From Cladopsammia gracilis (Eukaryota > Cnidaria > Anthozoa > Scleractinia > Dendrophylliidae): a stretch of 64,000 nucleotides of DNA. Within the stretch, counting starts at the first letter, position 1, and each line of letters opens with the position of its first letter. A program made the position numbers and the translations under genes. The DNA lies in NCBI GenBank assembly GCA_022457155.1, contig JAJGOT010000707.1, positions 186,001-250,000 of the forward strand. The letters are read 5' to 3'. The notes beneath the pieces were generated by a model. That model made no database searches. It was not told the origin of the DNA and was given only the letters and a program-made list of their open reading frames with translations. Of this stretch, positions 1-64,000 are shown piece after piece.

Positions 1-44
1 CTCCCCATCAACGAATTTTGCGTGACGCACATTGCACCATCACT

Positions 45-2230
45 CAAGACATGTTGATTGAAGCTACCAATTTTTCTGTACTCACTTTGAATATTTAATT
101 TATTGATTCCCGATCAAACCCACACTAGTGTAAAACTTCCCAAATCGTGAATTATTTCTATTACATTGGGTTATTCCAGAAAGAATTCCACCCCTCCCCC
201 TCCGCCCGGATTTCCTGGCCCGCTAGAACCCCCTCCCGCCTTGATTTCCAAGCCCAGAGACCTCTCCCTCCTGCCCGGTTTCCAATAAATTTTTGGAAGC
301 CCTAAATTTACAGGTAATGAAAAAAATACATGTAATCGGATTCAGAAGATTCTGCTTTTATAGTGTCAAAACTGTGATGATGAGTGCTATAAATTGGTGA
401 AGCATTTTAAAAATAAATATTGCGTGACGCATCATGAAAAAAAAACGTGATTTCAAGACCAAATCGAAATGATTTTTTTCTATAAAGCTAGTTCCTTAAA
501 TAACTGCTTTGATTTTGACATGTACTAGTTTTTTCCACGCTTCACAGTTTCTTCAAAGTGTTGTCGCAAATACACTTCGTTTCATGCAAATTTCGTGTGA
601 AATGTAATTCGATCGCGCGCTGTTTTTTCATGATCATGAATCCAAAATATTTGTTCTAAAGGTCAAAACTTTTTAATGAAACTCATATTTCCTTGAATGA
701 AAATGTCTTTCCCTTGAATAAAAGAGTTCAGAATTCAGTGATTTTCTGCTTCCGAAAGGCATGGCGATTTATTTATCCTTATTGCAGCGCAGAGCGCTAG
801 CGTCTGCGAATTATATTATAAACATCACAAAACAATATTTATAATCAGCAACCTGCTTTATTATATCTAGTGTTTTCTAATATTTCCGACTTTTCCTGTG
901 TATATAGAATGCCATTCTTATCCGTAAAGATGATTCGCATAATGTTTTCGCGAATCAAAAAATCTGGAAACAAACTTTATTTCAGAAAGCGCTATTTAAC
1001 TTAATTATATTTACTAGCGTGCCTTTACCGTGATTATCGGCTTCACGAAGAAAACATTCGAGCAAGTTTGATCGCAATTTGCCTTTACGCAGGAAAAAGG
1101 ACAACGAATTCTCTCAGTTGAAAGTTTTATTCAAATATCTATTAGTTTAGTCTCAAGAGCAAAACGCGTTAAATTATCGCATCGAGGAAACTGTCGGCAA
1201 CGCAAGCAAATTTGTTCAGCACATGTCGAAGAATTTCTCGTGTTGCCGAGTTTTCTAAATATTTCTCAATAACCACTGAGAATACAAAAAACAGTCTCTG
1301 ATATGTTTCTTACAAAGTAATGGACATTCAAAAATGTTATTTTCTTTACCATAGTTTTCCAGGAATGCTTGAAAATTCTTAGTAAAGTCTGCCGCTTCGC
1401 GCTTCGAGTATGAATTCTGAAGGAAGACATGTCCCGCTTTGTGATAAATGGATGCTGATCCTCAAGATTCTATTGCTTTCAGCTCTCTAACCGCCACTTC
1501 AAAGGCATACAAATCGTCTTAAGGACTTTTTCTTTCCATTTCGAAGTCTTAAAAGGCGTGTTTATATTCTGGTAATGGAAAATGAACGTCCGAAAAATTA
1601 ACGTGTGGAGTACAGAAGCGGTCATATTTGTTTGAAATCTGATGATAGTCTTCTCCGAGTGACAAACCGGTTCTCTCTAGTCCCCCTAAAACCCAAACAT
1701 GTGCGCAGTAGACGGATCCTGATTGGTTTAACCTTCTTGAAGCATTTTATAACAATATGGGACAGAAATAACTTTCTAGGGGAGGCAGAGGCGAGTTCGC
1801 GTACACTAAAATATGCGTGCATAAATTTGCATGCAAAATCGTGACACAAAAAAATAAGAGGCTCCAAGCAGCCTATACTCATGCGCATGTGTAAGAAAGT
1901 TTTATGATATATATTAAACATGATAAGCAGATGTCCGACATGGGGAAGAGTTACTCCTTTCATTCAGTCATCGTTCCTGCAGACCACGTTGTTTACTATT
2001 GAATATTTTGTAAATGAAGGCTGTACCACAAAGAAGCCAGTGATTCTTCTGAGTGTTATATATACCTAACGTGAACATTAGTTATGTAAGTAGGGTTGTA
2101 GGAGACGCTGTCGTGACACTTCAGTAACGCTGTTTTACCGGAAGTGAGAGTAGCCGGAAGTTACTAAATAGGAAGTGTAAATGGCAAAGCTATGAACCGG
2201 AAGAGCAAAATTTAAAATATGCGTGCATAA
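45..2230. repeat. Host dispersed repeat, copy 1 (uninterrupted)
   Basis: Non-coding sequence that aligns in order with a second copy at about 2325-8850. Anchors seen: about 55-565 matches 2330-2997, about 560-950 matches 7237-7625, and about 1890-2230 matches 8500-8850. The middle part (about 960-1880) has no clear partner. The copies differ by many substitutions and indels, so the duplication is old. No convincing protein is encoded. The copy matters because it preserves the empty target site of element A: GTTGTC appears once at 560-565. Bases 1-45 show nothing else. Confidence 0.6.
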
Positions 2231-3898
2231 ATGTGCCTGCAAAATCGTGCCCCCCCCCCAAAAAAAAAAAAATGAACAAGAGGCTACACTTAGCCTAAAC
2301 TCACGCGCACGAGACTCTAAAACGCGTTGATTGAAGTTACCAATTTTTCTTTACTCGCTTTTAATATTTAATCTGTTGATTCCCGATCACATCCACACTC
2401 GTCTATTACTTTCCAAGCCGTGAATTATTTCAGTGACATTTGAAAAGACTACTTAAAAAATAGGCAGTCCAGGACCGCATGTGGCCCATATGCTGTAAAA
2501 AGAAAATTGATAATCAATATAAAGAATTAGTATTCCTGTGTTACTAAATCGCATACAACCTGTGTAAAATGCGTTATTCCAGAAAAAAAATCCCCCCCCC
2601 CGCCCCGCGACGGATGCAAGATTTTTTTTTTACCTCTCCACCGCCCGGATGTCCCGGCCAGGCAGACCCACGTCCCCTCGCACCTTGAATTTTTAACCCA
2701 GATACCCCCTCCTACCCGGATTACCATTAACTTTTTGTAGGCCCTATAAAATAAACAGGAAATCGCATTCAGGAGATCCGGGATTTTTTAAAAGTTTTCA
2801 AATCTTTGGAGACAATTGCTATGAATTGGTCAAACGTTTTCTAAATAAACGTTGCGTGGCGCATTCCAGTAAAATTTAAGACCAAATCGAAATGAAATGT
2901 TTCCATAACTTAAAGCTGGTTCTTTAAGAAAATGCTTTGATTTTGCCATCTATAATAAGTTTTTATCCAGGCTTCACAGTTTCTTCAATGTGTTGTCAGT
3001 AGTATACAGAATGAGGCTTCTGCGTCCGGTGGATCATGTGGATCATGTGGATCAAGCGGGTCCGCATATATTAAGCAATTTAAGCGGGAAAATGACATCA
3101 TCGTGGTAAACAATAGGGTTAGAAGGCTTGTTTAAGCTTGCCCAGTCAGTAAAGTATGACGTGGTGGTTATAAATACGCTAGTTTTGTATGCGTGTTTGC
3201 TTTCTTTTAATGTTTTTGTGTTTTGTATTGTCAGCAAAATAATGGTATTATAGAATTGTATTATGAAAGCGGGTCCGTACAGATTAAAAAGTTATAGGTT
3301 CATTGTCTCTTCTATCAACAACTTTGACATCCTAATAAATCGTTTCTAATTTTCTCTAGTAAGTGATTGGTTTAAAAGGGGTTTTTGATCGATTCCATGT
3401 AATAAGTTTAACGAGGGCCATTCGATTCCTAATTTGTGATGTGTTAATCTCAGTAGATGTATTGACTGAAATAAATATACGCGTATCTACCTTCTGTACA
3501 TAACACCCATGGGAGCGCTCTGTTTTGGTCCAAATACAAATGTAGAACACTGTTTCAATTAAAATGCTGTGGTTTCTCATTAACTTGCTGTGGATTACAT
3601 TAATGACTGTTATTGCTGTGGTATTTAATTACCTACACTAACCAGTTCCAAAAAAGACGGGTTAGCAAGGATACCTCCTTTCACCACAATGGCGCAATGA
3701 ACTCGTCGAGACTTGCCCTATTATTATTCTCCCTTCCCTGCCTTCCCCTTTTTAATAAATAAATATTAATAAACGGAATCCCTTTTCAAAACAATGGAAA
3801 CAATAGGTTTGCCCAAACTTGCCCGCTTTATACCAACTCACTTCAAAACAAAACACAACTGACACAGATATCCTTTACAGACATAGATCAAAACAACA

Positions 3899-3970
3899 TG
3901 CCTTGACCAGGACTCGAACCTGGGTTACTGCGGCCACAACACAATGTCTTAACCACTAGACCATCAAAGC
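3899..3970 (-). tRNA. tRNA-His-like gene (anticodon GTG), left arm of A
   Basis: The 72-nt complement folds as a full cloverleaf: a 7-bp acceptor stem with one G-T wobble, D arm with box A TGGTCTAGTGG, anticodon loop TTGTGGC giving GTG, a four-base variable region, and T arm CCAGG/CCTGG with box B GGTTCGAGTCC. There is no intron. The anticodon stem has two wobble pairs, so function is uncertain, but all internal promoter bases are present. It is a mirror copy of the gene at 6268-6339. Confidence 0.7.
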
Positions 3971-4317
3971 TGTGGACATTATAACCGAATAAAACTAATA
4001 AGAGGGTCCGAAACATTCAAATTAAGAAGCAATAAAATTGCGCAGTATAAAAAACCGCTTTTACTTTACTAAGATCCGCAACATTCCTATAACCGCTTCA
4101 TCGCTAAACTCTATGTCGCTATTCAGTTTGCCAGCCATCGCCCACTTTAAGTTTTAATTTCTTTACCGGTAGCTTCAAAGTTCAAACTTTTAATTATGCG
4201 AACTTGCACTGAACTAAATTTGCATGAAAAATTAGCACCTCTTAAAAAAAACAAAGCAACCAATTTCATGCGCGTGCTAGAACAATAAACCCGCACTTTG
4301 TTTAAGTTCAAATAAAT

Positions 4318-4868
4318 TTAATAATAACAAAATGCATTAAGGTTTCATATGTCAACAAAAGCTGCTTTATTTAGAACAACTCAAATCTATGTACTACACA
4401 AATGATAAGGACATCAAGAACAAAATGTTAGAATGAAATAACTTTACGGACGTACTACCACCACCACCACCATGTGGGGTCGATGTGGGGTCGATGAGGG
4501 GTCGATGAAAGGTCGATGTAGGGTCGATGTGGGGTCGATGTAGGGTCGATGTGGGGTCGATGTGAGGTCGATGTGGGGTCGATGTGGGGTCGATGTGGGG
4601 TCGATGTGGGATCGATGTGAGGTCGATGTGGGGTCGATGTGGGTCGATGTGAGGTCGATGTGGGGTCGATGTAGTTGTGGTGGTGGTGGTGAAACAATAG
4701 AATTGTAGTGGTGGTGGTGGCGGTAGGTCCGTAAAGCTATTTCATTCTAACATTTTGTTCTTGATGTCCTTATCATTTGTGTAGTACATAGATTTGAGTT
4801 GTTCTAAATAAAGCAGCTTTTGTTGACATAATAATTTCATGAAACCTTAATGCGTTTTGCTATTATTA
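4318..4868. repeat. Inner palindrome of element A
   Basis: Inverted arms at about 4318-4470 and 4708-4868 surround a minisatellite. The arms are flanked on the inside by CCA/GTG triplet runs. This block sits off-centre in element A and has no counterpart in the outer arms, so it is probably a nested foldback insertion. Confidence 0.6.
4474..4673. repeat. 12-bp minisatellite (GTCGATGTGGGG)n
   Basis: About 16 tandem copies of a 12-bp unit with small variations (GTGGGG, GTAGGG, GTGAGG). The period is a multiple of three, so all frames stay open and the minus strand reads as a His-Arg-Pro/Asp-Pro-Thr repeat. I do not regard that as a gene. Confidence 0.9.
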
Positions 4869-5920
4869 AGGCCCCGTCCACACGTATCCGGATATTTTTG
4901 AATCCGCAACTTTTTTGTTACGGATTAGAAAATATTCGCGTCCACACGTAGCGTATTCGAATCGTATTTGCCCGAATTCGCCGGATACGTGTGGACGGAA
5001 GGCCAATCCGCAACAAAAAAGTTGCGGATTCAAAAATATCCGGATACTTGTGGACGGGGTCTAAGGCCCCGTCCACACGAATCCGCAACTTTTTGAATCC
5101 GCTCTCCAGAGTGGAAATATTTGAATACGCTACGAGTACGGCATCGTGTGGACGGTCAAATCCGGATATTTTTTAATACGCTGACGTAACAGTATCGGAT
5201 CCAGTCTTTAACCGCTCGACTATTCAACAAGGCCGACCGAAATGTCGTTGCATCACTTCTACTTGGACTTACTGAATAGAGAGTTTAAGCAACGACGACG
5301 GCAACGCTAAGGAAAACGTCACTTGAAAAAAGGGTTCGCGCTATTTTAAACTACTTTGCAATTACTTCAATTTGTTTAGTTTGGCTAATGTGACTGGATT
5401 GTCCAGGAGCTGAATTTGAATGGACGGCTTACTAATTCAAATGGAAAAAGGAATATTAACCGCCGTGTGTTCACGTTCTCCACAAATCCTCTAATTTGAT
5501 CATTTGACCTCGTTGTTTTGCAGGGAACGGCAAAGAAATGTACTAAAATGTAAAACGCACGTGCAAGGGTAGTTTTTTTTTTTGCTCATTAAACATTGTT
5601 TTGTGCCGTTCTCGCTGCCGTCGGCGTCATGGTTGCTTAAGCTCCCTATTTCAAGTCTAATAACGTGTTCACAGTCGAACTTGGTGAAAGCAATCGAATT
5701 TGCCGCCAAACTCGTACAACGCGGCGCACAAAATGTTACCCTTTGCGCATACTCTGTTGACAACAATTAAAGAGGTGCCCTGGGTACTAGAGCGTATCCG
5801 GATACGTGTGGACGGGCAAATACGATTCGAATACGCTACGTGTGGACGCGAATATTTTCTAATCCGCAACAAAAAAATTGCGGATTCAAAAATATCCGGA
5901 CACGTGTGGACGGGGCCTAA
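4867..5920. mobile_element. Foldback MITE pair nested in element A
   Basis: Ends read TTAAGGCCCCGTCCACACG and, inverted, CGTGTGGACGGGGCCTAA. A first, complete palindromic copy runs 4867-5062 and a second longer one about 5063-5920, back to back. Each has internal inverted matches such as TCCGGATA and AATCCGCAAC. About 600 bp inside the second copy (5180-5780) is unrelated filler with only decayed coding-like fragments. It lies off the symmetry axis and is absent from the left arm, so it arrived after A was formed. Confidence 0.65.
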
Positions 5921-6267
5921 ATTTAATTGAACTTAAACAAAGTGCGGGTTTATTGTTTTAGCACGCGCATGAAATTGGTTGCTTTGTTTATTTTTAAGAG
6001 GTGCTTATTTTTTATGCAAATTTAGTTCATTGAAGTTCGCATAATTAAAAGTTTGAACTTTGAAGCTACCGGTAAAGAAATTAAAACTTAAAGTGGGTGA
6101 TGGCTGGCAAACTGAAAAGCGACATAGAGTTTAGCGATGAAGCGGTTATAGGAATGTTGCGGATCTTAGTAAAGTAAAAGCGGTTTTTTATACTGCGCAA
6201 TTTTATTGCTTCTTAATTTGAATGTTTCGGACCCTCTTATTAGTTTTATTCGGTTATAATGTCCACA

Positions 6268-6339
6268 GCTTTGATGGTCTAGTGGTTAAGACATTGTGTT
6301 GTGGCCGCAGTAACCCAGGTTCGAGTCCTGGTCAAGGCA
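6268..6339 (+). tRNA. tRNA-His-like gene (anticodon GTG), right arm of A
   Basis: Same 72-nt cloverleaf as at 3899-3970 but on the plus strand: acceptor GCTTTGA pairs with TCAAGGC, box A and box B are intact, the anticodon is GTG, and the discriminator is A. Being in the inverted arm, it is maintained as an exact mirror copy. It could be an active gene carried by the element or a tRNA-derived relic. The complete fold favours a recent origin. Confidence 0.7.
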
Positions 6340-8892
6340 TGTTGTTTTGATCTATGTCTGTAAAGGATATCTGTGTCAGTTGTGTTTTGTTTTGAAGTGA
6401 GTTGGTATAAAGCGGGCAAGTTTGGGCAAACCTATTGTTTCCATTGTTTTGAAAAGGGATTCCGTTTATTAATATTTATTTATTAAAAAGGGGAAGGCAG
6501 GGAAGGGAGAATAATAATAGGGCAAGTCTCGACGAGTTCATTGCGCCATTGTGGTGAAAGGAGGTATCCTTGCTAACCCGTCTTTTTTGGAACTGGTTAG
6601 TGTAGGTAATTAAATACCACAGCAATAACAGTCATTAATGTAATCCACAGCAAGTTAATGAGAAACCACAGCATTTTAATTGAAACAGTGTTCTACATTT
6701 GTATTTGGACCAAAACAGAGCGCTCCCATGGGTGTTATGTACAGCAGGTAGATACGCATATATTTATTTCAGTCAATACATCTACTGAGATTAACACATC
6801 ACAATTTAATTAGGAATCGAATGGCCCTCGTTAAATTTATTACATGAAATCGATCAAAAACCCCTTTTAAAACAATCACTTACTAGAGAACATTAGAAAT
6901 GATTTATCAGGATGTCAAAGTTGTTGATAGAAGAGACAATGAACCTATAACTTTTTAATCTGTACGGACCCGCTTTCATAATACAATTCTATAATACCAT
7001 TATTTTTGCTGACAATACAAAACACAAAAACATTAGAAGAAAGCAAACACGCATACAAAACTAGCGTATTTATAACCACCACGTCATACTTTACTGACTG
7101 GGCAAGCTTAAACAAGCCTTCTAACCCTATTGTTTACCACGATGATGTCATTTTCCCGCTTAAATTGCTTAATATATGCGGACCCGCTTGATCCACATGA
7201 TCCACCGGACGCAGAAGCCTCATTCTGTATACTACTGTTGTCGCAAATACACAATTTTGTTCTATGCAAATTTCATGTGAAATGTAATTTGATAGCAAGC
7301 TGTTTTTTTGTGGCCACTGAATCCAAAATATATTTTCTATAAAAGGTCGAAACGTTTTCTTGAATGGAAATGTCTTTCTTTTGATTAAAAGAGTCAAACA
7401 CGTATCAGAAGTCAGTGATTTTCTGCTTCTGGAAGTCTTGGAGATTTATTGTATCCTAATTACGGCGCGGAACCGTCTAGCGTCTGCGAAAATATAATAA
7501 ACATCACAAAATAATTCAATTCAACAACCTATTTTGATTATGCTTTTTTAAATTGCCGACTTTTCCTGTGTAATAGAATGCCAATCTTACCCGGAAAGAT
7601 GATTCGCATAATGCTTTCGCTAATCAAAAAAGCAGTTCTGAATGGTCAAAGGTACAGAAATGAAATGCTGGCAGCGTTTGAATCATGAGTTCGGATAGCT
7701 CATGGTCTGCAAACAAACACTTCGATTCACAGCTCGATTTTTCACTAAAACCTTTTTCCAAACCACGAAAACACCTAAAATAATCTTTGAAAACAATACT
7801 TGGCCACATTTCGTGAAAGCTGTGCTTGGTAAAGCAGTAAAAAGAACGAAAAAGCTTCGTTTACCTTTCCCACGGATCCAAAGCGCGCACGTACAAACAG
7901 AACTGCCTTGACAATCGAGTCGTCCAATCCGAAGCTATCAGAACTGTCTCATCGTACAGCAATCGGGTGAACTCGGCTGAACTTCGCGCTTCGGAAAGTC
8001 GGACTTACTTACACAGGTGACAACACAGTGGTTAACATAGTAACCACAAAAAGTAATAAAGTCAGTAAAAATCGACGTTCATATGACTCACATTCCACAG
8101 TCCATAATCCACAGAAGTCCAGTCCCGAAGTCCAAATTTTTTATTAAATCCGATGAGCTGAAGTAACGACGCTGTTTTGCCGTGTGTTTCTATTGTTCTT
8201 TCTTTGAAAAAGTCTTGAAATTACTCACCACAGGCAGCGAGGACTGCTTCGACACAGGCATTGTAAAAAATCGACAGTAAAAAGGGGAATAAATTGACAA
8301 TATGCTTACCAGTGCGAGAGATCGATGTTTGGCATTTTTGTCTCGGAAGCACTCTGATTAAAAATAGCTCTTAGTTTTTCAGAATCGCGACAAATTCGGC
8401 CTCACATTGAATGCTGTGTATAAAAGCAACGTTCACCTCGATGGGAGAAATACAGTATCTGACTTATACACCAATAAGACCAAATGACGGAAAATGTTTG
8501 TCATGCGCATGCGTAAGAAAAGAAGCAATTTATATTTTACACAAGACAAGAAGACGTCCGACATGGAGAAGAGTTACTCCTTTCATTCAGTCATCGTCCT
8601 GCAAACCACGTTAATGTTTTATAAATGAAGGCTGTACCACAATGAAGCTAGTCATTCTTGTGAGTATAATATATACCTGACGTGAACATTACTAATGTGA
8701 GTAAAGTTGTAGGAGACGTTGTCGTGACACTTCAGTAACGATGTTTTGCCGGAAGTGAGAGTAGCCGGAAGTCACTAAACCAGAAGTGTAAAGGGCAAAG
8801 CTATGAACCGGAAATGCACAATTTAAAATATGCGTGAATAAATTTTCATGCAAAATCGTGACACAAAAAAGAAAAACGGAGCCCATTTTATA

Positions 8893-8916
8893 ACTCATGC
8901 CGCTACGCGCATGAGT
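8893..8916. repeat. Short palindromic dispersed repeat
   Basis: ACTCATG and CATGAGT flank a GC-rich loop. The same 24 bases with the same upstream AAAACGGAG-type context recur at 57772-57795, so this is the end of a dispersed repeat. Confidence 0.5.
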
Positions 8917-9754
8917 GAAAATAAAAATAATAACTAGTAGTTCCATATTGGAAGTGAAGTGCTGCCGCATTGCGGGAGGTGTCACGCTGGCTAAGAATCT
9001 TGAGAACGTCGGGCTGACATAAATCAGATTTACGCCATCGCCGTGAAATTGGGCCAAATCCTTCAGTTCTGCCGTGCACTCCGAAAGGTCTCAGATTTTT
9101 CCCACATGTAAATAATTTATTTGTCTTGATTTCCGATTTTGGAATCATTCGTCTCAGGTTTAGACGAATACATAGCGCTTGTTTAATAAAAAGTGAACAC
9201 TGGACAGCGAAGGCAGAAATATAAGCGTGGTAGGAATCCCAATTAATTTCACTTCTTTCGGTTGTTTGCCTTTTATGAATTTTTCTTTCGTGAAGTTGAA
9301 AGAACAACACAGCCTCGGGTGCAAATATTCACCGCCGATAGAAGATGTAAACAAGCGAGTTTCGCTTGCGCTAGGTTTCAATTTTTTTACATTATGCAAA
9401 TTGCAACATTTTTACCTCAACTGAAAAAAATATATTTCAAAGAGCTAAATTTGTTTCTCTCCCCCTAAATTATCACTTCTGTCGTTAACTTTGATTAAAT
9501 TTATAAGTTTCATTCAAAATTTATTATAATAATGGCAGGAATAATTCCAGCAAAACTTTCAATTCGAAAAGTTGTTTTGACCCCGGGTCCGGACCAGGCA
9601 AATTCATGGCTTCGAAAGGCCGCTTTGTGGCTACATTTGCATTCACTTCATAAATGACACAGACCAGCAACAAGCGTCGGGAAACTGATAAACGGCCTTT
9701 CATTCAACGGTAAGTACAAAGTAGGCATCAATTTGCTCACGCTATTCCAATACT

Positions 9755-9980
9755 AGCAGTATATAGGGAGGCTCTCAAATGCGGTTTTTTCTAAGCCGGA
9801 AATTACACCTCCCGGAACCGTAATTACCCCTTCCGGAAGCTTCCTGGAACAATTGCCACCCCTCGGAATTTTTCTTCTGAGCGGGTAATTCCACCCCTCG
9901 TAGCCTTTCTGGAAGACTTTGAAGGGCTGGGTATCACCAATTGAAGAAAACTATACCCTTTGTATATAAAAACAGGTGAC
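9755..9980. repeat. Left terminal inverted repeat of outer element
   Basis: Matches the complement of 54530-54734 with small indels. It contains blocks rich in TTCCGG and CCCCTCGG-like sequence, then a promoter-like inner end (GGGTATCACC ... TATACCC ... GTATATAAA) reading into the polymerase gene. Confidence 0.8.
9929..9970 (+). promoter_or_regulatory. TIR inner promoter module, left
   Basis: A block running from GGTATCACC through ACTATACCC to GTATATAAA. The same module occurs inverted at 54541-54581 upstream of the zinc-finger gene, and a third time at 53943-53984 upstream of another gene. It probably drives early genes at each end; this is inferred from position and conservation. Confidence 0.5.
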
Positions 9981-10262
9981 TAGTGGTGGTTACCAGTTTT
10001 TGTAAAAAAAAATCCCTATATATATGGCGAGCCCTACGAGCAACGATCGCGGTGTTTTTGCAAACTCAAACATCAGTCGCTTGGCTTGACAACCAAGAAC
10101 AAAAACCCTTTTTGAGAGTTTCACCCAGAAACGAAACCGTAGAGGCCTTTGATCCTTTACATAGGCGACGTAGGGTTGGTAACTTCCAAATTCCTGATCA
10201 AATCGTTGAAATCTATGATGTTGGTTGGTGAACGGGGTGAACAAGGCAGACCGGGGAGAAGA

Positions 10263-13200
10263 ATGATTAAAATAAAATGGCGTTTTCATAGAGGACTTAC
10301 AAAACCTCTTGTACCCCAAATGCTGCACAACATTAAACATTCTGTTCGCACAAGACATTAAGTTAACCTGCGGTTTGCCTACAATCTACGAAACATCGAA
10401 AACAACGAGCATGTAGTTTATTATAAAAACACCAACAGCCCTTGGTTTTCTAGATCATCGCAAACGAAACTTTGGCTACAAGAACAAGAAGAGCTTCGCC
10501 TTCAAGGTGAAAAAACAGACAGACCTAATACGAAATGGGTTTTCGAAAGCACTGTTTTTGTTGAAATCAAAGTGATTTTAGATCGACAACCTTTGCAAAT
10601 AGGACTTGGTCGGTTGCCTGATTGGCTTCGCAACAAAAGAGAATTCATCTCTCTTGACACTTTCAATGACGATTATTGTATGTTTCGGTGTTTGGCTGTT
10701 CATTGGGGAGCTAATAAACGGGATAATACTCGAAGAACCAGAGAACTAGCGCGAAGCTTCTTTGCTGCTCACACTAGCGTTCGTGGTAATGGTAATGGCA
10801 ATGTTATCACTTTACGACAGTTTGATTTGCTTGAAAGACACTTTAAACAAGGAATTGCCGCTTATACTGTTACAGACAATGGCGATTTTGTTTTGAGTTA
10901 CACACCTTCACGCAATGACAAGGTTGGCCGCCCAAAGATGATGGTATCCACGACTCTCGTGCCTTTTTGATCACCGACATAAACAAAGTCACAAACAACT
11001 ACACTTGTGGTGAATGTTTGGCTAGGTTCACACGGGCTAATAACTTAGCGCGCCACGCCAAGACATGCACTCGCGGGCGAACCAATGTTGCCTGCCCTGG
11101 AAATCAGATCCTTGCTTCTGAGTCAGCTTTTGAAAAAGCGTTTTACCCAAACTCCGGGTTTGGTATCAAAGCGACTAGCTGGCTAGAGTATGAGGCGCGG
11201 CCGCGTGGCATTCACATCCATCATCACAGATGCGGCCACGGAGGTGAGCGGACCATTGCGGGCCACAAAGTTGATCGCTACCACCCAGAAAGCCAAACCG
11301 CGTTTCAGTACCATGGTTGTCACTTTCACGGTTGTCACGAGTGCTTTCCAACGCCCGAACAAAGAAACGAAGTGATCTGGACCGACCGCAAAGCCAACAA
11401 AATAACAAGAGAGGAAGCCTTCCAAAGAACTTTGAACCGAAGTCATTGTATTCGATTCGTTGATTACAACTTGGTTGAAAGGTGGGAACACGAGATGCCG
11501 CGTCCCTGGTGGTATGATCGAATCCCACCTAAAAGAAACGAAACTTATCCACACGCTATCGTCTATGTCGACTTCGAAGCTTACCAAGACAAGACCAAGG
11601 CAAGTCAACCGACAAGTGATCTCTCTTTTGAAAGCGAGCATGTGCCTGTTTCGGTCTCCATTGCTGAAACGATGACTAGCGAGCCTGAGTACATTTGCTC
11701 TAAAGATTCCAAAGAGCTTATCCGTCGGTTTTATCTATCTCTAGAGCACCGCAGCGAAGCTATCCCAGAAGATATAGCCCAAAAATACCTTCTGCCAGAT
11801 CTCGAGGGTCTTCCCAAAGACCAACAAAAGCTTATCAATCAATGGTGTGAACAAGTTCCAGTGATCGGCTTCAAATCAGGCAGATACGATCTTCATCTCA
11901 TCAGAACGTACTTTGTTTCTCATCTCGGAAAAGAAAACGGAGTCTTTGCCGGTAAGAAATAGGGTCAAATCATGTTCATCAACACGCCCCGTTTCAAGTT
12001 TCTTGACGTCATAAACTATTGTCCCCAGGCATCAACTATGACAAATGGGTCAAGACGTATGGCTCGCATCAGACCAAGTCCTGGCTTCCATATGAATGGT
12101 TTGACAGTGCTGACAAACTTGACTACAAAGGCCTTCCGCCGTGTTGGTGTTGGTATTCACAACTAAGAAACAGCTTTGTTTTAACACCAGCGGAGTACAA
12201 AGAATGCGTGCGTGTTTTCAAAGAGCGTGGAATGGTAACCTTTAGTGATTGGTTGAAGTACTACAACAACCTTGATGTTAACCCATTCCTTGAAACCCTC
12301 GAGAAAATGAAAGCGTTTTACACCAAGCTCGGTATTGACCTTTTCAAAGACGCGGTCTCTTTGCCTGGTGTTTCAATGCAGTACATTCTGCGAGGCACTT
12401 TGAGCGTTCGTGACCCCCCACAACTATACGCCCCAAGCGCCGAAGCCTATGAAATGCTGAAAGGGGCTGTGGTTGGGGCCCCAGCTTGGTGTTCACACGT
12501 AAACACATAGCCGGTGAAACTCGCATTCGTTCACACAAATACGAATTAGCGCGCATCGTGAAGCGTATTCTGGGGTTTGATGCGAATTCCCTTTACCTAA
12601 GCACTATGTCCAAGGAAATGCCCTGTGGTAAAGAGACAGTCGTGCATTACGAAGACCCAGCGCATGCGACTATAGATCTGATCCCCCGGCTGCGGTCTAA
12701 AAGGTGGTTTGGCTTTGCTGAAGTTGACATCGAAGTCCCACGGGATTTGTGGGAAACGTTCGAAGAGTTTCCACCCCTCTTCGTAAATCGCAGCGTTGGT
12801 TAAGAGGGTGTTCCGCAACACATGAAAGATTACCTCCTTAAAAGCAACAGAACCCACTTTCCAGACCAAAAGAAGCTGCTAGGCGTGCTCCAAGCAAAAA
12901 AGATACTGCTGTACGCGCCTAATTTGGAATGGTATCTCGATCACGGACACATGATCACAGCCGTTTACCGCACGATCGACTACATACCCCCAAAAATCTT
13001 CGACTGGTTCGTGCGCGAAGTTGCCAACAAACGAAGGCAAGGCGACGCTGAAGCAGCAAAAGCTTTGCCCGCTGAGGTGTACAAGCTTTTGGGCAACAGC
13101 GCTTACAGTAAGTTTATCGAAGCTGTTGAGCGTCAAAGAAGTGTTGTGTACACTAAAGACGAAGACACGGTCTACAAACACCTGCGTTCGGCGTGGTTTG

Positions 13201-13844
13201 AAGATCTCGAAGAGATCGGTGACGCGTACAAGATCGAATGCCGCAAAAACAAGGTCACGATAAACCGACCCTTCCAGGTTGGCATCGTCGTGTATCAGCT
13301 GGCCAAGCTGCGCATGTTGCAGTTCTACTATGACTTCTTGGACTACTACCTCGACAGACGAGACTTCGAGCTTATCAAGATGGTCACGGACAGTATGTAC
13401 TTTGCCCTTTCGTGCGACACTCTGGAAGAAGCAGTACGGTCAGACCGTTTGGGACAGTTTGAACTGGAGAAAAAGGACTGGCTGTCTTGGGACAAGTGGA
13501 GCAGCGGAGAGCCCGGCTTGTTCAAACTTGAGTCTAAAGGTACAAGAGCCATCGCGTTGTGCAGCAAGTGCTACTTCGTAGAAGACGAGCACAGCGGCAA
13601 GGCTAAAATGTCTTCCAAAGGAATGTCAAAAGCCCAGAACGAGCTTCTATGGCAAAGATACGATAGGGCTCTGGATGGGTATAAGGACATGGCCACAAAC
13701 AGAGGTTTCAGGATACACAAAGGCGCTATGTACAAGTACGAGAAGAGAAAGTTGGGCCTTAGCGCTTACTATGAAAAGCGCTGGGTGTTGCCAGATGGCA
13801 TTCACACAGAGCTTATAGAGTTCCACCTCAACGAAGAGCATTAA
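10263..13844 (+). pseudogene. POLB: Outer element protein-primed DNA polymerase B, broken
   Basis: Family B polymerase of the protein-primed (DNA_pol_B_2) type used by Polintons to replicate their own DNA. Recognisable parts in order: an N-terminal segment with DDYCMFRC (about 10674), a Cys/His-rich block with HGCHFHGCHEC (about 11310), exonuclease motif YVDFEAY (about 11565), a later exonuclease-region segment WLKYYNNLDV (about 12250), palm motif FDANSLY (about 12578), fingers motif LLGNSAYSKF (about 13086) and the catalytic VTDSMYF (about 13383). In-frame stops lie at 10359-10361 (TAA), 11960-11962 (TAG) and 12801-12803 (TAA). Frameshifts fall near 10960, 12010 and 12490. The true start is uncertain; ATG 10263 is the first plausible one, and an open stretch upstream from 9983 has no recognised domain. 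Its 3' end overlaps the convergent integrase gene by about 17 bp. Confidence 0.85.
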
Positions 13845-14006
13845 CTGGTGGCAACTGAATGTCTGGCGGTACAACCATCAGCTCCTCACGGACGAAGCCC
13901 CGCTTGGGCCCATCGTAAACATAGTACACAACCGGCTCGTTTGGTTTGGTAACAACCCTTTCAATGTTGTAAACCTTCAAAGACCAGATTGGATCGGTCG
14001 CTCACC
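13828..14006 (-). pseudogene. INT: Integrase of outer element, C-terminal part
   Basis: C-terminal tail of the integrase whose main part lies at 27118-27941. It reads from the edge of element B and includes YYVYDGPKRGF, the type of small C-terminal domain that follows the catalytic core. It ends at 13828-13830. When element B and one copy of its target duplication are disregarded, this frame is continuous with the frame ending at 27118. The gene therefore was one unit before B arrived. Confidence 0.75.
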
Positions 14007-14752
14007 AGTAGTATACAGAATAGGGGTTCTGCGTCCGGTGGATCATGTGGATCATGTGGATCATGTGGATTCGTGTGGATCTGCATAATAAGAGATGTAA
14101 TATTTAAAAGTGACGTCATTGCGGTAGGCAAAAGGGTTATAGGGCCTGTTCAAACTTGTCTGAGTCAGTAAAGTATGACGTGATGGTTATAAATACGGTA
14201 GTTTTGTATGCGTGTTTGCTTTCTTCTATTGTTTTGTTATGTGTTTTGTATTGTCAGCAAAATAATGGTATTATAGAATTGTATTATGAAAGCGGGTCTG
14301 TACATTAAAAAGTTGTAGGTTCATTGTCTCTTTTATCAACAACTTTGACATCCTAATAAATCTTTTCTCATTTTCTCTAGTAAGTGATTGGCTTAAAAGG
14401 GGTTTTTGATCGATTTCATGTTATAAGTTTAACGAGGTCCATTCGATTCCTTATTTGTGATGTGTTAATCTCAGTAGATGTATTGACTGAAATAAATATA
14501 TGCGTATCTTCCTTCTGTACATAACACCGATGGGAGCGCTCTGTTATGGTCCAAATGCAAATGCAGAACATTGTTTCAAGGTTTGTAGTTTAGATTACCA
14601 CATAACGAAAAAACACCCAGACAGTTATCATTTCAACTTGTATTTATTTAATATGTTCATCAACGTTCCAAAGGTAGTTAAAAGGTAAGTTAACAAATCT
14701 AAAGTTCCGAGTGATATTTACATACAGCTACAAACATTTTTTTTCAAAGGAC
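14007..14752. repeat. Left terminal inverted repeat of B
   Basis: Nearly identical to the complement of 26379-27117. The tip has three GGATCATGT-type tandem repeats. Homology to the other arm continues inward into the polymerase gene, so the effective inverted repeat is much longer than the non-coding part. Confidence 0.85.
14500..14688 (+). CDS. Conserved 62-residue ORF in arm (B left)
   Basis: A small open frame with ALCYGPNAN, HCFKVCSLDY and HPDSYHFNLYLF segments. Related versions are kept open in all four arms of B and C (also 26445-26633, 43133-43321, 50952-51140), with amino-acid changes but no stops. The homologous part of A is broken. It points inward and converges on the polymerase stop 65 bp away. 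The coding sequence ends exactly at AAAAGGTAAGT, a consensus splice donor, so it may be a first exon rather than a complete gene. I recognise no domain. Confidence 0.45.
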   Translation: MRIFLLYITPMGALCYGPNANAEHCFKVCSLDYHITKKHPDSYHFNLYLFNMFINVPKVVKR

Positions 14753-17700
14753 TCAACAAGCATTGATTTTATAATGTCCATACGCCAGTGTTTGGCGTCC
14801 ATTACTTAGAATGTGTCGTTTGTCATCGTAAGGTGAAAGGCTTGTCTTCGTCAAAGTTACAGAATAGATCTGATGGTTCTCGCTCCTAATTTGATTCATC
14901 TGTGCCATCTGTGGACGTTTGTCAAATAGGCAGCTCTTATAATCCTGGTGGCGAATTTTCATCTTTGTAGTATTCTTGGAGATGCCCTTTGCTGTTTTCT
15001 TTTCCACTATCTGTTGTCTTCAGTGAACAGGACGGAGTACATTTTGGGTCGAAGACCGATAAACTCAATTATTGGCAAGCCGTGAGTTTCGTCCTTCATT
15101 TTACCTAGGGCTTTCTTGTTTTGCGTACTGTACAGAAAATGGTCAGGTGGATACTCTGACGTGTCAAAATAATCCAGATCTTGAAGGAAATCCCGGTACA
15201 GATCATCTGTGTTCACATCATAACACAGACTGTCGGTATCAGTAAAAAGAAGTTTACATTTAGCTCCATACTTTGAAACCATATAGTTGTAGTGAAAGTC
15301 ATACATGAGCACTTTCGACAAATCAAGTATGGTAAAACCAACGTAAATAGGGCGATTCAGGTACAACTTTGTCTTTCTCATGTTAACAGTGACCAGGTCT
15401 TCAGAGAAGATGCGGAAAGAATCAAAGGCAGGTGATGCGGTGAGCTTAGTGAGTTTCTCTGGCTTTGTCAGCAGCTTGACATTCACACGCTTTCGCAGGT
15501 TTTCCATAGCCTTCCCAAAGACAGAATTGTTCATGAGTTTAAAGAAGTCTTTCTCAAAATCATTCGCTGCCATTTTACGTTTTGCTGTGTTGAAGTCAAT
15601 GTAACTCTTCAGCCAAGTGCTTTGTGCCAAGCCTAATACTCTGTGAATCTTTGTCAACTTCATGCCAAGGTCTAGGTATAGTTTTAGGTTGCGGTAGTGG
15701 AGAATGTAACGATTTTTGTTAAAACGATTCGGCACTGACTTTGGGACCGCTGTGCCGCCCAGCTTTAGGTCTTCATTGAGTTGTTGACAGTAAGGAGACA
15801 GTACGTTGGAAGTGACCCTCATTTTCTCAGGTGCTAGTGGATAATCTGAATGGAGGTCGTGAAGCTCTGGTGGGTACTCTAAATCTACATCAAGAATGTA
15901 ACCCTCCTCGCAGTCATCAACCACCCTCTGCACATCTAAATCATCGATTTCTTTTTCTGAAAGCCAGAAAAAATCATGAGTCGGGAGAGGTTGACTCATG
16001 GCCCAACCATACAAGTTGTGGGCGTCTAGGTACATGATATAGTTTTTATCTTGAGTTGAGTCATAGCCAGGGGCATATGGCTTATTTGCTTTGCTGTAGC
16101 GATTGCTAATCATGGAAATACCGCCACGAATGCCCCCCTCTAGGAAAAGGTAGATATCAGGCTCGGTTATAAGTTCAAGTGCTACTTCGGTCATCTTGAG
16201 TCAGGCGGACCAGGCTAGACCAGGAGAAGTGTAGTAATGAGCGGGGTCCAGTCCATAGTAATTCAAACAGATGCTTCGGGAGTTTTCGAAAACATCGGCC
16301 AATAAAAGCACATCTGAGAGAAGGTAAAGATCGTGGTAGTCGCAAAGATTTTGCATTTGAAAGGTCGTAAACACATTTTGCGCCTGCTGATAATCTTGGT
16401 CGCTAATGTGCTCTTCCGTTAGCCGGCTGAAGAATGCTTTTTTGGGAGGAAGCTGTCGTTCTTGAAATTTGTGCATATCATCCATATAATCGTACGGGTA
16501 AACACCTTTTCTCAACAACAGAGGCACTTTGTTTTCTTCAATGTAGCGCTTGAGAACGTGAATTTTACCATCTCCTTCCTGAGACAAGTTACACACAAGT
16601 TTCTCTAATGACGCGTTCATAAACTGATATGAATCAATGAAATCCAGGTGACCAATCGAGAAGGAAATGTACTTTTCCGTGTTGTTCGGGATGCAGTTAA
16701 GGGGTTTGTTCTTAAACTTCTCAGCGCCTTGCATGATGAGATGAGAGTCATACCCCATGAGATTATGAAAAATGACTGGTATTCTACCAGTAAATTGAAA
16801 GTTTAAGTTGCAAGAATTATGAGCCCCCCCCCCTCTAAATCTGCCAGTGAGATGACAGCGATCACGCTTTCTATCGGCTCCAAGTTCCTCTCTACAGATA
16901 TGACAATGAGTGGCGCGTCGAAACTGCTGTTCCTCAGTAGGTGTCAGTTGCATGGGAACAATCTGTCTTAAGATGGCCTGAATTCTCTCCTCCTCTTGTT
17001 GTATAGACTCAAGAAACTTGTTCACAGCATCTTCGCCTCGGTAGACTACAGGAGGTTTGCAGTAGTCAAGCCTCTCGGAGACTATGACATAAGAGAACCC
17101 ACATGCTTGGTGGTTCTGGAACTTTTCGGTCGATGATTTGCTGGGATCGGGCGAGACAGTGTGTATCGTGGTGGTCAAGCTCTCAAAATCTGCAAAAATC
17201 ACAAAGAGGACCCGGCGCTGCTTAGGGAAATCTTTAAACTGGAGAAACATGTTGTCGCCGCTTGGTAGTTCTATTCTCTGAGGCCCATGTTGACTGCAAA
17301 GAAGCTTGTGATCTTCTAAAAGTAGCTCTCGCACTAAACCGTGAAGACAGTGAGGGCAGTAAAACATTTGACCTTCATATCGCGTTTGACTTGAAAGAAG
17401 TCGGTTGAGGTTTCGGATCAGGCAGTAATGGCGTTTCTCACCCAGAGAATAGAGCATTAAGTTGACGTGAACAGGATAGCGTTCCTTGCTTATGAAAACA
17501 GGAAATAATGCACCTTGCTCAAATCCAAACACGTTAACAGCTATCTGGTTTTGCTTTTCAAATGTTGGAATTTTACTAACAGGCACCGGAAATTCTATAC
17601 CTTCAAAGTTCAGTTCCTTTAATTTACATGTGCTTGGTAATGGTGAATCCGTGCAGCGTAAGATCTCCGTGGAATTGGATGTAAAGCTGCCAGCACGCTC

Positions 17701-18608
17701 CACATGAAACACTTGTTGTCACCATTCTTGATATTAACAATCGCCTTTTTGTTGTTTAATTTCTTTGGCAGAGGGGGGTAGCTCGCTCCATTCAGAGGCT
17801 TGTACTGGGCTATATTTAAATCTAGATGCAGTATTTCTAAGAGCATCCAGCCACTTCCTTCTTTTTGATAAGTCGCAAAGGCGATTAAAATCTTCTGGTT
17901 GGCGTCGTTAAGCTGTTCTTCTATCTCATGTGCGTTGACTGTCGTCATGCATAAACTCGAAAATGCGGTTCTGCGACCAGATCGGAACCATCTGCTTTTG
18001 GTTTCACGAACTTCACTTGAACGCTGACAAACCACTTTATTCCTTTCTTAGCAGCAAGTTCTTGTTTCAAACGACGAAGGAGCGGCTTCTTCTTGCTATG
18101 TAGAAACAGCCTTAGATCGTTTTTCTCTTGAATACGAGGTTTTAACTTGAAGGTCTTCAAAGTACACATAAACGCTGAAGTGAAATCGCAATGATCTTCT
18201 GTGCTGTCGTCTTGCACATCTTCATTTGTGGCTTGTGAGGGCAAACTGTGCTCCACCTTGTCATCCAGTTTCATTTCTTTACTTGCTGGAGCGTCGCTAT
18301 CCACCTCTATGGTACTAAGTTTTCGTTTCATGCCATTATCAAAGGTTGGCCGTTTCTCGACCTCGCATAGCTTTTGGTGTTCTAAGCACATATCTTGACG
18401 ATGAAACTTGAGACTACAATGCTGACATTGGTGTGTCTTGTCTTGAGAATGTTTCTTCATGTGCCGCTATAAAGCATCTTTTCGATTGAAGGAATCACCA
18501 CACCGCTCACAATGAAAAGAACTGCCACCGTGAACTGCTTTCTTATGTCGTGCCAGGTTAGTTTCCTGAGAAAACTGCTTCTCGCAAATATCACATATGA
18601 AAGCCATT
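14753..18608 (-). pseudogene. POLB: Zinc-finger DNA polymerase B, left copy in B, broken
   Basis: Inverted copy of the intact polymerase at 47038-50886. It starts at 18606-18608 and ends at 14753-14755. Visible domains are the N-terminal C2H2 fingers, the GDNKCFMWSVL block, exonuclease FADFESLT, the Cys-rich CHICREELG block, palm YLDAHNLYGWAM, fingers LMNNSVFGKAMEN and catalytic FTDTDSL. Damage: a nonsense change in the second finger (TAG at about 18474-18476), frameshifts near 17950 and 17640, and a TGA at 16201-16203 replacing a Cys codon. One extra Gly codon arises from a G run near 16840. It lies in the left arm of B, mirrored by the plus-strand copy at 20403-26378. Confidence 0.85.
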
Positions 18609-18794
18609 CTATACTCTTAACAATCGCTGTCCGCTTACTTTTTGATCTACACTCTTCGAAATCTTGCTTTGAAATAAATAGAGGTTATATTGAAGTTAAA
18701 TTTATTTACGTCCTAAACAATACCATTGTGAAATCCTTCTCCCCATTGGTTAACAAGAAAACCTATTATGACTTCACTTGGGCAAGTCTAGGCA

Positions 18795-19032
18795 TGTTTA
18801 GAGTAAACGGGTGTGTCGTGATTGTCCAATTCCGGGATGTGAAGCAAAATACCTCGTGAAATTATCTAATCATCTCACTGATGTGCATCAACTGGATCAT
18901 ATTCAGCGAAGAACGTACCTACAAGAGGCCAAACAACAACCCAAGGTTAAAGTGGTTATCGTGACACGGAGAACAGCAAAGACTCGAGAGTATGTTCCAC
19001 AAGTAACCATGTTAACCATGTTCATTTTGTAG
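18795..19032 (+). pseudogene. Small zinc-finger gene, first copy in B, broken
   Basis: Reads CRDCPIPGC then KYLVKLSNHL and VHQLDH, the same zinc finger as at 19610-19999 and 46326-46715. The natural ATG at about 18795 is out of frame with the finger by a 1-nt indel, and the C-terminal half is lost after REYVPQ. It lies divergently upstream of the minus-strand polymerase, the same arrangement as in element C. The non-coding gap 19033-19609 holds AT-rich sequence, a short TTCATTGTG tandem near 19347-19383 and the TTGGC cluster. Confidence 0.6.
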
Positions 19033-19471
19033 GATAATTATAATCTAATGTTTTTAACAGTATGAAAATACAAACGAGTAGTTCAATTCCCCCTTGAGAA
19101 AAATAAATCGCAATTAAAAAGAGTAGTTTAAACTCGTGTCATTTCGCAGAGCACTTGCAAGGTTTCGCTACGTAAAAGATTGTTAGGCTTTATTTTCTCA
19201 TTCGATACAAACATAGTGTACTTTCCTTACATTTCCTGAAACGTTTTCCCAGCATCTCAGCCACGCTCAAAATTAATTGATATAACAAAAGTTATCTTTT
19301 AGAGCGACTCTTTATTAAGTTTACACGTTGCTCAAACAATTTCAGTTCATTGTGTTCATTGTGTTTTTGTGTTCATTGTGTTGAGAAACAGGAAAGGTTC
19401 GTTAAATCTCGAAATAATGACTAAAACCCTTTACATGAAACTGTCAGCAGAATATGGCGCTTTTGACGGTT

Positions 19472-19545
19472 TTGGCGTATTTGGCCTGGCTTTGGCTTTA
19501 TTGGCCTATCTTTGGCTTTCTTGGCCTGGTTTTGGCCTGTTTGAT
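19472..19545. promoter_or_regulatory. Cluster of seven TTGGC half-sites
   Basis: Seven TTGGC motifs, mostly as TTTGGCCTGG or TTTGGCTTT, occur within about 70 bp just upstream of the zinc-finger start. Element C has four at 46785-46835 in the same relative place. TTGGC is the half-site of NFI-type factors. A role in transcription or replication is inference. Confidence 0.4.
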
Positions 19546-19609
19546 CATCAATATATACAGAAAAATTGTTACACAAATGTCATTTGTGTCTTGTCGTCTA
19601 ACTGTAAAC

Positions 19610-19999
19610 ATGGTCTACAAAAGAGTTTGTAGAGATTGTCCGATTCAAGGATGCGGTGCAAAGTACCTCGTAAGACTAGCTAACCATCTTGCACATGTTC
19701 ATCAGTTGGATCACACGCAACGGAGAAAGTACCTTCAAGAGGCCAAACTACAACTAAAAGTTAAAGTAATTATCTACCACAACACGGAGAACAACCGCAA
19801 AGACTCGGGAGAATGTTCCACAAGCGAAGCACTGCCATCAACTGAACAAGAAGAACAACGCACTGTTTGCCATGTATCTTCACCCAGAGAACCAAAAGCT
19901 TTACCACAGTTTAAAGCAAGCGGTGTTAGAAAAACAACAACAACTATTAAACGCCGTCAAAGGACAAAACATTTACCTTCTCAATGGATCACTTTATAA
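19610..19999 (+). CDS. Small zinc-finger protein of element B
   Basis: About 129 residues. The N-terminus has a Cys/His zinc-binding unit (VCRDCPIQGCGAKYL followed by NHLAHVHQLDH); the rest is charged, Ser/Glu-rich and ends in a basic KRRQRTKH tail. The start is ATG 19610, chosen because it aligns with the start in C and the upstream open frame is low-complexity. The orthologue in C (46326-46715) is about 90 percent identical by eye. In C it is divergently transcribed from polymerase, so it may be a DNA-binding accessory or regulator; that is inference. The region 20000-20402 downstream holds a displaced copy of a polymerase C-terminal end-like segment (20057-20213) and no other gene. Confidence 0.6.
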   Translation: MVYKRVCRDCPIQGCGAKYLVRLANHLAHVHQLDHTQRRKYLQEAKLQLKVKVIIYHNTENNRKDSGECSTSEALPSTEQEEQRTVCHVSSPREPKALPQFKASGVRKTTTTIKRRQRTKHLPSQWITL

Positions 20000-20056
20000 C
20001 CTATTAATGTCAGCAGCGCAATAAACTTAAATCTGTAAAGCCATTTACACCACCAC

Positions 20057-20213
20057 AGATGGCACGGATGAACCAAATTAGAAGCAAGAATCATCAACTC
20101 TATTCTATGACTCTGACCAAAACAAGTCTATCTCCCTATGACGACAAACGCTATATTTTACAAAACGGATGTGAGACACTGGCTTATGGACATTATAAGA
20201 TCAACGCTTGTTA
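20057..20213 (+). pseudogene. Displaced polymerase C-terminal fragment
   Basis: Reads QMARMNQIRSKNHQLYS then a segment ending LAYGHYKINAC, homologous to the last ~50 residues of the element polymerase but not attached to one. A counterpart, inverted, is at about 46108-46275 in element C. The shared position in B and C shows it belongs to the family's ancestral layout. Confidence 0.55.
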
Positions 20214-20615
20214 ACGCTTGTTTGTCAATGAAATAATTGTGTTGTAGAATTATATTGTATTGTAGAGTTGGGTAGATATATGCTCTCGTTTTTATACTGT
20301 TCGCTGTCTATTCTTTGTAAGAACTTAATCTTAATAAAACATTGTTTCTCTCTCTCTCTAGAGGACGATTGGTTAAAAGCGGTTTTCGCACCATTCAATT
20401 CTATGTTTCTCCAGTTTAAAGATTTCCATAAGCAGCTCCGGGTCCCCTTTGTGATTTATGCGGATTTTGAGAGCTTGACCACCACGATACACACTGTCTC
20501 ACCCGATTCCAGCAAATCATCGACCGAAAAGTTCCAGAACCACCAAGCATGTGGGTTCTCTTATGCCATAGTCTCCGAGAGGCTTGACTACTGCAAACCT
20601 CCTGTAGTCTACCTA

Positions 20616-23600
20616 CAATGGAGGACAAAAGTAGCTGGGACACCTGTGAAAAGTTAACAAATAATAATGTAATACTGCTACAGTTATCTTTGTGGCCGCA
20701 ATTTGAGCGTATCCCCCCCCCCCCCCCTTTCCCCCCCAAACCAATGTTGACCAAAGTAAGTGAATATTTTTTCGGCGTAAATGTCCGTTCGATCATTAAA
20801 TCTCAACATTGCAAGGGGGGTGGAGGGGGGGATTATTTGACTAGTTTTTTGGTAAGTGTCCCAACACTAATGACCTCCATTGTCTGAATGTGTCTGTCTG
20901 TTGAAATTGCTCATTTATGCTAGAAACTAACCAAATATTGCGTGTGTAGTGAAGCTGTAATAGGTTAACTGTGTATGAGGGTGTTTGGCATTAGAATGAA
21001 ATGTGTGACATAACCAAAAATTGGGGGGAGGGGTGGGTAAGTTATATGTAACTCATATTGCGACGGACCAGGTCTTGGTTTGATAAAATGCCATCGTTCT
21101 TTAGTTTTTCAACGCACTATTTGATGTCTCTATGAGCGTAAATTCACGCTTCCATTGAAAGAGTTTTGTTTTCTATGAACGAGAATGAAATATTTTAGCT
21201 TACAGGATATTTGAAACCGGAGTTAAAGTCGCGCACGTGATGCGTCATCATTATTGAGTAATGACAACACTACTCGGCAACAATACTCACCAACATTGTT
21301 TGCTTTTTCTCGCTGTAGCACCGAAAGATTGCTAACGAAAGTAGTTTAAATGTTTCAACCTTGTTAGAAGAATTGTTTACTGAGGTAGTCTGTATCAGTA
21401 GTGCACGTTTTATTCGATTTTCCACAATACTCGGCATATTAGCGTTAAAGTAAACAACAAATCAAATACTTCTCTTCTTGGTTATCAGTGAGTAATGTTG
21501 ATAAAATAAGAAAATTCCACAACTTTTCGAGAAATTTAAATGTAACTACATTGAATAAACTATTTCTCATATATCGCTATAGAAAAATTCAGTAAACGCG
21601 CGTATTTTCCGTTGTTATGCTTGAAAATTGGTGTGAGTAATGTGGTGAGTAATGTGGTGAGTAATGTAAGTATTGTTGACACGGCACTTCCGGTTGTAAT
21701 AAAAATGCGTATTTTTTCAACATTAAGATGTATTTTTCTTTGAAAAGGTACTGCTAGTGCAAAAATACACTTCTTTCATCATACAGGCAGTTTTTTTTTA
21801 GATCAGTAATACGATCAGTTTCATATTTGCGCTTCTTATGTCCCAAAAACAAACTATACAAAGTTAACGGAATGCGATCATTGTATTTTGAATTTAAAAA
21901 CACCCAAAAATTGTGCTTTATATGACCCAAAACTAAAGTCATAACGTTCATTTATCACTTTCCGCACCTACTACCACCACCGGCTCTCTAATCATGCTGC
22001 TAAAGGCTTTTTTTCAAGCGACAAACCTGTTTTTTTTTTCCAAAAATCTGTTTGAGACAATGGAGGACAAAAGTAGCTGGGACACCTGTGAAAAGTTAAC
22101 AAATAATAATGTAATACTGCTACAGTTATCTTTGTGGCCGCAATTTGAGCGTATCCCCCCCCTTTCCCCCCCAAACCAATGTTGACCAAAGTAAGTGAAT
22201 ATTTTTTCGGCGTAAATGTCCGTTCGATCATTAAATCTCAACATTGCAAGGGGGGTGGAGGGGGGGATTATTTGACTAGTTTTTTGGTAAGTGTCCCAAC
22301 ACTAATGACCTCCATTGTCTGAATGTGTCTGTCTGTTGAAATTGCTCATTTATGCTAGAAACTAACCAAATATTGCGTGTGTAGTGAAGCTGTAATAGGT
22401 TAACTGTGTATGAGGGTGTTTGGCATTAGAATGAAATGTGTGACATAACCAAAAATTGGGGGGAGGGGTGGGTAAGTTATATGTAACTCATATTGCGACG
22501 GACCAGGTCTTGGTTTGATAAAATGCCATCGTTCTTTAGTTTTTCAACGCACTATTTGATGTCTCTATGAGCGTAAATTCACGCTTCCATTGAAAGAGTT
22601 TTGTTTTCTATGAACGAGAATGAAATATTTTAGCTTACAGGATATTTGAAACCGGAGTTAAAGTCGCGCACGTGATGCGTCATCATTATTGAGTAATGAC
22701 AACACTACTCGGCAACAATACTCACCAACATTGTTTGCTTTTTCTCGCTGTAGCACCGAAAGATTGCTAACGAAAGTAGTTTAAATGTTTCAACCTTGTT
22801 AGAAGAATTGTTTACTGAGGTAGTCTGTATCAGTAGTGCACGTTTTATTCGATTTTCCACAATACTCGGCATATTAGCGTTAAAGTAAACAACAAATCAA
22901 ATACTTCTCTTCTTGGTTATCAGTGAGTAATGTTGATAAAATAAGAAAATTCCACAACTTTTCGAGAAATTTAAATGTAACTACATTGAATAAACTATTT
23001 CTCATATATCGCTATAGAAAAATTCAGTAAACGCGCGTATTTTCCGTTGTTATGCTTGAAAATTGGTGTGAGTAATGTGGTGAGTAATGTGGTGAGTAAT
23101 GTAAGTATTGTTGACACGGCACTTCCGGTTGTAATAAAAATGCGTATTTTTTCAACATTAAGATGTATTTTTCTTTGAAAAGGTACTGCTAGTGCAAAAA
23201 TACACTTCTTTCATCATACAGGCAGTTTTTTTTTTAGATCAGTAATACGATCAGTTTCATATTTGCGCTTCTTATGTCCCAAAAACAAACTATACAAAGT
23301 TAACGGAATGCGATCATTGTATTTTGAATTTAAAAACACCCAAAAATTGTGCTTTATATGACCCAAAACTAAAGTCATAACGTTCATTTATCACTTTCCG
23401 CACCTACTACCACCACCGGCTCTCTAATCATGCTGCTAAAGGCTTTTTTTCAAGCGACAAACCTGTTTTTTTTTTCAAAAAATCTGTTTGAGACAATGGA
23501 GGACAAAAGTAGCTGGGACACCTGTGAAAAGTTAACAAATAATAATGTAATACTGCTACAGTTATCTTTGTGGCCGCAATTTGAGCGTATCCCCCCCTTT

Positions 23601-23755
23601 CCCCCCCAAACCAATGTTGACCAAAGTAAGTGAATATTTTTTCGGCGTAAATGTCCGTTCAATCATTAAATCTCAACATTGCAAGGGGGGTGGAGGGGGG
23701 GGGGATTATTTGACTAGTTTTTTGGTAACTGTCCCAACACTAATGACCTCCATTG
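20616..23755. mobile_element. TA-flanked tandem transposon array M'-S'-M'-S'-M'
   Basis: Three copies of a ~265-bp module (20616-20882, 22058-22324, 23494-23755) alternate with two ~1.17-kb spacers. Each module starts CAATGGAGG and ends CCTCCATTG, with a C-run/G-run core around CAATGTTGA and TCAACATTG. The whole array is bounded by TA (20614-20615, 23756-23757). Inner junctions are not TA: spacers start TCTGAATG and end TTTGAGA. Repeat period is 1442 and 1436 bp. Spacers hold GTGAGTAATGT repeats and no supported gene. It sits inside the right polymerase copy of B. Confidence 0.8.
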
Positions 23756-25894
23756 TAGGCGAAGATGCTGTGAACAAGTTTCTTGAGTCTATACAACAAG
23801 AGGAGGAGAGAATTCAGGCCATCTTAAGACAGATTGTTCCCATGCAACTGACACCTACTGAGGAACAGCAGTTTCAACGTACCACTCATTGTCATATCTG
23901 TAGAGAGGAACTTGGAGTCGATAGACTGCGTGGTCACTGTCATCTCACTGGCAGATTTAAAGGGGCGGCTCATGATTCTTGCAACTTAAACTTTCAATTT
24001 ACTGGTCGAATACCAGTCATTTTTCATAATCCCAGGGGGTATGACTCGCATCTCATCATGCAAGGCGCTGAGAAGTTTAAGAACAAACCCCTTAACTGCA
24101 TCCCGAACAACACGGAAAAGTACATTTCCTTCTCGATTGGTCCTCGGATTTTATTGATTCATATCAGTTTATGAACGCGTCATTAGAGAAACTTGTGTAC
24201 AACTTGTCTCAGGAAGGAGATGGCAAATTTCACGTTCTCAAGCGCCACATTGAAGAAAACAAAGTGCCTCTGTTGTTGAGAAAAGGTGTTTACCCGTACG
24301 ATTACATGGATGATATGCACAAATTTCAAGAACGACAGCTTCCTCCCAAAGAAGCCTTCTTCAGCCGGCTAACTGAAGGGCACATTAGTGACCAAGATTA
24401 TCAGCAGGCGCAAAATGTGTTTACAACCTTTCAAATGCAAAATTTCGGTGACTACCACGATCTTTACCTTCTCTCAGATGTGCTTTTATTGGCCGATGTG
24501 TTCGAAAACTTCCGAAGCATCTGTTTGAATTACTATGGACTGGACCCCGCTCATTACTACACTTCTCCTGGTCTAGCCTGGTCCGCCTGCCTCAAGATGA
24601 CCGAAGTAGCACTTGAACTTATAACCGAGCCTGATATCTACCTTTACCTAGAGGAGGGCATTCGTGGCGGTATTGCCACGATCAGCAATCGCTACAGCAA
24701 AGCAAATAACCCATTTGCCCCTGGCTATGACTCAACTCAAGATAAAAACTATATCATGTACCTAGACGCCAACAACTTGTATGGTTGGGCCATGAGTCAA
24801 CCTCTCCCGACTCATGAATTTTTCTGGCTTTCAGAAAAAGAAATCGAAGATTTAGATGTGCAGAAGGTGGCTGATGACTGCGCGGAGGGTTACATTCTTC
24901 ATGTAGACTTAGAGTACCCACCAGAGCTTCACGACCTCCATTCAGATTATCCACTAGCACCTGAGAAAATGAGGGTCACTTCCAACGTACTGTCTCCTTA
25001 CTGTCAACAACTCAATGAAGACCTAAAGCTGGGCGGCGCAGCGGTACCAAAGTTAGTGCCGAATCTTTTCAACAAAAATCGTTACATTCTCCACTACCGC
25101 AACCTGAAACTATACCTAGACCTTGGCATGAAGTTGACAAAGGTTCACAGAGTATTAGGCTTTGCACAAAGCACTTGGCTGAAGAGTTACATTGACTTCA
25201 ACACAGCAAAACGTAAAATGGCAGCGAATGATTTTGAGAAAGACTTCTTTAAACTCATGAACAATGCTATCTTTGGTAAGACTATGGAAAACGTGCGAAA
25301 GCGTGTGAATGTCAAGCTGCTGACAAAGCCAGAGAAACTCACTAAGCTCACCCCATCACCTGTCTTTGATTCTTTCCGCATCTTTTCCGAAGACCTGGTC
25401 GCCGTTAACATGAGAAAGACAAAGATGTACCTGAATCGCCCTATTTACATTGGTTTTACCATACTTGATTTGTCGAAAGTGCTCATGTATGACTTTCACT
25501 ACAACTATATGGTTTCAAAGTATGGAGCTAAATGTAAACTTCTTTTTACTGATACCGACAGTCTGTGTTATGATGTGAGCACAGATGACCTGTACCGGGA
25601 TTTCCTTCAAGATCTGGATTATTTTGACACGTCAGAGTATCCACCTGACCATTTTCTGTACAGTACGCAAAACAAGAAAGCCCTAGGTAAAATGAAGGAC
25701 GAAACTCACGGCTTGCCAATAATTGAGTTTATCGGTCTTCGACCTAAAATGTACTCCATCCTGTTCACTGAAGACAACAAACCAGGCGAAAAGAAAACAG
25801 CAAAGGGCATCTCCAAGAATACTACAAAGAGGAAAATTCGCCATCAGGATTATAAGAGCTGCCTATTTGACAAACGTCCACAGATGGCACAGAT

Positions 25895-26116
25895 TTCAAA
25901 CAATTTTCCGTTTTTTACCAAGGACCCAAATTTTACAACTCCTTATCTAATGAGATCGTGAACTCGTCCTCCCCTGCCTCCTTTAAAAAAGCAATTAAGA
26001 CGTTTATTTGTAATAAATATTAGTAATCTTATATAAATGTGTCAAAATGTATCCGTCGTCATATTCTTATTTTGTTAATGTCATCTTACAAAACTAAAGC
26101 TGAGGAGGCCTAATTA

Positions 26117-26161
<45 letters not shown>

Positions 26162-26233
26162 TCTGTTCTTTTTATATTAATGTGTTATTTATTATGGCAA
26201 ATAAAATAAATAAATAAATAAATAAATAAAGAT
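25895..26233 (+). mobile_element. 5'-truncated non-LTR retrotransposon 3' end
   Basis: The first ~100 bp read FYNSLSNEIVNS then SFKKAIKTFICNKY and a stop, the pattern of the very C-terminus of a CR1/L2-like reverse transcriptase protein. A 3' UTR with an internal GAGGAGGCCTAA/TTAGGCCTCCTC hairpin follows, ending in (AAAT)n. AGAT flanks both sides (25891-25894, 26230-26233). It interrupts the polymerase frame. Confidence 0.65.
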
Positions 26234-26378
26234 GAATCAAATTAGGAGCGAGAACCATCAGATCTATTCTGTAACTTTGACGAAGACAAGCCTTTCTCCT
26301 TACGATGACAAACGACACATTCTAAGTAATGGACGCCAAACACTGGCGTATGGACATTATAACATCAATCCTTGTTGA

Positions 26379-27117
26379 GTCCTTTGAAAGAAAAAATGTT
26401 TGTAGCTGTATGTAAATATCACTCGGAACTTTAGATTTGTTAACTTACCTTTTAACTACCTTTGGAACGTTGATGAACATATTAAATAAATACAAGTTGA
26501 AATGATAACTGTCTGGGTGTTTTTTCGTTATGTGGTAATCTAAACTACAAACCTTGAAACAATGTTCTGCATTTGCATTTGGACCATAACAGAGCGCTTC
26601 CATCGGTGTTATGTACAGAAGGAAGATAAGCATATATTTATTTCAGTCAATACATCTACTGAGATTAACACATCACAAATAAGGAATCGAATGGACCTCG
26701 TTAAACTTATAACATGAAATCGATCAAAAACCCCTTTTAAGCCAATCACTTACTAGAGAAAATTAGAAAAGATTTATTAGGATGTCAAAGTTGTTGATAA
26801 AAGAGACAATGAACCTACAACTTTTTAATGTACAGACCCGCTTTCATAATACAATTCTATAATACCATTATTTTGCTGACAATACAAAACACATAACAAA
26901 ACATTAGAAGAAAGCAAACACGCATACAAAACTACCGTATTTATAACCATCACGTCATACTTTACTGACTCGGACAAGTTTGAACAGGCCCTATAACCCT
27001 ATTGCCTACCGCAATGACGTCACTTTTAAATATTACATCTCTTATTATGCAGATCCACATGAATCCACATGATCCACATGATCCACCGGACGCAGAACCC
27101 CTATTTTGTATACTACT
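26379..27117. repeat. Right terminal inverted repeat of B
   Basis: Complement of 14007-14752 with few differences, including the tandem ATCCACATG repeats at the tip and the terminal TATACTACT. Confidence 0.85.
26445..26633 (-). CDS. Conserved 62-residue ORF in arm (B right)
   Basis: Mirror copy of 14500-14688. It differs at two residues (start MLIF, and MEALC for MGALC) and again ends at a GTAAGT donor-like site. It stays open despite the decay of the neighbouring polymerase, but being in an inverted repeat this could reflect gene conversion. Function unknown. Confidence 0.4.
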   Translation of the reverse strand: MLIFLLYITPMEALCYGPNANAEHCFKVCSLDYHITKKHPDSYHFNLYLFNMFINVPKVVKR

Positions 27118-27941
27118 CTCGCCTACCACCCCCTTCCAGTTCGCCAGGCTGGTACAAATATCTCACATTTTCTCGGGGAGGGAGCTTTTTTCCGTTCATT
27201 CCCACTGGTCTCGAATAGGGGGTATAGGGTTTGGATGAAACGGCTTTCTCTTTGATTGCTTGCGCAGGCTTCTTGCCAGTTAATCTGGTCACTTCATTGT
27301 TTAAAGCTGATACAACGTCGGGCAGCCTTTTAACCCATTCAGTCGTTCTCTGGCCGGAGGGATTACATTTCAACCGCATACTGGTGTCCAAACAGGCGTT
27401 CAGCCAGGATTCGGTTGAATCTTTCAACTATCGCTTGGTCTCTGTGGTTGTCAACACGTCCACGGCGAAAAGCGGTTTTATTTTTCTGCATACCTTTTGT
27501 CACAGCACCCATAAACTCGCGCCCAGGGACGACCTGCAATAACTCTGGCCATTTCAAAGGCCCGCGCCTGTAAATATTTTGAAAGGCTTTCGAAACTTCA
27601 TCAGACTCTTTCGAGGTCAAGGGCTCTGCTTCTTTGTAGCGGCTAGCCACATCAACAACCGTCAAAGCGTATTTGTAAACCTTCCTCCCACGAGGAAGTT
27701 TGTCGTGGGGCAAAAAAAGAAGGTCTGCTTGATGCACTGCATTGGGCGAGAAGACATCAAACTTTGGTCGGGGGATATGACGTGGCGCTGGGAGGTAAAT
27801 CTGCTAAAGGGCTTGTTTGACGAGCCACTTTTTCGCTACATCTTCTGAGACTTTAGTTGCTGTAGCTAGCTTTTTCACAGCGGCAATGCCTTTCCAATAG
27901 CCTTTCGTGCTGTAGTAAATCTTTGAGAGTTTAGCATCCAT
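27118..27941 (-). pseudogene. INT: Integrase of outer Polinton, main part, broken
   Basis: Retroviral-type DDE integrase that inserts Polinton DNA. It starts at ATG 27939-27941 (MDAKLSKIYY), with an N-terminal region containing KGYWKGIAAVKKLA. The first acidic residue is in VHQADLLFL and the third in IVERFNRILAERLF. The second acidic residue should sit before PGREF, but the sequence reads VVPGREF, so a catalytic Asp appears lost. Frameshifts occur near 27800 and 27400. The frame ends at the right edge of element B, and its C-terminal remainder is at 13828-14006. It follows the membrane/coiled-coil gene by 16 bp on the same strand. Confidence 0.8.
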
Positions 27942-27957
27942 CGTGTATATTTGGGTT

Positions 27958-28393
27958 TTAAAGAAAGCGGAAAGCTGCATACCCAAGGACAAGTGCGCCA
28001 GTGCCAATAAAAAAGGAGCTCGCCTTTCTTCTGTTGTTCACTTGGCTGATAGAAGTCAAAGAACTCGGGCTCCTTGGGAAGTGTTATTTGTTGGTTCCGG
28101 TGGGTTTTATTGTAGAGCACCAGAGATTGGTCGGTGTTAGTGAAATTTTGTTTTGCTTGATCTTTGATCCGATCATTGGTCGCAATCCAGTCGAGGAGTT
28201 TTGTGTGGTCTTTCTGATATTTGGCATAAGCCGCCTGATAGTCTTCGAGAGCTTTGTCGTGTCTTTTTTTCTCTTCCAATGCGGCTTGGCCGTTATCACC
28301 CCCAGACAAATATTTTGCTAGATAATTGCCTCCAGTGAAAGCAGCTGCATTGAGAATTGCTCCAAAGGCTGTCATGGCGATGCTGGCGGCCAT
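27958..28393 (-). pseudogene. Coiled-coil membrane protein of outer element, frameshifted
   Basis: Starts MAASIAMTAFGAIL, a hydrophobic N-terminus with a small Gly-rich segment. A long charged helix with EEKKRHDKALEDYQ and KYQKDHTKLLDW follows, probably coiled coil. In the neighbouring frame the last 20 residues read as a hydrophobic helix (LLFIGTGALVLGYAAF). The switch of frame falls at an A/T homopolymer at 28016-28021, a 1-base indel. Two membrane segments around a coiled coil suggest a virion-membrane or assembly protein, but I cannot name it. A TATATA motif lies about 10 bp before the ATG, and the Penelope-like element inserted right there. Confidence 0.55.
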
Positions 28394-28406
28394 TGTTGTA
28401 TATATA
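28394..28406 (-). promoter_or_regulatory. TATATA motif at start of membrane gene
   Basis: On the minus strand TATATAC is followed by a few bases and the ATG. The same TATATATA-N(2-6)-ATG arrangement precedes the genes starting at 30635, 31072 and 41228 and, on the plus strand, at 51688. Probably a late-promoter signature of the outer element. Confidence 0.55.
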
Positions 28407-28435
28407 ATGTTTTGTGAATGGTCTTGATAGCACAA

Positions 28436-28683
28436 GTGTTAATAATATTTTCAAAAATACAACCACACTTTTGATTTTGCGGAACATGTTTCGATGTTTC
28501 AAACATCATCATCAGCCATAGTGAGTGTTACAATAATTTTTTAAAAAATAGAGGTATATATATACTATTAATACAATGATTATTTGTAATGAAGTGTTCG
28601 TTAAAAGTATTTAAAATTCAAACTAACCAATAACATTATAGCAAAATAAACAAACGACAAAAGAAAAAAAACGGTAAAAGTTA
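28436..28683 (-). repeat. Penelope terminal repeat, left (inverted)
   Basis: Complement of 29884-30122. On the minus strand it contains CTGATGATGATG, then a perfect GATGTTT/AAACATC hairpin, then GAAA, resembling the conserved core of a hammerhead ribozyme, which is known from Penelope-like terminal repeats. The AT-rich part contains (TA)n. Confidence 0.7.
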
Positions 28684-28735
28684 AAAATGCAATGAGACGA
28701 TTGATTTAGCTGTCAACGCCATAATTGATGGTAAC

Positions 28736-29880
28736 ATGAATTCTGACCTTAAACTAAGTAAACTTCAACTTAAACAACTTTTCAATTTTGCTACTAGCCA
28801 CACTCATTTTTTATTCAATGGTTGTTTTTATGATCAAATAGATGGAGTGGCAATGGGTTCACCTTTAGCCCCTGTATTGGCTAATTTCTTTATGGGTCAT
28901 CATGAAAAGCTTTGGTTAGAAAATTACACCGGCATGCAGACGTTATATTATCGCAGATATGTAGATGACATTATTTGTTGCTTTCAAATTCGCATCATGC
29001 AGATTTGTTTTTTCAATACCTTAACAAATGCCATCCTAACATTAAGTTCACTATGGAAACTGAAACAGATGGCCATTTGCCTTTTTTAGATGTATTGTTA
29101 TCAAAGCATATATCAAGTAACAATGAATATTCTTGTATCACTTCTGTTTTTCGTAAAAAGACATACACTGGTCTTCTTACAAATTATTTCAGTTTTACTC
29201 CCTTTCAGTACAAAGTAGGGTTAGTTAAAACTCTCATCGATAGGGCCTATAAAATTAACAACACCACCCAGGGTTTTCAAAATGATATCAATACTCTTAC
29301 CACTACTTTGAAACGTAATATGTTTCCTAGCTGGTTAATTGACAAATTCGTCCAAGGTTATCTTAGGAATGTTAAAACAAAAGAAGATTGTAAACTTGAA
29401 GTATCTAACTGCCATTTTTACAAATTACCTTACATTGGTTTCTATTCATCTTATACTAAAAAGAAAATTTCATCTATTATCAGTAAGTACTGTAAGGATT
29501 TAAAAGTTAAAGTAATTTTCTCTCCATTCAAACATTGCAACATTTTTAGTCCCAAGGATTCTATTCCGGATTCTCTCAAATCACGTGTTGTTTACAAATT
29601 TACTTGTGCGGGCTGTGCTGCTCGCTATGTTGGTGAAACCAACAGGCATTTCTATACACGTGTAAATGAGCACCTTTCCCGGGATAAAAATTCTCATATT
29701 TTTAAACATCTTAGTTCGTCTAAAAATTGTCAAGATGTTTGTGATGTCTCTTGTTTCAAAATTATTGATAATGCCACCTCCTATTATCAACTCAAAATCA
29801 AGGAGAGCTTTCATATTGAGCGTTTGAAACCTGAACTTAACAAACAAGTTGATCATGTCAGTTTATCATTGCATTTTTAA
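28736..29880 (+). pseudogene. Penelope-like reverse transcriptase / GIY-YIG nuclease, truncated
   Basis: The 5' part encodes reverse transcriptase motifs DGVAMGSPLAPVLANFFMG and YRRYVDDI, the catalytic core. A frameshift at about 28975-29085 moves to a second frame that continues with HLPFLDVLLSK. Its C-terminus carries the GIY-YIG endonuclease with its zinc-binding Cys pair (FTCAGC, then ARYVGETNRHFYTRVNEHL). The N-terminal part of the reverse transcriptase is missing, so this is 5'-truncated. Unrelated to the Polinton genes. Confidence 0.8.
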
Positions 29881-29883
29881 CTT

Positions 29884-30122
29884 TAACCGTTTTTTTTCTT
29901 TTGTCGTTTGTTTATTTTGCTATAATGTTATTGGTTAGTTTGAATTTTAAATACTTTTAACGAACACTTCATTACAAATAATCATTGTATTAATAGTATA
30001 TATATATATATACCTCTATTTTTTAAAAAATTATTGTAACACTCACTATGGCTGATGATGATGTTTGAAACATCGAAACATGTTCCGCAAAATCAAATGT
30101 GTGGTTGTATTTTTGAAAATAT
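29884..30122 (+). repeat. Penelope terminal repeat, right
   Basis: Inverted partner of 28436-28683, with (TA)n at about 29998-30012 and the hammerhead-like core at about 30050-30080. Confidence 0.7.
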
Positions 30123-30139
30123 TATAATGTTTTGTGTTT

Positions 30140-30363
30140 TTACATCGAGGTGGGAAAGATTTTCTGGTCCTCAAGGTATCTCTTCAGTGTAATACTTCTC
30201 GCCATTATAGCTGTGAACTTTACGTAGTTCATTACATTCGAGCTGGGGTCAGCTGTGAATGTCGCTTTGATGTTTTTTTTTAACCAATCCATCCAATACC
30301 GGCGACAAGGCCAGTGATTGTTGCGGCATCGAGAACTGATTTCACAAGCTTGTTGTCAGACAT
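30140..30363 (-). pseudogene. Small membrane-like protein of outer element, frameshifted
   Basis: Starts MSDNKLVKSVLDAATITG followed by a Gly-rich hydrophobic stretch. At a run of A on the coding strand (about 30272-30280) the frame hits a stop, while the next frame continues for about 45 residues to 30140. Total would be about 74 residues. Unknown function. Part of the minus-strand run of small genes. Confidence 0.4.
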
Positions 30364-30405
30364 GGTAAATAAGGTGATTTTTTTTTAAATTAATAATCTT
30401 CAATC

Positions 30406-30635
30406 TCATCCTTCACCCTCATCTTCACTCTCATCTTCACTCTCATCTTCACTCTCATTTTCACTCTCATCTTCAGCCTCGTCTTCGTACTCTGCAATCG
30501 CCTGGTTTTTTTTTTAATATTTTCCTTGACCTCATCAATAGCCGTGACAAGTGTTGTGAAAAAGATGAGGTTAGTTTTAAGCCAAAGAAAAGATAAGGCG
30601 GCCCAGCCGAGGAAGTTGATACAGTTGTTAGACAT
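30406..30635 (-). pseudogene. Small membrane protein with acidic tail, frameshifted
   Basis: Starts MSNNCINFLGWAALSFLWLK, a hydrophobic N-terminus, then a charged helix. After an A run at about 30508-30516 the current frame gives a basic Lys-Met-Arg-Val repeat, whereas the adjacent frame gives a Ser-Glu-Asp-rich acidic tail ending at 30406. The acidic reading is the more protein-like, so a 1-base indel in the homopolymer is likely. The tail is coded by tandem 12-bp repeats. TATATATA lies directly upstream of the ATG. Confidence 0.45.
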
Positions 30636-30673
30636 TGTGGTATATATAAACAAGATTTAAAAAAAAAAAATTG

Positions 30674-31072
30674 CTAGTTGCCTTCATTGGTTTTCTTATT
30701 CCATCTCGAGATTCCGTATTTTCGTTTCGGTGCTGTCTGTGTGACTGGAGGAGTAGTTTGGACCTCCTCTGCTGCTGGTGGGGTTGGTAATACACACCCA
30801 AAGCGGAGACAATCAAACCGCCAACCCCCAGAATGAAGTAGCCTGAGTTGTTGCTGCTTGATTCTTGAGAGGGGGATTTTTGGTTTGAGGCGTTTTTTGG
30901 AGTGGGGTCATTTGCCGCTTTGGCTGCTTTTTTTTTTTGCTTCGCGAGCCAGACGGTTGCGCTCTGCTAGTCTTTTACCAGAAGCAACACGACCAGGGTT
31001 TTTTGCTGGAACAGTTGTTGGAACATCAGAGGTAATGTGCGTGTTGGTTGTTTCTTCAGGTATCGTCTCCAT
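30674..31072 (-). pseudogene. Basic/membrane small protein of outer element, frameshifted
   Basis: ATG at 31070-31072, preceded by CTTATATATACTG. The first 40 residues are Thr/Pro-rich, then basic (GRVASGKRLAERNRLAREAK). After an A run at about 30932-30941 the frame must change to reach a hydrophobic helix (GYFILGVGGLIVSALGV), then a Pro/Gln-rich tail in yet another frame with TAPKRKYG, ending near 30674. At least two indels. Function unknown; a single-span virion or membrane protein is possible. Confidence 0.4.
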
Positions 31073-31147
31073 CAGTATATATAAGTTTTTTAGAAAACCT
31101 GCGCTCGTTCCTACCTGGTTCCTACCTGGTTCCAGCCAGGTTCTTTC

Positions 31148-31494
31148 TTAGTTGTCGACTTCATCAAATCCCTCTAGTGGGTAGCCTTCACTGTCTCTGC
31201 TTGGGTGTGTGGGAGGCATGAGCTCTTCACTCACAGCTTTTTTCAGAATGCTCGGCCCCCACTCCCAAGAATGCTGCTGCGGGTTTTGGCTTGTGCACCC
31301 AGAATGCAGTACACAAAGGCCTCGATTGACTGATCCGTACGCGCAAGCCCTGGCTGTGTTAGCCCTTGTGCGTAATCTGGCACAAAATGCTCGAACTGAC
31401 TAACCGCACCTTGATCGTTGCGAACGAAGGATATTTCATTGGCGCGATAATTAGGGTCGCTTCTGTCAGTCACGCGCTCATCATTGAACAGAGC
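31148..31494 (-). pseudogene. Virion-candidate gene of outer element, C-terminal part
   Basis: C-terminal ~115 residues of the gene that begins at 41228. Segments seen: ANEISFVRNDQGAVSQF, then PDYAQGLTQPG and IEAFVYCILGAQ. The stop is at 31148-31150. It is separated from the rest by the 8.7-kb tandem array, which sits at a TA dinucleotide. The flanking frames are compatible when the array and one TA are disregarded. I recognise no named family. Confidence 0.5.
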
Positions 31495-31939
31495 TACAAG
31501 CAGTTGCAAAAAGGTTGAGACACTTTCCAAAAAAATGTTCATTCCGTATAAAAGCGACCGCGTAACACAAATGACATCAATGCTATGTGCTACTGACCCC
31601 CCTCCCCCTTTCAATGTTGATAACTGTTAGTTTGATTGGCATTTTTGATCTGGTACAACATTGATAAGGGGGGGAGGGGGTGGGGACTTGTTGAAAACCA
31701 TGTTAGCCTCGAAATATGCACTACAGTACACAATGTCTCAACTCTTTTTTGCAATTGCTTGTCTGAATAGTTGTTCAATTAAAACACTAATAGCAAGAGG
31801 AACCGGCACGTAATATATGATTAAAAGGTATCAATAGAAAGAGAAAAGATTAAATTTTGTGCTGATAAATACTGTAACGGTCAGTGCGTTGTAATTAGTG
31901 GCAATAATGGTTCCAATGATTACAGTAATTTCGCGCTTT

Positions 31940-31989
31940 TACATGTCACGCTTTCGTGACATCTTTTACATGTCACGCTTTCGTGACAG
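31940..31989. promoter_or_regulatory. Twin perfect palindromes in spacer S
   Basis: TGTCACGCTTTCGTGACA occurs twice, 25 bp apart, followed by GTATAAGGG. Each is a 7-bp stem with a 4-base loop. The pair is kept in all five spacers (for example 33632-33680, 35316-35364, 37001-37049, 38686-38734). Looks like a paired operator or enhancer next to a TATA-like box; inferred. Confidence 0.45.
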
Positions 31990-32277
31990 TATAAGGGAAT
32001 GAAAACATTCTTCCGAAAAGAAACCTTGTTTTCGGCTTTTATTATATATTTATAGAAAAATGGAAACAGTATATTCTCATAATACATTTCCACTAAGAAA
32101 AGGCGCTCAATTTCGTTTCATAAAAAATTTCCCCACGGTCTACAAGTTTTCGACGGTCTACACTTAACAACAAATAAAGATTACATAAGTTCTTATTTCT
32201 CTCTGTAGACCGTTGACCGTTGACCGTTCACGCGAGTATTAAATTACAGTCAGTGAATTCTGCAAGTACGCATTTCA

Positions 32278-32511
32278 CTAATTGTTGCCTTCCAAAATAC
32301 ATCTTGCGAAACATTTGGCACATTTTGGAATCTCCATTTGGTTTTGCTCGTCGATTCTCACATGAAAGTGGAAGATTTTCCAGCGCACGGACATAATATC
32401 TGTCCCAGTAATCGTGCCTCGCTCTTCGTTTCCACCGGATGTAGAAGGCCCATACTCGGCATTTAAGGCCCGATGCTCGGCATTTATATCGTAGTTCTCA
32501 AACAACTCCAT
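32278..32511 (-). CDS. Exon-like ORF in first spacer
   Basis: 77 residues with a plausible composition: MELFENYDINAEH at the start, STSGGNEERGTITG in the middle, and IPKCAKCFARCILEG near the end with three Cys. In the other four spacers a 1-base deletion (AAGGCCCATG versus AAGGCCCGATG, near 32470) breaks it. This could be a captured exon or chance. No family recognised. Confidence 0.25.
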   Translation of the reverse strand: MELFENYDINAEHRALNAEYGPSTSGGNEERGTITGTDIMSVRWKIFHFHVRIDEQNQMEIPKCAKCFARCILEGNN

Positions 32512-35500
32512 TTGGCGAATGTCTGGTTAACGGTTGAAAAAATCTAGCACAAAACCCTGCTATGGAAGAATTTCACGAAATCTGAGTAAATATAGGAAAC
32601 TTGACAACTGATATACACGGTGCAAAATACACGGCCAGATTAAAGCTAGCTAGCAAAAGGACGAAGAAATGATAATATTTTCACAACTAGAGTGTAATCC
32701 GAAATTGACTGGACAAATTAAACCAGCAAAAAGTTGCTCACCGTTTCATTTCAGAGTGAACATGCGATCACAGTATCACATGACGTATTATTTACACAGA
32801 CTAATGCCTATCATTTCAATCTACGCACGTTTCTTGCGTCAATAGCAAACGCAAACAAACCTTCGAGAAAGAACAAGAGGTTGAAAATAACATAATTTGC
32901 GTCATTGCAACAAGACAGTAACGTTCTTTGAAAAATACATAACGATATAGAGAAACTACGGCAACTTTTAGAAGAAACGCTCCTTTTTTGCTGAAATTCG
33001 CGCTAATTAAGGCCGTAGAGAAATGTCGAAAACTAAGGCACGTTTTGGACTTTCTATTCTTAAACGCCTAATCGCAGTGGAATAAAAAGCTGTTTTTTTC
33101 AAATCAAGTCATTACATTGATAACGTACATGAACTATGATTCAGTTCCGAAAAGCAAATCCAGTGCTATATCGCGATATGTAACTCAGACAAGCAGTTGC
33201 AAAAAGGTTGAGACACTTTCCAAAAAAATGTTCATTCCGTATAAAAGCGACCGCGTAACACAAATGACATCAATGCCATGTGCTACTGACCCCCCTCCCC
33301 CTTTCAATGTTGATAACCGTTAGTTTGAATGGCATTTTTGATCTGGTACAACATTGATAAGGGGGGAGGGGGTGGGGACTTGTTGAAAACCATGTTAGCC
33401 TCGAAATATGCACTACAGTACACAATGTCTCAACTCTTTTTGCAATTGCTTGTCTGAATAGTGGTTCAATTAAAACACTAATAGCAAGAGGAACCGGCAC
33501 GTAATATATGATTAAAAGGTATCAATAGAAAGAGAAAAGATTAAATTTTGTGCTGATAAATACTGTAACGGTCAGTGCGTTGTAATTAGTGGCAATAATG
33601 GTTCCAATGATTACAGTAATTTCGCGCTTTTACATGTCACGCTTTCGTGACATCTTTTACATGTCACGCTTTCGTGACAGTATAAGGGAATGAAAACATT
33701 CTTCCGAAAAGAAACCTTGTTTTCGGCTTTTATTATATATTTATAGAAAAATGGAAACAGTATATTCTCATAATACATTTCCACTAAGAAAAGGCGCTCA
33801 ATTTCGTTTCATAAAAAATTCCCCACGGTCTACAAGTTTTCGACGGTCTACACTTAACAACAAATAAAGATTACATAAGTTCTTATTTCTCTCTGTAGAC
33901 CGTTGACCGTTGACCGTTCACGCGAGTATTAAATTACAGTCAGTGAATTCTGCAAGTACGCATTTCACTAATTGTTGCCTTCCAAAATACATCTTGCGAA
34001 ACATTTGGCACATTTTGGAATCTCCATTTGGTTTTGCTCGTCGATTCTCACATTAAAGTGGAAGATTTTCCAGCGCACGGACATAATATCTGTCCCAGTA
34101 ATCGTGCCTCGCTCTTCGTTTCCACCGGATGTAGAAGGCCCATACTCGGCATTTAAGGCCCATGCTCGGCATTTATATCGTAGTTCTCAAACAACTCCAT
34201 TTGGCGAATGTCTGGTTAACGGTTGAAAAAATCTAGCACAAAACCCTGCTATGGAAGAATTTCACGAAATCTGAGTAAATATAGGAAACTTGACAACTGA
34301 TATACACGGTGCAAAATACACGGCCAGATTAAAGCTAGCTAGCAAAAGGACGAAGAAATGATAATATTTTCACAACTAGAGTGTAATCCGAAATTGACTG
34401 GACAAATTGGACCAGCAAAAAGTTGCTCACCGTTTTATTTCAGCGTGAACATGCGATCACAGTATCACATGACGTATTATTTACACAGACTAATGCTTAT
34501 CATTTCAATCTACGCACGTTTCTTGCGTCAATAGCAAACGCAAACAAACCTTCGAGAAAGAACAAGAGGTTGAAAATAACACAATTTGCGTCATTGCAAC
34601 AAGATAGCAACGTTCTTTGAAAAATACATAACGATATTGAGAAACTACGGCAACTTTTAGAAGAAACGCTCCTTTTTTGCTGAAATTCGCGCTAATTAAG
34701 GCCGTAGAGAAATGTCGAAAAGGCACGTTTTGGACTTTCTATTCTTAAACGCCTAATCGCAGTGGAATAAAAAGCTGTTTTTTCAAATCAAGTCATTACA
34801 TTGATAACGTACATGAACTATGATTCAGTTCCGAAAAGCAAATCCAGTGCTATATCGCGATATGTAACTCAGACAAGCAGTTGCAAAAAGGTTGAGACAC
34901 TTTCCAAAAAAATGTTCATTCCGTATAAAAGCGACCGCGTAACACAAATGACTTCAATGCCATGTGCTACTGACCCCCCTCCCCCTTTCAATGTTGATAA
35001 CCGTTAGTTTGAATGGCATTTTTGATCTGGTACAACATTGATAAGGGGGGAGGGGGTGGGGACTTGTTGAAAACCATGTTAGCCTCGAAATATGCACTAC
35101 AGTACACAATGTCTCAACTCTTTTTGCAATTGCTTGTCTGAATAGTGGTTCAATTAAAACACTAATAGCAAGAGGAACCGGCACGTAATATATGATTAAA
35201 AGGTATCAATAGAAAGAGAAAAGATTAAATTTTGTGCTGATAAATACTGTAACGGTCAGTGCGTTGTAATTAGTGGCAATAATGGTTCCAATGATTACAG
35301 TAATTTCGCGCTTTTACATGTCACGCTTTCGTGACATCTTTTACATGTCACGCTTTCGTGACAGTATAAGGGAATGAAAACATTCTTCCGAAAAGAAACC
35401 TTGTTTTCGGCTTTTATTATATATTTATAGAAAAATGGAAACAGTATATTCTCATAATACATTTCCACTAAGAAAAGGCGCTCAATTTCGTTTCATAAAA

Positions 35501-38500
35501 AATTCCCCACGGTCTACAAGTTTTCGACGGTCTACACTTAACAACAAATAAAGATTACATAAGTTCTTATTTCTCTCTGTAGACCGTTGACCGTTGACCG
35601 TTCACGCGAGTATTAAATTACAGTCAGTGAATTCTGCAAGTACGCATTTCACTAATTGTTGTCTTCCAAAATACATCTTGCGAAACATTTGGCACATTTT
35701 GGAATCTCCATTTGGTTTTGCTCGTCGATTCTCACATTAAAGTGGAAGATTTTCCAGCGCACGGACATAATATCTGTCCCAGTAATCGTGCCTCGCTCTT
35801 CGTTTCCACCGGATGTAGAAGGCCCATACTCGGCATTTAAGGCCCATGCTCGGCATTTATATCGTAGTTCTCAAACAACTCCATTTGGCGAATGTCTGGT
35901 TAACGGTTGAAAAAATCTAGCACAAAACCCTGCTATGGAAGAATTTCACGAAATCTGAGTAAATATAGGAAACTTGACAACTGATATACACGGTGCAAAA
36001 TACACGGCCAGATTAAAGCTAGCTAGCAAAAGGACGAAGAAATGATAATATTTTCACAACTAGCAGTGTAATCCGAAATTGACTGGACAAATTGGACCAG
36101 CAAAAAGTTGCTCACCGTTTTATTTCAGCGTGAACATGCGATCACAGTATCACATGACGTATTATTTACACAGACTAATGCTTATCATTTCAATCTACGC
36201 ACGTTTCTTGCGTCAATAGCAAACGCAAACAAACCTTCGAGAAAGAACAAGAGGTTGAAAATAACACAATTTGCGTCATTGCAACAAGATAGCAACGTTC
36301 TTTGAAAAATACATAACGATATTGAGAAACTACGGCAACTTTTAGAAGAAACGCTCCTTTTTTGCTGAAATTCGCGCTAATTAAGGCCGTAGAGAAATGT
36401 CGAAAAGGCACGTTTTGGACTTTCTATTCTTAAACGCCTAATCGCAGTGGAATAAAAAGCTGTTTTTTCAAATCAAGTCATTACATTGATAACGTACATG
36501 AACTATGATTCAGTTCCGAAAAGCAAATCCAGTGCTATATCGCGATATGTAACTCAGACAAGCAGTTGCAAAAAGGTTGAGACACTTTCCAAAAAAATGT
36601 TCATTCCGTATAAAAGCGACCGCGTAACACAAATGACTTCAATGCCATGTGCTACTGACCCCCCTCCCCCTTTCAATGTTGATAACCGTTAGTTTGAATG
36701 GCATTTTTGATCTGGTACAACATTGATAAGGGGGGAGGGGGTGGGGACTTGTTGAAAACCATGTTAGCCTCGAAATATGCACTACAGTACACAATGTCTC
36801 AACTCTTTTTGCAATTGCTTGTCTGAATAGTGGTTCAATTAAAACACTAATAGCAAGAGGAACCGGCACGTAATATATGATTAAAAGGTATCAATAGAAA
36901 GAGAAAAGATTAAATTTTGTGCTGATAAATACTGTAACGGTCAGTGCGTTGTAATTAGTGGCAATAATGGTTCCAATGATTACAGTAATTTCGCGCTTTT
37001 ACATGTCACGCTTTCGTGACATCTTTTACATGTCACGCTTTCGTGACAGTATAAGGGAATGAAAACATTCTTCCGAAAAGAAACCTTGTTTTCGGCTTTT
37101 ATTATATATTTATAGAAAAATGGAAACAGTATATTCTCATAATACATTTCCACTAAGAAAAGGCGCTCAATTTCGTTTCATAAAAAATTCCCCACGGTCT
37201 ACAAGTTTTCGACGGTCTACACTTAACAACAAATAAAGATTACATAAGTTCTTATTTCTCTCTGTAGACCGTTGACCGTTGACCGTTCACGCGAGTATTA
37301 AATTACAGTCAGTGAATTCTGCAAGTACGCATTTCACTAATTGTTGCCTTCCAAAATACATCTTGCGAAACATTTGGCACATTTTGGAATCTCCATTTGG
37401 TTTTGCTCGTCGATTCTCACATTAAAGTGGAAGATTTTCCAGCGCACGGACATAATATCTGTCCCAGTAATCGTGCCTCGCTCTTCGTTTCCACCGGATG
37501 TAGAAGGCCCATACTCGGCATTTAAGGCCCATGCTCGGCATTTATATCGTAGTTCTCAAACAACTCCATTTGGCGAATGTCTGGTTAACGGTTGAAAAAA
37601 TCTAGCACAAAACCCTGCTATGGAAGAATTTCACGAAATCTGAGTAAATATAGGAAACTTGACAACTGATATACACGGTGCAAAATACACGGCCAGATTA
37701 AAGCTAGCTAGCAAAAGGACGAAGAAATGATAATATTTTCACAACTAGAGTGTAATCCGAAATTGACTGGACAAATTGGACCAGCAAAAAGTTGCTCACC
37801 GTTTTATTTCAGCGTGAACATGCGATCACAGTATCACATGACGTATTATTTACACAGACTAATGCTTATCATTTCAATCTACGCACGTTTCTTGCGTCAA
37901 TAGCAAACGCAAACAAACCTTCGAGAAAGAACAAGAGGTTGAAAATAACACAATTTGCGTCATTGCAACAAGATAGCAACGTTCTTTGAAAAATACATAA
38001 CGATATTGAGAAACTACGGCAACTTTTAGAAGAAACGCTCCTTTTTTGCTGAAATTCGCGCTAATTAAGGCCGTAGAGAAATGTCGAAAAGGCACGTTTT
38101 GGACTTTCTATTCTTAAACGCCTAATCGCAGTGGAATAAAAAGCTGTTTTTTCAAATCAAGTCATTACATTGATAACGTACATGAACTATGATTCAGTTC
38201 CGAAAAGCAAATCCAGTGCTATATCGCGATATGTAACTCAGACAAGCAGTTGCAAAAAGGTTGAGACACTTTCCAAAAAAATGTTCATTCCGTATAAAAG
38301 CGACCGCGTAACACAAATGACTTCAATGCCATGTGCTACTGACCCCCCTCCCCCTTTCAATGTTGATAACCGTTAGTTTGAATGGCATTTTTGATCTGGT
38401 ACAACATTGATAAGGGGGGAGGGGGTGGGGACTTGTTGAAAACCATGTTAGCCTCGAAATATGCACTACAGTACACAATGTCTCAACTCTTTTTGCAATT

Positions 38501-40199
38501 GCTTGTCTGAATAGTGGTTCAATTAAAACACTAATAGCAAGAGGAACCGGCACGTAATATATGATTAAAAGGTATCAATAGAAAGAGAAAAGATTAAATT
38601 TTGTGCTGATAAATACTGTAACGGTCAGTGCGTTGTAATTAGTGGCAATAATGGTTCCAATGATTACAGTAATTTCGCGCTTTTACATGTCACGCTTTCG
38701 TGACATCTTTTACATGTCACGCTTTCGTGACAGTATAAGGGAATGAAAACATTCTTCCGAAAAGAAACCTTGTTTTCGGCTTTTATTATATATTTATAGA
38801 AAAATGGAAACAGTATATTCTCATAATACATTTCCACTAAGAAAAGGCGCTCAATTTCGTTTCATAAAAAATTTCCCCACGGTCTACAAGTTTTCGACGG
38901 TCTACACTTAACAACAAATAAAGATTACATAAGTTCTTATTTCTCTCTGTAGACCGTTGACCGTTGACCGTTCACGCGAGTATTAAATTACAGTCAGTGA
39001 ATTCTGCAAGTACGCATTTCACTAATTGTTGTCTTCCAAAATACATCTTGCGAAACATTTGGCACATTTTGGAATCTCCATTTGGTTTTGCTCGTCGATT
39101 CTCACATTAAAGTGGAAGATTTTCCAGCGCACGGACATAATATCTGTCCCAGTAATCGTGCCTCGCTCTTCGTTTCCACCGGATGTAGAAGGCCCATACT
39201 CGGCATTTAAGGCCCATGCTCGGCATTTATATCGTAGTTCTCAAACAACTCCATTTGGCGAATGTCTGGTTAACGGTTGAAAAAATCTAGCACAAAACCC
39301 TGCTATGGAAGAATTTCACGAAATCTGAGTAAATATAGGAAACTTGACAACTGATATACACGGTGCAAAATACACGGCCAGATTAAAGCTAGCTAGCAAA
39401 AGGACGAAGAAATGATAATATTTTCACAACTAGCAGTGTAATCCGAAATTGACTGGACAAATTGGACCAGCAAAAAGTTGCTCACCGTTTTATTTCAGCG
39501 TGAACATGCGATCACAGTATCACATGACGTATTATTTACACAGACTAATGCTTATCATTTCAATCTACGCACGTTTCTTGCGTCAATAGCAAACGCAAAC
39601 AAACCTTCGAGAAAGAACAAGAGGTTGAAAATAACATAATTTGCGTCATTGCAACAAGACAGTAACGTTCTTTGAAAAATACATAACGATATAGAGAAAC
39701 TACGGCAACTTTTAGAAGAAACGCTCCTTTTTTGCTGAAATTCGCGCTAATTAAGGCCGTAGAGAAATGTCGAAAACTAAGGCACGTTTTGGACTTTCTA
39801 TTCTTAAACGCCTAATCGCAGTGGAATAAAAAGCTGTTTTTTCAAATCAAGTCATTACATTGATAACGTACATGAACTATGATTCAGTTCCGAAAAGCAA
39901 ATCCAGTGCTATATCGCGATATGTGACTCAGACAAGCAGTTGCAAAAAGGTTGAGACACTTTTCAAACAAATGTTCATTCCGTATAAAAGCGACCGCGTA
40001 ACACAAATGACATCAATGCCATGTGCTACTGACCCCCCTCCCCCTTTCAATGTTGATAACTGTTAGTTTGATTGGCATTTTTGATCTGGTACAACATTGA
40101 TAAGGGGGGGAGGGGGTGGGGACTTGTTGAAAACCATGTTAGCCTCGAAATATGCACTACAGTACACAATGTCTCAACTCTTTTTTGCAATTGCTTGTA

Positions 40200-41228
40200 G
40201 ATCGGGATCGGGATAGTCGTAATCGGTAGAGATGATGCCTAACCCAGTTGCTCCAATGTACACATTTCCAAGACCCCGGCTTTTGCCGTATGTGAAACGG
40301 AAATCAGAACTGGGGTCGACACCGAACTCTATGCAAATCTTCTTGTACGCGTTGATGTTGTATTTGTTGTCTTTATGGTCGAATGTGGGGTCGTCTGGCA
40401 AAGCGAACAAGATTCGTCTTGTTCTGAAATAAACGTGAAACCTGTAAAACGCCCGGAGCTGTGGGGTTAGAGAGAGACTGGAATTCTTATCAAACAGAAG
40501 GTCACGTCAGATTCCGCCACTGATTGTTGCACACCACAGCGCGAAGTTTAGTCGTTGTGGCCAAAAACTCATATGGGGTCCACCAAGGCACTTTCTTCCA
40601 TATTTTGCGGTAGCCAACTTGATCTGTGAGTCTCTGAAAATATTTCTGTATTTCGTTGTGAAATAATCAGTTGGCGTGACGTAAATCTTTTGCTCTTCTT
40701 TTTTTTTAAACAGCGCCAATCATCATGTCTTTGCTTATTTTCTTAGAAAAGGCAACAGCTGGGATTGGCCTTTGTGTATTACGGTTCAACGTCAACTGAT
40801 AGGGAAATCCACCATCATACTCCAATCCAAGAGCGTCTTTCATGGCTTGAGTCCAATACTTGTGGTCTATTTCGGTAGGGTTAGCCCATGAGCCGGGGCT
40901 CTCTGGGAAATACACTACCGTTGTTGCTTTGGCTTGTCATCGATACTAACCTCTACTTTGAACCTGGACATATCAGCCTTTGGGAAACGCTTCTGAAGTC
41001 TGAGATCGTCTTGGCTTTGGCAGCCTTTGAGAGTCTTGCTGCTAAGGGCGAATTCATCCACGTTATTTCAGGATCTATGGGTTTTTTTGGTGGAACAACA
41101 GGTGCACGAGAATAAACATTTTGATTTGAAAACGGTGGAGGCGGTGCTGGTGGGCCATAATGGGGTTCATCAAGACCTAGACCAACGTATAAACTAGGTA
41201 AAAATCCACCAGGGCGGCTGTCAAACAT
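40200..41228 (-). pseudogene. Virion-candidate gene of outer element, N-terminal part, frameshifted
   Basis: ATG at 41226-41228 with ATATATATATAC just upstream. The N-terminus is Pro-rich (PHYGPPAPPPPFSNQN). Successive frames then read ITWMNSPLAARLSK, FPESPGSWANPTEIDHKYW, IYVTPTDYFTTKYRN, RLNFALWCATISGG and FALPDDPTFDHKDNKYN, ending DYDYPDPD at the array. At least three indels occur (near 40960, 40715 and 40500). Together with 31148-31494 the protein would be about 450 residues. Neighbouring 41275-41943 is its divergent partner. A capsid or virion role is inferred from size and position; I cannot assign a fold. Confidence 0.5.
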
Positions 41229-41274
41229 GATTGTATATATATATTTTTAAAAATGTATTATATAAACCAGTACA
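41229..41274. promoter_or_regulatory. 46-bp bidirectional promoter
   Basis: The gap between two divergent ATGs contains TATATATATATT near the minus-strand gene and TATTATATAAACC near the plus-strand gene. Both starts are within about 15 bp of their TATA-like box. Confidence 0.5.
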
Positions 41275-41943
41275 ATGGTTGTGTTAACAATCGTCGCGCC
41301 TTGGAATCCTCACACAATCTACTTTGATCACGCGCTTCCGAAACCAAGTAACATCCGGCTTATCTCTTGCTCGCTTTACAATTCGTGGTTTAATTTGAAA
41401 CAAAGAGGAGAGATAACATTATTTACTGGGCCTGATAAAAACACAACTGTAAGGAGACTTCTTCCAGGGCATTACACTCTTGAGTATTTGGCAAAGGAAT
41501 TAGATGACGTATTCTCAAATGAAAACTTTAAATTAAAAACCGAGACAAATACTGCAGTAGGGTCGATGGTCATTTACAAACAGTATGCGAATGATGTGAA
41601 GCTAGACCGTGATTTGTCAGAATTGATTGGTATAAATCCTAAACTACTATTTTCGACATTCGTCAAAGGATTAACGTCACCAAGCACTTACTTTATTCAG
41701 TGTGATCTGGTCGATAAAGAACAAAACCTACTCAATGGGAAACCTTCTACAGTTTTGGCTCGATTTGATGTTCGTGGGAAACCCTTTGAAAAGGTTTATT
41801 ATGAAACAACACAGCAAAACCTCCTACGCGACACATCGTCTGGAGATTATGTAAATAGCGTGTCTCTATCAGTCAGAGACGTAAACAATGACCTCTTTGA
41901 TTTTAATAACAAGCCCTTAGAATTTGAAATAGAGATAAATTAA
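41275..41943 (+). CDS. Candidate minor capsid (jelly-roll-like) protein of outer element
   Basis: An intact 222-residue frame, one of few in the outer element. It starts MVVLTIVAPWNPHTIYF. The body alternates short polar and hydrophobic stretches typical of beta-rich proteins, and it ends SLSVRDVNNDLFDFN then LEFEIEIN. No membrane segment, zinc site or coiled coil. Its size, beta-like pattern and place beside the virion-candidate gene suit a single-jelly-roll minor capsid or vertex protein; this is inferred, not shown by a diagnostic motif. The next gene follows after 19 bp on the same strand. Confidence 0.45.
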   Translation: MVVLTIVAPWNPHTIYFDHALPKPSNIRLISCSLYNSWFNLKQRGEITLFTGPDKNTTVRRLLPGHYTLEYLAKELDDVFSNENFKLKTETNTAVGSMVIYKQYANDVKLDRDLSELIGINPKLLFSTFVKGLTSPSTYFIQCDLVDKEQNLLNGKPSTVLARFDVRGKPFEKVYYETTQQNLLRDTSSGDYVNSVSLSVRDVNNDLFDFNNKPLEFEIEIN

Positions 41944-41962
41944 AAAATCTTCGTGATGTGTA

Positions 41963-42626
41963 ATGAGTTCGGCTAACGTACTACCTCCATCTGCTCCGGA
42001 ATACAGCGAGACTGAACCGCTCTACCAAGTCGTCTTACCAAATGGCGATGATTTTCGTCTTAAGAAAATCTCTGACTTACAAAAAGAGCTTAAATCAGAA
42101 GCTGGCCACTATAGACAGGTCGCAAAAAAATACAAACGAACCCACTCCATTGTTCGCGGTTCGGCTGTTGGCCTTGGTTTTATTTCTGCTGGCTTATCTT
42201 CTGCCACCTTGGCCACAGCACTGACTGGTTTTGGAACTGGCTAGCATCGCTGCTATTTCAAGGTTTTCATCCGCTGGCCTTACTGCATTCAGTAAACGGC
42301 TCGAAAGAAAGTTCACGAAAAATGAAAAGATCTACACGCTCGCCCTTACTAAACGAAACTCTGTCAGCGGGTTAGTTTCTAAAGCTCTCAAAGACAAGGC
42401 CATTTCAGATGGCGAGTGTTTTATTATACTTCACGAAGTAGAGAGATATCACGAGCTCAAAGCCGACATTCAATCTGGTGTTGGCAAAACTCAACCACAA
42501 GACAGTCAAACTCGAGCGCCTGATATAGACAAGATCAAATGCGAGCTTCGCAAAGAAATCAAACAAGAATTTCAAAAAAAGATCAATCGTCTCACAGCTG
42601 CGTCCAAGTCAGATTTGAAAGATTAA
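41963..42626 (+). pseudogene. Membrane and coiled-coil protein of outer element, frameshifted
   Basis: Starts MSSANVLPPSAPEYSETEP, a Pro-rich head. A charged segment (LKKISDLQKELKSEAGHY) and a Gly/Ala-rich hydrophobic region (SAVGLGFISAGLSSATLATA) follow. At 42230-42244 the frame shifts by one base; the second frame continues with more hydrophobic residues, then ALTKRNSVSGLVSKALKDK and a coiled-coil tail (CELRKEIKQEFQKKINRL). Total about 220 residues. A virion membrane protein is plausible. Element C begins 24 bp downstream. Confidence 0.5.
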
Positions 42627-43132
42627 ACTCAGGGTTTAATCTCTATTGCTAGTAGTATACAGAATAGCGGTTCTGCAACCGGTGGATCATGTGGATCATG
42701 TGGATCAAGCGGGTCCGCATATACAAAGCAATTTAAGCGGGAAAATGACATCATCGTGGTAAACAATAGGGTTAGAAGGCCTGTTTAAGCTTGCCCAGTC
42801 AGTAAAGTATGACGTGATGGTTATAAATGCGGTAGTTTTGTATGAGTGTTTGCTTTCTTCTAATGTTTTTGTGTTTTGTATTGTCAGCAAAATAATTGTT
42901 TGATAGAATTGTATTATGAAAGCGGGTCTGTACAGATTAAAAAATTTGTAGGTTCATTGTCTCTTCTATCAACAACTTTGACATCCTAATAAATCGTTTC
43001 TAATTTTCTCTAGTAAGTGATTGGTTTAAAAGGGGTTTTTGATCGATTTCATGTTATAAGTTTAAGGAGGGCCATTCGATTCCTAATTTGTGATGTGTTA
43101 ATCTCAGTAGATGTATTGACTGAAATAAATAT

Positions 43133-43321
43133 ATGCGTATCTACCTTCTGTACATAACACTCATGGGAGCGCTCTGTTATGGTCCACATGCAAATGTAGA
43201 ACACTGTTTCAAGGTTTGTAGTTTAGATTACCGCATAACGAAAGAACACCCAGACAGTTATCATTTCAACTTGTATTTATTTGATATGTTCATCAACGTT
43301 CCAAAGGTAGTTAAAAGGTAA
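43133..43321 (+). CDS. Conserved 62-residue ORF in arm (C left)
   Basis: Same small frame as in B with several substitutions (for example ALCYGPHANVEHC, RITKEHPDSYH). It ends AAAAGGTAAGT again. Function unknown; see 14500-14688. Confidence 0.45.
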   Translation: MRIYLLYITLMGALCYGPHANVEHCFKVCSLDYRITKEHPDSYHFNLYLFDMFINVPKVVKR

Positions 43322-43386
43322 GTCAACAAATCTAAAGTTCCGAGTGATATTTACATACAGCTACACAGATTTTTTTTTCAAAGGAC

Positions 43387-44667
43387 TCAACAAGCATTGA
43401 TTTTATAATGTCCATACGCCAGTGTTCGGCGTCCATTACTTAGAATGTGTCGTTTATCATCGTAAGGTGAAAGGCTTGTCTTCGTCAAAGTTACAGAATA
43501 GATCTGATGGTTCTCGCTCCTAATTTGATTCATCTGTGCCATCTGTGGACGTTTATCAAATAGGCAGCTCTTATAATCCTGGTGGCGAATTTTCCTCTTT
43601 GTAGTATTCTTGGAGATACCCTTTGCTGTTTTCTTTTCCACTGGTTTGTTGTCTTCAGTGAACAGGATGGAGTACATTTTGGGTCGAAGACCGATAAACT
43701 CAATTATTGGCAAGCCGTGAGTTTCGTCCTTCATTTTACCTAGGGCTTTCTTGTTTTGCGTACTGTACAGAAAATGGTCAGGTGGGTACTCTGACGTGTC
43801 AAAACAATCCAGATCTTGAAGGAAATCCCGGTACAGATCATCTGTGTTCACATCATAACACAGACTGTCGGTATCAGTAAAAAGAAGTTTACATTTAGCT
43901 CCATACTTTGAAACCATATAGTTGTAATGAAAGTCATACATGAGCACTTTCGACAAATCAAGTATGGTAAAACCAACGTAAATAGGGCGATTCAGGTACA
44001 ACTTTGTCTTCTTCATGTTAACAGCGACCAGGTCTTCGGAGAAGATGCGGAAAGAATCAAAGGCAGGTGATGTGGTGAGCTTGTTGAGTTTCTCTGGCTT
44101 TGTCAGCAGCTTGACATTCACACGCTTTTGTAGGTTTTCCATAGTCTTACCAAAGACAGCATTGTTCATGAGTTTAAAGAAGTCTTTCTCAAAATCATTC
44201 GCTGCCATTTTACGTTTTGCTGTGTTGAAGTCAATGTAACTCTTCAGCCAAGTGCTTTGTGAAAAGCCTAATACTCTGTGAATCTTTGTCAACTTCATGC
44301 CAAGGTCTAGGTATAGTTTCAGGTTGCGGTAGTGGAGAATGTAACGATTTTTGTTGAAAAGATTCGGCACTAACTTTGGGACCGCTGCGCCGCCCAACTT
44401 TAGGTCTTCATTGAGTTGTTGACAGTAAGGAGACAGTAAGTTGGAAGTGACCCTCATTTTCTCAGGTGCTAGCGGATAATCTGAATGGAGGTCGTGAAGC
44501 TCTGGTGGGTACTCTAAATCTACATCAAGAATGTAACCCTCCTCGCAGTCATCAGCCACCTTCTGCACATCTAAATCTTCGATTTCTTTTTCTGAAAGCC
44601 AGAAAAAATCATGAGTCGGGAGAGGTTGACTCATGGCCCAACCATACAAGTTGTTGGCGTCTAGGTA
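43387..44667 (-). pseudogene. POLB: Inverted 3' part of polymerase B in left arm of C
   Basis: About 427 codons identical or nearly so to the C-terminal third of the complete gene: palm YLDANNLYGWAM, fingers LMNNAVFGKTMEN and catalytic FTDTDSLCYDV, ending YGHYKINAC. No stop or frameshift. The frame begins abruptly at the edge of a 144-bp MITE (44669-44812), so the rest was lost or never present. It has no start of its own. It is the part of the arm where the inverted repeat enters coding sequence. Confidence 0.8.
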
Positions 44668-44668
44668 C

Positions 44669-44812
44669 TGACTAGGGCACAAAAGTTAGTTTCTGCAAAA
44701 CACCAAAAATTAAGTTACTGAAACGACAAACAAATGAAATTGGAGTCATTCAGCGCGAATTAGACCGACCCCTTGGTTAGTTTTGCAGAAACTAACTTTT
44801 GTGCCCTAGTCA
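44669..44812. mobile_element. 144-bp hairpin MITE
   Basis: Perfect ~33-bp inverted ends beginning TGACTAGGGCACAAAAG. It sits at the exact end of the inverted homology between the arms of C. Immediate flanks are ambiguous because ACTGACTAGG extends the palindrome on both sides. Confidence 0.75.
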
Positions 44813-44814
44813 GT

Positions 44815-46325
44815 GTGGCTGACTTCATTCTCTGGCAATGGATCGATCAGCAATAACAACGGAACCATTTCATGCATTATCACCTGAGTTATCAGTGGCA
44901 TTTTCTTAACGAAAGAGACGTTTATTTAGTAAATGGGCACCAACACGATTTTACATTACGTTAATTACTAAATAATGGTCAGTTTGTATATAGTTTCGAC
45001 AGCGGAGCCGAACGTTTTTAAGGAGAAAATGTTGCGGGAATATATGTTAGAAAAATTAGAACCCGCAAAAATTTAGTGCGAACGGTAATACGGACCACCA
45101 AAGCATATATTTTTACACAAACATTACGTAATGTCTTATTACAATCTCATATTTTCAGCAGTATGTAAATACAAATGAATAGTTCAATTACCCTTGAGAC
45201 AGCTTAATTGTAATTAAAAAGAGTATTTTGAACTCGTGTCTTTTCTCTTTAGCACGCGAATAGCGCTGTGCATCCAAACAATACTTGACTTCAAGAAAAA
45301 GCATTGTTAATTCGTTCCTAAACTGTTATCGCTATTTGAACGTTCATTCGTCACGCTTTAAACTATCGCAGGCCAGTTACTTTTCTTTCGAGTAAAGTTG
45401 TTAAATTTAATACAAATTAATGTTTGGACATGCAACTTTGCTTTGGTTATCTGGTTACTTTCTTATAAATAAATATGGTCAAGGATTTCCGAAAACAGCC
45501 TCGAATCCAACAAGTTAATTTATTGGATGATAAACGTTAAAGTGCGAACTCGGCTTCACTGATTGATATCGCCGAACGTTATAAGTATTTCAAGAAAGAA
45601 GACGATCGGTTCCATCGTTAAGTTTGGTTTTCTTACCATTTGACTGTGCTGTGCGTGGATTTGAATGGTTGTAAATAGAACCGCTTTTGTTGACATGACG
45701 ATTTGATATAACTTTGACGAGGTTTGTTAAAATTAAACGTGTGGCTTTGTTGTCTTAGCACGGCTGCTTTGTTTTTTTGACAGAGGTGCTAATTTTCCAT
45801 GCAAATTTATAGTTCAGTGTTCGCATAATTAAAAGTTTGAACTTTGAAGCTACCGGAAAGTCAAAGTGATAAATAAGAGTAGACTTAACCTACTGAAATC
45901 ATCGATTAAAATACACCACAATTTATGGATCGAATGGCCTTCATAAAACTACCAATTCATAGAATTGAATGGTGCGAAAACCGCTTTTAACCAATCGTCT
46001 TCTAGAGAGAGAGAAACACTGTTTTATTAAGATTAAGTTTTACAAAGAATAGAAGCGAACACTATAAAGACGAGAGCATATATCTACCCAACTCTGCAAT
46101 ACAAACAAGCGTTAACAAGCGTTGATCTTATAATGTCCATAAGCCAGTGTCTTACATCCGTTTTGTAAAATATAGCGTTTGTCGTCATAGGGAGATAGAC
46201 TTGTTTTGGTCAAGTCGTAGAATAGAATTGATGATTCTTGCTTCTAATTTGGTTCATCCGTGCCATCTGTGGTGGTGTAAATGGTTTTACAGATTTAAGT
46301 TTATTGTGCTCCTGACATTAATAGG
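44815..46325. other. Non-coding interior of element C
   Basis: AT-rich. About 45150-45260 matches B near 19060-19160. About 45770-45865 matches an internal arm segment of A (near 4190-4250). About 45900-46100 matches, inverted, B at 20270-20420. A displaced polymerase C-terminal fragment lies near 46108-46275 on the minus strand. These shared blocks link A, B and C to one ancestor. No gene is supported. Confidence 0.55.
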
Positions 46326-46715
46326 TTATAAAGTGAGCCATTGAGGAGGTAAATGTTTTGTCCTTTGACGGCGTTTAATAGTTTTTGTTGTTTTTCTAAC
46401 ACCGCTTGCTTTAAACTGCGGTAAAGCTTTTGGTTCTCTGGGTGTCGATACATGACAAACAGTGCGTTGTTCTTCTTGTTCAGTCGATGGCAGTGCTTCG
46501 CTTGTGGAACATTCTCCCGAGTCTTTGCGGTTGTTCTCCGTGTTGTGGTAGATAATTACTTTAACTTTTGGTTGTAGTTTGGTCTCTTGAAGGTACTTTC
46601 TCCGTTGCGCGTGATCCAACTGATGAACATCTGCAAGATGGTCAGCTAGTCTTAAGAGGTACTTTGCACCGCATCCTTGAATCGGACAATCTCTACAAAC
46701 TCTTTTGTGGACCAT
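46326..46715 (-). CDS. Small zinc-finger protein of element C
   Basis: About 129 residues from ATG 46713-46715. The zinc unit is VCRDCPIQGCGAKYL, then DHLADVHQLDH. A Ser/Glu-rich middle follows (NNRKDSGECSTSEALPS) and a basic C-terminus (KRRQRTKHLPP). It is the orthologue of 19610-19999. It is transcribed away from the polymerase start at 47038. The 320-bp gap contains four GCCAA motifs and a CCAAT. It is intact, like the polymerase beside it. A sequence-specific regulator or replication accessory is the natural guess; I cannot name a family beyond zinc finger. Confidence 0.65.
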   Translation of the reverse strand: MVHKRVCRDCPIQGCGAKYLLRLADHLADVHQLDHAQRRKYLQETKLQPKVKVIIYHNTENNRKDSGECSTSEALPSTEQEEQRTVCHVSTPREPKALPQFKASGVRKTTKTIKRRQRTKHLPPQWLTL

Positions 46716-46784
46716 GTTTACAGTTAGACGACAAGACACAAATGACATTTGTGTAACAATTTTTCTGTATACATTGATGATCAA

Positions 46785-46835
46785 ACAGGCCAAAACCAGG
46801 CCAAAAAAGCCAAAGCCAGGCCAAGTACGGCAAAA
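46785..46835. promoter_or_regulatory. GCCAA cluster in divergent promoter
   Basis: Four GCCAA/TTGGC motifs within 50 bp, upstream of the zinc-finger gene. It corresponds to the seven-copy cluster at 19472-19545 in B. Confidence 0.4.
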
Positions 46836-47037
46836 CCGTCAACAGCGCCATATTCTGCTTGCCATAGTGACGTCATAATGGTTTCTTTAACCAACCAATG
46901 AAGAGAGGGATTTCATAATCGCATTGTTTAGGACGCAAATAAATTTGACTCTTGTACAACCATGATTTATTTCGAAACAAGCTTTCGAAGAGTGTGGATC
47001 AAAAACGTAAGTGGACAGCGATTGTTAAGAGTATAGA

Positions 47038-50000
47038 ATGGCTTTCATATGTGATATTTGCAAGAAGCAGTTTTCTCAGGAAACTAACCTGGCACGACAT
47101 AAGAAAGCAGTTCACGGTGGCAGTTCTTTTCATTGTGAGCGGTGTGGTGATTCCTTTAATCGAAAAGATGCTTTAAAGCGGCATATGAAGAAACATTCTC
47201 AAGACAAGACACATCAATGTCAGCATTGCAGTCGCAAGTTTTATCGTCAAGATATGTGCTTAGAACACCAAAAGCTATGCGAGGTCGAGAAACGGCCATC
47301 CTTTGAAAATGGCATGAAACGAAAACTTAGTACCATAGAGGTGGATAGCGACGCTCCAGCAAGTAAAGAAATCAAACTGGATGACAAGGTGGAGCACAGT
47401 GTGCCCTCACAAGCCGCAAATGAAGCTGTGCAAGACGACAACACAGAAGATCATTGCGATTTCATCTCGGCGTTTAAGTGTACTTTGAAGACCTTCAAGT
47501 TAAAACCTCGTATTCAAGAGAAAAACGATCTAAGACTGTTTCTACATAGCAAGAAGAAGCCGCTCCTTCATCGTTTGAAACAAGAACGTGCTGCTAAGAA
47601 AGGAATAAAGTGGTTTGTCAGCGTTCAAGTGAAGTTCGTGAAACCAAAAGCAGATGGTTCCGATCTGGTCGCAGAACCGCATTTTCGGAGTTTATGTATG
47701 ACTACAGTCAACGCACATGAAATAGAAGAACAGCTTAACGACGCTAACCAGAAGATTTTAAGCGCCTTTGCGACTTATCAAAAAGAAGGAAGTGGCTGGA
47801 TGCTCTTAGAAATACTGCATCTAGATTTAAATGTAGCTCAGTACAAGCCTCTGAAAGGATCGAGCTATCTCCCTCTGCCAAAGAAATCAAATAACAAAAA
47901 GGCGATTGTTAATATCAAGAATGGCGACAACAACTGCTTCATGTGGAGCGTGCTGGCAGCTTTACATCCAATTCCACGGAGATCTTACGCTGCACGGATT
48001 CATCATTACCAAGCACACGTAAAGGAACTGAACTTTGAAGGTATAGAATTTCCGGTGCCTGTTAGTAAAATTCCAACATTTGAAAAGCAAAACCAGATAG
48101 CTGTTAACGTGTTTGGATTTGAGCAAGGTGCATTATTTCCTGTTTTCATAAGCAAGGAACGCTATCCTGTTCACGTCAACTTAATGCTCTATTCTCTGGG
48201 TGAGAAACGCCATTACTGCCTGATCCGAAACCTCAACCGACTTCTTTCAAGTCAAACGCGATATGAAGGTCAAATGTTTTACTGCCCTCACTGTCTTCAC
48301 GGTTTAGTGCGAGAGCTACTTTTAGAAGATCACAAGCTTCTTTGCAGTCAACATGGGCCTCAGAGAATAGAACTACCAAGCGGCGAAAACATGTTTCTCC
48401 AGTTTAAAGATTTCCCTAAGCAGCGCCGGGTCCCCTTTGTGATTTTTGCAGATTTTGAGAGCTTGACCACCACGATACACACTGTCTCGCCCGATCCCAG
48501 CAAATCATCGACCGAAAAGTTCCAGAACCACCAAGCATGTGGGTTCTCTTATGTCATAGTCTCCGAGAGGCTTGACTACTGCAAACCTCCTGTAGTCTAC
48601 CGAGGCGAAGATGCTGTGAACAAGTTTCTTGAGTCTATACAACAAGAGGAGGAGAGAATTCAGGCCATCTTAAGACAGATTGTTCCCATGCAACTGACAC
48701 CTACTGAGGAACAGCAGTTTCGACGCGCCACTCATTGTCATATCTGTAGAGAGGAACTTGGAGCCGATAGAAAGCGTGATCGCTGTCATCTCACTGGCAG
48801 ATTTAGAGGGGGGGCTCATAATTCTTGCAACTTAAACTTTCAATTTACTGGTAGAATACCAGTCATTTTTCATAATCTCATGGGGTATGACTCTCATCTC
48901 ATCATGCAAGGCGCTGAGAAGTTTAAGAACAAACCCCTTAACTGCATCCCGAACAACACGGAAAAGTACATTTCCTTCTCGATTGGTCACCTGGATTTCA
49001 TTGATTCATATCAGTTTATGAACGCGTCATTAGAGAAACTTGTGTGTAACTTGTCTCAGGAAGGAGATGGTAAAATTCACGTTCTCAAGCGCTACATTGA
49101 AGAAAACAAAGTGCCTCTGTTGTTGAGAAAAGGTGTTTACCCGTACGATTATATGGATGATATGCACAAATTTCAAGAACGACAGCTTCCTCCCAAAAAA
49201 GCATTCTTCAGCCGGCTAACGGAAGAGCACATTAGCGACCAAGATTATCAGCAGGCGCAAAATGTGTTTACGACCTTTCAAATGCAAAATCTCGGCGACT
49301 ACCACGATCTTTACCTTCTCTCAGATCTGGTTTTATTGGCTGATGTGTTCGAAAACTTCCGAAGCATCTGTTTGAATTACTATGGACTGGACCCCGCTCA
49401 TTACTACACTTCTCCTGGTCTAGCCTGGTCCGCCTGCCTCAAGATGACCGAAGTAGCACTTGAACTTATAACCGAGTCTGATATCTACCTTTTCCTAGAG
49501 GAGGGCATTCGTGGCGGTATTTCCATGATCAGCAATCGCTACAGCAAAGCAAATAACCCATATGCCTCTGGCTATGACTCAACGCAAGATAAGAACTATA
49601 TCATGTACCTAGACGCCAACAACTTGTATGGTTGGGCCATGAGTCAACCTCTCCCGACTCATGATTTTTTCTGGCTTTCAGAAAAAGAAATCGAAGATTT
49701 AGATGTGCAGAAGGTGGCTGATGACTGCGAGGAGGGTTACATTCTTGATGTAGATTTAGAGTACCCACCAGAGCTTCACAACCTCCATTCAGATTATCCG
49801 CTAGCACCTGAGAAAATGAGGGTCACTTCCAACTTACTGTCTCCTTACTGTCAACAACTCAATGAAGACCTAAAGCTGGGTGGCGCAGCGGTCCCAAAGT
49901 TAGTGCCGAATCTTTTCAACAAAAATCGTTACATTCTCCACTACCGCAACCTGAAACTATACCTAGACCTTGGCATGAAGTTGACAAAGATTCACAGAGT

Positions 50001-50886
50001 ATTAGGCTTTTCACAAAGCACTTGGCTGAAGAGTTACATTGACTTCAACACAGCAAAACGTAAAATGGCAGCGAATGATTTTGAGAAAGACTTCTTTAAA
50101 CTCATGAACAATGCTGTCTTTGGTAAGACTATGGAAAACCTACGAAAGCGTGTGAATGTCAAGCTGCTGACAAAGCCAGAGAAACTCAACAAGCTCACCG
50201 CATCACCTGCCTTTGATTCTTTCCGCATCTTCTCCGAAGACCTGGTCGCTGTTAACATGAAGAAGACAAAGTTGTACCTGAATCGCCCTATTTACGTTGG
50301 TTTTACCATACTTGATTTGTCGAAAGTGCTCATGTATGACTTTCATTACAACTATATGGTTTCAAAGTATGGAGCTAAATGTAAACTTCTTTTTACTGAT
50401 ACCGACAGTCTGTGTTATGATGTGAACACAGATGATCTGTACCGGGATTTCCTTCAAGATCTGGATTGTTTTGACACGTCAGAGTACCCACCTGACCATT
50501 TTCTGTACAGTACGCAAAACAAGAAAGCCCTGGGTAAAATGAAGGACGAAACTCACGGCTTGCCAATAATTGAGTTTATCGGTCTTCGACCCAAAATGTA
50601 CTCCATCCTGTTTACTGAAGACAACAAACCAGTGGAAAAGAAAACAGCAAAGGGTATCTCCAAGAATACTACAAAGAGGAAAATTCGCCACCAGGATTAT
50701 AAGAGCTGCCTATTTGATAAACGTCCACAGATGGCACAGATGAATCAAATTAGGAGCGAGAACCATCAGATCTATTCTGTAACTTTGACGAAGACAAGCC
50801 TTTCACCTTACGATGATAAACGACACATTCTAAGTAATGGACGCCAAACACTGGCGTATGGACATTATAAAATCAATGCTTGTTGA
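47038..50886 (+). CDS. POLB: Zinc-finger protein-primed DNA polymerase B, intact
   Basis: 1282 residues, uninterrupted. The N-terminus has three zinc fingers: C5/C8/H21/H26, C33/C36/H49/H53 and C61/C64/H77/C81 (the last is C2HC). Near residue 300 is GDNNCFMWSVLAALHP, a Cys-containing block also seen, diverged, in the outer polymerase. The exonuclease DxE is D472/E474 (FADFESLT). A four-Cys block C567, C570, C583, C597 (CHIC ... DRCHLTGRFRGG ... CN) resembles an endonuclease VII-type zinc motif. Palm motif A is at D859 (YLDANNLYG), the fingers motif near 1021 (KLMNNAVFGKTMEN) and catalytic DTD at D1121/D1123. This is the DNA_pol_B_2 type that primes from a terminal protein. The start ATG 47038 matches the position in B. 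It should replicate element C and could act on B and A in trans. Confidence 0.9.
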   Translation: MAFICDICKKQFSQETNLARHKKAVHGGSSFHCERCGDSFNRKDALKRHMKKHSQDKTHQCQHCSRKFYRQDMCLEHQKLCEVEKRPSFENGMKRKLSTIEVDSDAPASKEIKLDDKVEHSVPSQAANEAVQDDNTEDHCDFISAFKCTLKTFKLKPRIQEKNDLRLFLHSKKKPLLHRLKQERAAKKGIKWFVSVQVKFVKPKADGSDLVAEPHFRSLCMTTVNAHEIEEQLNDANQKILSAFATYQKEGSGWMLLEILHLDLNVAQYKPLKGSSYLPLPKKSNNKKAIVNIKNGDNNCFMWSVLAALHPIPRRSYAARIHHYQAHVKELNFEGIEFPVPVSKIPTFEKQNQIAVNVFGFEQGALFPVFISKERYPVHVNLMLYSLGEKRHYCLIRNLNRLLSSQTRYEGQMFYCPHCLHGLVRELLLEDHKLLCSQHGPQRIELPSGENMFLQFKDFPKQRRVPFVIFADFESLTTTIHTVSPDPSKSSTEKFQNHQACGFSYVIVSERLDYCKPPVVYRGEDAVNKFLESIQQEEERIQAILRQIVPMQLTPTEEQQFRRATHCHICREELGADRKRDRCHLTGRFRGGAHNSCNLNFQFTGRIPVIFHNLMGYDSHLIMQGAEKFKNKPLNCIPNNTEKYISFSIGHLDFIDSYQFMNASLEKLVCNLSQEGDGKIHVLKRYIEENKVPLLLRKGVYPYDYMDDMHKFQERQLPPKKAFFSRLTEEHISDQDYQQAQNVFTTFQMQNLGDYHDLYLLSDLVLLADVFENFRSICLNYYGLDPAHYYTSPGLAWSACLKMTEVALELITESDIYLFLEEGIRGGISMISNRYSKANNPYASGYDSTQDKNYIMYLDANNLYGWAMSQPLPTHDFFWLSEKEIEDLDVQKVADDCEEGYILDVDLEYPPELHNLHSDYPLAPEKMRVTSNLLSPYCQQLNEDLKLGGAAVPKLVPNLFNKNRYILHYRNLKLYLDLGMKLTKIHRVLGFSQSTWLKSYIDFNTAKRKMAANDFEKDFFKLMNNAVFGKTMENLRKRVNVKLLTKPEKLNKLTASPAFDSFRIFSEDLVAVNMKKTKLYLNRPIYVGFTILDLSKVLMYDFHYNYMVSKYGAKCKLLFTDTDSLCYDVNTDDLYRDFLQDLDCFDTSEYPPDHFLYSTQNKKALGKMKDETHGLPIIEFIGLRPKMYSILFTEDNKPVEKKTAKGISKNTTKRKIRHQDYKSCLFDKRPQMAQMNQIRSENHQIYSVTLTKTSLSPYDDKRHILSNGRQTLAYGHYKINAC

Positions 50887-50951
50887 GTCCTTTGAAAAAA
50901 AAATCTGTGTAGCTGTATGTAAATATCACTCGGAACTTTAGATTTGTTGAC

Positions 50952-51140
50952 TTACCTTTTAACTACCTTTGAAACGTTGATGAACATATCAAATAAATAC
51001 AAGTTGAAATGATAACTGTCTGGGTGTTCTTTCGTTATGCGGTAATCTAAACTACAAACCTTGAAACAGTGTTCTACATTTGCATTTGGACCATAACAGA
51101 GCGCTCCCATGGGTGTTATGTACAGAAGGTAGATACGCAT
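50952..51140 (-). CDS. Conserved 62-residue ORF in arm (C right)
   Basis: Mirror copy of 43133-43321 with a few substitutions (FINVSKVVKR for FINVPKVVKR). Still open and still ending at GTAAGT. Function unknown. Confidence 0.45.
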   Translation of the reverse strand: MRIYLLYITPMGALCYGPNANVEHCFKVCSLDYRITKEHPDSYHFNLYLFDMFINVSKVVKR

Positions 51141-51687
51141 ATATTTATTTCAGTCAATACATCTACTGAGATTAACACATCACAAATTAGGAATCGAATG
51201 GCCCTCCTTAAACTTATAACATGAAATCGATCAAAAACCCCTTTTAAACCAATCACTTACTAGAGAAAATTAGAAACGATTTGTTAGGATGTCAAAGTTG
51301 TTGATAGAAGAGACAATGAACCTACAAATTTTTTAATCTGTACAGACGCGCTTTCATAATACAATTCTATCAAACAATTATTTTGCTGACAATACAAAAC
51401 ACAAAAAACATTAGAAGAAAGCAAACACGCATACAAAACTACCGCATTTATAACCATCACGTCATACTTTACTGACTGGGCAAGCTTAAACAGGCCGTCT
51501 AACCCTATTGTTTACCACGATGATGTCATTTTCCCGCTTAAATTGCTTTATATATGCGGACCCGCTTGATCCACATGATCCACATGATCCACCGGTTGCA
51601 GAACCGCTATTCTGTATACTACTATTGCTTAAGGGCAAAATCCCGTTATTAAACAAGCTGAAAAAATCTAAACAACTGTATATAACA

Positions 51688-51918
51688 ATGTCTACTATAA
51701 AAGAAATAATTGCCCTTCTCCAGGAAGCAAATAAAAAATCTGATGAATTGTATCAGAAGCATGAAGACTTAAAAATCAGCTACAACCGCCTTTATCAAGA
51801 CTATATGAAACTGCAAAACAGACTACTATGTCAAGATTGCAAAGCACGATGTAAAGAAGAGGAAGAAGGTGGTTGCACCGAACTTTGTCATCTTTGCAGC
51901 AGGCGAGGTGATCCATAA
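51688..51918 (+). CDS. Small coiled-coil, Cys-rich protein of outer element
   Basis: 76 residues from ATG 51688, chosen because TGTATATAACA lies directly upstream, like other outer-element starts, and the frame upstream runs into element C. Residues 1-50 form a charged heptad-like helix (EIIALLQEANKKSDELYQKH). The C-terminus has CQDCKARC then CTELCHLC, probably a zinc-binding knot. Belongs to the outer element, immediately right of C. Function unknown; dimeric zinc adaptor is a guess. Confidence 0.5.
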   Translation: MSTIKEIIALLQEANKKSDELYQKHEDLKISYNRLYQDYMKLQNRLLCQDCKARCKEEEEGGCTELCHLCSRRGDP

Positions 51919-52070
51919 ATTCCGAAGCGCCCCATAAATTTCGAAGCGCCCCAACTTTGTTGAAAAAAGTTTTTTGGGGGCGCTTCGGAATTTATTTTTT
52001 TTAAAAATAAAAAAAGGGGAAGCTTCGGAATTTATGGGGCGCTTTGCTATTTTGGGGCGCTTTGTAATGT
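51914..52070. repeat. Inverted and direct repeats of GAAGCGCCCC
   Basis: CCGAAGCGCCCC and TCGAAGCGCCCC (about 51923-51953) face GGGGGCGCTTCGG (about 51975-51988). GGAAGCTTCGG and two more GGGGCGCTTTG units follow. A long hairpin can form right after the stop of the preceding gene. May act as a convergent transcription stop or a structural site; nothing else in 51919-52119. Confidence 0.5.
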
Positions 52071-52119
52071 TCCAGAAGTTTCGTTTCCGAATTGAACATT
52101 TACATTACTAAATTTAAAC

Positions 52120-52356
52120 ATGACTATATTGCGAGATACTGAAGTTTATAATCGTTTTATCACACAACTGTCTATCATTACACGTATGGATAAAAAGAAA
52201 AAATACAAGACTCAACTAAATGTCCTTGATAATCAACATAAACAAGTCTTGCTACGTTCACTCACTGCCAATAACTACATAATCGAACTTCACCGCTCGC
52301 AACTACCAGAAAAGCTCTGTGTCATATTCGAAGCTCTTAGTTTAACAGTAGAATAG
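52120..52356 (+). CDS. 78-residue hypothetical protein of outer element
   Basis: Intact small frame: MTILRDTEVYNRFITQL at the start, basic middle (MDKKKKYKTQLNVLD), amphipathic remainder with LEU-rich LLRSLTANNYIIELH. Codon use and composition look protein-like. No motif recognised. It lies between two outer-element genes on the same strand, 48 bp before the zinc-ribbon gene. Confidence 0.45.
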   Translation: MTILRDTEVYNRFITQLSIITRMDKKKKYKTQLNVLDNQHKQVLLRSLTANNYIIELHRSQLPEKLCVIFEALSLTVE

Positions 52357-52403
52357 GAGTTTATCCAACAATACCGTAAAAGCAAGTTTGTTATAAATTC
52401 AAA

Positions 52404-53279
52404 ATGATAAAATCGTGTTTAGAATGTGGCGGTTTATTTTCACTCGATTGTGATCTAGCAGAACTTTTTTGTACAAAATGCGGCCGAGTTGAAAGAATAG
52501 ACGGAGTGGCCTTTACTCGTGAACAACTCTACAAAAACAATAATATGAAAATAAAAAGCTGTTCTACTTCAAAGCATACCTTCAATTATTGGATTGCTCA
52601 TATACTCAGAAATGACTAATTGACAAAATTAGGTGACAGCGAAAAGGTTTTATCAGAATTACGGAAAGAAATGGCAAAAAGAAATATTCTTCCACCATTT
52701 CTAACAATAGATATTTTAAGAGATTTACTGCGTAATATTGGTCGAGGTGCTTTATTCAAATTCTTTACTCTGTTGTTACACGTCGTTTCCGGTAAAACAA
52801 ACCCGCCGTTGACCTATGAACAATTAGGTCAAATAAACTTTGTTTACTCACGCATACGTAATTACCTCCCAAAAAGAATTTATTATCCATTTGTGATTTA
52901 CAAAATCTTAGATCTAATTTTACCAAAAGGGCCACAACGCGAGATTTTATCTTACATAAACCTTCAAACCCCCACTACAAATCTAAAGAATGAACTTCAT
53001 CGGAGTTCAGCTATTAGAGCCGCAAACATTAATCCTGTATCGAAAGTGACTCCGCATCCCGACAGTCCTGGGCGAACATGTCTGACATCTGGTCAACGAT
53101 GGCGCGGCGGTGCTGGGCGAACGATGAGAACGAGCAGTTTCATGGGAATGGAGATGCCGAAAGTAGAGCAGATGATCGAAGAAATGTCCACCATACCGCT
53201 CCCCGTGACACCGCTTTCGGGAACTTTGTGCAAATTGCTTGGGCTGATTGGCTGGTCTTCAAAAGTGAGGCCGGCATAG
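52404..53279 (+). pseudogene. Likely VLTF3-like late transcription factor, one in-frame stop
   Basis: The N-terminus is a zinc ribbon: CLECGGLF then FCTKCGRVE (two CxxC pairs 18 residues apart). HTFNYWIAHIL follows, then TAA at 52617-52619. The same frame continues downstream with no shift: LTIDILRDLLRNIG, FTLLLHVVSGKTNPPLTYEQ, YYPFVIYKILDLILP and REILSYINLQ. Zinc ribbon plus this helical body with a YPF-x-IYK segment is the layout of the poxvirus/NCLDV VLTF3 family, which activates late genes. The true C-terminus is probably near 53010-53040; beyond that the frame is antisense to the next gene. It fits the shared TATATA late-type promoters of this element. Confidence 0.55.
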
Positions 53280-53937
53280 ACAAAGTTGCCCTCACTTGTT
53301 TTCCTCATGTTATTACGATCGTAGAACTGAGTGGGCGGAATTTTCACGTCGGAGTTGGGAAAAACGATCCGAAAGCGGGCCAGGGGGTTGTCCAGGGGTT
53401 TACCGGTGTCCGGTCCGGTCCTGATCTCTTTCTGGACCATGGGGACAATGCGAAGGTTTTTTCGCGAATGTTTTTTGGCCCGAGCACTGTTTTCTCTGGT
53501 TGTTGGCAATGGTGGTTATTTCGCCGGCCTCGATTTTCTCCTCCATCGCGGTGAACAGAAAGTCGTTAATTTTTTTTTTCCAAAACGGCGAAAAGGGGGA
53601 GCAGTTTACCCTCCTTCGTGTATTTCTGAACGGTGAAAGTGGGGTTGTAGGAGTTGGACGGCGTCTCCTGCCATCTTGAGCCGAAAGGGAGTTCGCCGCC
53701 CGCATCTGGCTGCGCGACTTTGCCCACAAATCGCACGTCCTTGAACCTCAAATAAAGTGGTAAGTACGTTTGCCCGTCCGTGGTGATGTGGATGTTGAAA
53801 TAAACAATATTGTTGCCCTCGGTTCTCGATTTTTGGGGCTCCGAGAGGCGGAAAGCGTCGCGGCCGCGTTCTTCGAGAATATTAAGGAGCTCTTCCGGCT
53901 TGAAAAGGTGTTTCTGCCTCACTTGAACCGTCGTTAT
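53093..53937 (-). pseudogene. Conserved unknown protein of outer element, start lost and frameshifted
   Basis: About 280 residues. N-terminal frame: VQVRQKHLFKPEELLNILEE, then IVYFNIHITTDGQTYLPLYL. After an A/T run at 53569-53578 the frame shifts to FTAMEEKIEAGEITTIANN, and again near 53500 to LRIVPMVQKEIRTGPD, TQFYDRNNMRKT and ICSTFGISIPMKLLVL, ending at 53093. The position where ATG is expected reads ATA (53935-53937), after TATATATCTG. Immediately upstream is a third copy of the TIR promoter module. Unknown function; no catalytic motif seen. A nucleic-acid-binding early protein is possible. Confidence 0.5.
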
Positions 53938-53942
53938 CACAG

Positions 53943-53984
53943 ATATATACAAAGGGTATAGATTTCTTCAATTGGTAATACCCC
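53943..53984 (-). promoter_or_regulatory. Third copy of TIR promoter module
   Basis: TATATACAAAGGGTATAG, then TTCTTCAATTGGT and ATACCC. Near-identical to the inner ends of both terminal repeats (9929-9970, 54541-54581). It precedes the gene starting near 53937. Confidence 0.6.
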
Positions 53985-54209
53985 ACCGGTTTTTTCTAGC
54001 AAAACATGTGGGACAAAAAAGAAATCCACAATTTGGGGGCTTCAAAAAAACAGTAGCCCTGACAATTTTTCCGCTACGCTAATCCAAACCCACGGATCGC
54101 CCGCGCGCCGGACGACATGTGTTTAACAGTTATCCACTAATCACCCCATCTTGGTGTCGGGGCTATGGGCCAATCCCAATCTAATACACCGGGCGGCACG
54201 ATAACTGCC

Positions 54210-54509
54210 TCAAGCTCGGGAAGAGCTCGATAGTTTCTTCTCAAAGATGGACAGCCATTTTTTGTGACTGTAAACTGTTGTCTTAGATACTTCTCGATTG
54301 CAGTTAGGACAAGTAACTTTTGGACGGGGTTGTGTGTTCATGTTCTTGCAAGCATATTTTTGATGTTCCTCAAGCGAGTGAACCTGTGTGAAGTTTTGGC
54401 CACAATATCTGCAAGGATTATAACTGAATTTACCTTTGTTTTTCGCAAAGATATCGTCATCTTTTCTCAAAGGGGTGTTGATCATAGTTGAAAACTCAGT
54501 TGCGGTCAT
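54210..54509 (-). CDS. Zinc-finger protein at right end of outer element
   Basis: 99 residues from ATG 54507-54509, the first gene inside the right terminal repeat. A classic C2H2 finger (CRYCGQNFTQVHSLEEHQ, next Cys replacing the last His) and a second CPNCNREVSKTTVYSH unit. Intact. The promoter module at 54541-54581 lies just upstream. A regulator or terminal DNA-binding protein is plausible. The gap 53985-54209 shows no gene. Confidence 0.55.
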   Translation of the reverse strand: MTATEFSTMINTPLRKDDDIFAKNKGKFSYNPCRYCGQNFTQVHSLEEHQKYACKNMNTQPRPKVTCPNCNREVSKTTVYSHKKWLSIFEKKLSSSSRA

Positions 54510-54529
54510 AGGTGTGTGAGCGATCGCCA

Positions 54530-54734
54530 GTCACCTGTTTTTATATACAAAGGGTATTATTTTCGTCATTTGGTGATACCCAGCCCTTCAAAGTCTTCGA
54601 GAAAGGCTACGAGGGGTGGAATTGCCCGCTCAGAAGAAAAATTCCGAGGGGTGGCAATTGTTCCAGGAAGTTTCCGGGGATTGTAATTTCCGGCTTAGAA
54701 AAAAGCGCATTTCAGAGCCTCCCTATATACTACT
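54530..54734. repeat. Right terminal inverted repeat of outer element
   Basis: Complement of 9755-9980 with small indels; ends CCCTATATACTACT followed by ATACT. Confidence 0.8.
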
Positions 54735-55365
54735 ATACTCCCTATCATCAAACTGTGAAATAACTTGCATGCAGATTCCCAAGACATTTATTTTCCAATA
54801 TGCCTAACACGACGACGCCCAAGTATATGTTGTAGTTTAAAATGTATTTTAGGTCAAAATGATTTCAACCTAGTTTTTTTTCACTACAGGGGTCTGTTCT
54901 CTTAGGCTATCAAACAGTAGGATGGTTAAACAGGGTGATGAACAAATGTTATATTCAATAAACCAACGATATTATGTAGTATTTAGGTCTATGATGCAAT
55001 GAGTTTAGTGATTAGGGTTAAGCACAACTTTAAATGGTTAGCTTTGAGGTAAGGGTAGGGACACTAGTTGTATCAAGTCCTACTCTATGATTTGTTTCCA
55101 CCTGAGACACTCAGCATAGATTAACTGAATGTCATTTTGAAACAATAAAGAAATAAACAAACATAAATGTGGTGAGTATAATTTCTTTTATTAAATAGTT
55201 ACTGAACACATTTCATGATTCTAAATAATTAAGCTTGCTTATTTGCACTTGTAAATGATCTTTCCTTGATGTAATCAAGTGTTACATTCACATCTGTTGC
55301 TTTATTTTGTTTACTAAACTTAATGAAGGGTAACAAACACCCAGTAGTGACAGTCATTTTCTTGT

Positions 55366-56844
55366 CTATTGCTCACAAGCCATTTTACAGGCTCTTGTTA
55401 GAGTTATTTGCTTTGAACGATCAAATAAAATATTGGGTTTTTTAATGATACTGAGTCTGTTTGTTGAAATGTAAGTGGACATCAATCCAAACTTTGTGAT
55501 TAATTTGGCGTACTCTCCTTCAAGTTCGATAATTTGACAAAGTAGTACATTTGGATGCAGGGGGCTTTTCTTGTCTTCCTTGTTTATTTTTAATGCAACA
55601 TAATCATCACATTTGAATTTGTGCTTTTGGGGTTTTACCTCTTTCATTTTTTTGTTATATTCCTTTTGTGCTGCATGTACTTCTTCTTTTTCTCTTTTTC
55701 GTTTTGCTGATCTTGTCACCCTTTCTGTAGGTTCAGCTGCTGTGCTGTTGTTTTCTTCTCTCGATGTTTGTACTTGTTCATCAGTTTCTTGTTCCATGTT
55801 GCATGTTCGAGTATCTGTGTCTTGTGTAGGACTTTCTTCTTCGCTCACTTGTAAAACACTTCTGATTTCTTTTTTTGGTAGTGATCCAAAAACTACTTCG
55901 TATGGAATTTTGGTAATTGCCCTGTGAATGGTTATGTTTCTCTTGTATGCTGCTTCTCCAAGAAATTGACACCAGTGGTTTGGTGCAATGTTTTTCTCTT
56001 TAATTATATTGCCAATGTTTTCTTTCACTGTTCTATTAGCCCGTTCGACGAGTCCTTGGGTGGAAGGATTCCTTGGGGCACCATGTACTTGCTTAATTTT
56101 GTGTTTTTTACAAAATTCGGTCATCGCTTTACTTTTAAATTCCTTGCCATTGTCAGAATGTAAGGTTGTTGGAAATCCGAACATCCAGAACAGGGACTCC
56201 AGATTCTGTACAACTTCTTTTGTTTCTTTGTGTTTGAGTGGTAATAGCCACGAGTACTTTGAAAAATGGTCTTCTACATGAAGAATCCAGTTATGATTCT
56301 TGGAACAGTTACAGGGTAGTTTACGGAAGTCTATCAAATCTATCTCTATGTGAGAAAGGAAACCGGAGGCTTGAATTGGGTTTGTAATGGGTTTCTTGCA
56401 GTGACTGGTGATGCTGCTTTGCTGCTGGTGTAGTTTGCATAGTGAGGTAAATAAACTTACAACCTGCTGGGAAATTCCACTGTACGACATTTGAAGATAT
56501 TTCTCCGTTTTGTCTCTGCCGCGGTGACACGAGGCTGTATGTGCTTCTGAAAGTATCCCGTGTAAATCTTTTTTCGGAACAACATATTTTTTCTCATCAT
56601 TGACAATTTTGCCTTCAGAATCCAGACTCCATTTTTTGCGTGCAATTTTCGTCTTTGCTGCACTAGAGAGTTCGGAGCATTTTCGTTCTTCTTCAGACGA
56701 ATTTAGCCACGTTTTTGCTTGTTCGTAAAAGCCATCGTCTATAAATAATGTTGTTGTACTAGTTTTGGATTTGCCGGACTGCTTTACCTCTTCTAGCTTT
56801 TGGTAAAAGTACTCAGAATTTACACAAACACTTTCGGAATCCAT
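55366..56844 (-). CDS. Ginger-type integrase/transposase, intact
   Basis: 492 residues. An N-terminal His/Cys zinc domain at about 102-139 (HTASCHRGRDKT, then CKLHQQQ, where the last Cys is His). The rve catalytic core has D169 (IEIDLIDF), D231 (HSDNGKEF) and E267 (GLVERANRTVKENI), a D,D-35-E spacing. The C-terminal third is Ser/Glu-rich with a basic patch (SAKRKREKEEV) that could be a nuclear signal, then a beta-rich tail. It cuts and joins the transposon's ends. Single intact frame; start ATG 56842-56844. Confidence 0.85.
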   Translation of the reverse strand: MDSESVCVNSEYFYQKLEEVKQSGKSKTSTTTLFIDDGFYEQAKTWLNSSEEERKCSELSSAAKTKIARKKWSLDSEGKIVNDEKKYVVPKKDLHGILSEAHTASCHRGRDKTEKYLQMSYSGISQQVVSLFTSLCKLHQQQSSITSHCKKPITNPIQASGFLSHIEIDLIDFRKLPCNCSKNHNWILHVEDHFSKYSWLLPLKHKETKEVVQNLESLFWMFGFPTTLHSDNGKEFKSKAMTEFCKKHKIKQVHGAPRNPSTQGLVERANRTVKENIGNIIKEKNIAPNHWCQFLGEAAYKRNITIHRAITKIPYEVVFGSLPKKEIRSVLQVSEEESPTQDTDTRTCNMEQETDEQVQTSREENNSTAAEPTERVTRSAKRKREKEEVHAAQKEYNKKMKEVKPQKHKFKCDDYVALKINKEDKKSPLHPNVLLCQIIELEGEYAKLITKFGLMSTYISTNRLSIIKKPNILFDRSKQITLTRACKMACEQ

Positions 56845-56986
56845 AGCGTGTCAACTGAACATTGCAAAGTCCAATTGTGTTTCAAATGCGCATGTGCGAA
56901 TAAATTAAAATGCTGACAGAGAGGAGTCTGGGACCAATAAGTATTGACACCAACAAATACGGTGAAATTTGCAACGATTGCCTGTG

Positions 56987-57046
56987 TGGTCAAGTGGATA
57001 AGATGGTGGACTACAAATCTGAAGGTCGAGAGTTCAGCTCTCGGTA
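56987..57046 (+). other. tRNA-like sequence in Ginger element
   Basis: Box A-like TGGTCAAGTGG, a loop CTACAAA, and a T arm CGAGA-GTTCAGC-TCTCG with a degenerate box B. The anticodon stem is weak and no acceptor stem is evident. A tRNA-derived fragment (SINE-like), 140 bp upstream of the transposase start on the opposite strand. Confidence 0.4.
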
Positions 57047-57336
57047 AGTACGTAAAAAAAATTCTTTGTTAATGTTAGAAGGGGCGCTGCGTGGGAGTCG
57101 GAAAAAGGAAGGGTATACTTTTTTTTTTCCACTGATTGTTTTTAGAATCCCCCCTAAAAAAGCCATGCCCCTATTTTTTTTAACCACACCCCATAAAATA
57201 TAATCCCTTTTTAGACAGTTGATAATAAACTAGTTTGAAACAATTTAACCTGGGTAAAACTCATTTTGAACTAGTTTAAAACAAATTGACCTAGGTTGAA
57301 ATCATTTTGACCTGAATTTCATTTCAACCTACAACA

Positions 57337-60300
57337 TATACACTCCCACAGCGTCTTGTTCCACAGTGATTCAGCCACTATGTTGGCCCTGAGAAAAATC
57401 TTTGCCCATGTACAACTGATTTCCAGCTTACTTTTAGACATAACCAAGTCTTATGGATAGCAGAAAAAGCATGAACCAGTCGAGGGAAATGCAATGGCGT
57501 CGAAACATAAACAGCTAAGTAAGTCGTGCACCTATGCATGCTCGAGTCGGTTGGTCAACATTTTGTTTTGATTGGATGTTGAGGCTCTCCCGAGACTGCT
57601 GACGGTTTCGTAGTTGATCTTCCTGCGCTCTTGATTGGTTCTCAAACAATTCATTGTTACTTTCGGAAAACCTGAGACAGACAGAAGGACAGAATTCTCA
57701 ATTCTCGATTCTACACGATTAGTAGACTGCGCGCCGGCAGCAAAAGAAAGAAAAACGGAGGCCATTTTACAACTCATGCCGCTACGCGCATGAGTAACAA
57801 ACGTTCCAAAAAGGCCAGTGAGAATTTTCTAAGAAACGAAAACACAACAGAAGTGGCCGCAGAAATCGAACTAAAACACGCGCTGGTATACGCAATAAAT
57901 TCACGAGAGTAAGCTATACATTCATAATTGGGCTTTTTTTTTCGCTGCGGTATTTTTCACTCGTCATCACTACAAGATTCTGCTAGCCAAAAATTTCCAC
58001 TTTGGCTTTGACGGTGAAATTGGAAATTGTTAGGAATTGGAACAAAGAGTAGACGACCATATGAAACAGCCAGTGAGGAATGTGATAGTAACGCAAAAGT
58101 ATGTTATCAAACACAAGGGTTTTTATTGCAGCTCAAAACCGGATAGTTAGAAGTACTCGAATTTGCGGCTTTATATATTTTATATTTTGAAAACTGGAAA
58201 GGGTTTTCCGTAGAAGCCATATTTTGTCATGCTGAGATTTTTGGGGTTATGAAGAAATACCCGATAAGTCGGATAAATATTATATATTAAATTTCACCTT
58301 GCATGCAGCATAAAATTCTGTTTCTTGTAGCGCTGACTACGTTTGTCGAATGTTTCCGATTACTCAGTTTCTTTTATTAAAGCTTTGAGTAGCATCAGTC
58401 TTTCAGATGGGAGATTGTCTGGCTACGCTTTTCCACTATTAGTGCAACAACTAACACAAATGCGTTAGCATAGCATTTTCAGAGCAAATTTTGCCAGCAT
58501 TTTTTGCAGCAAGTTGCCGATGGTCATGATTGTCGAGAAATTTGCAGATACAAAACCTGAGAACTCGTCGCATTTTAAAAGTACGAGCATTTTGTGTAAA
58601 AATGAGGTTTTAAAAATATGCTGATTCAAACATTTTTACTCCCGCAGAAAAAAGTAATTATATTTTCTTAAAATTCAAACATTGTTCATTTAGGAATGGA
58701 TGCCAAAACTTATAAAAATCGATTAAATCTTTGCTACCAAAAACACGATTCCAAAATATAACCAATGCGGCAATAAATAGGTTCGGGCCACCTTAACCAA
58801 CGCCCGCTAAACCTACTGACTTATTTTGAAATATTTCAATCACGGAGGAATGTAGTGCGCATTGATTTGAAATCATTACCGAGCATAACATAACAATGAA
58901 ACTTGGAGATAATATTTTTCACATCGATAAGCATGCGTGGTGAGCGTTTTAAAAACGTCTATCAGACCGTTCCCCAGATGTTTGCAAAAACGACTGAAAT
59001 CGAAAATTAACCAAGAATTGCACATGAAGCGATGTTAGGAAAAACGGTAGTTCTCAAGATCGCATAAGAGAAATTAAATAATAACTTCATGATGTGAAAA
59101 CATAACATCAAGCTACTTTTTGACACTATATTGAAGTAATTTCACAAAACCAGTGTTAATCTCTCGATCAACTTATTACCAGTATACAAATGTAGGGTTT
59201 GAAATGTTACTGCGATTTATTTGAAATCAAACATACAGAATTTTTTTTTTATTCGTGCAAAATATATATGCCATATATCCCATATTTTAAGATGTGTATG
59301 TGGGATTTTCAATGCGAAATCTTTAAAAACGCGCAAAATTTCACTTTTACTGATTTCGAAGTTTCTTGTTTATCGTAATCATGGTAACATCGATTTTATC
59401 AGACAATACATGTTGCCAAACTTCAATTGAAAACCAGTTAGTGGTGAAAATTGCACGTTGAGTTGACTTGGAGAAGATCGATTGAAAAATGTAGGTATCA
59501 CCTCCAGAAAACTGTATCGAAACACTTTAAGTGTTATGATCAAAGCTATAATTTTATCTCAGTCATGCATCTTAACTGATATAAATAAAATTAAGTTTGT
59601 TGTCGTAACGTTTACATGTTTGCGCCATTTTCGTGTTTCTCTATTAGTTTTGATTACTTTTGCGTAAATTTGGACGGTTTTCTGAATTGTTCGAGAACTC
59701 CAGAAATCCATTATGACGTATGCAGAACTGATGATGTAATTCCCACGTCATATGACATCATTGTCCTTTTTTAAGGACCGCAAAGTAAACTGCATGGGGA
59801 TAGAGAGCACAGGACTAGTCACTAAAACTAAAACTCCAAAAGGTAAGGTATTATGGGATCATAAAATTGAACCTTTTTCTATGGGGCGCCATACTGGGCA
59901 TTATTACAAACGTTTTTAAAATATGTAAGAGTTTACATGCTTATGCTCATTGCCATACCTTTATGTCTGACGTATATGTATATGATTAATAAAAGATACG
60001 TTCAAAGATTAAAAATTCGTTGTGGAAAACTTTGCATATCGTATGGTATGATGCACCGTGCGCCAGTTTCGCTTAAATAGATACCACTAGAGAACAATAG
60101 TAACTTGCAGCCCATTGAGCAACGATTGTTGGGACAGAGGTTACGGCGCATACGGCATTGCCAGGACTCCATTCTGGGTGAACCAGAGATGATATAAGAC
60201 ATTTGCCTAGATTTCATGTGGGTCTCAAAATATTGCTTATGAGGTGATAAAACGTCCTTCTGTGCTAAGACCATAGTAATTCCACTGAATGGTTGATTCC

Positions 60301-60476
60301 TACAACTATTTTTTTTTAAATTTGGTGCAAATATACAAGATGGAGTGGTAACAAATGAAGTTGGTTTAATAGGGTAGATGCTTCATCATATGGATCTCAG
60401 CAATATAGCTTTTAGGAACACCATTGTTCACGTCTCTGCAAGTAATGTATCTGATTTGGTGTTGTTTTACACAGGA
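57337..60476. other. Non-coding interval
   Basis: AT-rich sequence without a supported gene. About 57500-57795 contains part of the dispersed repeat also found near 8870-8916 (24-bp palindrome at 57772-57795). The rest shows nothing I can name. Confidence 0.5.
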
Positions 60477-60792
60477 TCAATCTAGAAAACCCATCAATAG
60501 CAGCATGGACAACAAACCGTAACATATCATCTTGTGGTTACCATTAATGTGCCATACACAATGTATTTTCGTCAACGGATGTTTCGTGTCCATAGAAGAT
60601 CTTTTCTTACTGCTTGCAGCTTGTGTATTAGTTCTCAGACTTTCCACCGCTGCAACACGTTTATGCGGTGCAGGCAATATACGGGTTTGTCCAATCCCTG
60701 AGGCGACACGCATAATGCTTTGCATGATTTCTCTTAGTTATCCGTTTCCAATGGAACACCAGTTCTGCTCAAATATTGCCCCTTTTACTTAA
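60477..60792 (-). pseudogene. Decayed integrase-core fragment
   Basis: Minus-strand frame containing IMRVASGIGQTRI and, further on, HCVWHINGNHKMI, which resembles the start of an rve-type integrase core (a WHxDGNHKL-like segment) found in transposon-derived animal genes. In that family the residue after the first H is usually Asp, here Asn. The frame stops soon after. Further fragments may lie down to about 60000 but are not clear. Confidence 0.35.
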
Positions 60793-62519
60793 GGTTTTTG
60801 TAGAAATTATCACTCAACAAAAGTGTAACTCTCGAAGAATCTTCGAATTATCGTTGACCTCTTATACTTGTGTGATCCCTCTCACATTGGTGGGTGGACA
60901 TAAAATGAGCTTTGACTTAATTCTCCTGCCATATTTTCAAAGTAATCACGGACACGGACAGCTTGTCCATATGTTACTATGAAAGTTCTACATTTCCAAA
61001 TCGTGCTCTGAAAGAGTTAATAGTCCCGCAACTTTCTCTTTTAAAATAGAAACAGTTTCACCAACCTGGGCAAGCCTTTCGTGTAACCTTACTATTCTAT
61101 CTACGCTTTTCACTGAATACGTATGGAGAAATATATTGCTCTGCTTCTTCAACTAGCGTTGTTGTCCATTGAAAAAAATATATGAGCGGATTCTCGAATC
61201 CTACTGTATTATCCAGAGTAACAATTTTGGCTACTGTTACTAGCCGAGAGGCGCCTCGTGTCTATTTAATTGTAACTGGCGCGTTGTTCATCATACCATA
61301 CAGTATGTAAAGTTGACCATTACGTTTTGTTATTAATAAGAAAACAACAAATGTTTAATCTTTGAACGCTTCTTTTATTGAACCCAGTAAAACTATGCAG
61401 TTGACATTTGGCATGAATATTTATGGATTTAAGCATATGCAATGTAAATATTGGCAGGTAAACTTTTAGTGTAGGTCATATTTAAAACGTTTGTGATAAT
61501 GTCCAGTATGTGCCCAAAATTCTACGACTTACAAATGCGATAACGACGATACACTGGAAAAAATCCTTTTGGGAAGATTTTGAAGTTCGTTGGATGACAA
61601 ATCCCTAAAGAAAAGGAGCAGATATTTGTTGCAACATTTCATTCCAATGCCATCACTCAAGAGCTAAGAACAATCTCAGCAGTTTCATTTACAAATTGTA
61701 CAGAACACAGATAAGCAAGGGGATAGAATAGGTATATTCGCAAGCACTATTTTCCAGTTGTAAAGTTAAAATTACGTTTATAAGTGTAGCGAAATTGTTA
61801 AAGGGTTCCGGTTACCTTAGATAACTCCATTTATTGCAAAGTTATCACAATAATCCACCAAAGCCACTAAGGGATACAAGGAGGATGTCTACTCTTGACA
61901 ACAAAAGTAAATAGTTTCATCCTACTTTATACTGACATGAAAACACCCGAAGCGAATCATATTGTGCTGATTATATTTAGCTATACATTTTTAAGAGAAT
62001 CATTCATAGTCACCGTTTTTCAGTGTAGAATTGAAGTAAACTTTTCTCAGTTTGGGCTCTTAACGTTGTTTGCAACTGCATGAATATAAGACTGCAGTGA
62101 GGTAGGGAGGCAGCGAGATGAAATTCTTACTTGCACAAAATGTGTAAATGCACAACTATTAATTCTAGTCAGTACAACAAAAGCAGTGCAGATAACTGAT
62201 TGTCTTAAGTCTTATGATGAAAGCTATAATTTTCTTTCAGTTGCTGCATAACAATCAAACTGTTTGCTACTTAATTCATATACGTTATACTTACAGGTAT
62301 TGTAGGGTTCCCAAAGAAGAGAAGATGACTTCTGCCAAATCCTTAAGTTGATTTTGTGACAGGTCTCTATGATAAAATCAAAAAACATTTAACCCTATTT
62401 AGCCTTTTTTTTTTGGGGGGGGGGGGGAGGACATAGAGTGACCGCGCTCGTTTTCAACATTCATGCCTTTTTAAATATGAAAAAAATAAGGTGTCCTTCG
62501 TAACATTTACATTTTTACG
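60793..62519. other. Non-coding interval
   Basis: AT-rich with scattered homopolymers (G run at 62415-62428). No gene, repeat array or RNA gene that I can support. Confidence 0.5.
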
Positions 62520-62524
62520 CCATT

Positions 62525-63340
62525 TTAGTGTTTCATTGCCACGTGTCTGGTATTATCCACTCTTTCCTCTTCCTTGCCTTCTGTGTTCCCAGACAGTTTT
62601 TGCTCGCTCTCAAAGGTCGCTTGCAACTGCTCATAAAAGGCTTCTTTGTTCGTGTCATCGCTGTCATTGGTTGATGCGTGACACTGTATGATGGATATGT
62701 TGGTCTGCTTGCCCTTCAAACGCGCTAGAATAATCCTGCTGTTTACTGGTTTCTACTCCATTAATTATAAGCACTTCTCCATCCCTTTCGTCGTGATGAT
62801 CGCAACCCCTTCGTGATGTAAATCATCTTTATCCCTGAGTAAAGAATCGTTTCATCTGTGTCAATCTACATTCTCCCAGATCTTGTCCATCAGCTCTCGC
62901 TTATACCCAAGATGTCTAGTTTGCAGCGCTTCATTTCAGCAATGACTTGCGCCATATTTCCTTAATTGCTCATACATTGTTCTTACATTCCAAAAGCCAA
63001 TCAGTGTAGTTGTTTTGGGGCTGACAGCTCCCGTAATCATGACAGTGGATTCCTCTTGGCTTTGACCACTGCCAGTCATTCTTTATCTTGGCGTGGATTC
63101 CGGAAGCCTGTCTTGTGCAGATGTTGAGTTACTCGTTGCTGTTTCCGTAACAAAGGTTTTTGTTTTACATGGCAGGGTTGTTGGCCCTGTGCAAAACCCC
63201 CAACCTGGAAGACCAGTAGATTGCTCTTTGTCTTGCTCCTAACCTCCAACCTGTCCGGCATTGGTGACCCTACCAGGACCTCTAGAGGTCCAGCCAGCAT
63301 AGCCCTCCGGCTCATTGGGACACGCAAGCCTCCCTAACAC
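62525..63340 (-). pseudogene. RTE-like LINE, 5' UTR and endonuclease start, inverted
   Basis: On the minus strand a leader (about 63340-63060) is followed by decayed frames with TLIGFWNVRTMYEQ (about 62990) and, lower down, IIQCHASTNDSDDTNK and EAFYEQLQA (about 62690-62620). These are apurinic-type endonuclease motifs of RTE-like LINEs. Several stops lie in between. It reads away from the reverse transcriptase part at 63341-64000, so the element is broken by an inversion. Confidence 0.6.
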
Positions 63341-64000
63341 ATCAAGGTGGCAATCTAAGCGAAGAGAGGCGCCGGCTGAAGAAGAAGATAATTAACAGCA
63401 GATCAGCAAGACTACAAGAGATTACAGGGCAGAGTACTCATAGGTCAGCAGACGTGTCGAGAGGAAGATTCGAACCGATAAGAGGGCGAATGTCGAAGAA
63501 CTGGCAAAGCAAGCTGAGGAGGCAGCGCAAAAGAGGGAGCAAAGGAACGTCTACAAAATTACAAGACTGGTCTGTGGAAAATACAGCGGATAGAAGGATG
63601 TCCCCATACGAGGTAAGCAGGGGCAACTCCTCATCTCCGAGAAAGACCAAGAAGCCCGATGGGTCGAACATTTTAAGGAAGTCCTCAATAGACCGGCACC
63701 AGAAGAAGAGTTCCTAAGTATTGAAACTGGACCACCGGACCAGGAAGAGATCAACGCTGCCATCAAGTCCCTGAAGATTCATGGGGCACCCGGCAAAGAG
63801 CGCCTCAATGCTGAGCTGTTTAAGGCCGACGCCGTGACCACCGCATTCATCTTACAACCGCTATTCGACACTATCTGGAACAGGAAAAAATCCCTGATGA
63901 CTGGAATGAAGGCATCATCATCAAGATACCGAAGAAAGGAGCTATGTCAGAATGCAGTAACTGGCGCGGCATTACATTGTTATCCATCCCCAGTAAGATC
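63341..64000 (+). pseudogene. RTE-like LINE reverse transcriptase N-terminal region, partial
   Basis: Decayed plus-strand frames with ARWVEHFKEVLNRPAPEEEF, GPPDQEEINAAIKSLK, APGKERLNAELFK and IIIKIPKKGAMS then NWRGITLLSIPSK at the very end, the opening motifs of a non-LTR reverse transcriptase. The window ends within the gene. At least one stop (about 63590) and a frameshift near 63880. It belongs with the inverted endonuclease part to the left. Confidence 0.7.

Follow-up and report, generated by a model that had tools for sequence, protein, structure and literature searches.

Elements A, B and C and the Polinton around B and C

The 64-kb window, which is the whole stretch of DNA analysed, contains three related elements, A (2998..7236, 4239 bp), B (14007..27117, 13111 bp) and C (42651..51623, 8973 bp). 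The exact tip AGTAGTATACAG is found at both ends of A, both ends of C and the left end of B, and the right end of B is the variant AGTAGTATACAA. A search for this tip with up to two mismatches gave nine matches in the window against 3.46 expected, a number reached by none of 100 shuffles, and three of the nine fall away from the ends of A, B and C. The subterminal repeat GGATCATGT has 12 exact copies in the window, every one just inward of the six tips. Since the count with one mismatch allowed was not significant (18 matches against 12.75 expected; 11 of 100 shuffles reached 18), it is the clustering of the exact copies that makes the case for this repeat. The inverted arms measure 1.33 kb at 97.6% identity in A (2998-4320 and 5918-7236) and 2.02 kb at 99.1% in C (left arm 42651..44671, right arm 49601..51623), and in B they form two blocks, 0.90 kb at 97.5% (14007-14901 and 26230-27117) and 2.14 kb at 95.9% (14898-17038 and 23757-25894). 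The sequence-only reading of this DNA had described A, B and C as a family with common tips, subterminal repeats, long inverted arms and 6-bp target duplications. The first three of these features were recovered in all three elements; the duplication is perfect in A (GTTGTC) and C (ATTGCT), but in B (CTCACC/CTCGCC) only five of the six positions agree.

B and C both lie in a degraded Polinton, W (about 9755..54734), whose inverted ends (9754-9981 and 54529-54735) are 86% identical. W carries a broken PolB gene on the forward strand (10362..13844), in which 12477-13808 has 24-26% identity to the PolBs of other Polintons and the ORFs in 10362-12510 were assigned by eye. B is inserted in the W integrase gene and splits it into two halves, both on the reverse strand: a C-terminal piece (13840..14001) matching residues 276-329 of the C408 Polinton integrase at 81%, and the remaining pieces (27119..27941) matching its residues 196-275 and 2-193 at 83-84%. 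This integrase sequence sits outside A, B and C. Further along W are homologues of a presumed capsid protein (L040:3113-5026; residues 382-465 at 31246..31497 and residues 1-363 at 40255..41309, both reverse strand), of L040:4887-5657, a presumed minor capsid protein named by eye (41179..41940, forward strand, 61%), and of L040:6851-7636 (52204..53018, forward strand), which is overlapped by an ORF (52620-53279) with a Pfam Pox_VLTF3 match above cut-off. A further integrase ORF at 55369-56850 has a Pfam rve match, with the IS481 model under its cut-off.

The polymerase and the small zinc-finger-like gene

The polymerase of C is a 1285-aa open frame with no stop (47029..50886, forward strand, first Met at 47038), laid out as C2H2 fingers, a terminal-protein-like fold, a vOTU-like motif and an exonuclease/PolB region. 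The left arm of C holds a C-terminal copy (43387..44685, reverse strand). The polymerase of B (15007..17718, reverse strand) consists of two open stretches, 15007-16200 and 16201-17718, with a stop between them, and a second, partial copy lies in the right arm (24096..25961, forward strand). A polymerase and a small zinc-finger gene had been attributed to both elements. Polymerase sequence is indeed present in both, but the B copy is broken by stops and C has a second, partial copy. Similarly, a separate C2H2-like ORF, ORF2, is found in B (19439..19999, forward strand) and in C (46326..46838, reverse strand, divergent from the polymerase, first Met at about 46748), but in C the polymerase ORF itself also carries fused zinc fingers at its N-terminus, with C2H2 matches at E 8e-6 to 2e-4, under the Pfam curated cut-offs. 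ORF2 itself had no match in Pfam, and its C2H2-like assignment was made by eye.

A Pfam search with the polymerase query P0001 returned no PolB match; the C-type polymerase shares 44% identity with a full Polinton polymerase that this genome also encodes. For residues 133-460, the PDB fold rows were nearly all Y-family polymerases over about 130 aligned columns, together with an isolated little-finger domain, the best E being 1.7e-3 with no row reaching 0.001 and the rows not showing which part of the model was aligned. Polinton terminal-protein domains are described as related to Y-family polymerases (PMC11071308). The vOTU-like motif is defined by just two columns, Cys303 and His395, invariant across 19 aligned sequences, and no OTU structure was among the 50 PDB rows listed for the polymerase. 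Viral fold matches of the polymerase were PolBs of MELD viruses and PolBs filed under densoviruses, and its N-terminal part had its best viral fold match in a C2H2 protein from Drosophila-associated adintovirus 2, whose near-complete genome includes an integrase and a set of capsid homologues. Since this N-terminal match belongs to such a virus, it is likely that the polymerase elements had a full-length ancestor at some point. Zinc-finger PolBs are also present among cnidarian, mollusc and spider proteins. Viral contigs searched with P0001 contained no relative, and the 19-sequence alignment found one, L060 (41% identical), which carries a polymerase and an integrase of RVE-like type, together with ORFs that were identified by eye as capsid genes.

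These matches bear on the main rival to the reading that we prefer below, namely that the elements are deletion derivatives of a full-length Polinton or adintovirus with a zinc-finger PolB that has gone unseen (a rare locus, an unassembled one or an infecting virus). The integrase-less copies would then be repeated deletion products, and the polymerase would seem conserved because selection acts on the master. The adintovirus fold match and the zinc-finger PolBs of several animal phyla would fit such a parent, as would the internally deleted appearance of A, C92 and the left arm of C. We nevertheless regard this origin as rather unlikely, for reasons given with the genome-wide copies.

In the polymerase tree, the four C-type polymerases form one clade (100/100). 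Two polymerase subfamilies are separated by a dS of 0.94-1.20 at a dN/dS of 0.08-0.13, with full-length frames present in both, and stops interrupt the polymerases of B and C285. The sequence comparison shows that the polymerase has been under long-term purifying selection and that the subfamilies are old, although dN/dS is blind to whose selection it records, and this could instead have been selection in an unseen parent. The same values bear on a further alternative, in which the elements are non-autonomous Polintons of the usual kind, all their copying is done in trans and the polymerase is a passenger, intact only through the youth of the copies. This alternative would fit A, which has no polymerase but ends in the family's tips and is flanked by a perfect duplication, so that polymerase-less copies do move, and it would fit the stops in B and C285. 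It is improbable given a dN/dS of about 0.1 at a dS of about 1 and the full-length frames of the two subfamilies, except if selection had acted in an unseen parent.

Copies across the genome

Polinton genes were sought with 147 query ORFs taken from C408, the ends of C1058, L060 and W, a set that includes an adenoviral-protease-like ORF (below the Pfam cut-off) and an ATPase named by eye (L060:6905-7702). In 11 complete elements (18 pieces), six of the queries matched: two polymerases, each in 17 of the 18 pieces, three frames antisense to one of these, and a W-PolB query with a 59-residue match in three pieces (E 1.5e-4). No integrase, capsid, ATPase or protease query of this set matched, and the proposal that the family lacks these genes was upheld within it. 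A had no polymerase match, again as proposed. ORF2 was found in eight of the 11 elements, not being listed for A, C92 and C824, and occupies at least 113 places in the genome.

Among the matches listed, none of 41 polymerase places was within 20 kb of an integrase place (at least 144 and at least 121, together 265) or of at least 69 presumed capsid places; these integrase matches are close relatives of two integrases only (identities of 82-100% and 95-100%), and a more divergent cognate integrase would escape. As a control for linkage, an integrase lies no more than 20 kb from 32 of the 69 presumed capsid places listed. Tips were within 20 kb of listed integrase or capsid places in three of 51 cases, all of them at two elements that hold nested Polintons. 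These two Polintons were the only candidates, among the matches listed, for full-length relatives with an integrase or capsid gene of their own. The tip pairs of C408 (22.8 kb) and C1058 (39.5 kb) were both rejected as full-length C-type Polintons, each being a C-type element with a Polinton nested in it. The C408 Polinton has tips AGTAGTTGGG and the 5-bp duplication AAACT, with the empty site visible in the other arm; the C1058 Polinton has tips AGTAGTAAGAG and the 6-bp duplication TATAAA, with the empty site visible in C. Nesting occurs both ways, B and C lying inside W. Against the deletion origin, no full-length parent was seen at the 41 polymerase, 51 tip and 113 ORF2 places, among the matches listed.

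The other 14 of 16 tip pairs are spaced 2.7-13.1 kb, and C318b is 13.7 kb. Arms of 4-7 kb with at least 99% identity, together with two polymerase genes, are found in five of the 11 complete elements, and several elements are near-perfect palindromes (C1112, 99.92% over 5.28 kb; C318b, 99.84% over 6.78 kb). Polymerase pairs in opposed orientation occur at ten loci. In 11 of 13 elements the two arms are each other's closest relatives, the exceptions being C318a and C285. The palindromic two-polymerase layout, the homogenisation of the arms and the surrounding Polinton W go beyond what the sequence-only reading had observed. A second family was recognised from ORF2 pairs alone (17 close inverted pairs) and may be a further branch. 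Inverted polymerase pairs, mostly with ORF2, lie on both sides of the split at dS of about 1, and simple deletion from a parent leaves ORF2 and the palindromes unexplained.

Duplications were measured in 12 elements and are exactly 6 bp in all except B, including nine copies besides A, B and C that were read at both ends and have perfect 6-bp duplications. The published signature of vertebrate Mavericks is (AGT)2//(ACT)2 ends with 6-bp duplications (PMC8097293). The duplication length fits the C1058 type of Polinton (6 bp, n=1) and not the C408 type (5 bp, as also in W; n=2); among Polinton tips, that of W is most like the tip of C. Three of 19 insertion sites with flanks touch Polinton genes (B, C and C1032), which we give as a count and not as an enrichment; the 19 sites supplied 38 flank entries, duplicates among them, and six had flanking DNA on one side. 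The C439 flanks match a stretch of the Polinton nested in C1058. From their ends and duplications, C-type elements are probably moved by a Polinton integrase borrowed in trans. Autonomous linear plasmid-like elements, entering the genome by host repair or through another integrase family without Polinton help, would share the pPolB gene content of cytoplasmic linear plasmids (PMC11071308), and another integrase ORF is present at 55369-56850. We consider such an entry very improbable, as ends this exact, with 6 bp duplicated and the AGTAGT motif of Mavericks, indicate an integrase of the Polinton type, and Ginger elements are reported to duplicate 4 bp and TDD-4/5 elements 5 bp (PMC2836005).

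A possible replicase-only satellite lineage

With moderate confidence, we favour the reading that these elements are a replicase-only satellite lineage of Polintons that borrows a Polinton integrase. Here "satellite" means dependence on a helper integrase, perhaps also a capsid, and not on a helper polymerase. The earlier proposal of Polinton satellites is thus supported in part, by the many polymerase copies lacking integrase and capsid genes, the Maverick-type ends, the 6-bp duplications, the old subfamilies and the purifying selection. The unit would be about 5-7 kb, comprising a Maverick-type end, the zinc-finger/terminal-protein/vOTU-like/PolB polymerase and usually one small zinc-finger-like protein, and the working form would be two units inverted and joined at a central hinge, giving the same origin at both ends. 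The polymerase may use its own terminal-protein domain as the primer, start with a jump back at the AGT repeats and copy the linear element by strand displacement; each arm could be remade from the other through fold-back of the displaced strand. The finished linear copy would be inserted by the integrase of an abundant Polinton that accepts AGTAGT ends. More tentatively, the elements might be a separate old mobile class, a self-priming, chromosome-inserted, genome-length palindrome with a selected replicase and with both ends rebuilt on a single template in each cycle, which parasitises Polinton integration and perhaps packaging.

Foldback-type DNA elements also have very long inverted arms and a short spacer, but C-type elements encode their own polymerase and have Maverick-type ends. 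Virophages and satellite viruses depend on a larger helper by a similar logic; C-type elements, in which no capsid genes were found, differ in probably needing the helper's integrase and not its replication or transcription. With Polintons/Mavericks they share the pPolB with a terminal-protein-like domain, the (AGT)2//(ACT)2 ends, inverted termini and 6-bp duplications. Unlike these, no integrase, protease or capsid gene was found in them, several copies are palindromic with two polymerase genes, and the unit is 5-7 kb against about 17 kb given for vertebrate Mavericks (PMC8097293). In fold, the polymerase is similar in its N-terminal part to the adintovirus 2 C2H2 protein, but the capsid, integrase, protease and FtsK genes reported for Drosophila-associated adintoviruses 1 and 2 were not found within our query sets. 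Cytoplasmic linear plasmids of the pGKL type are likewise described as small replicons around a TP-fused pPolB (PMC11071308), whereas C-type elements are known here as chromosomal insertions with Maverick ends and duplications. In the titles and abstract openings of the open-licence papers listed, no polymerase-only palindromic kind of Polinton relative is described.

Satellites stripped of their replication genes are well known. If the satellite reading is true, an element that keeps replication while shedding integration and packaging would reverse the usual satellite dependence, and Polintons would join the helpers that have parasites of their own. The near-perfect palindromes with homogenised arms would then document, in nature, a way in which the ends of protein-primed linear DNA may be rebuilt. 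Since this genome is rich in closely similar Polintons, whose integrases are of two types or more (at least 144 and at least 121 places) and whose duplications differ in length (5 and 6 bp, few having been read), which helper moves the satellites would be directly testable within one genome.

Element content and copies across the genome

In the window, elements A (2998-7236), B (14007-27117) and C (42651-51623) show the tips, the subterminal repeats, the arms and, with one mismatch at B, the 6-bp duplications claimed for them by the sequence-only reading. C carries an uninterrupted frame of 1285 aa, in which C2H2 zinc fingers at the start (matches below the Pfam curated cut-offs) are followed by a protein-primed PolB, for which Pfam returned no match. 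Its divergent neighbour, ORF2, is about 140 aa long with a C2H2-like start. The predicted polymerase and small zinc-finger gene of C are both present, and the polymerase frame itself starting with zinc fingers goes beyond what had been proposed. A search of the protein collection gave ORF2 52 relatives, of which a single one bears a species name, Oculina patagonica. The top named relatives of the C polymerase are cnidarian (Dendronephthya, Actinostola and Oculina, among the best 120 of 7968), which makes an anthozoan host probable. In A, ARAGORN predicts a tRNA-His-like gene in each arm (3899-3970, minus strand; 6268-6339, plus strand).

Across the genome (877.8 Mb, 1469 contigs), in which the window is C305:186001-250000, a 26-place tip pattern was found at 37 positions and its reversed control at none. 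At least 40 places matched the outermost 220 bases at the start of C and at least 41 its polymerase, some genes giving several; 10 of these polymerase places spanned at least residues 3-1284 without a stop. The copy numbers are lower bounds in which alleles may be counted twice (contigs C315 and C317 gave identical scores). Outside the window, nine elements with C-type tips were read at both ends, and in every one the flanking duplication is perfect and 6 bp long, no more and no less. The element on contig C318 that represents a divergent subfamily (C318b) has the tip AGTAGTATATATAATGG; by eye its duplication is CGTAGT, and the right end of the element is one AGT shorter than the left. ORF2 was present among the listed matches for 8 of 11 complete elements, the exceptions being A, C92 and C824.

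A third polymerase group (C315:1338140, C317:1899967 and C283:80724) is about 60% identical to that of C, with N-terminal zinc fingers by eye (in the stretch L059); downstream of this polymerase lies a stretch resembling ORF2. Separately, an ORF2 relative occurs in 17 inverted pairs, its copies about 0.84-1.2 kb apart (for example C415:17398-18725, C1246:26020-27327 and C2:2127344-2128671), with no polymerase beside them among the matches listed for two polymerase queries; they are perhaps a second palindromic family.

Integrase and capsid genes, and the nested Polintons

Integrase and capsid genes were sought by tblastn with 147 ORFs (≥80 aa) drawn from C408, from end regions of the C1058 Polinton, from the Polinton-like viral contig sequence L060 and from W, a degraded Polinton enclosing B and C. 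Against 18 pieces of 11 complete elements no integrase or capsid matched, and the absence claimed for the family holds to this extent; of the six ORFs that matched, two were polymerases, three were frames that by their coordinates run antisense to one of these two, and the last matched through a 59-residue piece of the W PolB. In genome-wide lists of close relatives only, none of 41 polymerase places had an integrase or capsid within 20 kb, against at least 144 C1058-type integrase, at least 121 C408-type integrase and at least 69 presumed capsid places. Similarly, none of 113 small-ORF places had an integrase within 15 kb among the matches listed. As a control, 32 of the 69 presumed capsid places had a C408-type integrase within 20 kb among the matches listed. 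The capsid query (L040:3113-5026) is presumed to be such from its size and position; it has no profile match.

When tip-pattern matches were combined with matches of the first 220 bases of C, 3 of 51 tips among the matches listed were within 20 kb of an integrase or capsid place, all in C408 (22.8 kb) and C1058 (39.5 kb). These were the two candidates for integrase-bearing copies; both have C-type tips, perfect outer duplications and one interior integrase (Pfam rve, below the curated cut-off in C408), together with a YqaJ ORF in C408 and PLA2-like and weakly adenoviral-protease-like ORFs in C1058. Each interior is a Polinton with its own tips and its own duplication; the corresponding empty site can be seen for C408 in the partner arm and for C1058 in element C. 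Both interiors are nested Polinton insertions, and C408 and C1058 are not autonomous parents. The C408-type duplications are AAACT and ATACT (n=2; the inner ends in L039/L040, and W), so Polintons of this type may make target duplications of 5 rather than 6 bp.

W is traced by matches to C408 Polinton proteins in those parts of the window that lie outside A, B and C, in the order PolB, integrase, capsid-like genes and VLTF3-like. The two ends of W, at 9755 and 54734, share 86% identity over 228 bp and begin AGCAGTATATAG and AGTAGTATATAG. Since B sits between two halves of the W integrase gene and C among its later genes, B and C are younger than W. A W capsid-like gene is split by an 8.7-kb tandem array (31496-40198), in which a 1.69-kb unit is repeated about 5.2 times with 98-99% similarity between copies; a tandem duplication within B (about 20615-23756) is a different one. 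Also inside W is a 303-aa ORF (28969-29880, plus strand) with a weak, unrelated Pfam match alone, which by eye resembles the terminal part of a reverse transcriptase of Penelope-like type that carries a GIY-YIG endonuclease. Just outside W, a 494-aa integrase ORF (55369-56850, minus strand; Pfam rve above its cut-off, an IS481 model below cut-off) possibly belongs to a Ginger- or IS481EU-type transposon.

Palindromic arms and the polymerase

The family is built from a unit, one Maverick-type end with the polymerase and usually ORF2, and in palindromes two units are inverted around a hinge. Outward-reading polymerase sequence was found in both arms of C1112 (arms 5284 bp, 99.92% identical, spacer about 107 bp), C318b (6779 bp, 99.84%, spacer 111 bp), C419 (6093 bp, 99.0%), C439 (6077 bp, 99.5%) and C824 (stretches of 0.8 and 4.1 kb, 99.0 and 99.7%), and opposed polymerase pairs at 10 loci in all among the matches listed. 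The hinge position differs between elements, since C has a whole unit at the right and just 2.0 kb of one at the left, and C92 folds back from unit position 3359 to 2184, with a 27-base overlap of the two alignments. Over the outer 560 bp, 11 of 13 elements have a left and a right arm that are closer to each other than to any other arm (98.4-100% identical within an element), which means that the arms have been remade from one another. Of the two exceptions, C285 has a right arm without this stretch, and C318a (L046/L047; C318:152449-163251) has a left end 99.8% C1112-like and a right end grouping with A and C408, that is, ends of two subfamilies, although its 6-bp duplication GGTATG is perfect. 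A switch of template from one element to another would explain C318a, and it would have preceded insertion if the duplication is original.

Long-term selection on the polymerase is evident from 14 frames of 10 elements (both arms of four) and the C408 polymerase: frames of the C group differ from those of the C318b/C824 group at dS 0.94-1.20, with dN/dS 0.08-0.13. Among C-group frames the ratio was 0.15-0.59, the top values coming from the interrupted right frame of C419. In a midpoint-rooted IQ-TREE of 32 polymerases, a single clade (100/100) unites the four C-type sequences; it adjoins P0008-P0010 and P0012 (98/92), of which P0012 comes from Dendronephthya, and the C408 Polinton polymerase lies elsewhere with P0119. 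An AlphaFold2 model of residues 133-460 of the C polymerase (pLDDT 80.8, pTM 0.61) matched Y-family polymerases (about 130 columns) and an isolated little-finger domain, at a best E of 1.7e-3 (none under 0.001), with low TM-scores and the aligned range not shown. Krupovic et al. (PMC11071308) report the same relation for polinton terminal-protein domains. In a viral structure library the model matched a C2H2 protein from Drosophila-associated adintovirus 2 (E 5e-25), a MELD virus PolB and densovirus-filed PolBs. Cys303, His395, D475, E477, D621, D1124 and D1126 are invariant across 19 sequences; we assume that they belong to the vOTU, exonuclease and polymerase motifs.

Proposed replication, candidate helpers and standing of the family

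We propose that the element would prime and copy itself, that displaced strands would fold back and so remake the arms, and that a Polinton integrase would insert the product. End-motif repeats permit jumping back in protein-primed replication, according to PMC8097293. As to the helper, the C1058 type (6 bp, n=1) is a better candidate by the length of its duplication than the C408 type and W (5 bp, n=2), whereas tip similarity favours W.

By gene content the family falls outside the Polintons, since searches of the elements with the ORFs named above found neither an integrase nor a capsid gene. It probably works like a satellite, one that except in A bears its own polymerase, and there is a credible case for regarding it as a separate class of its own.
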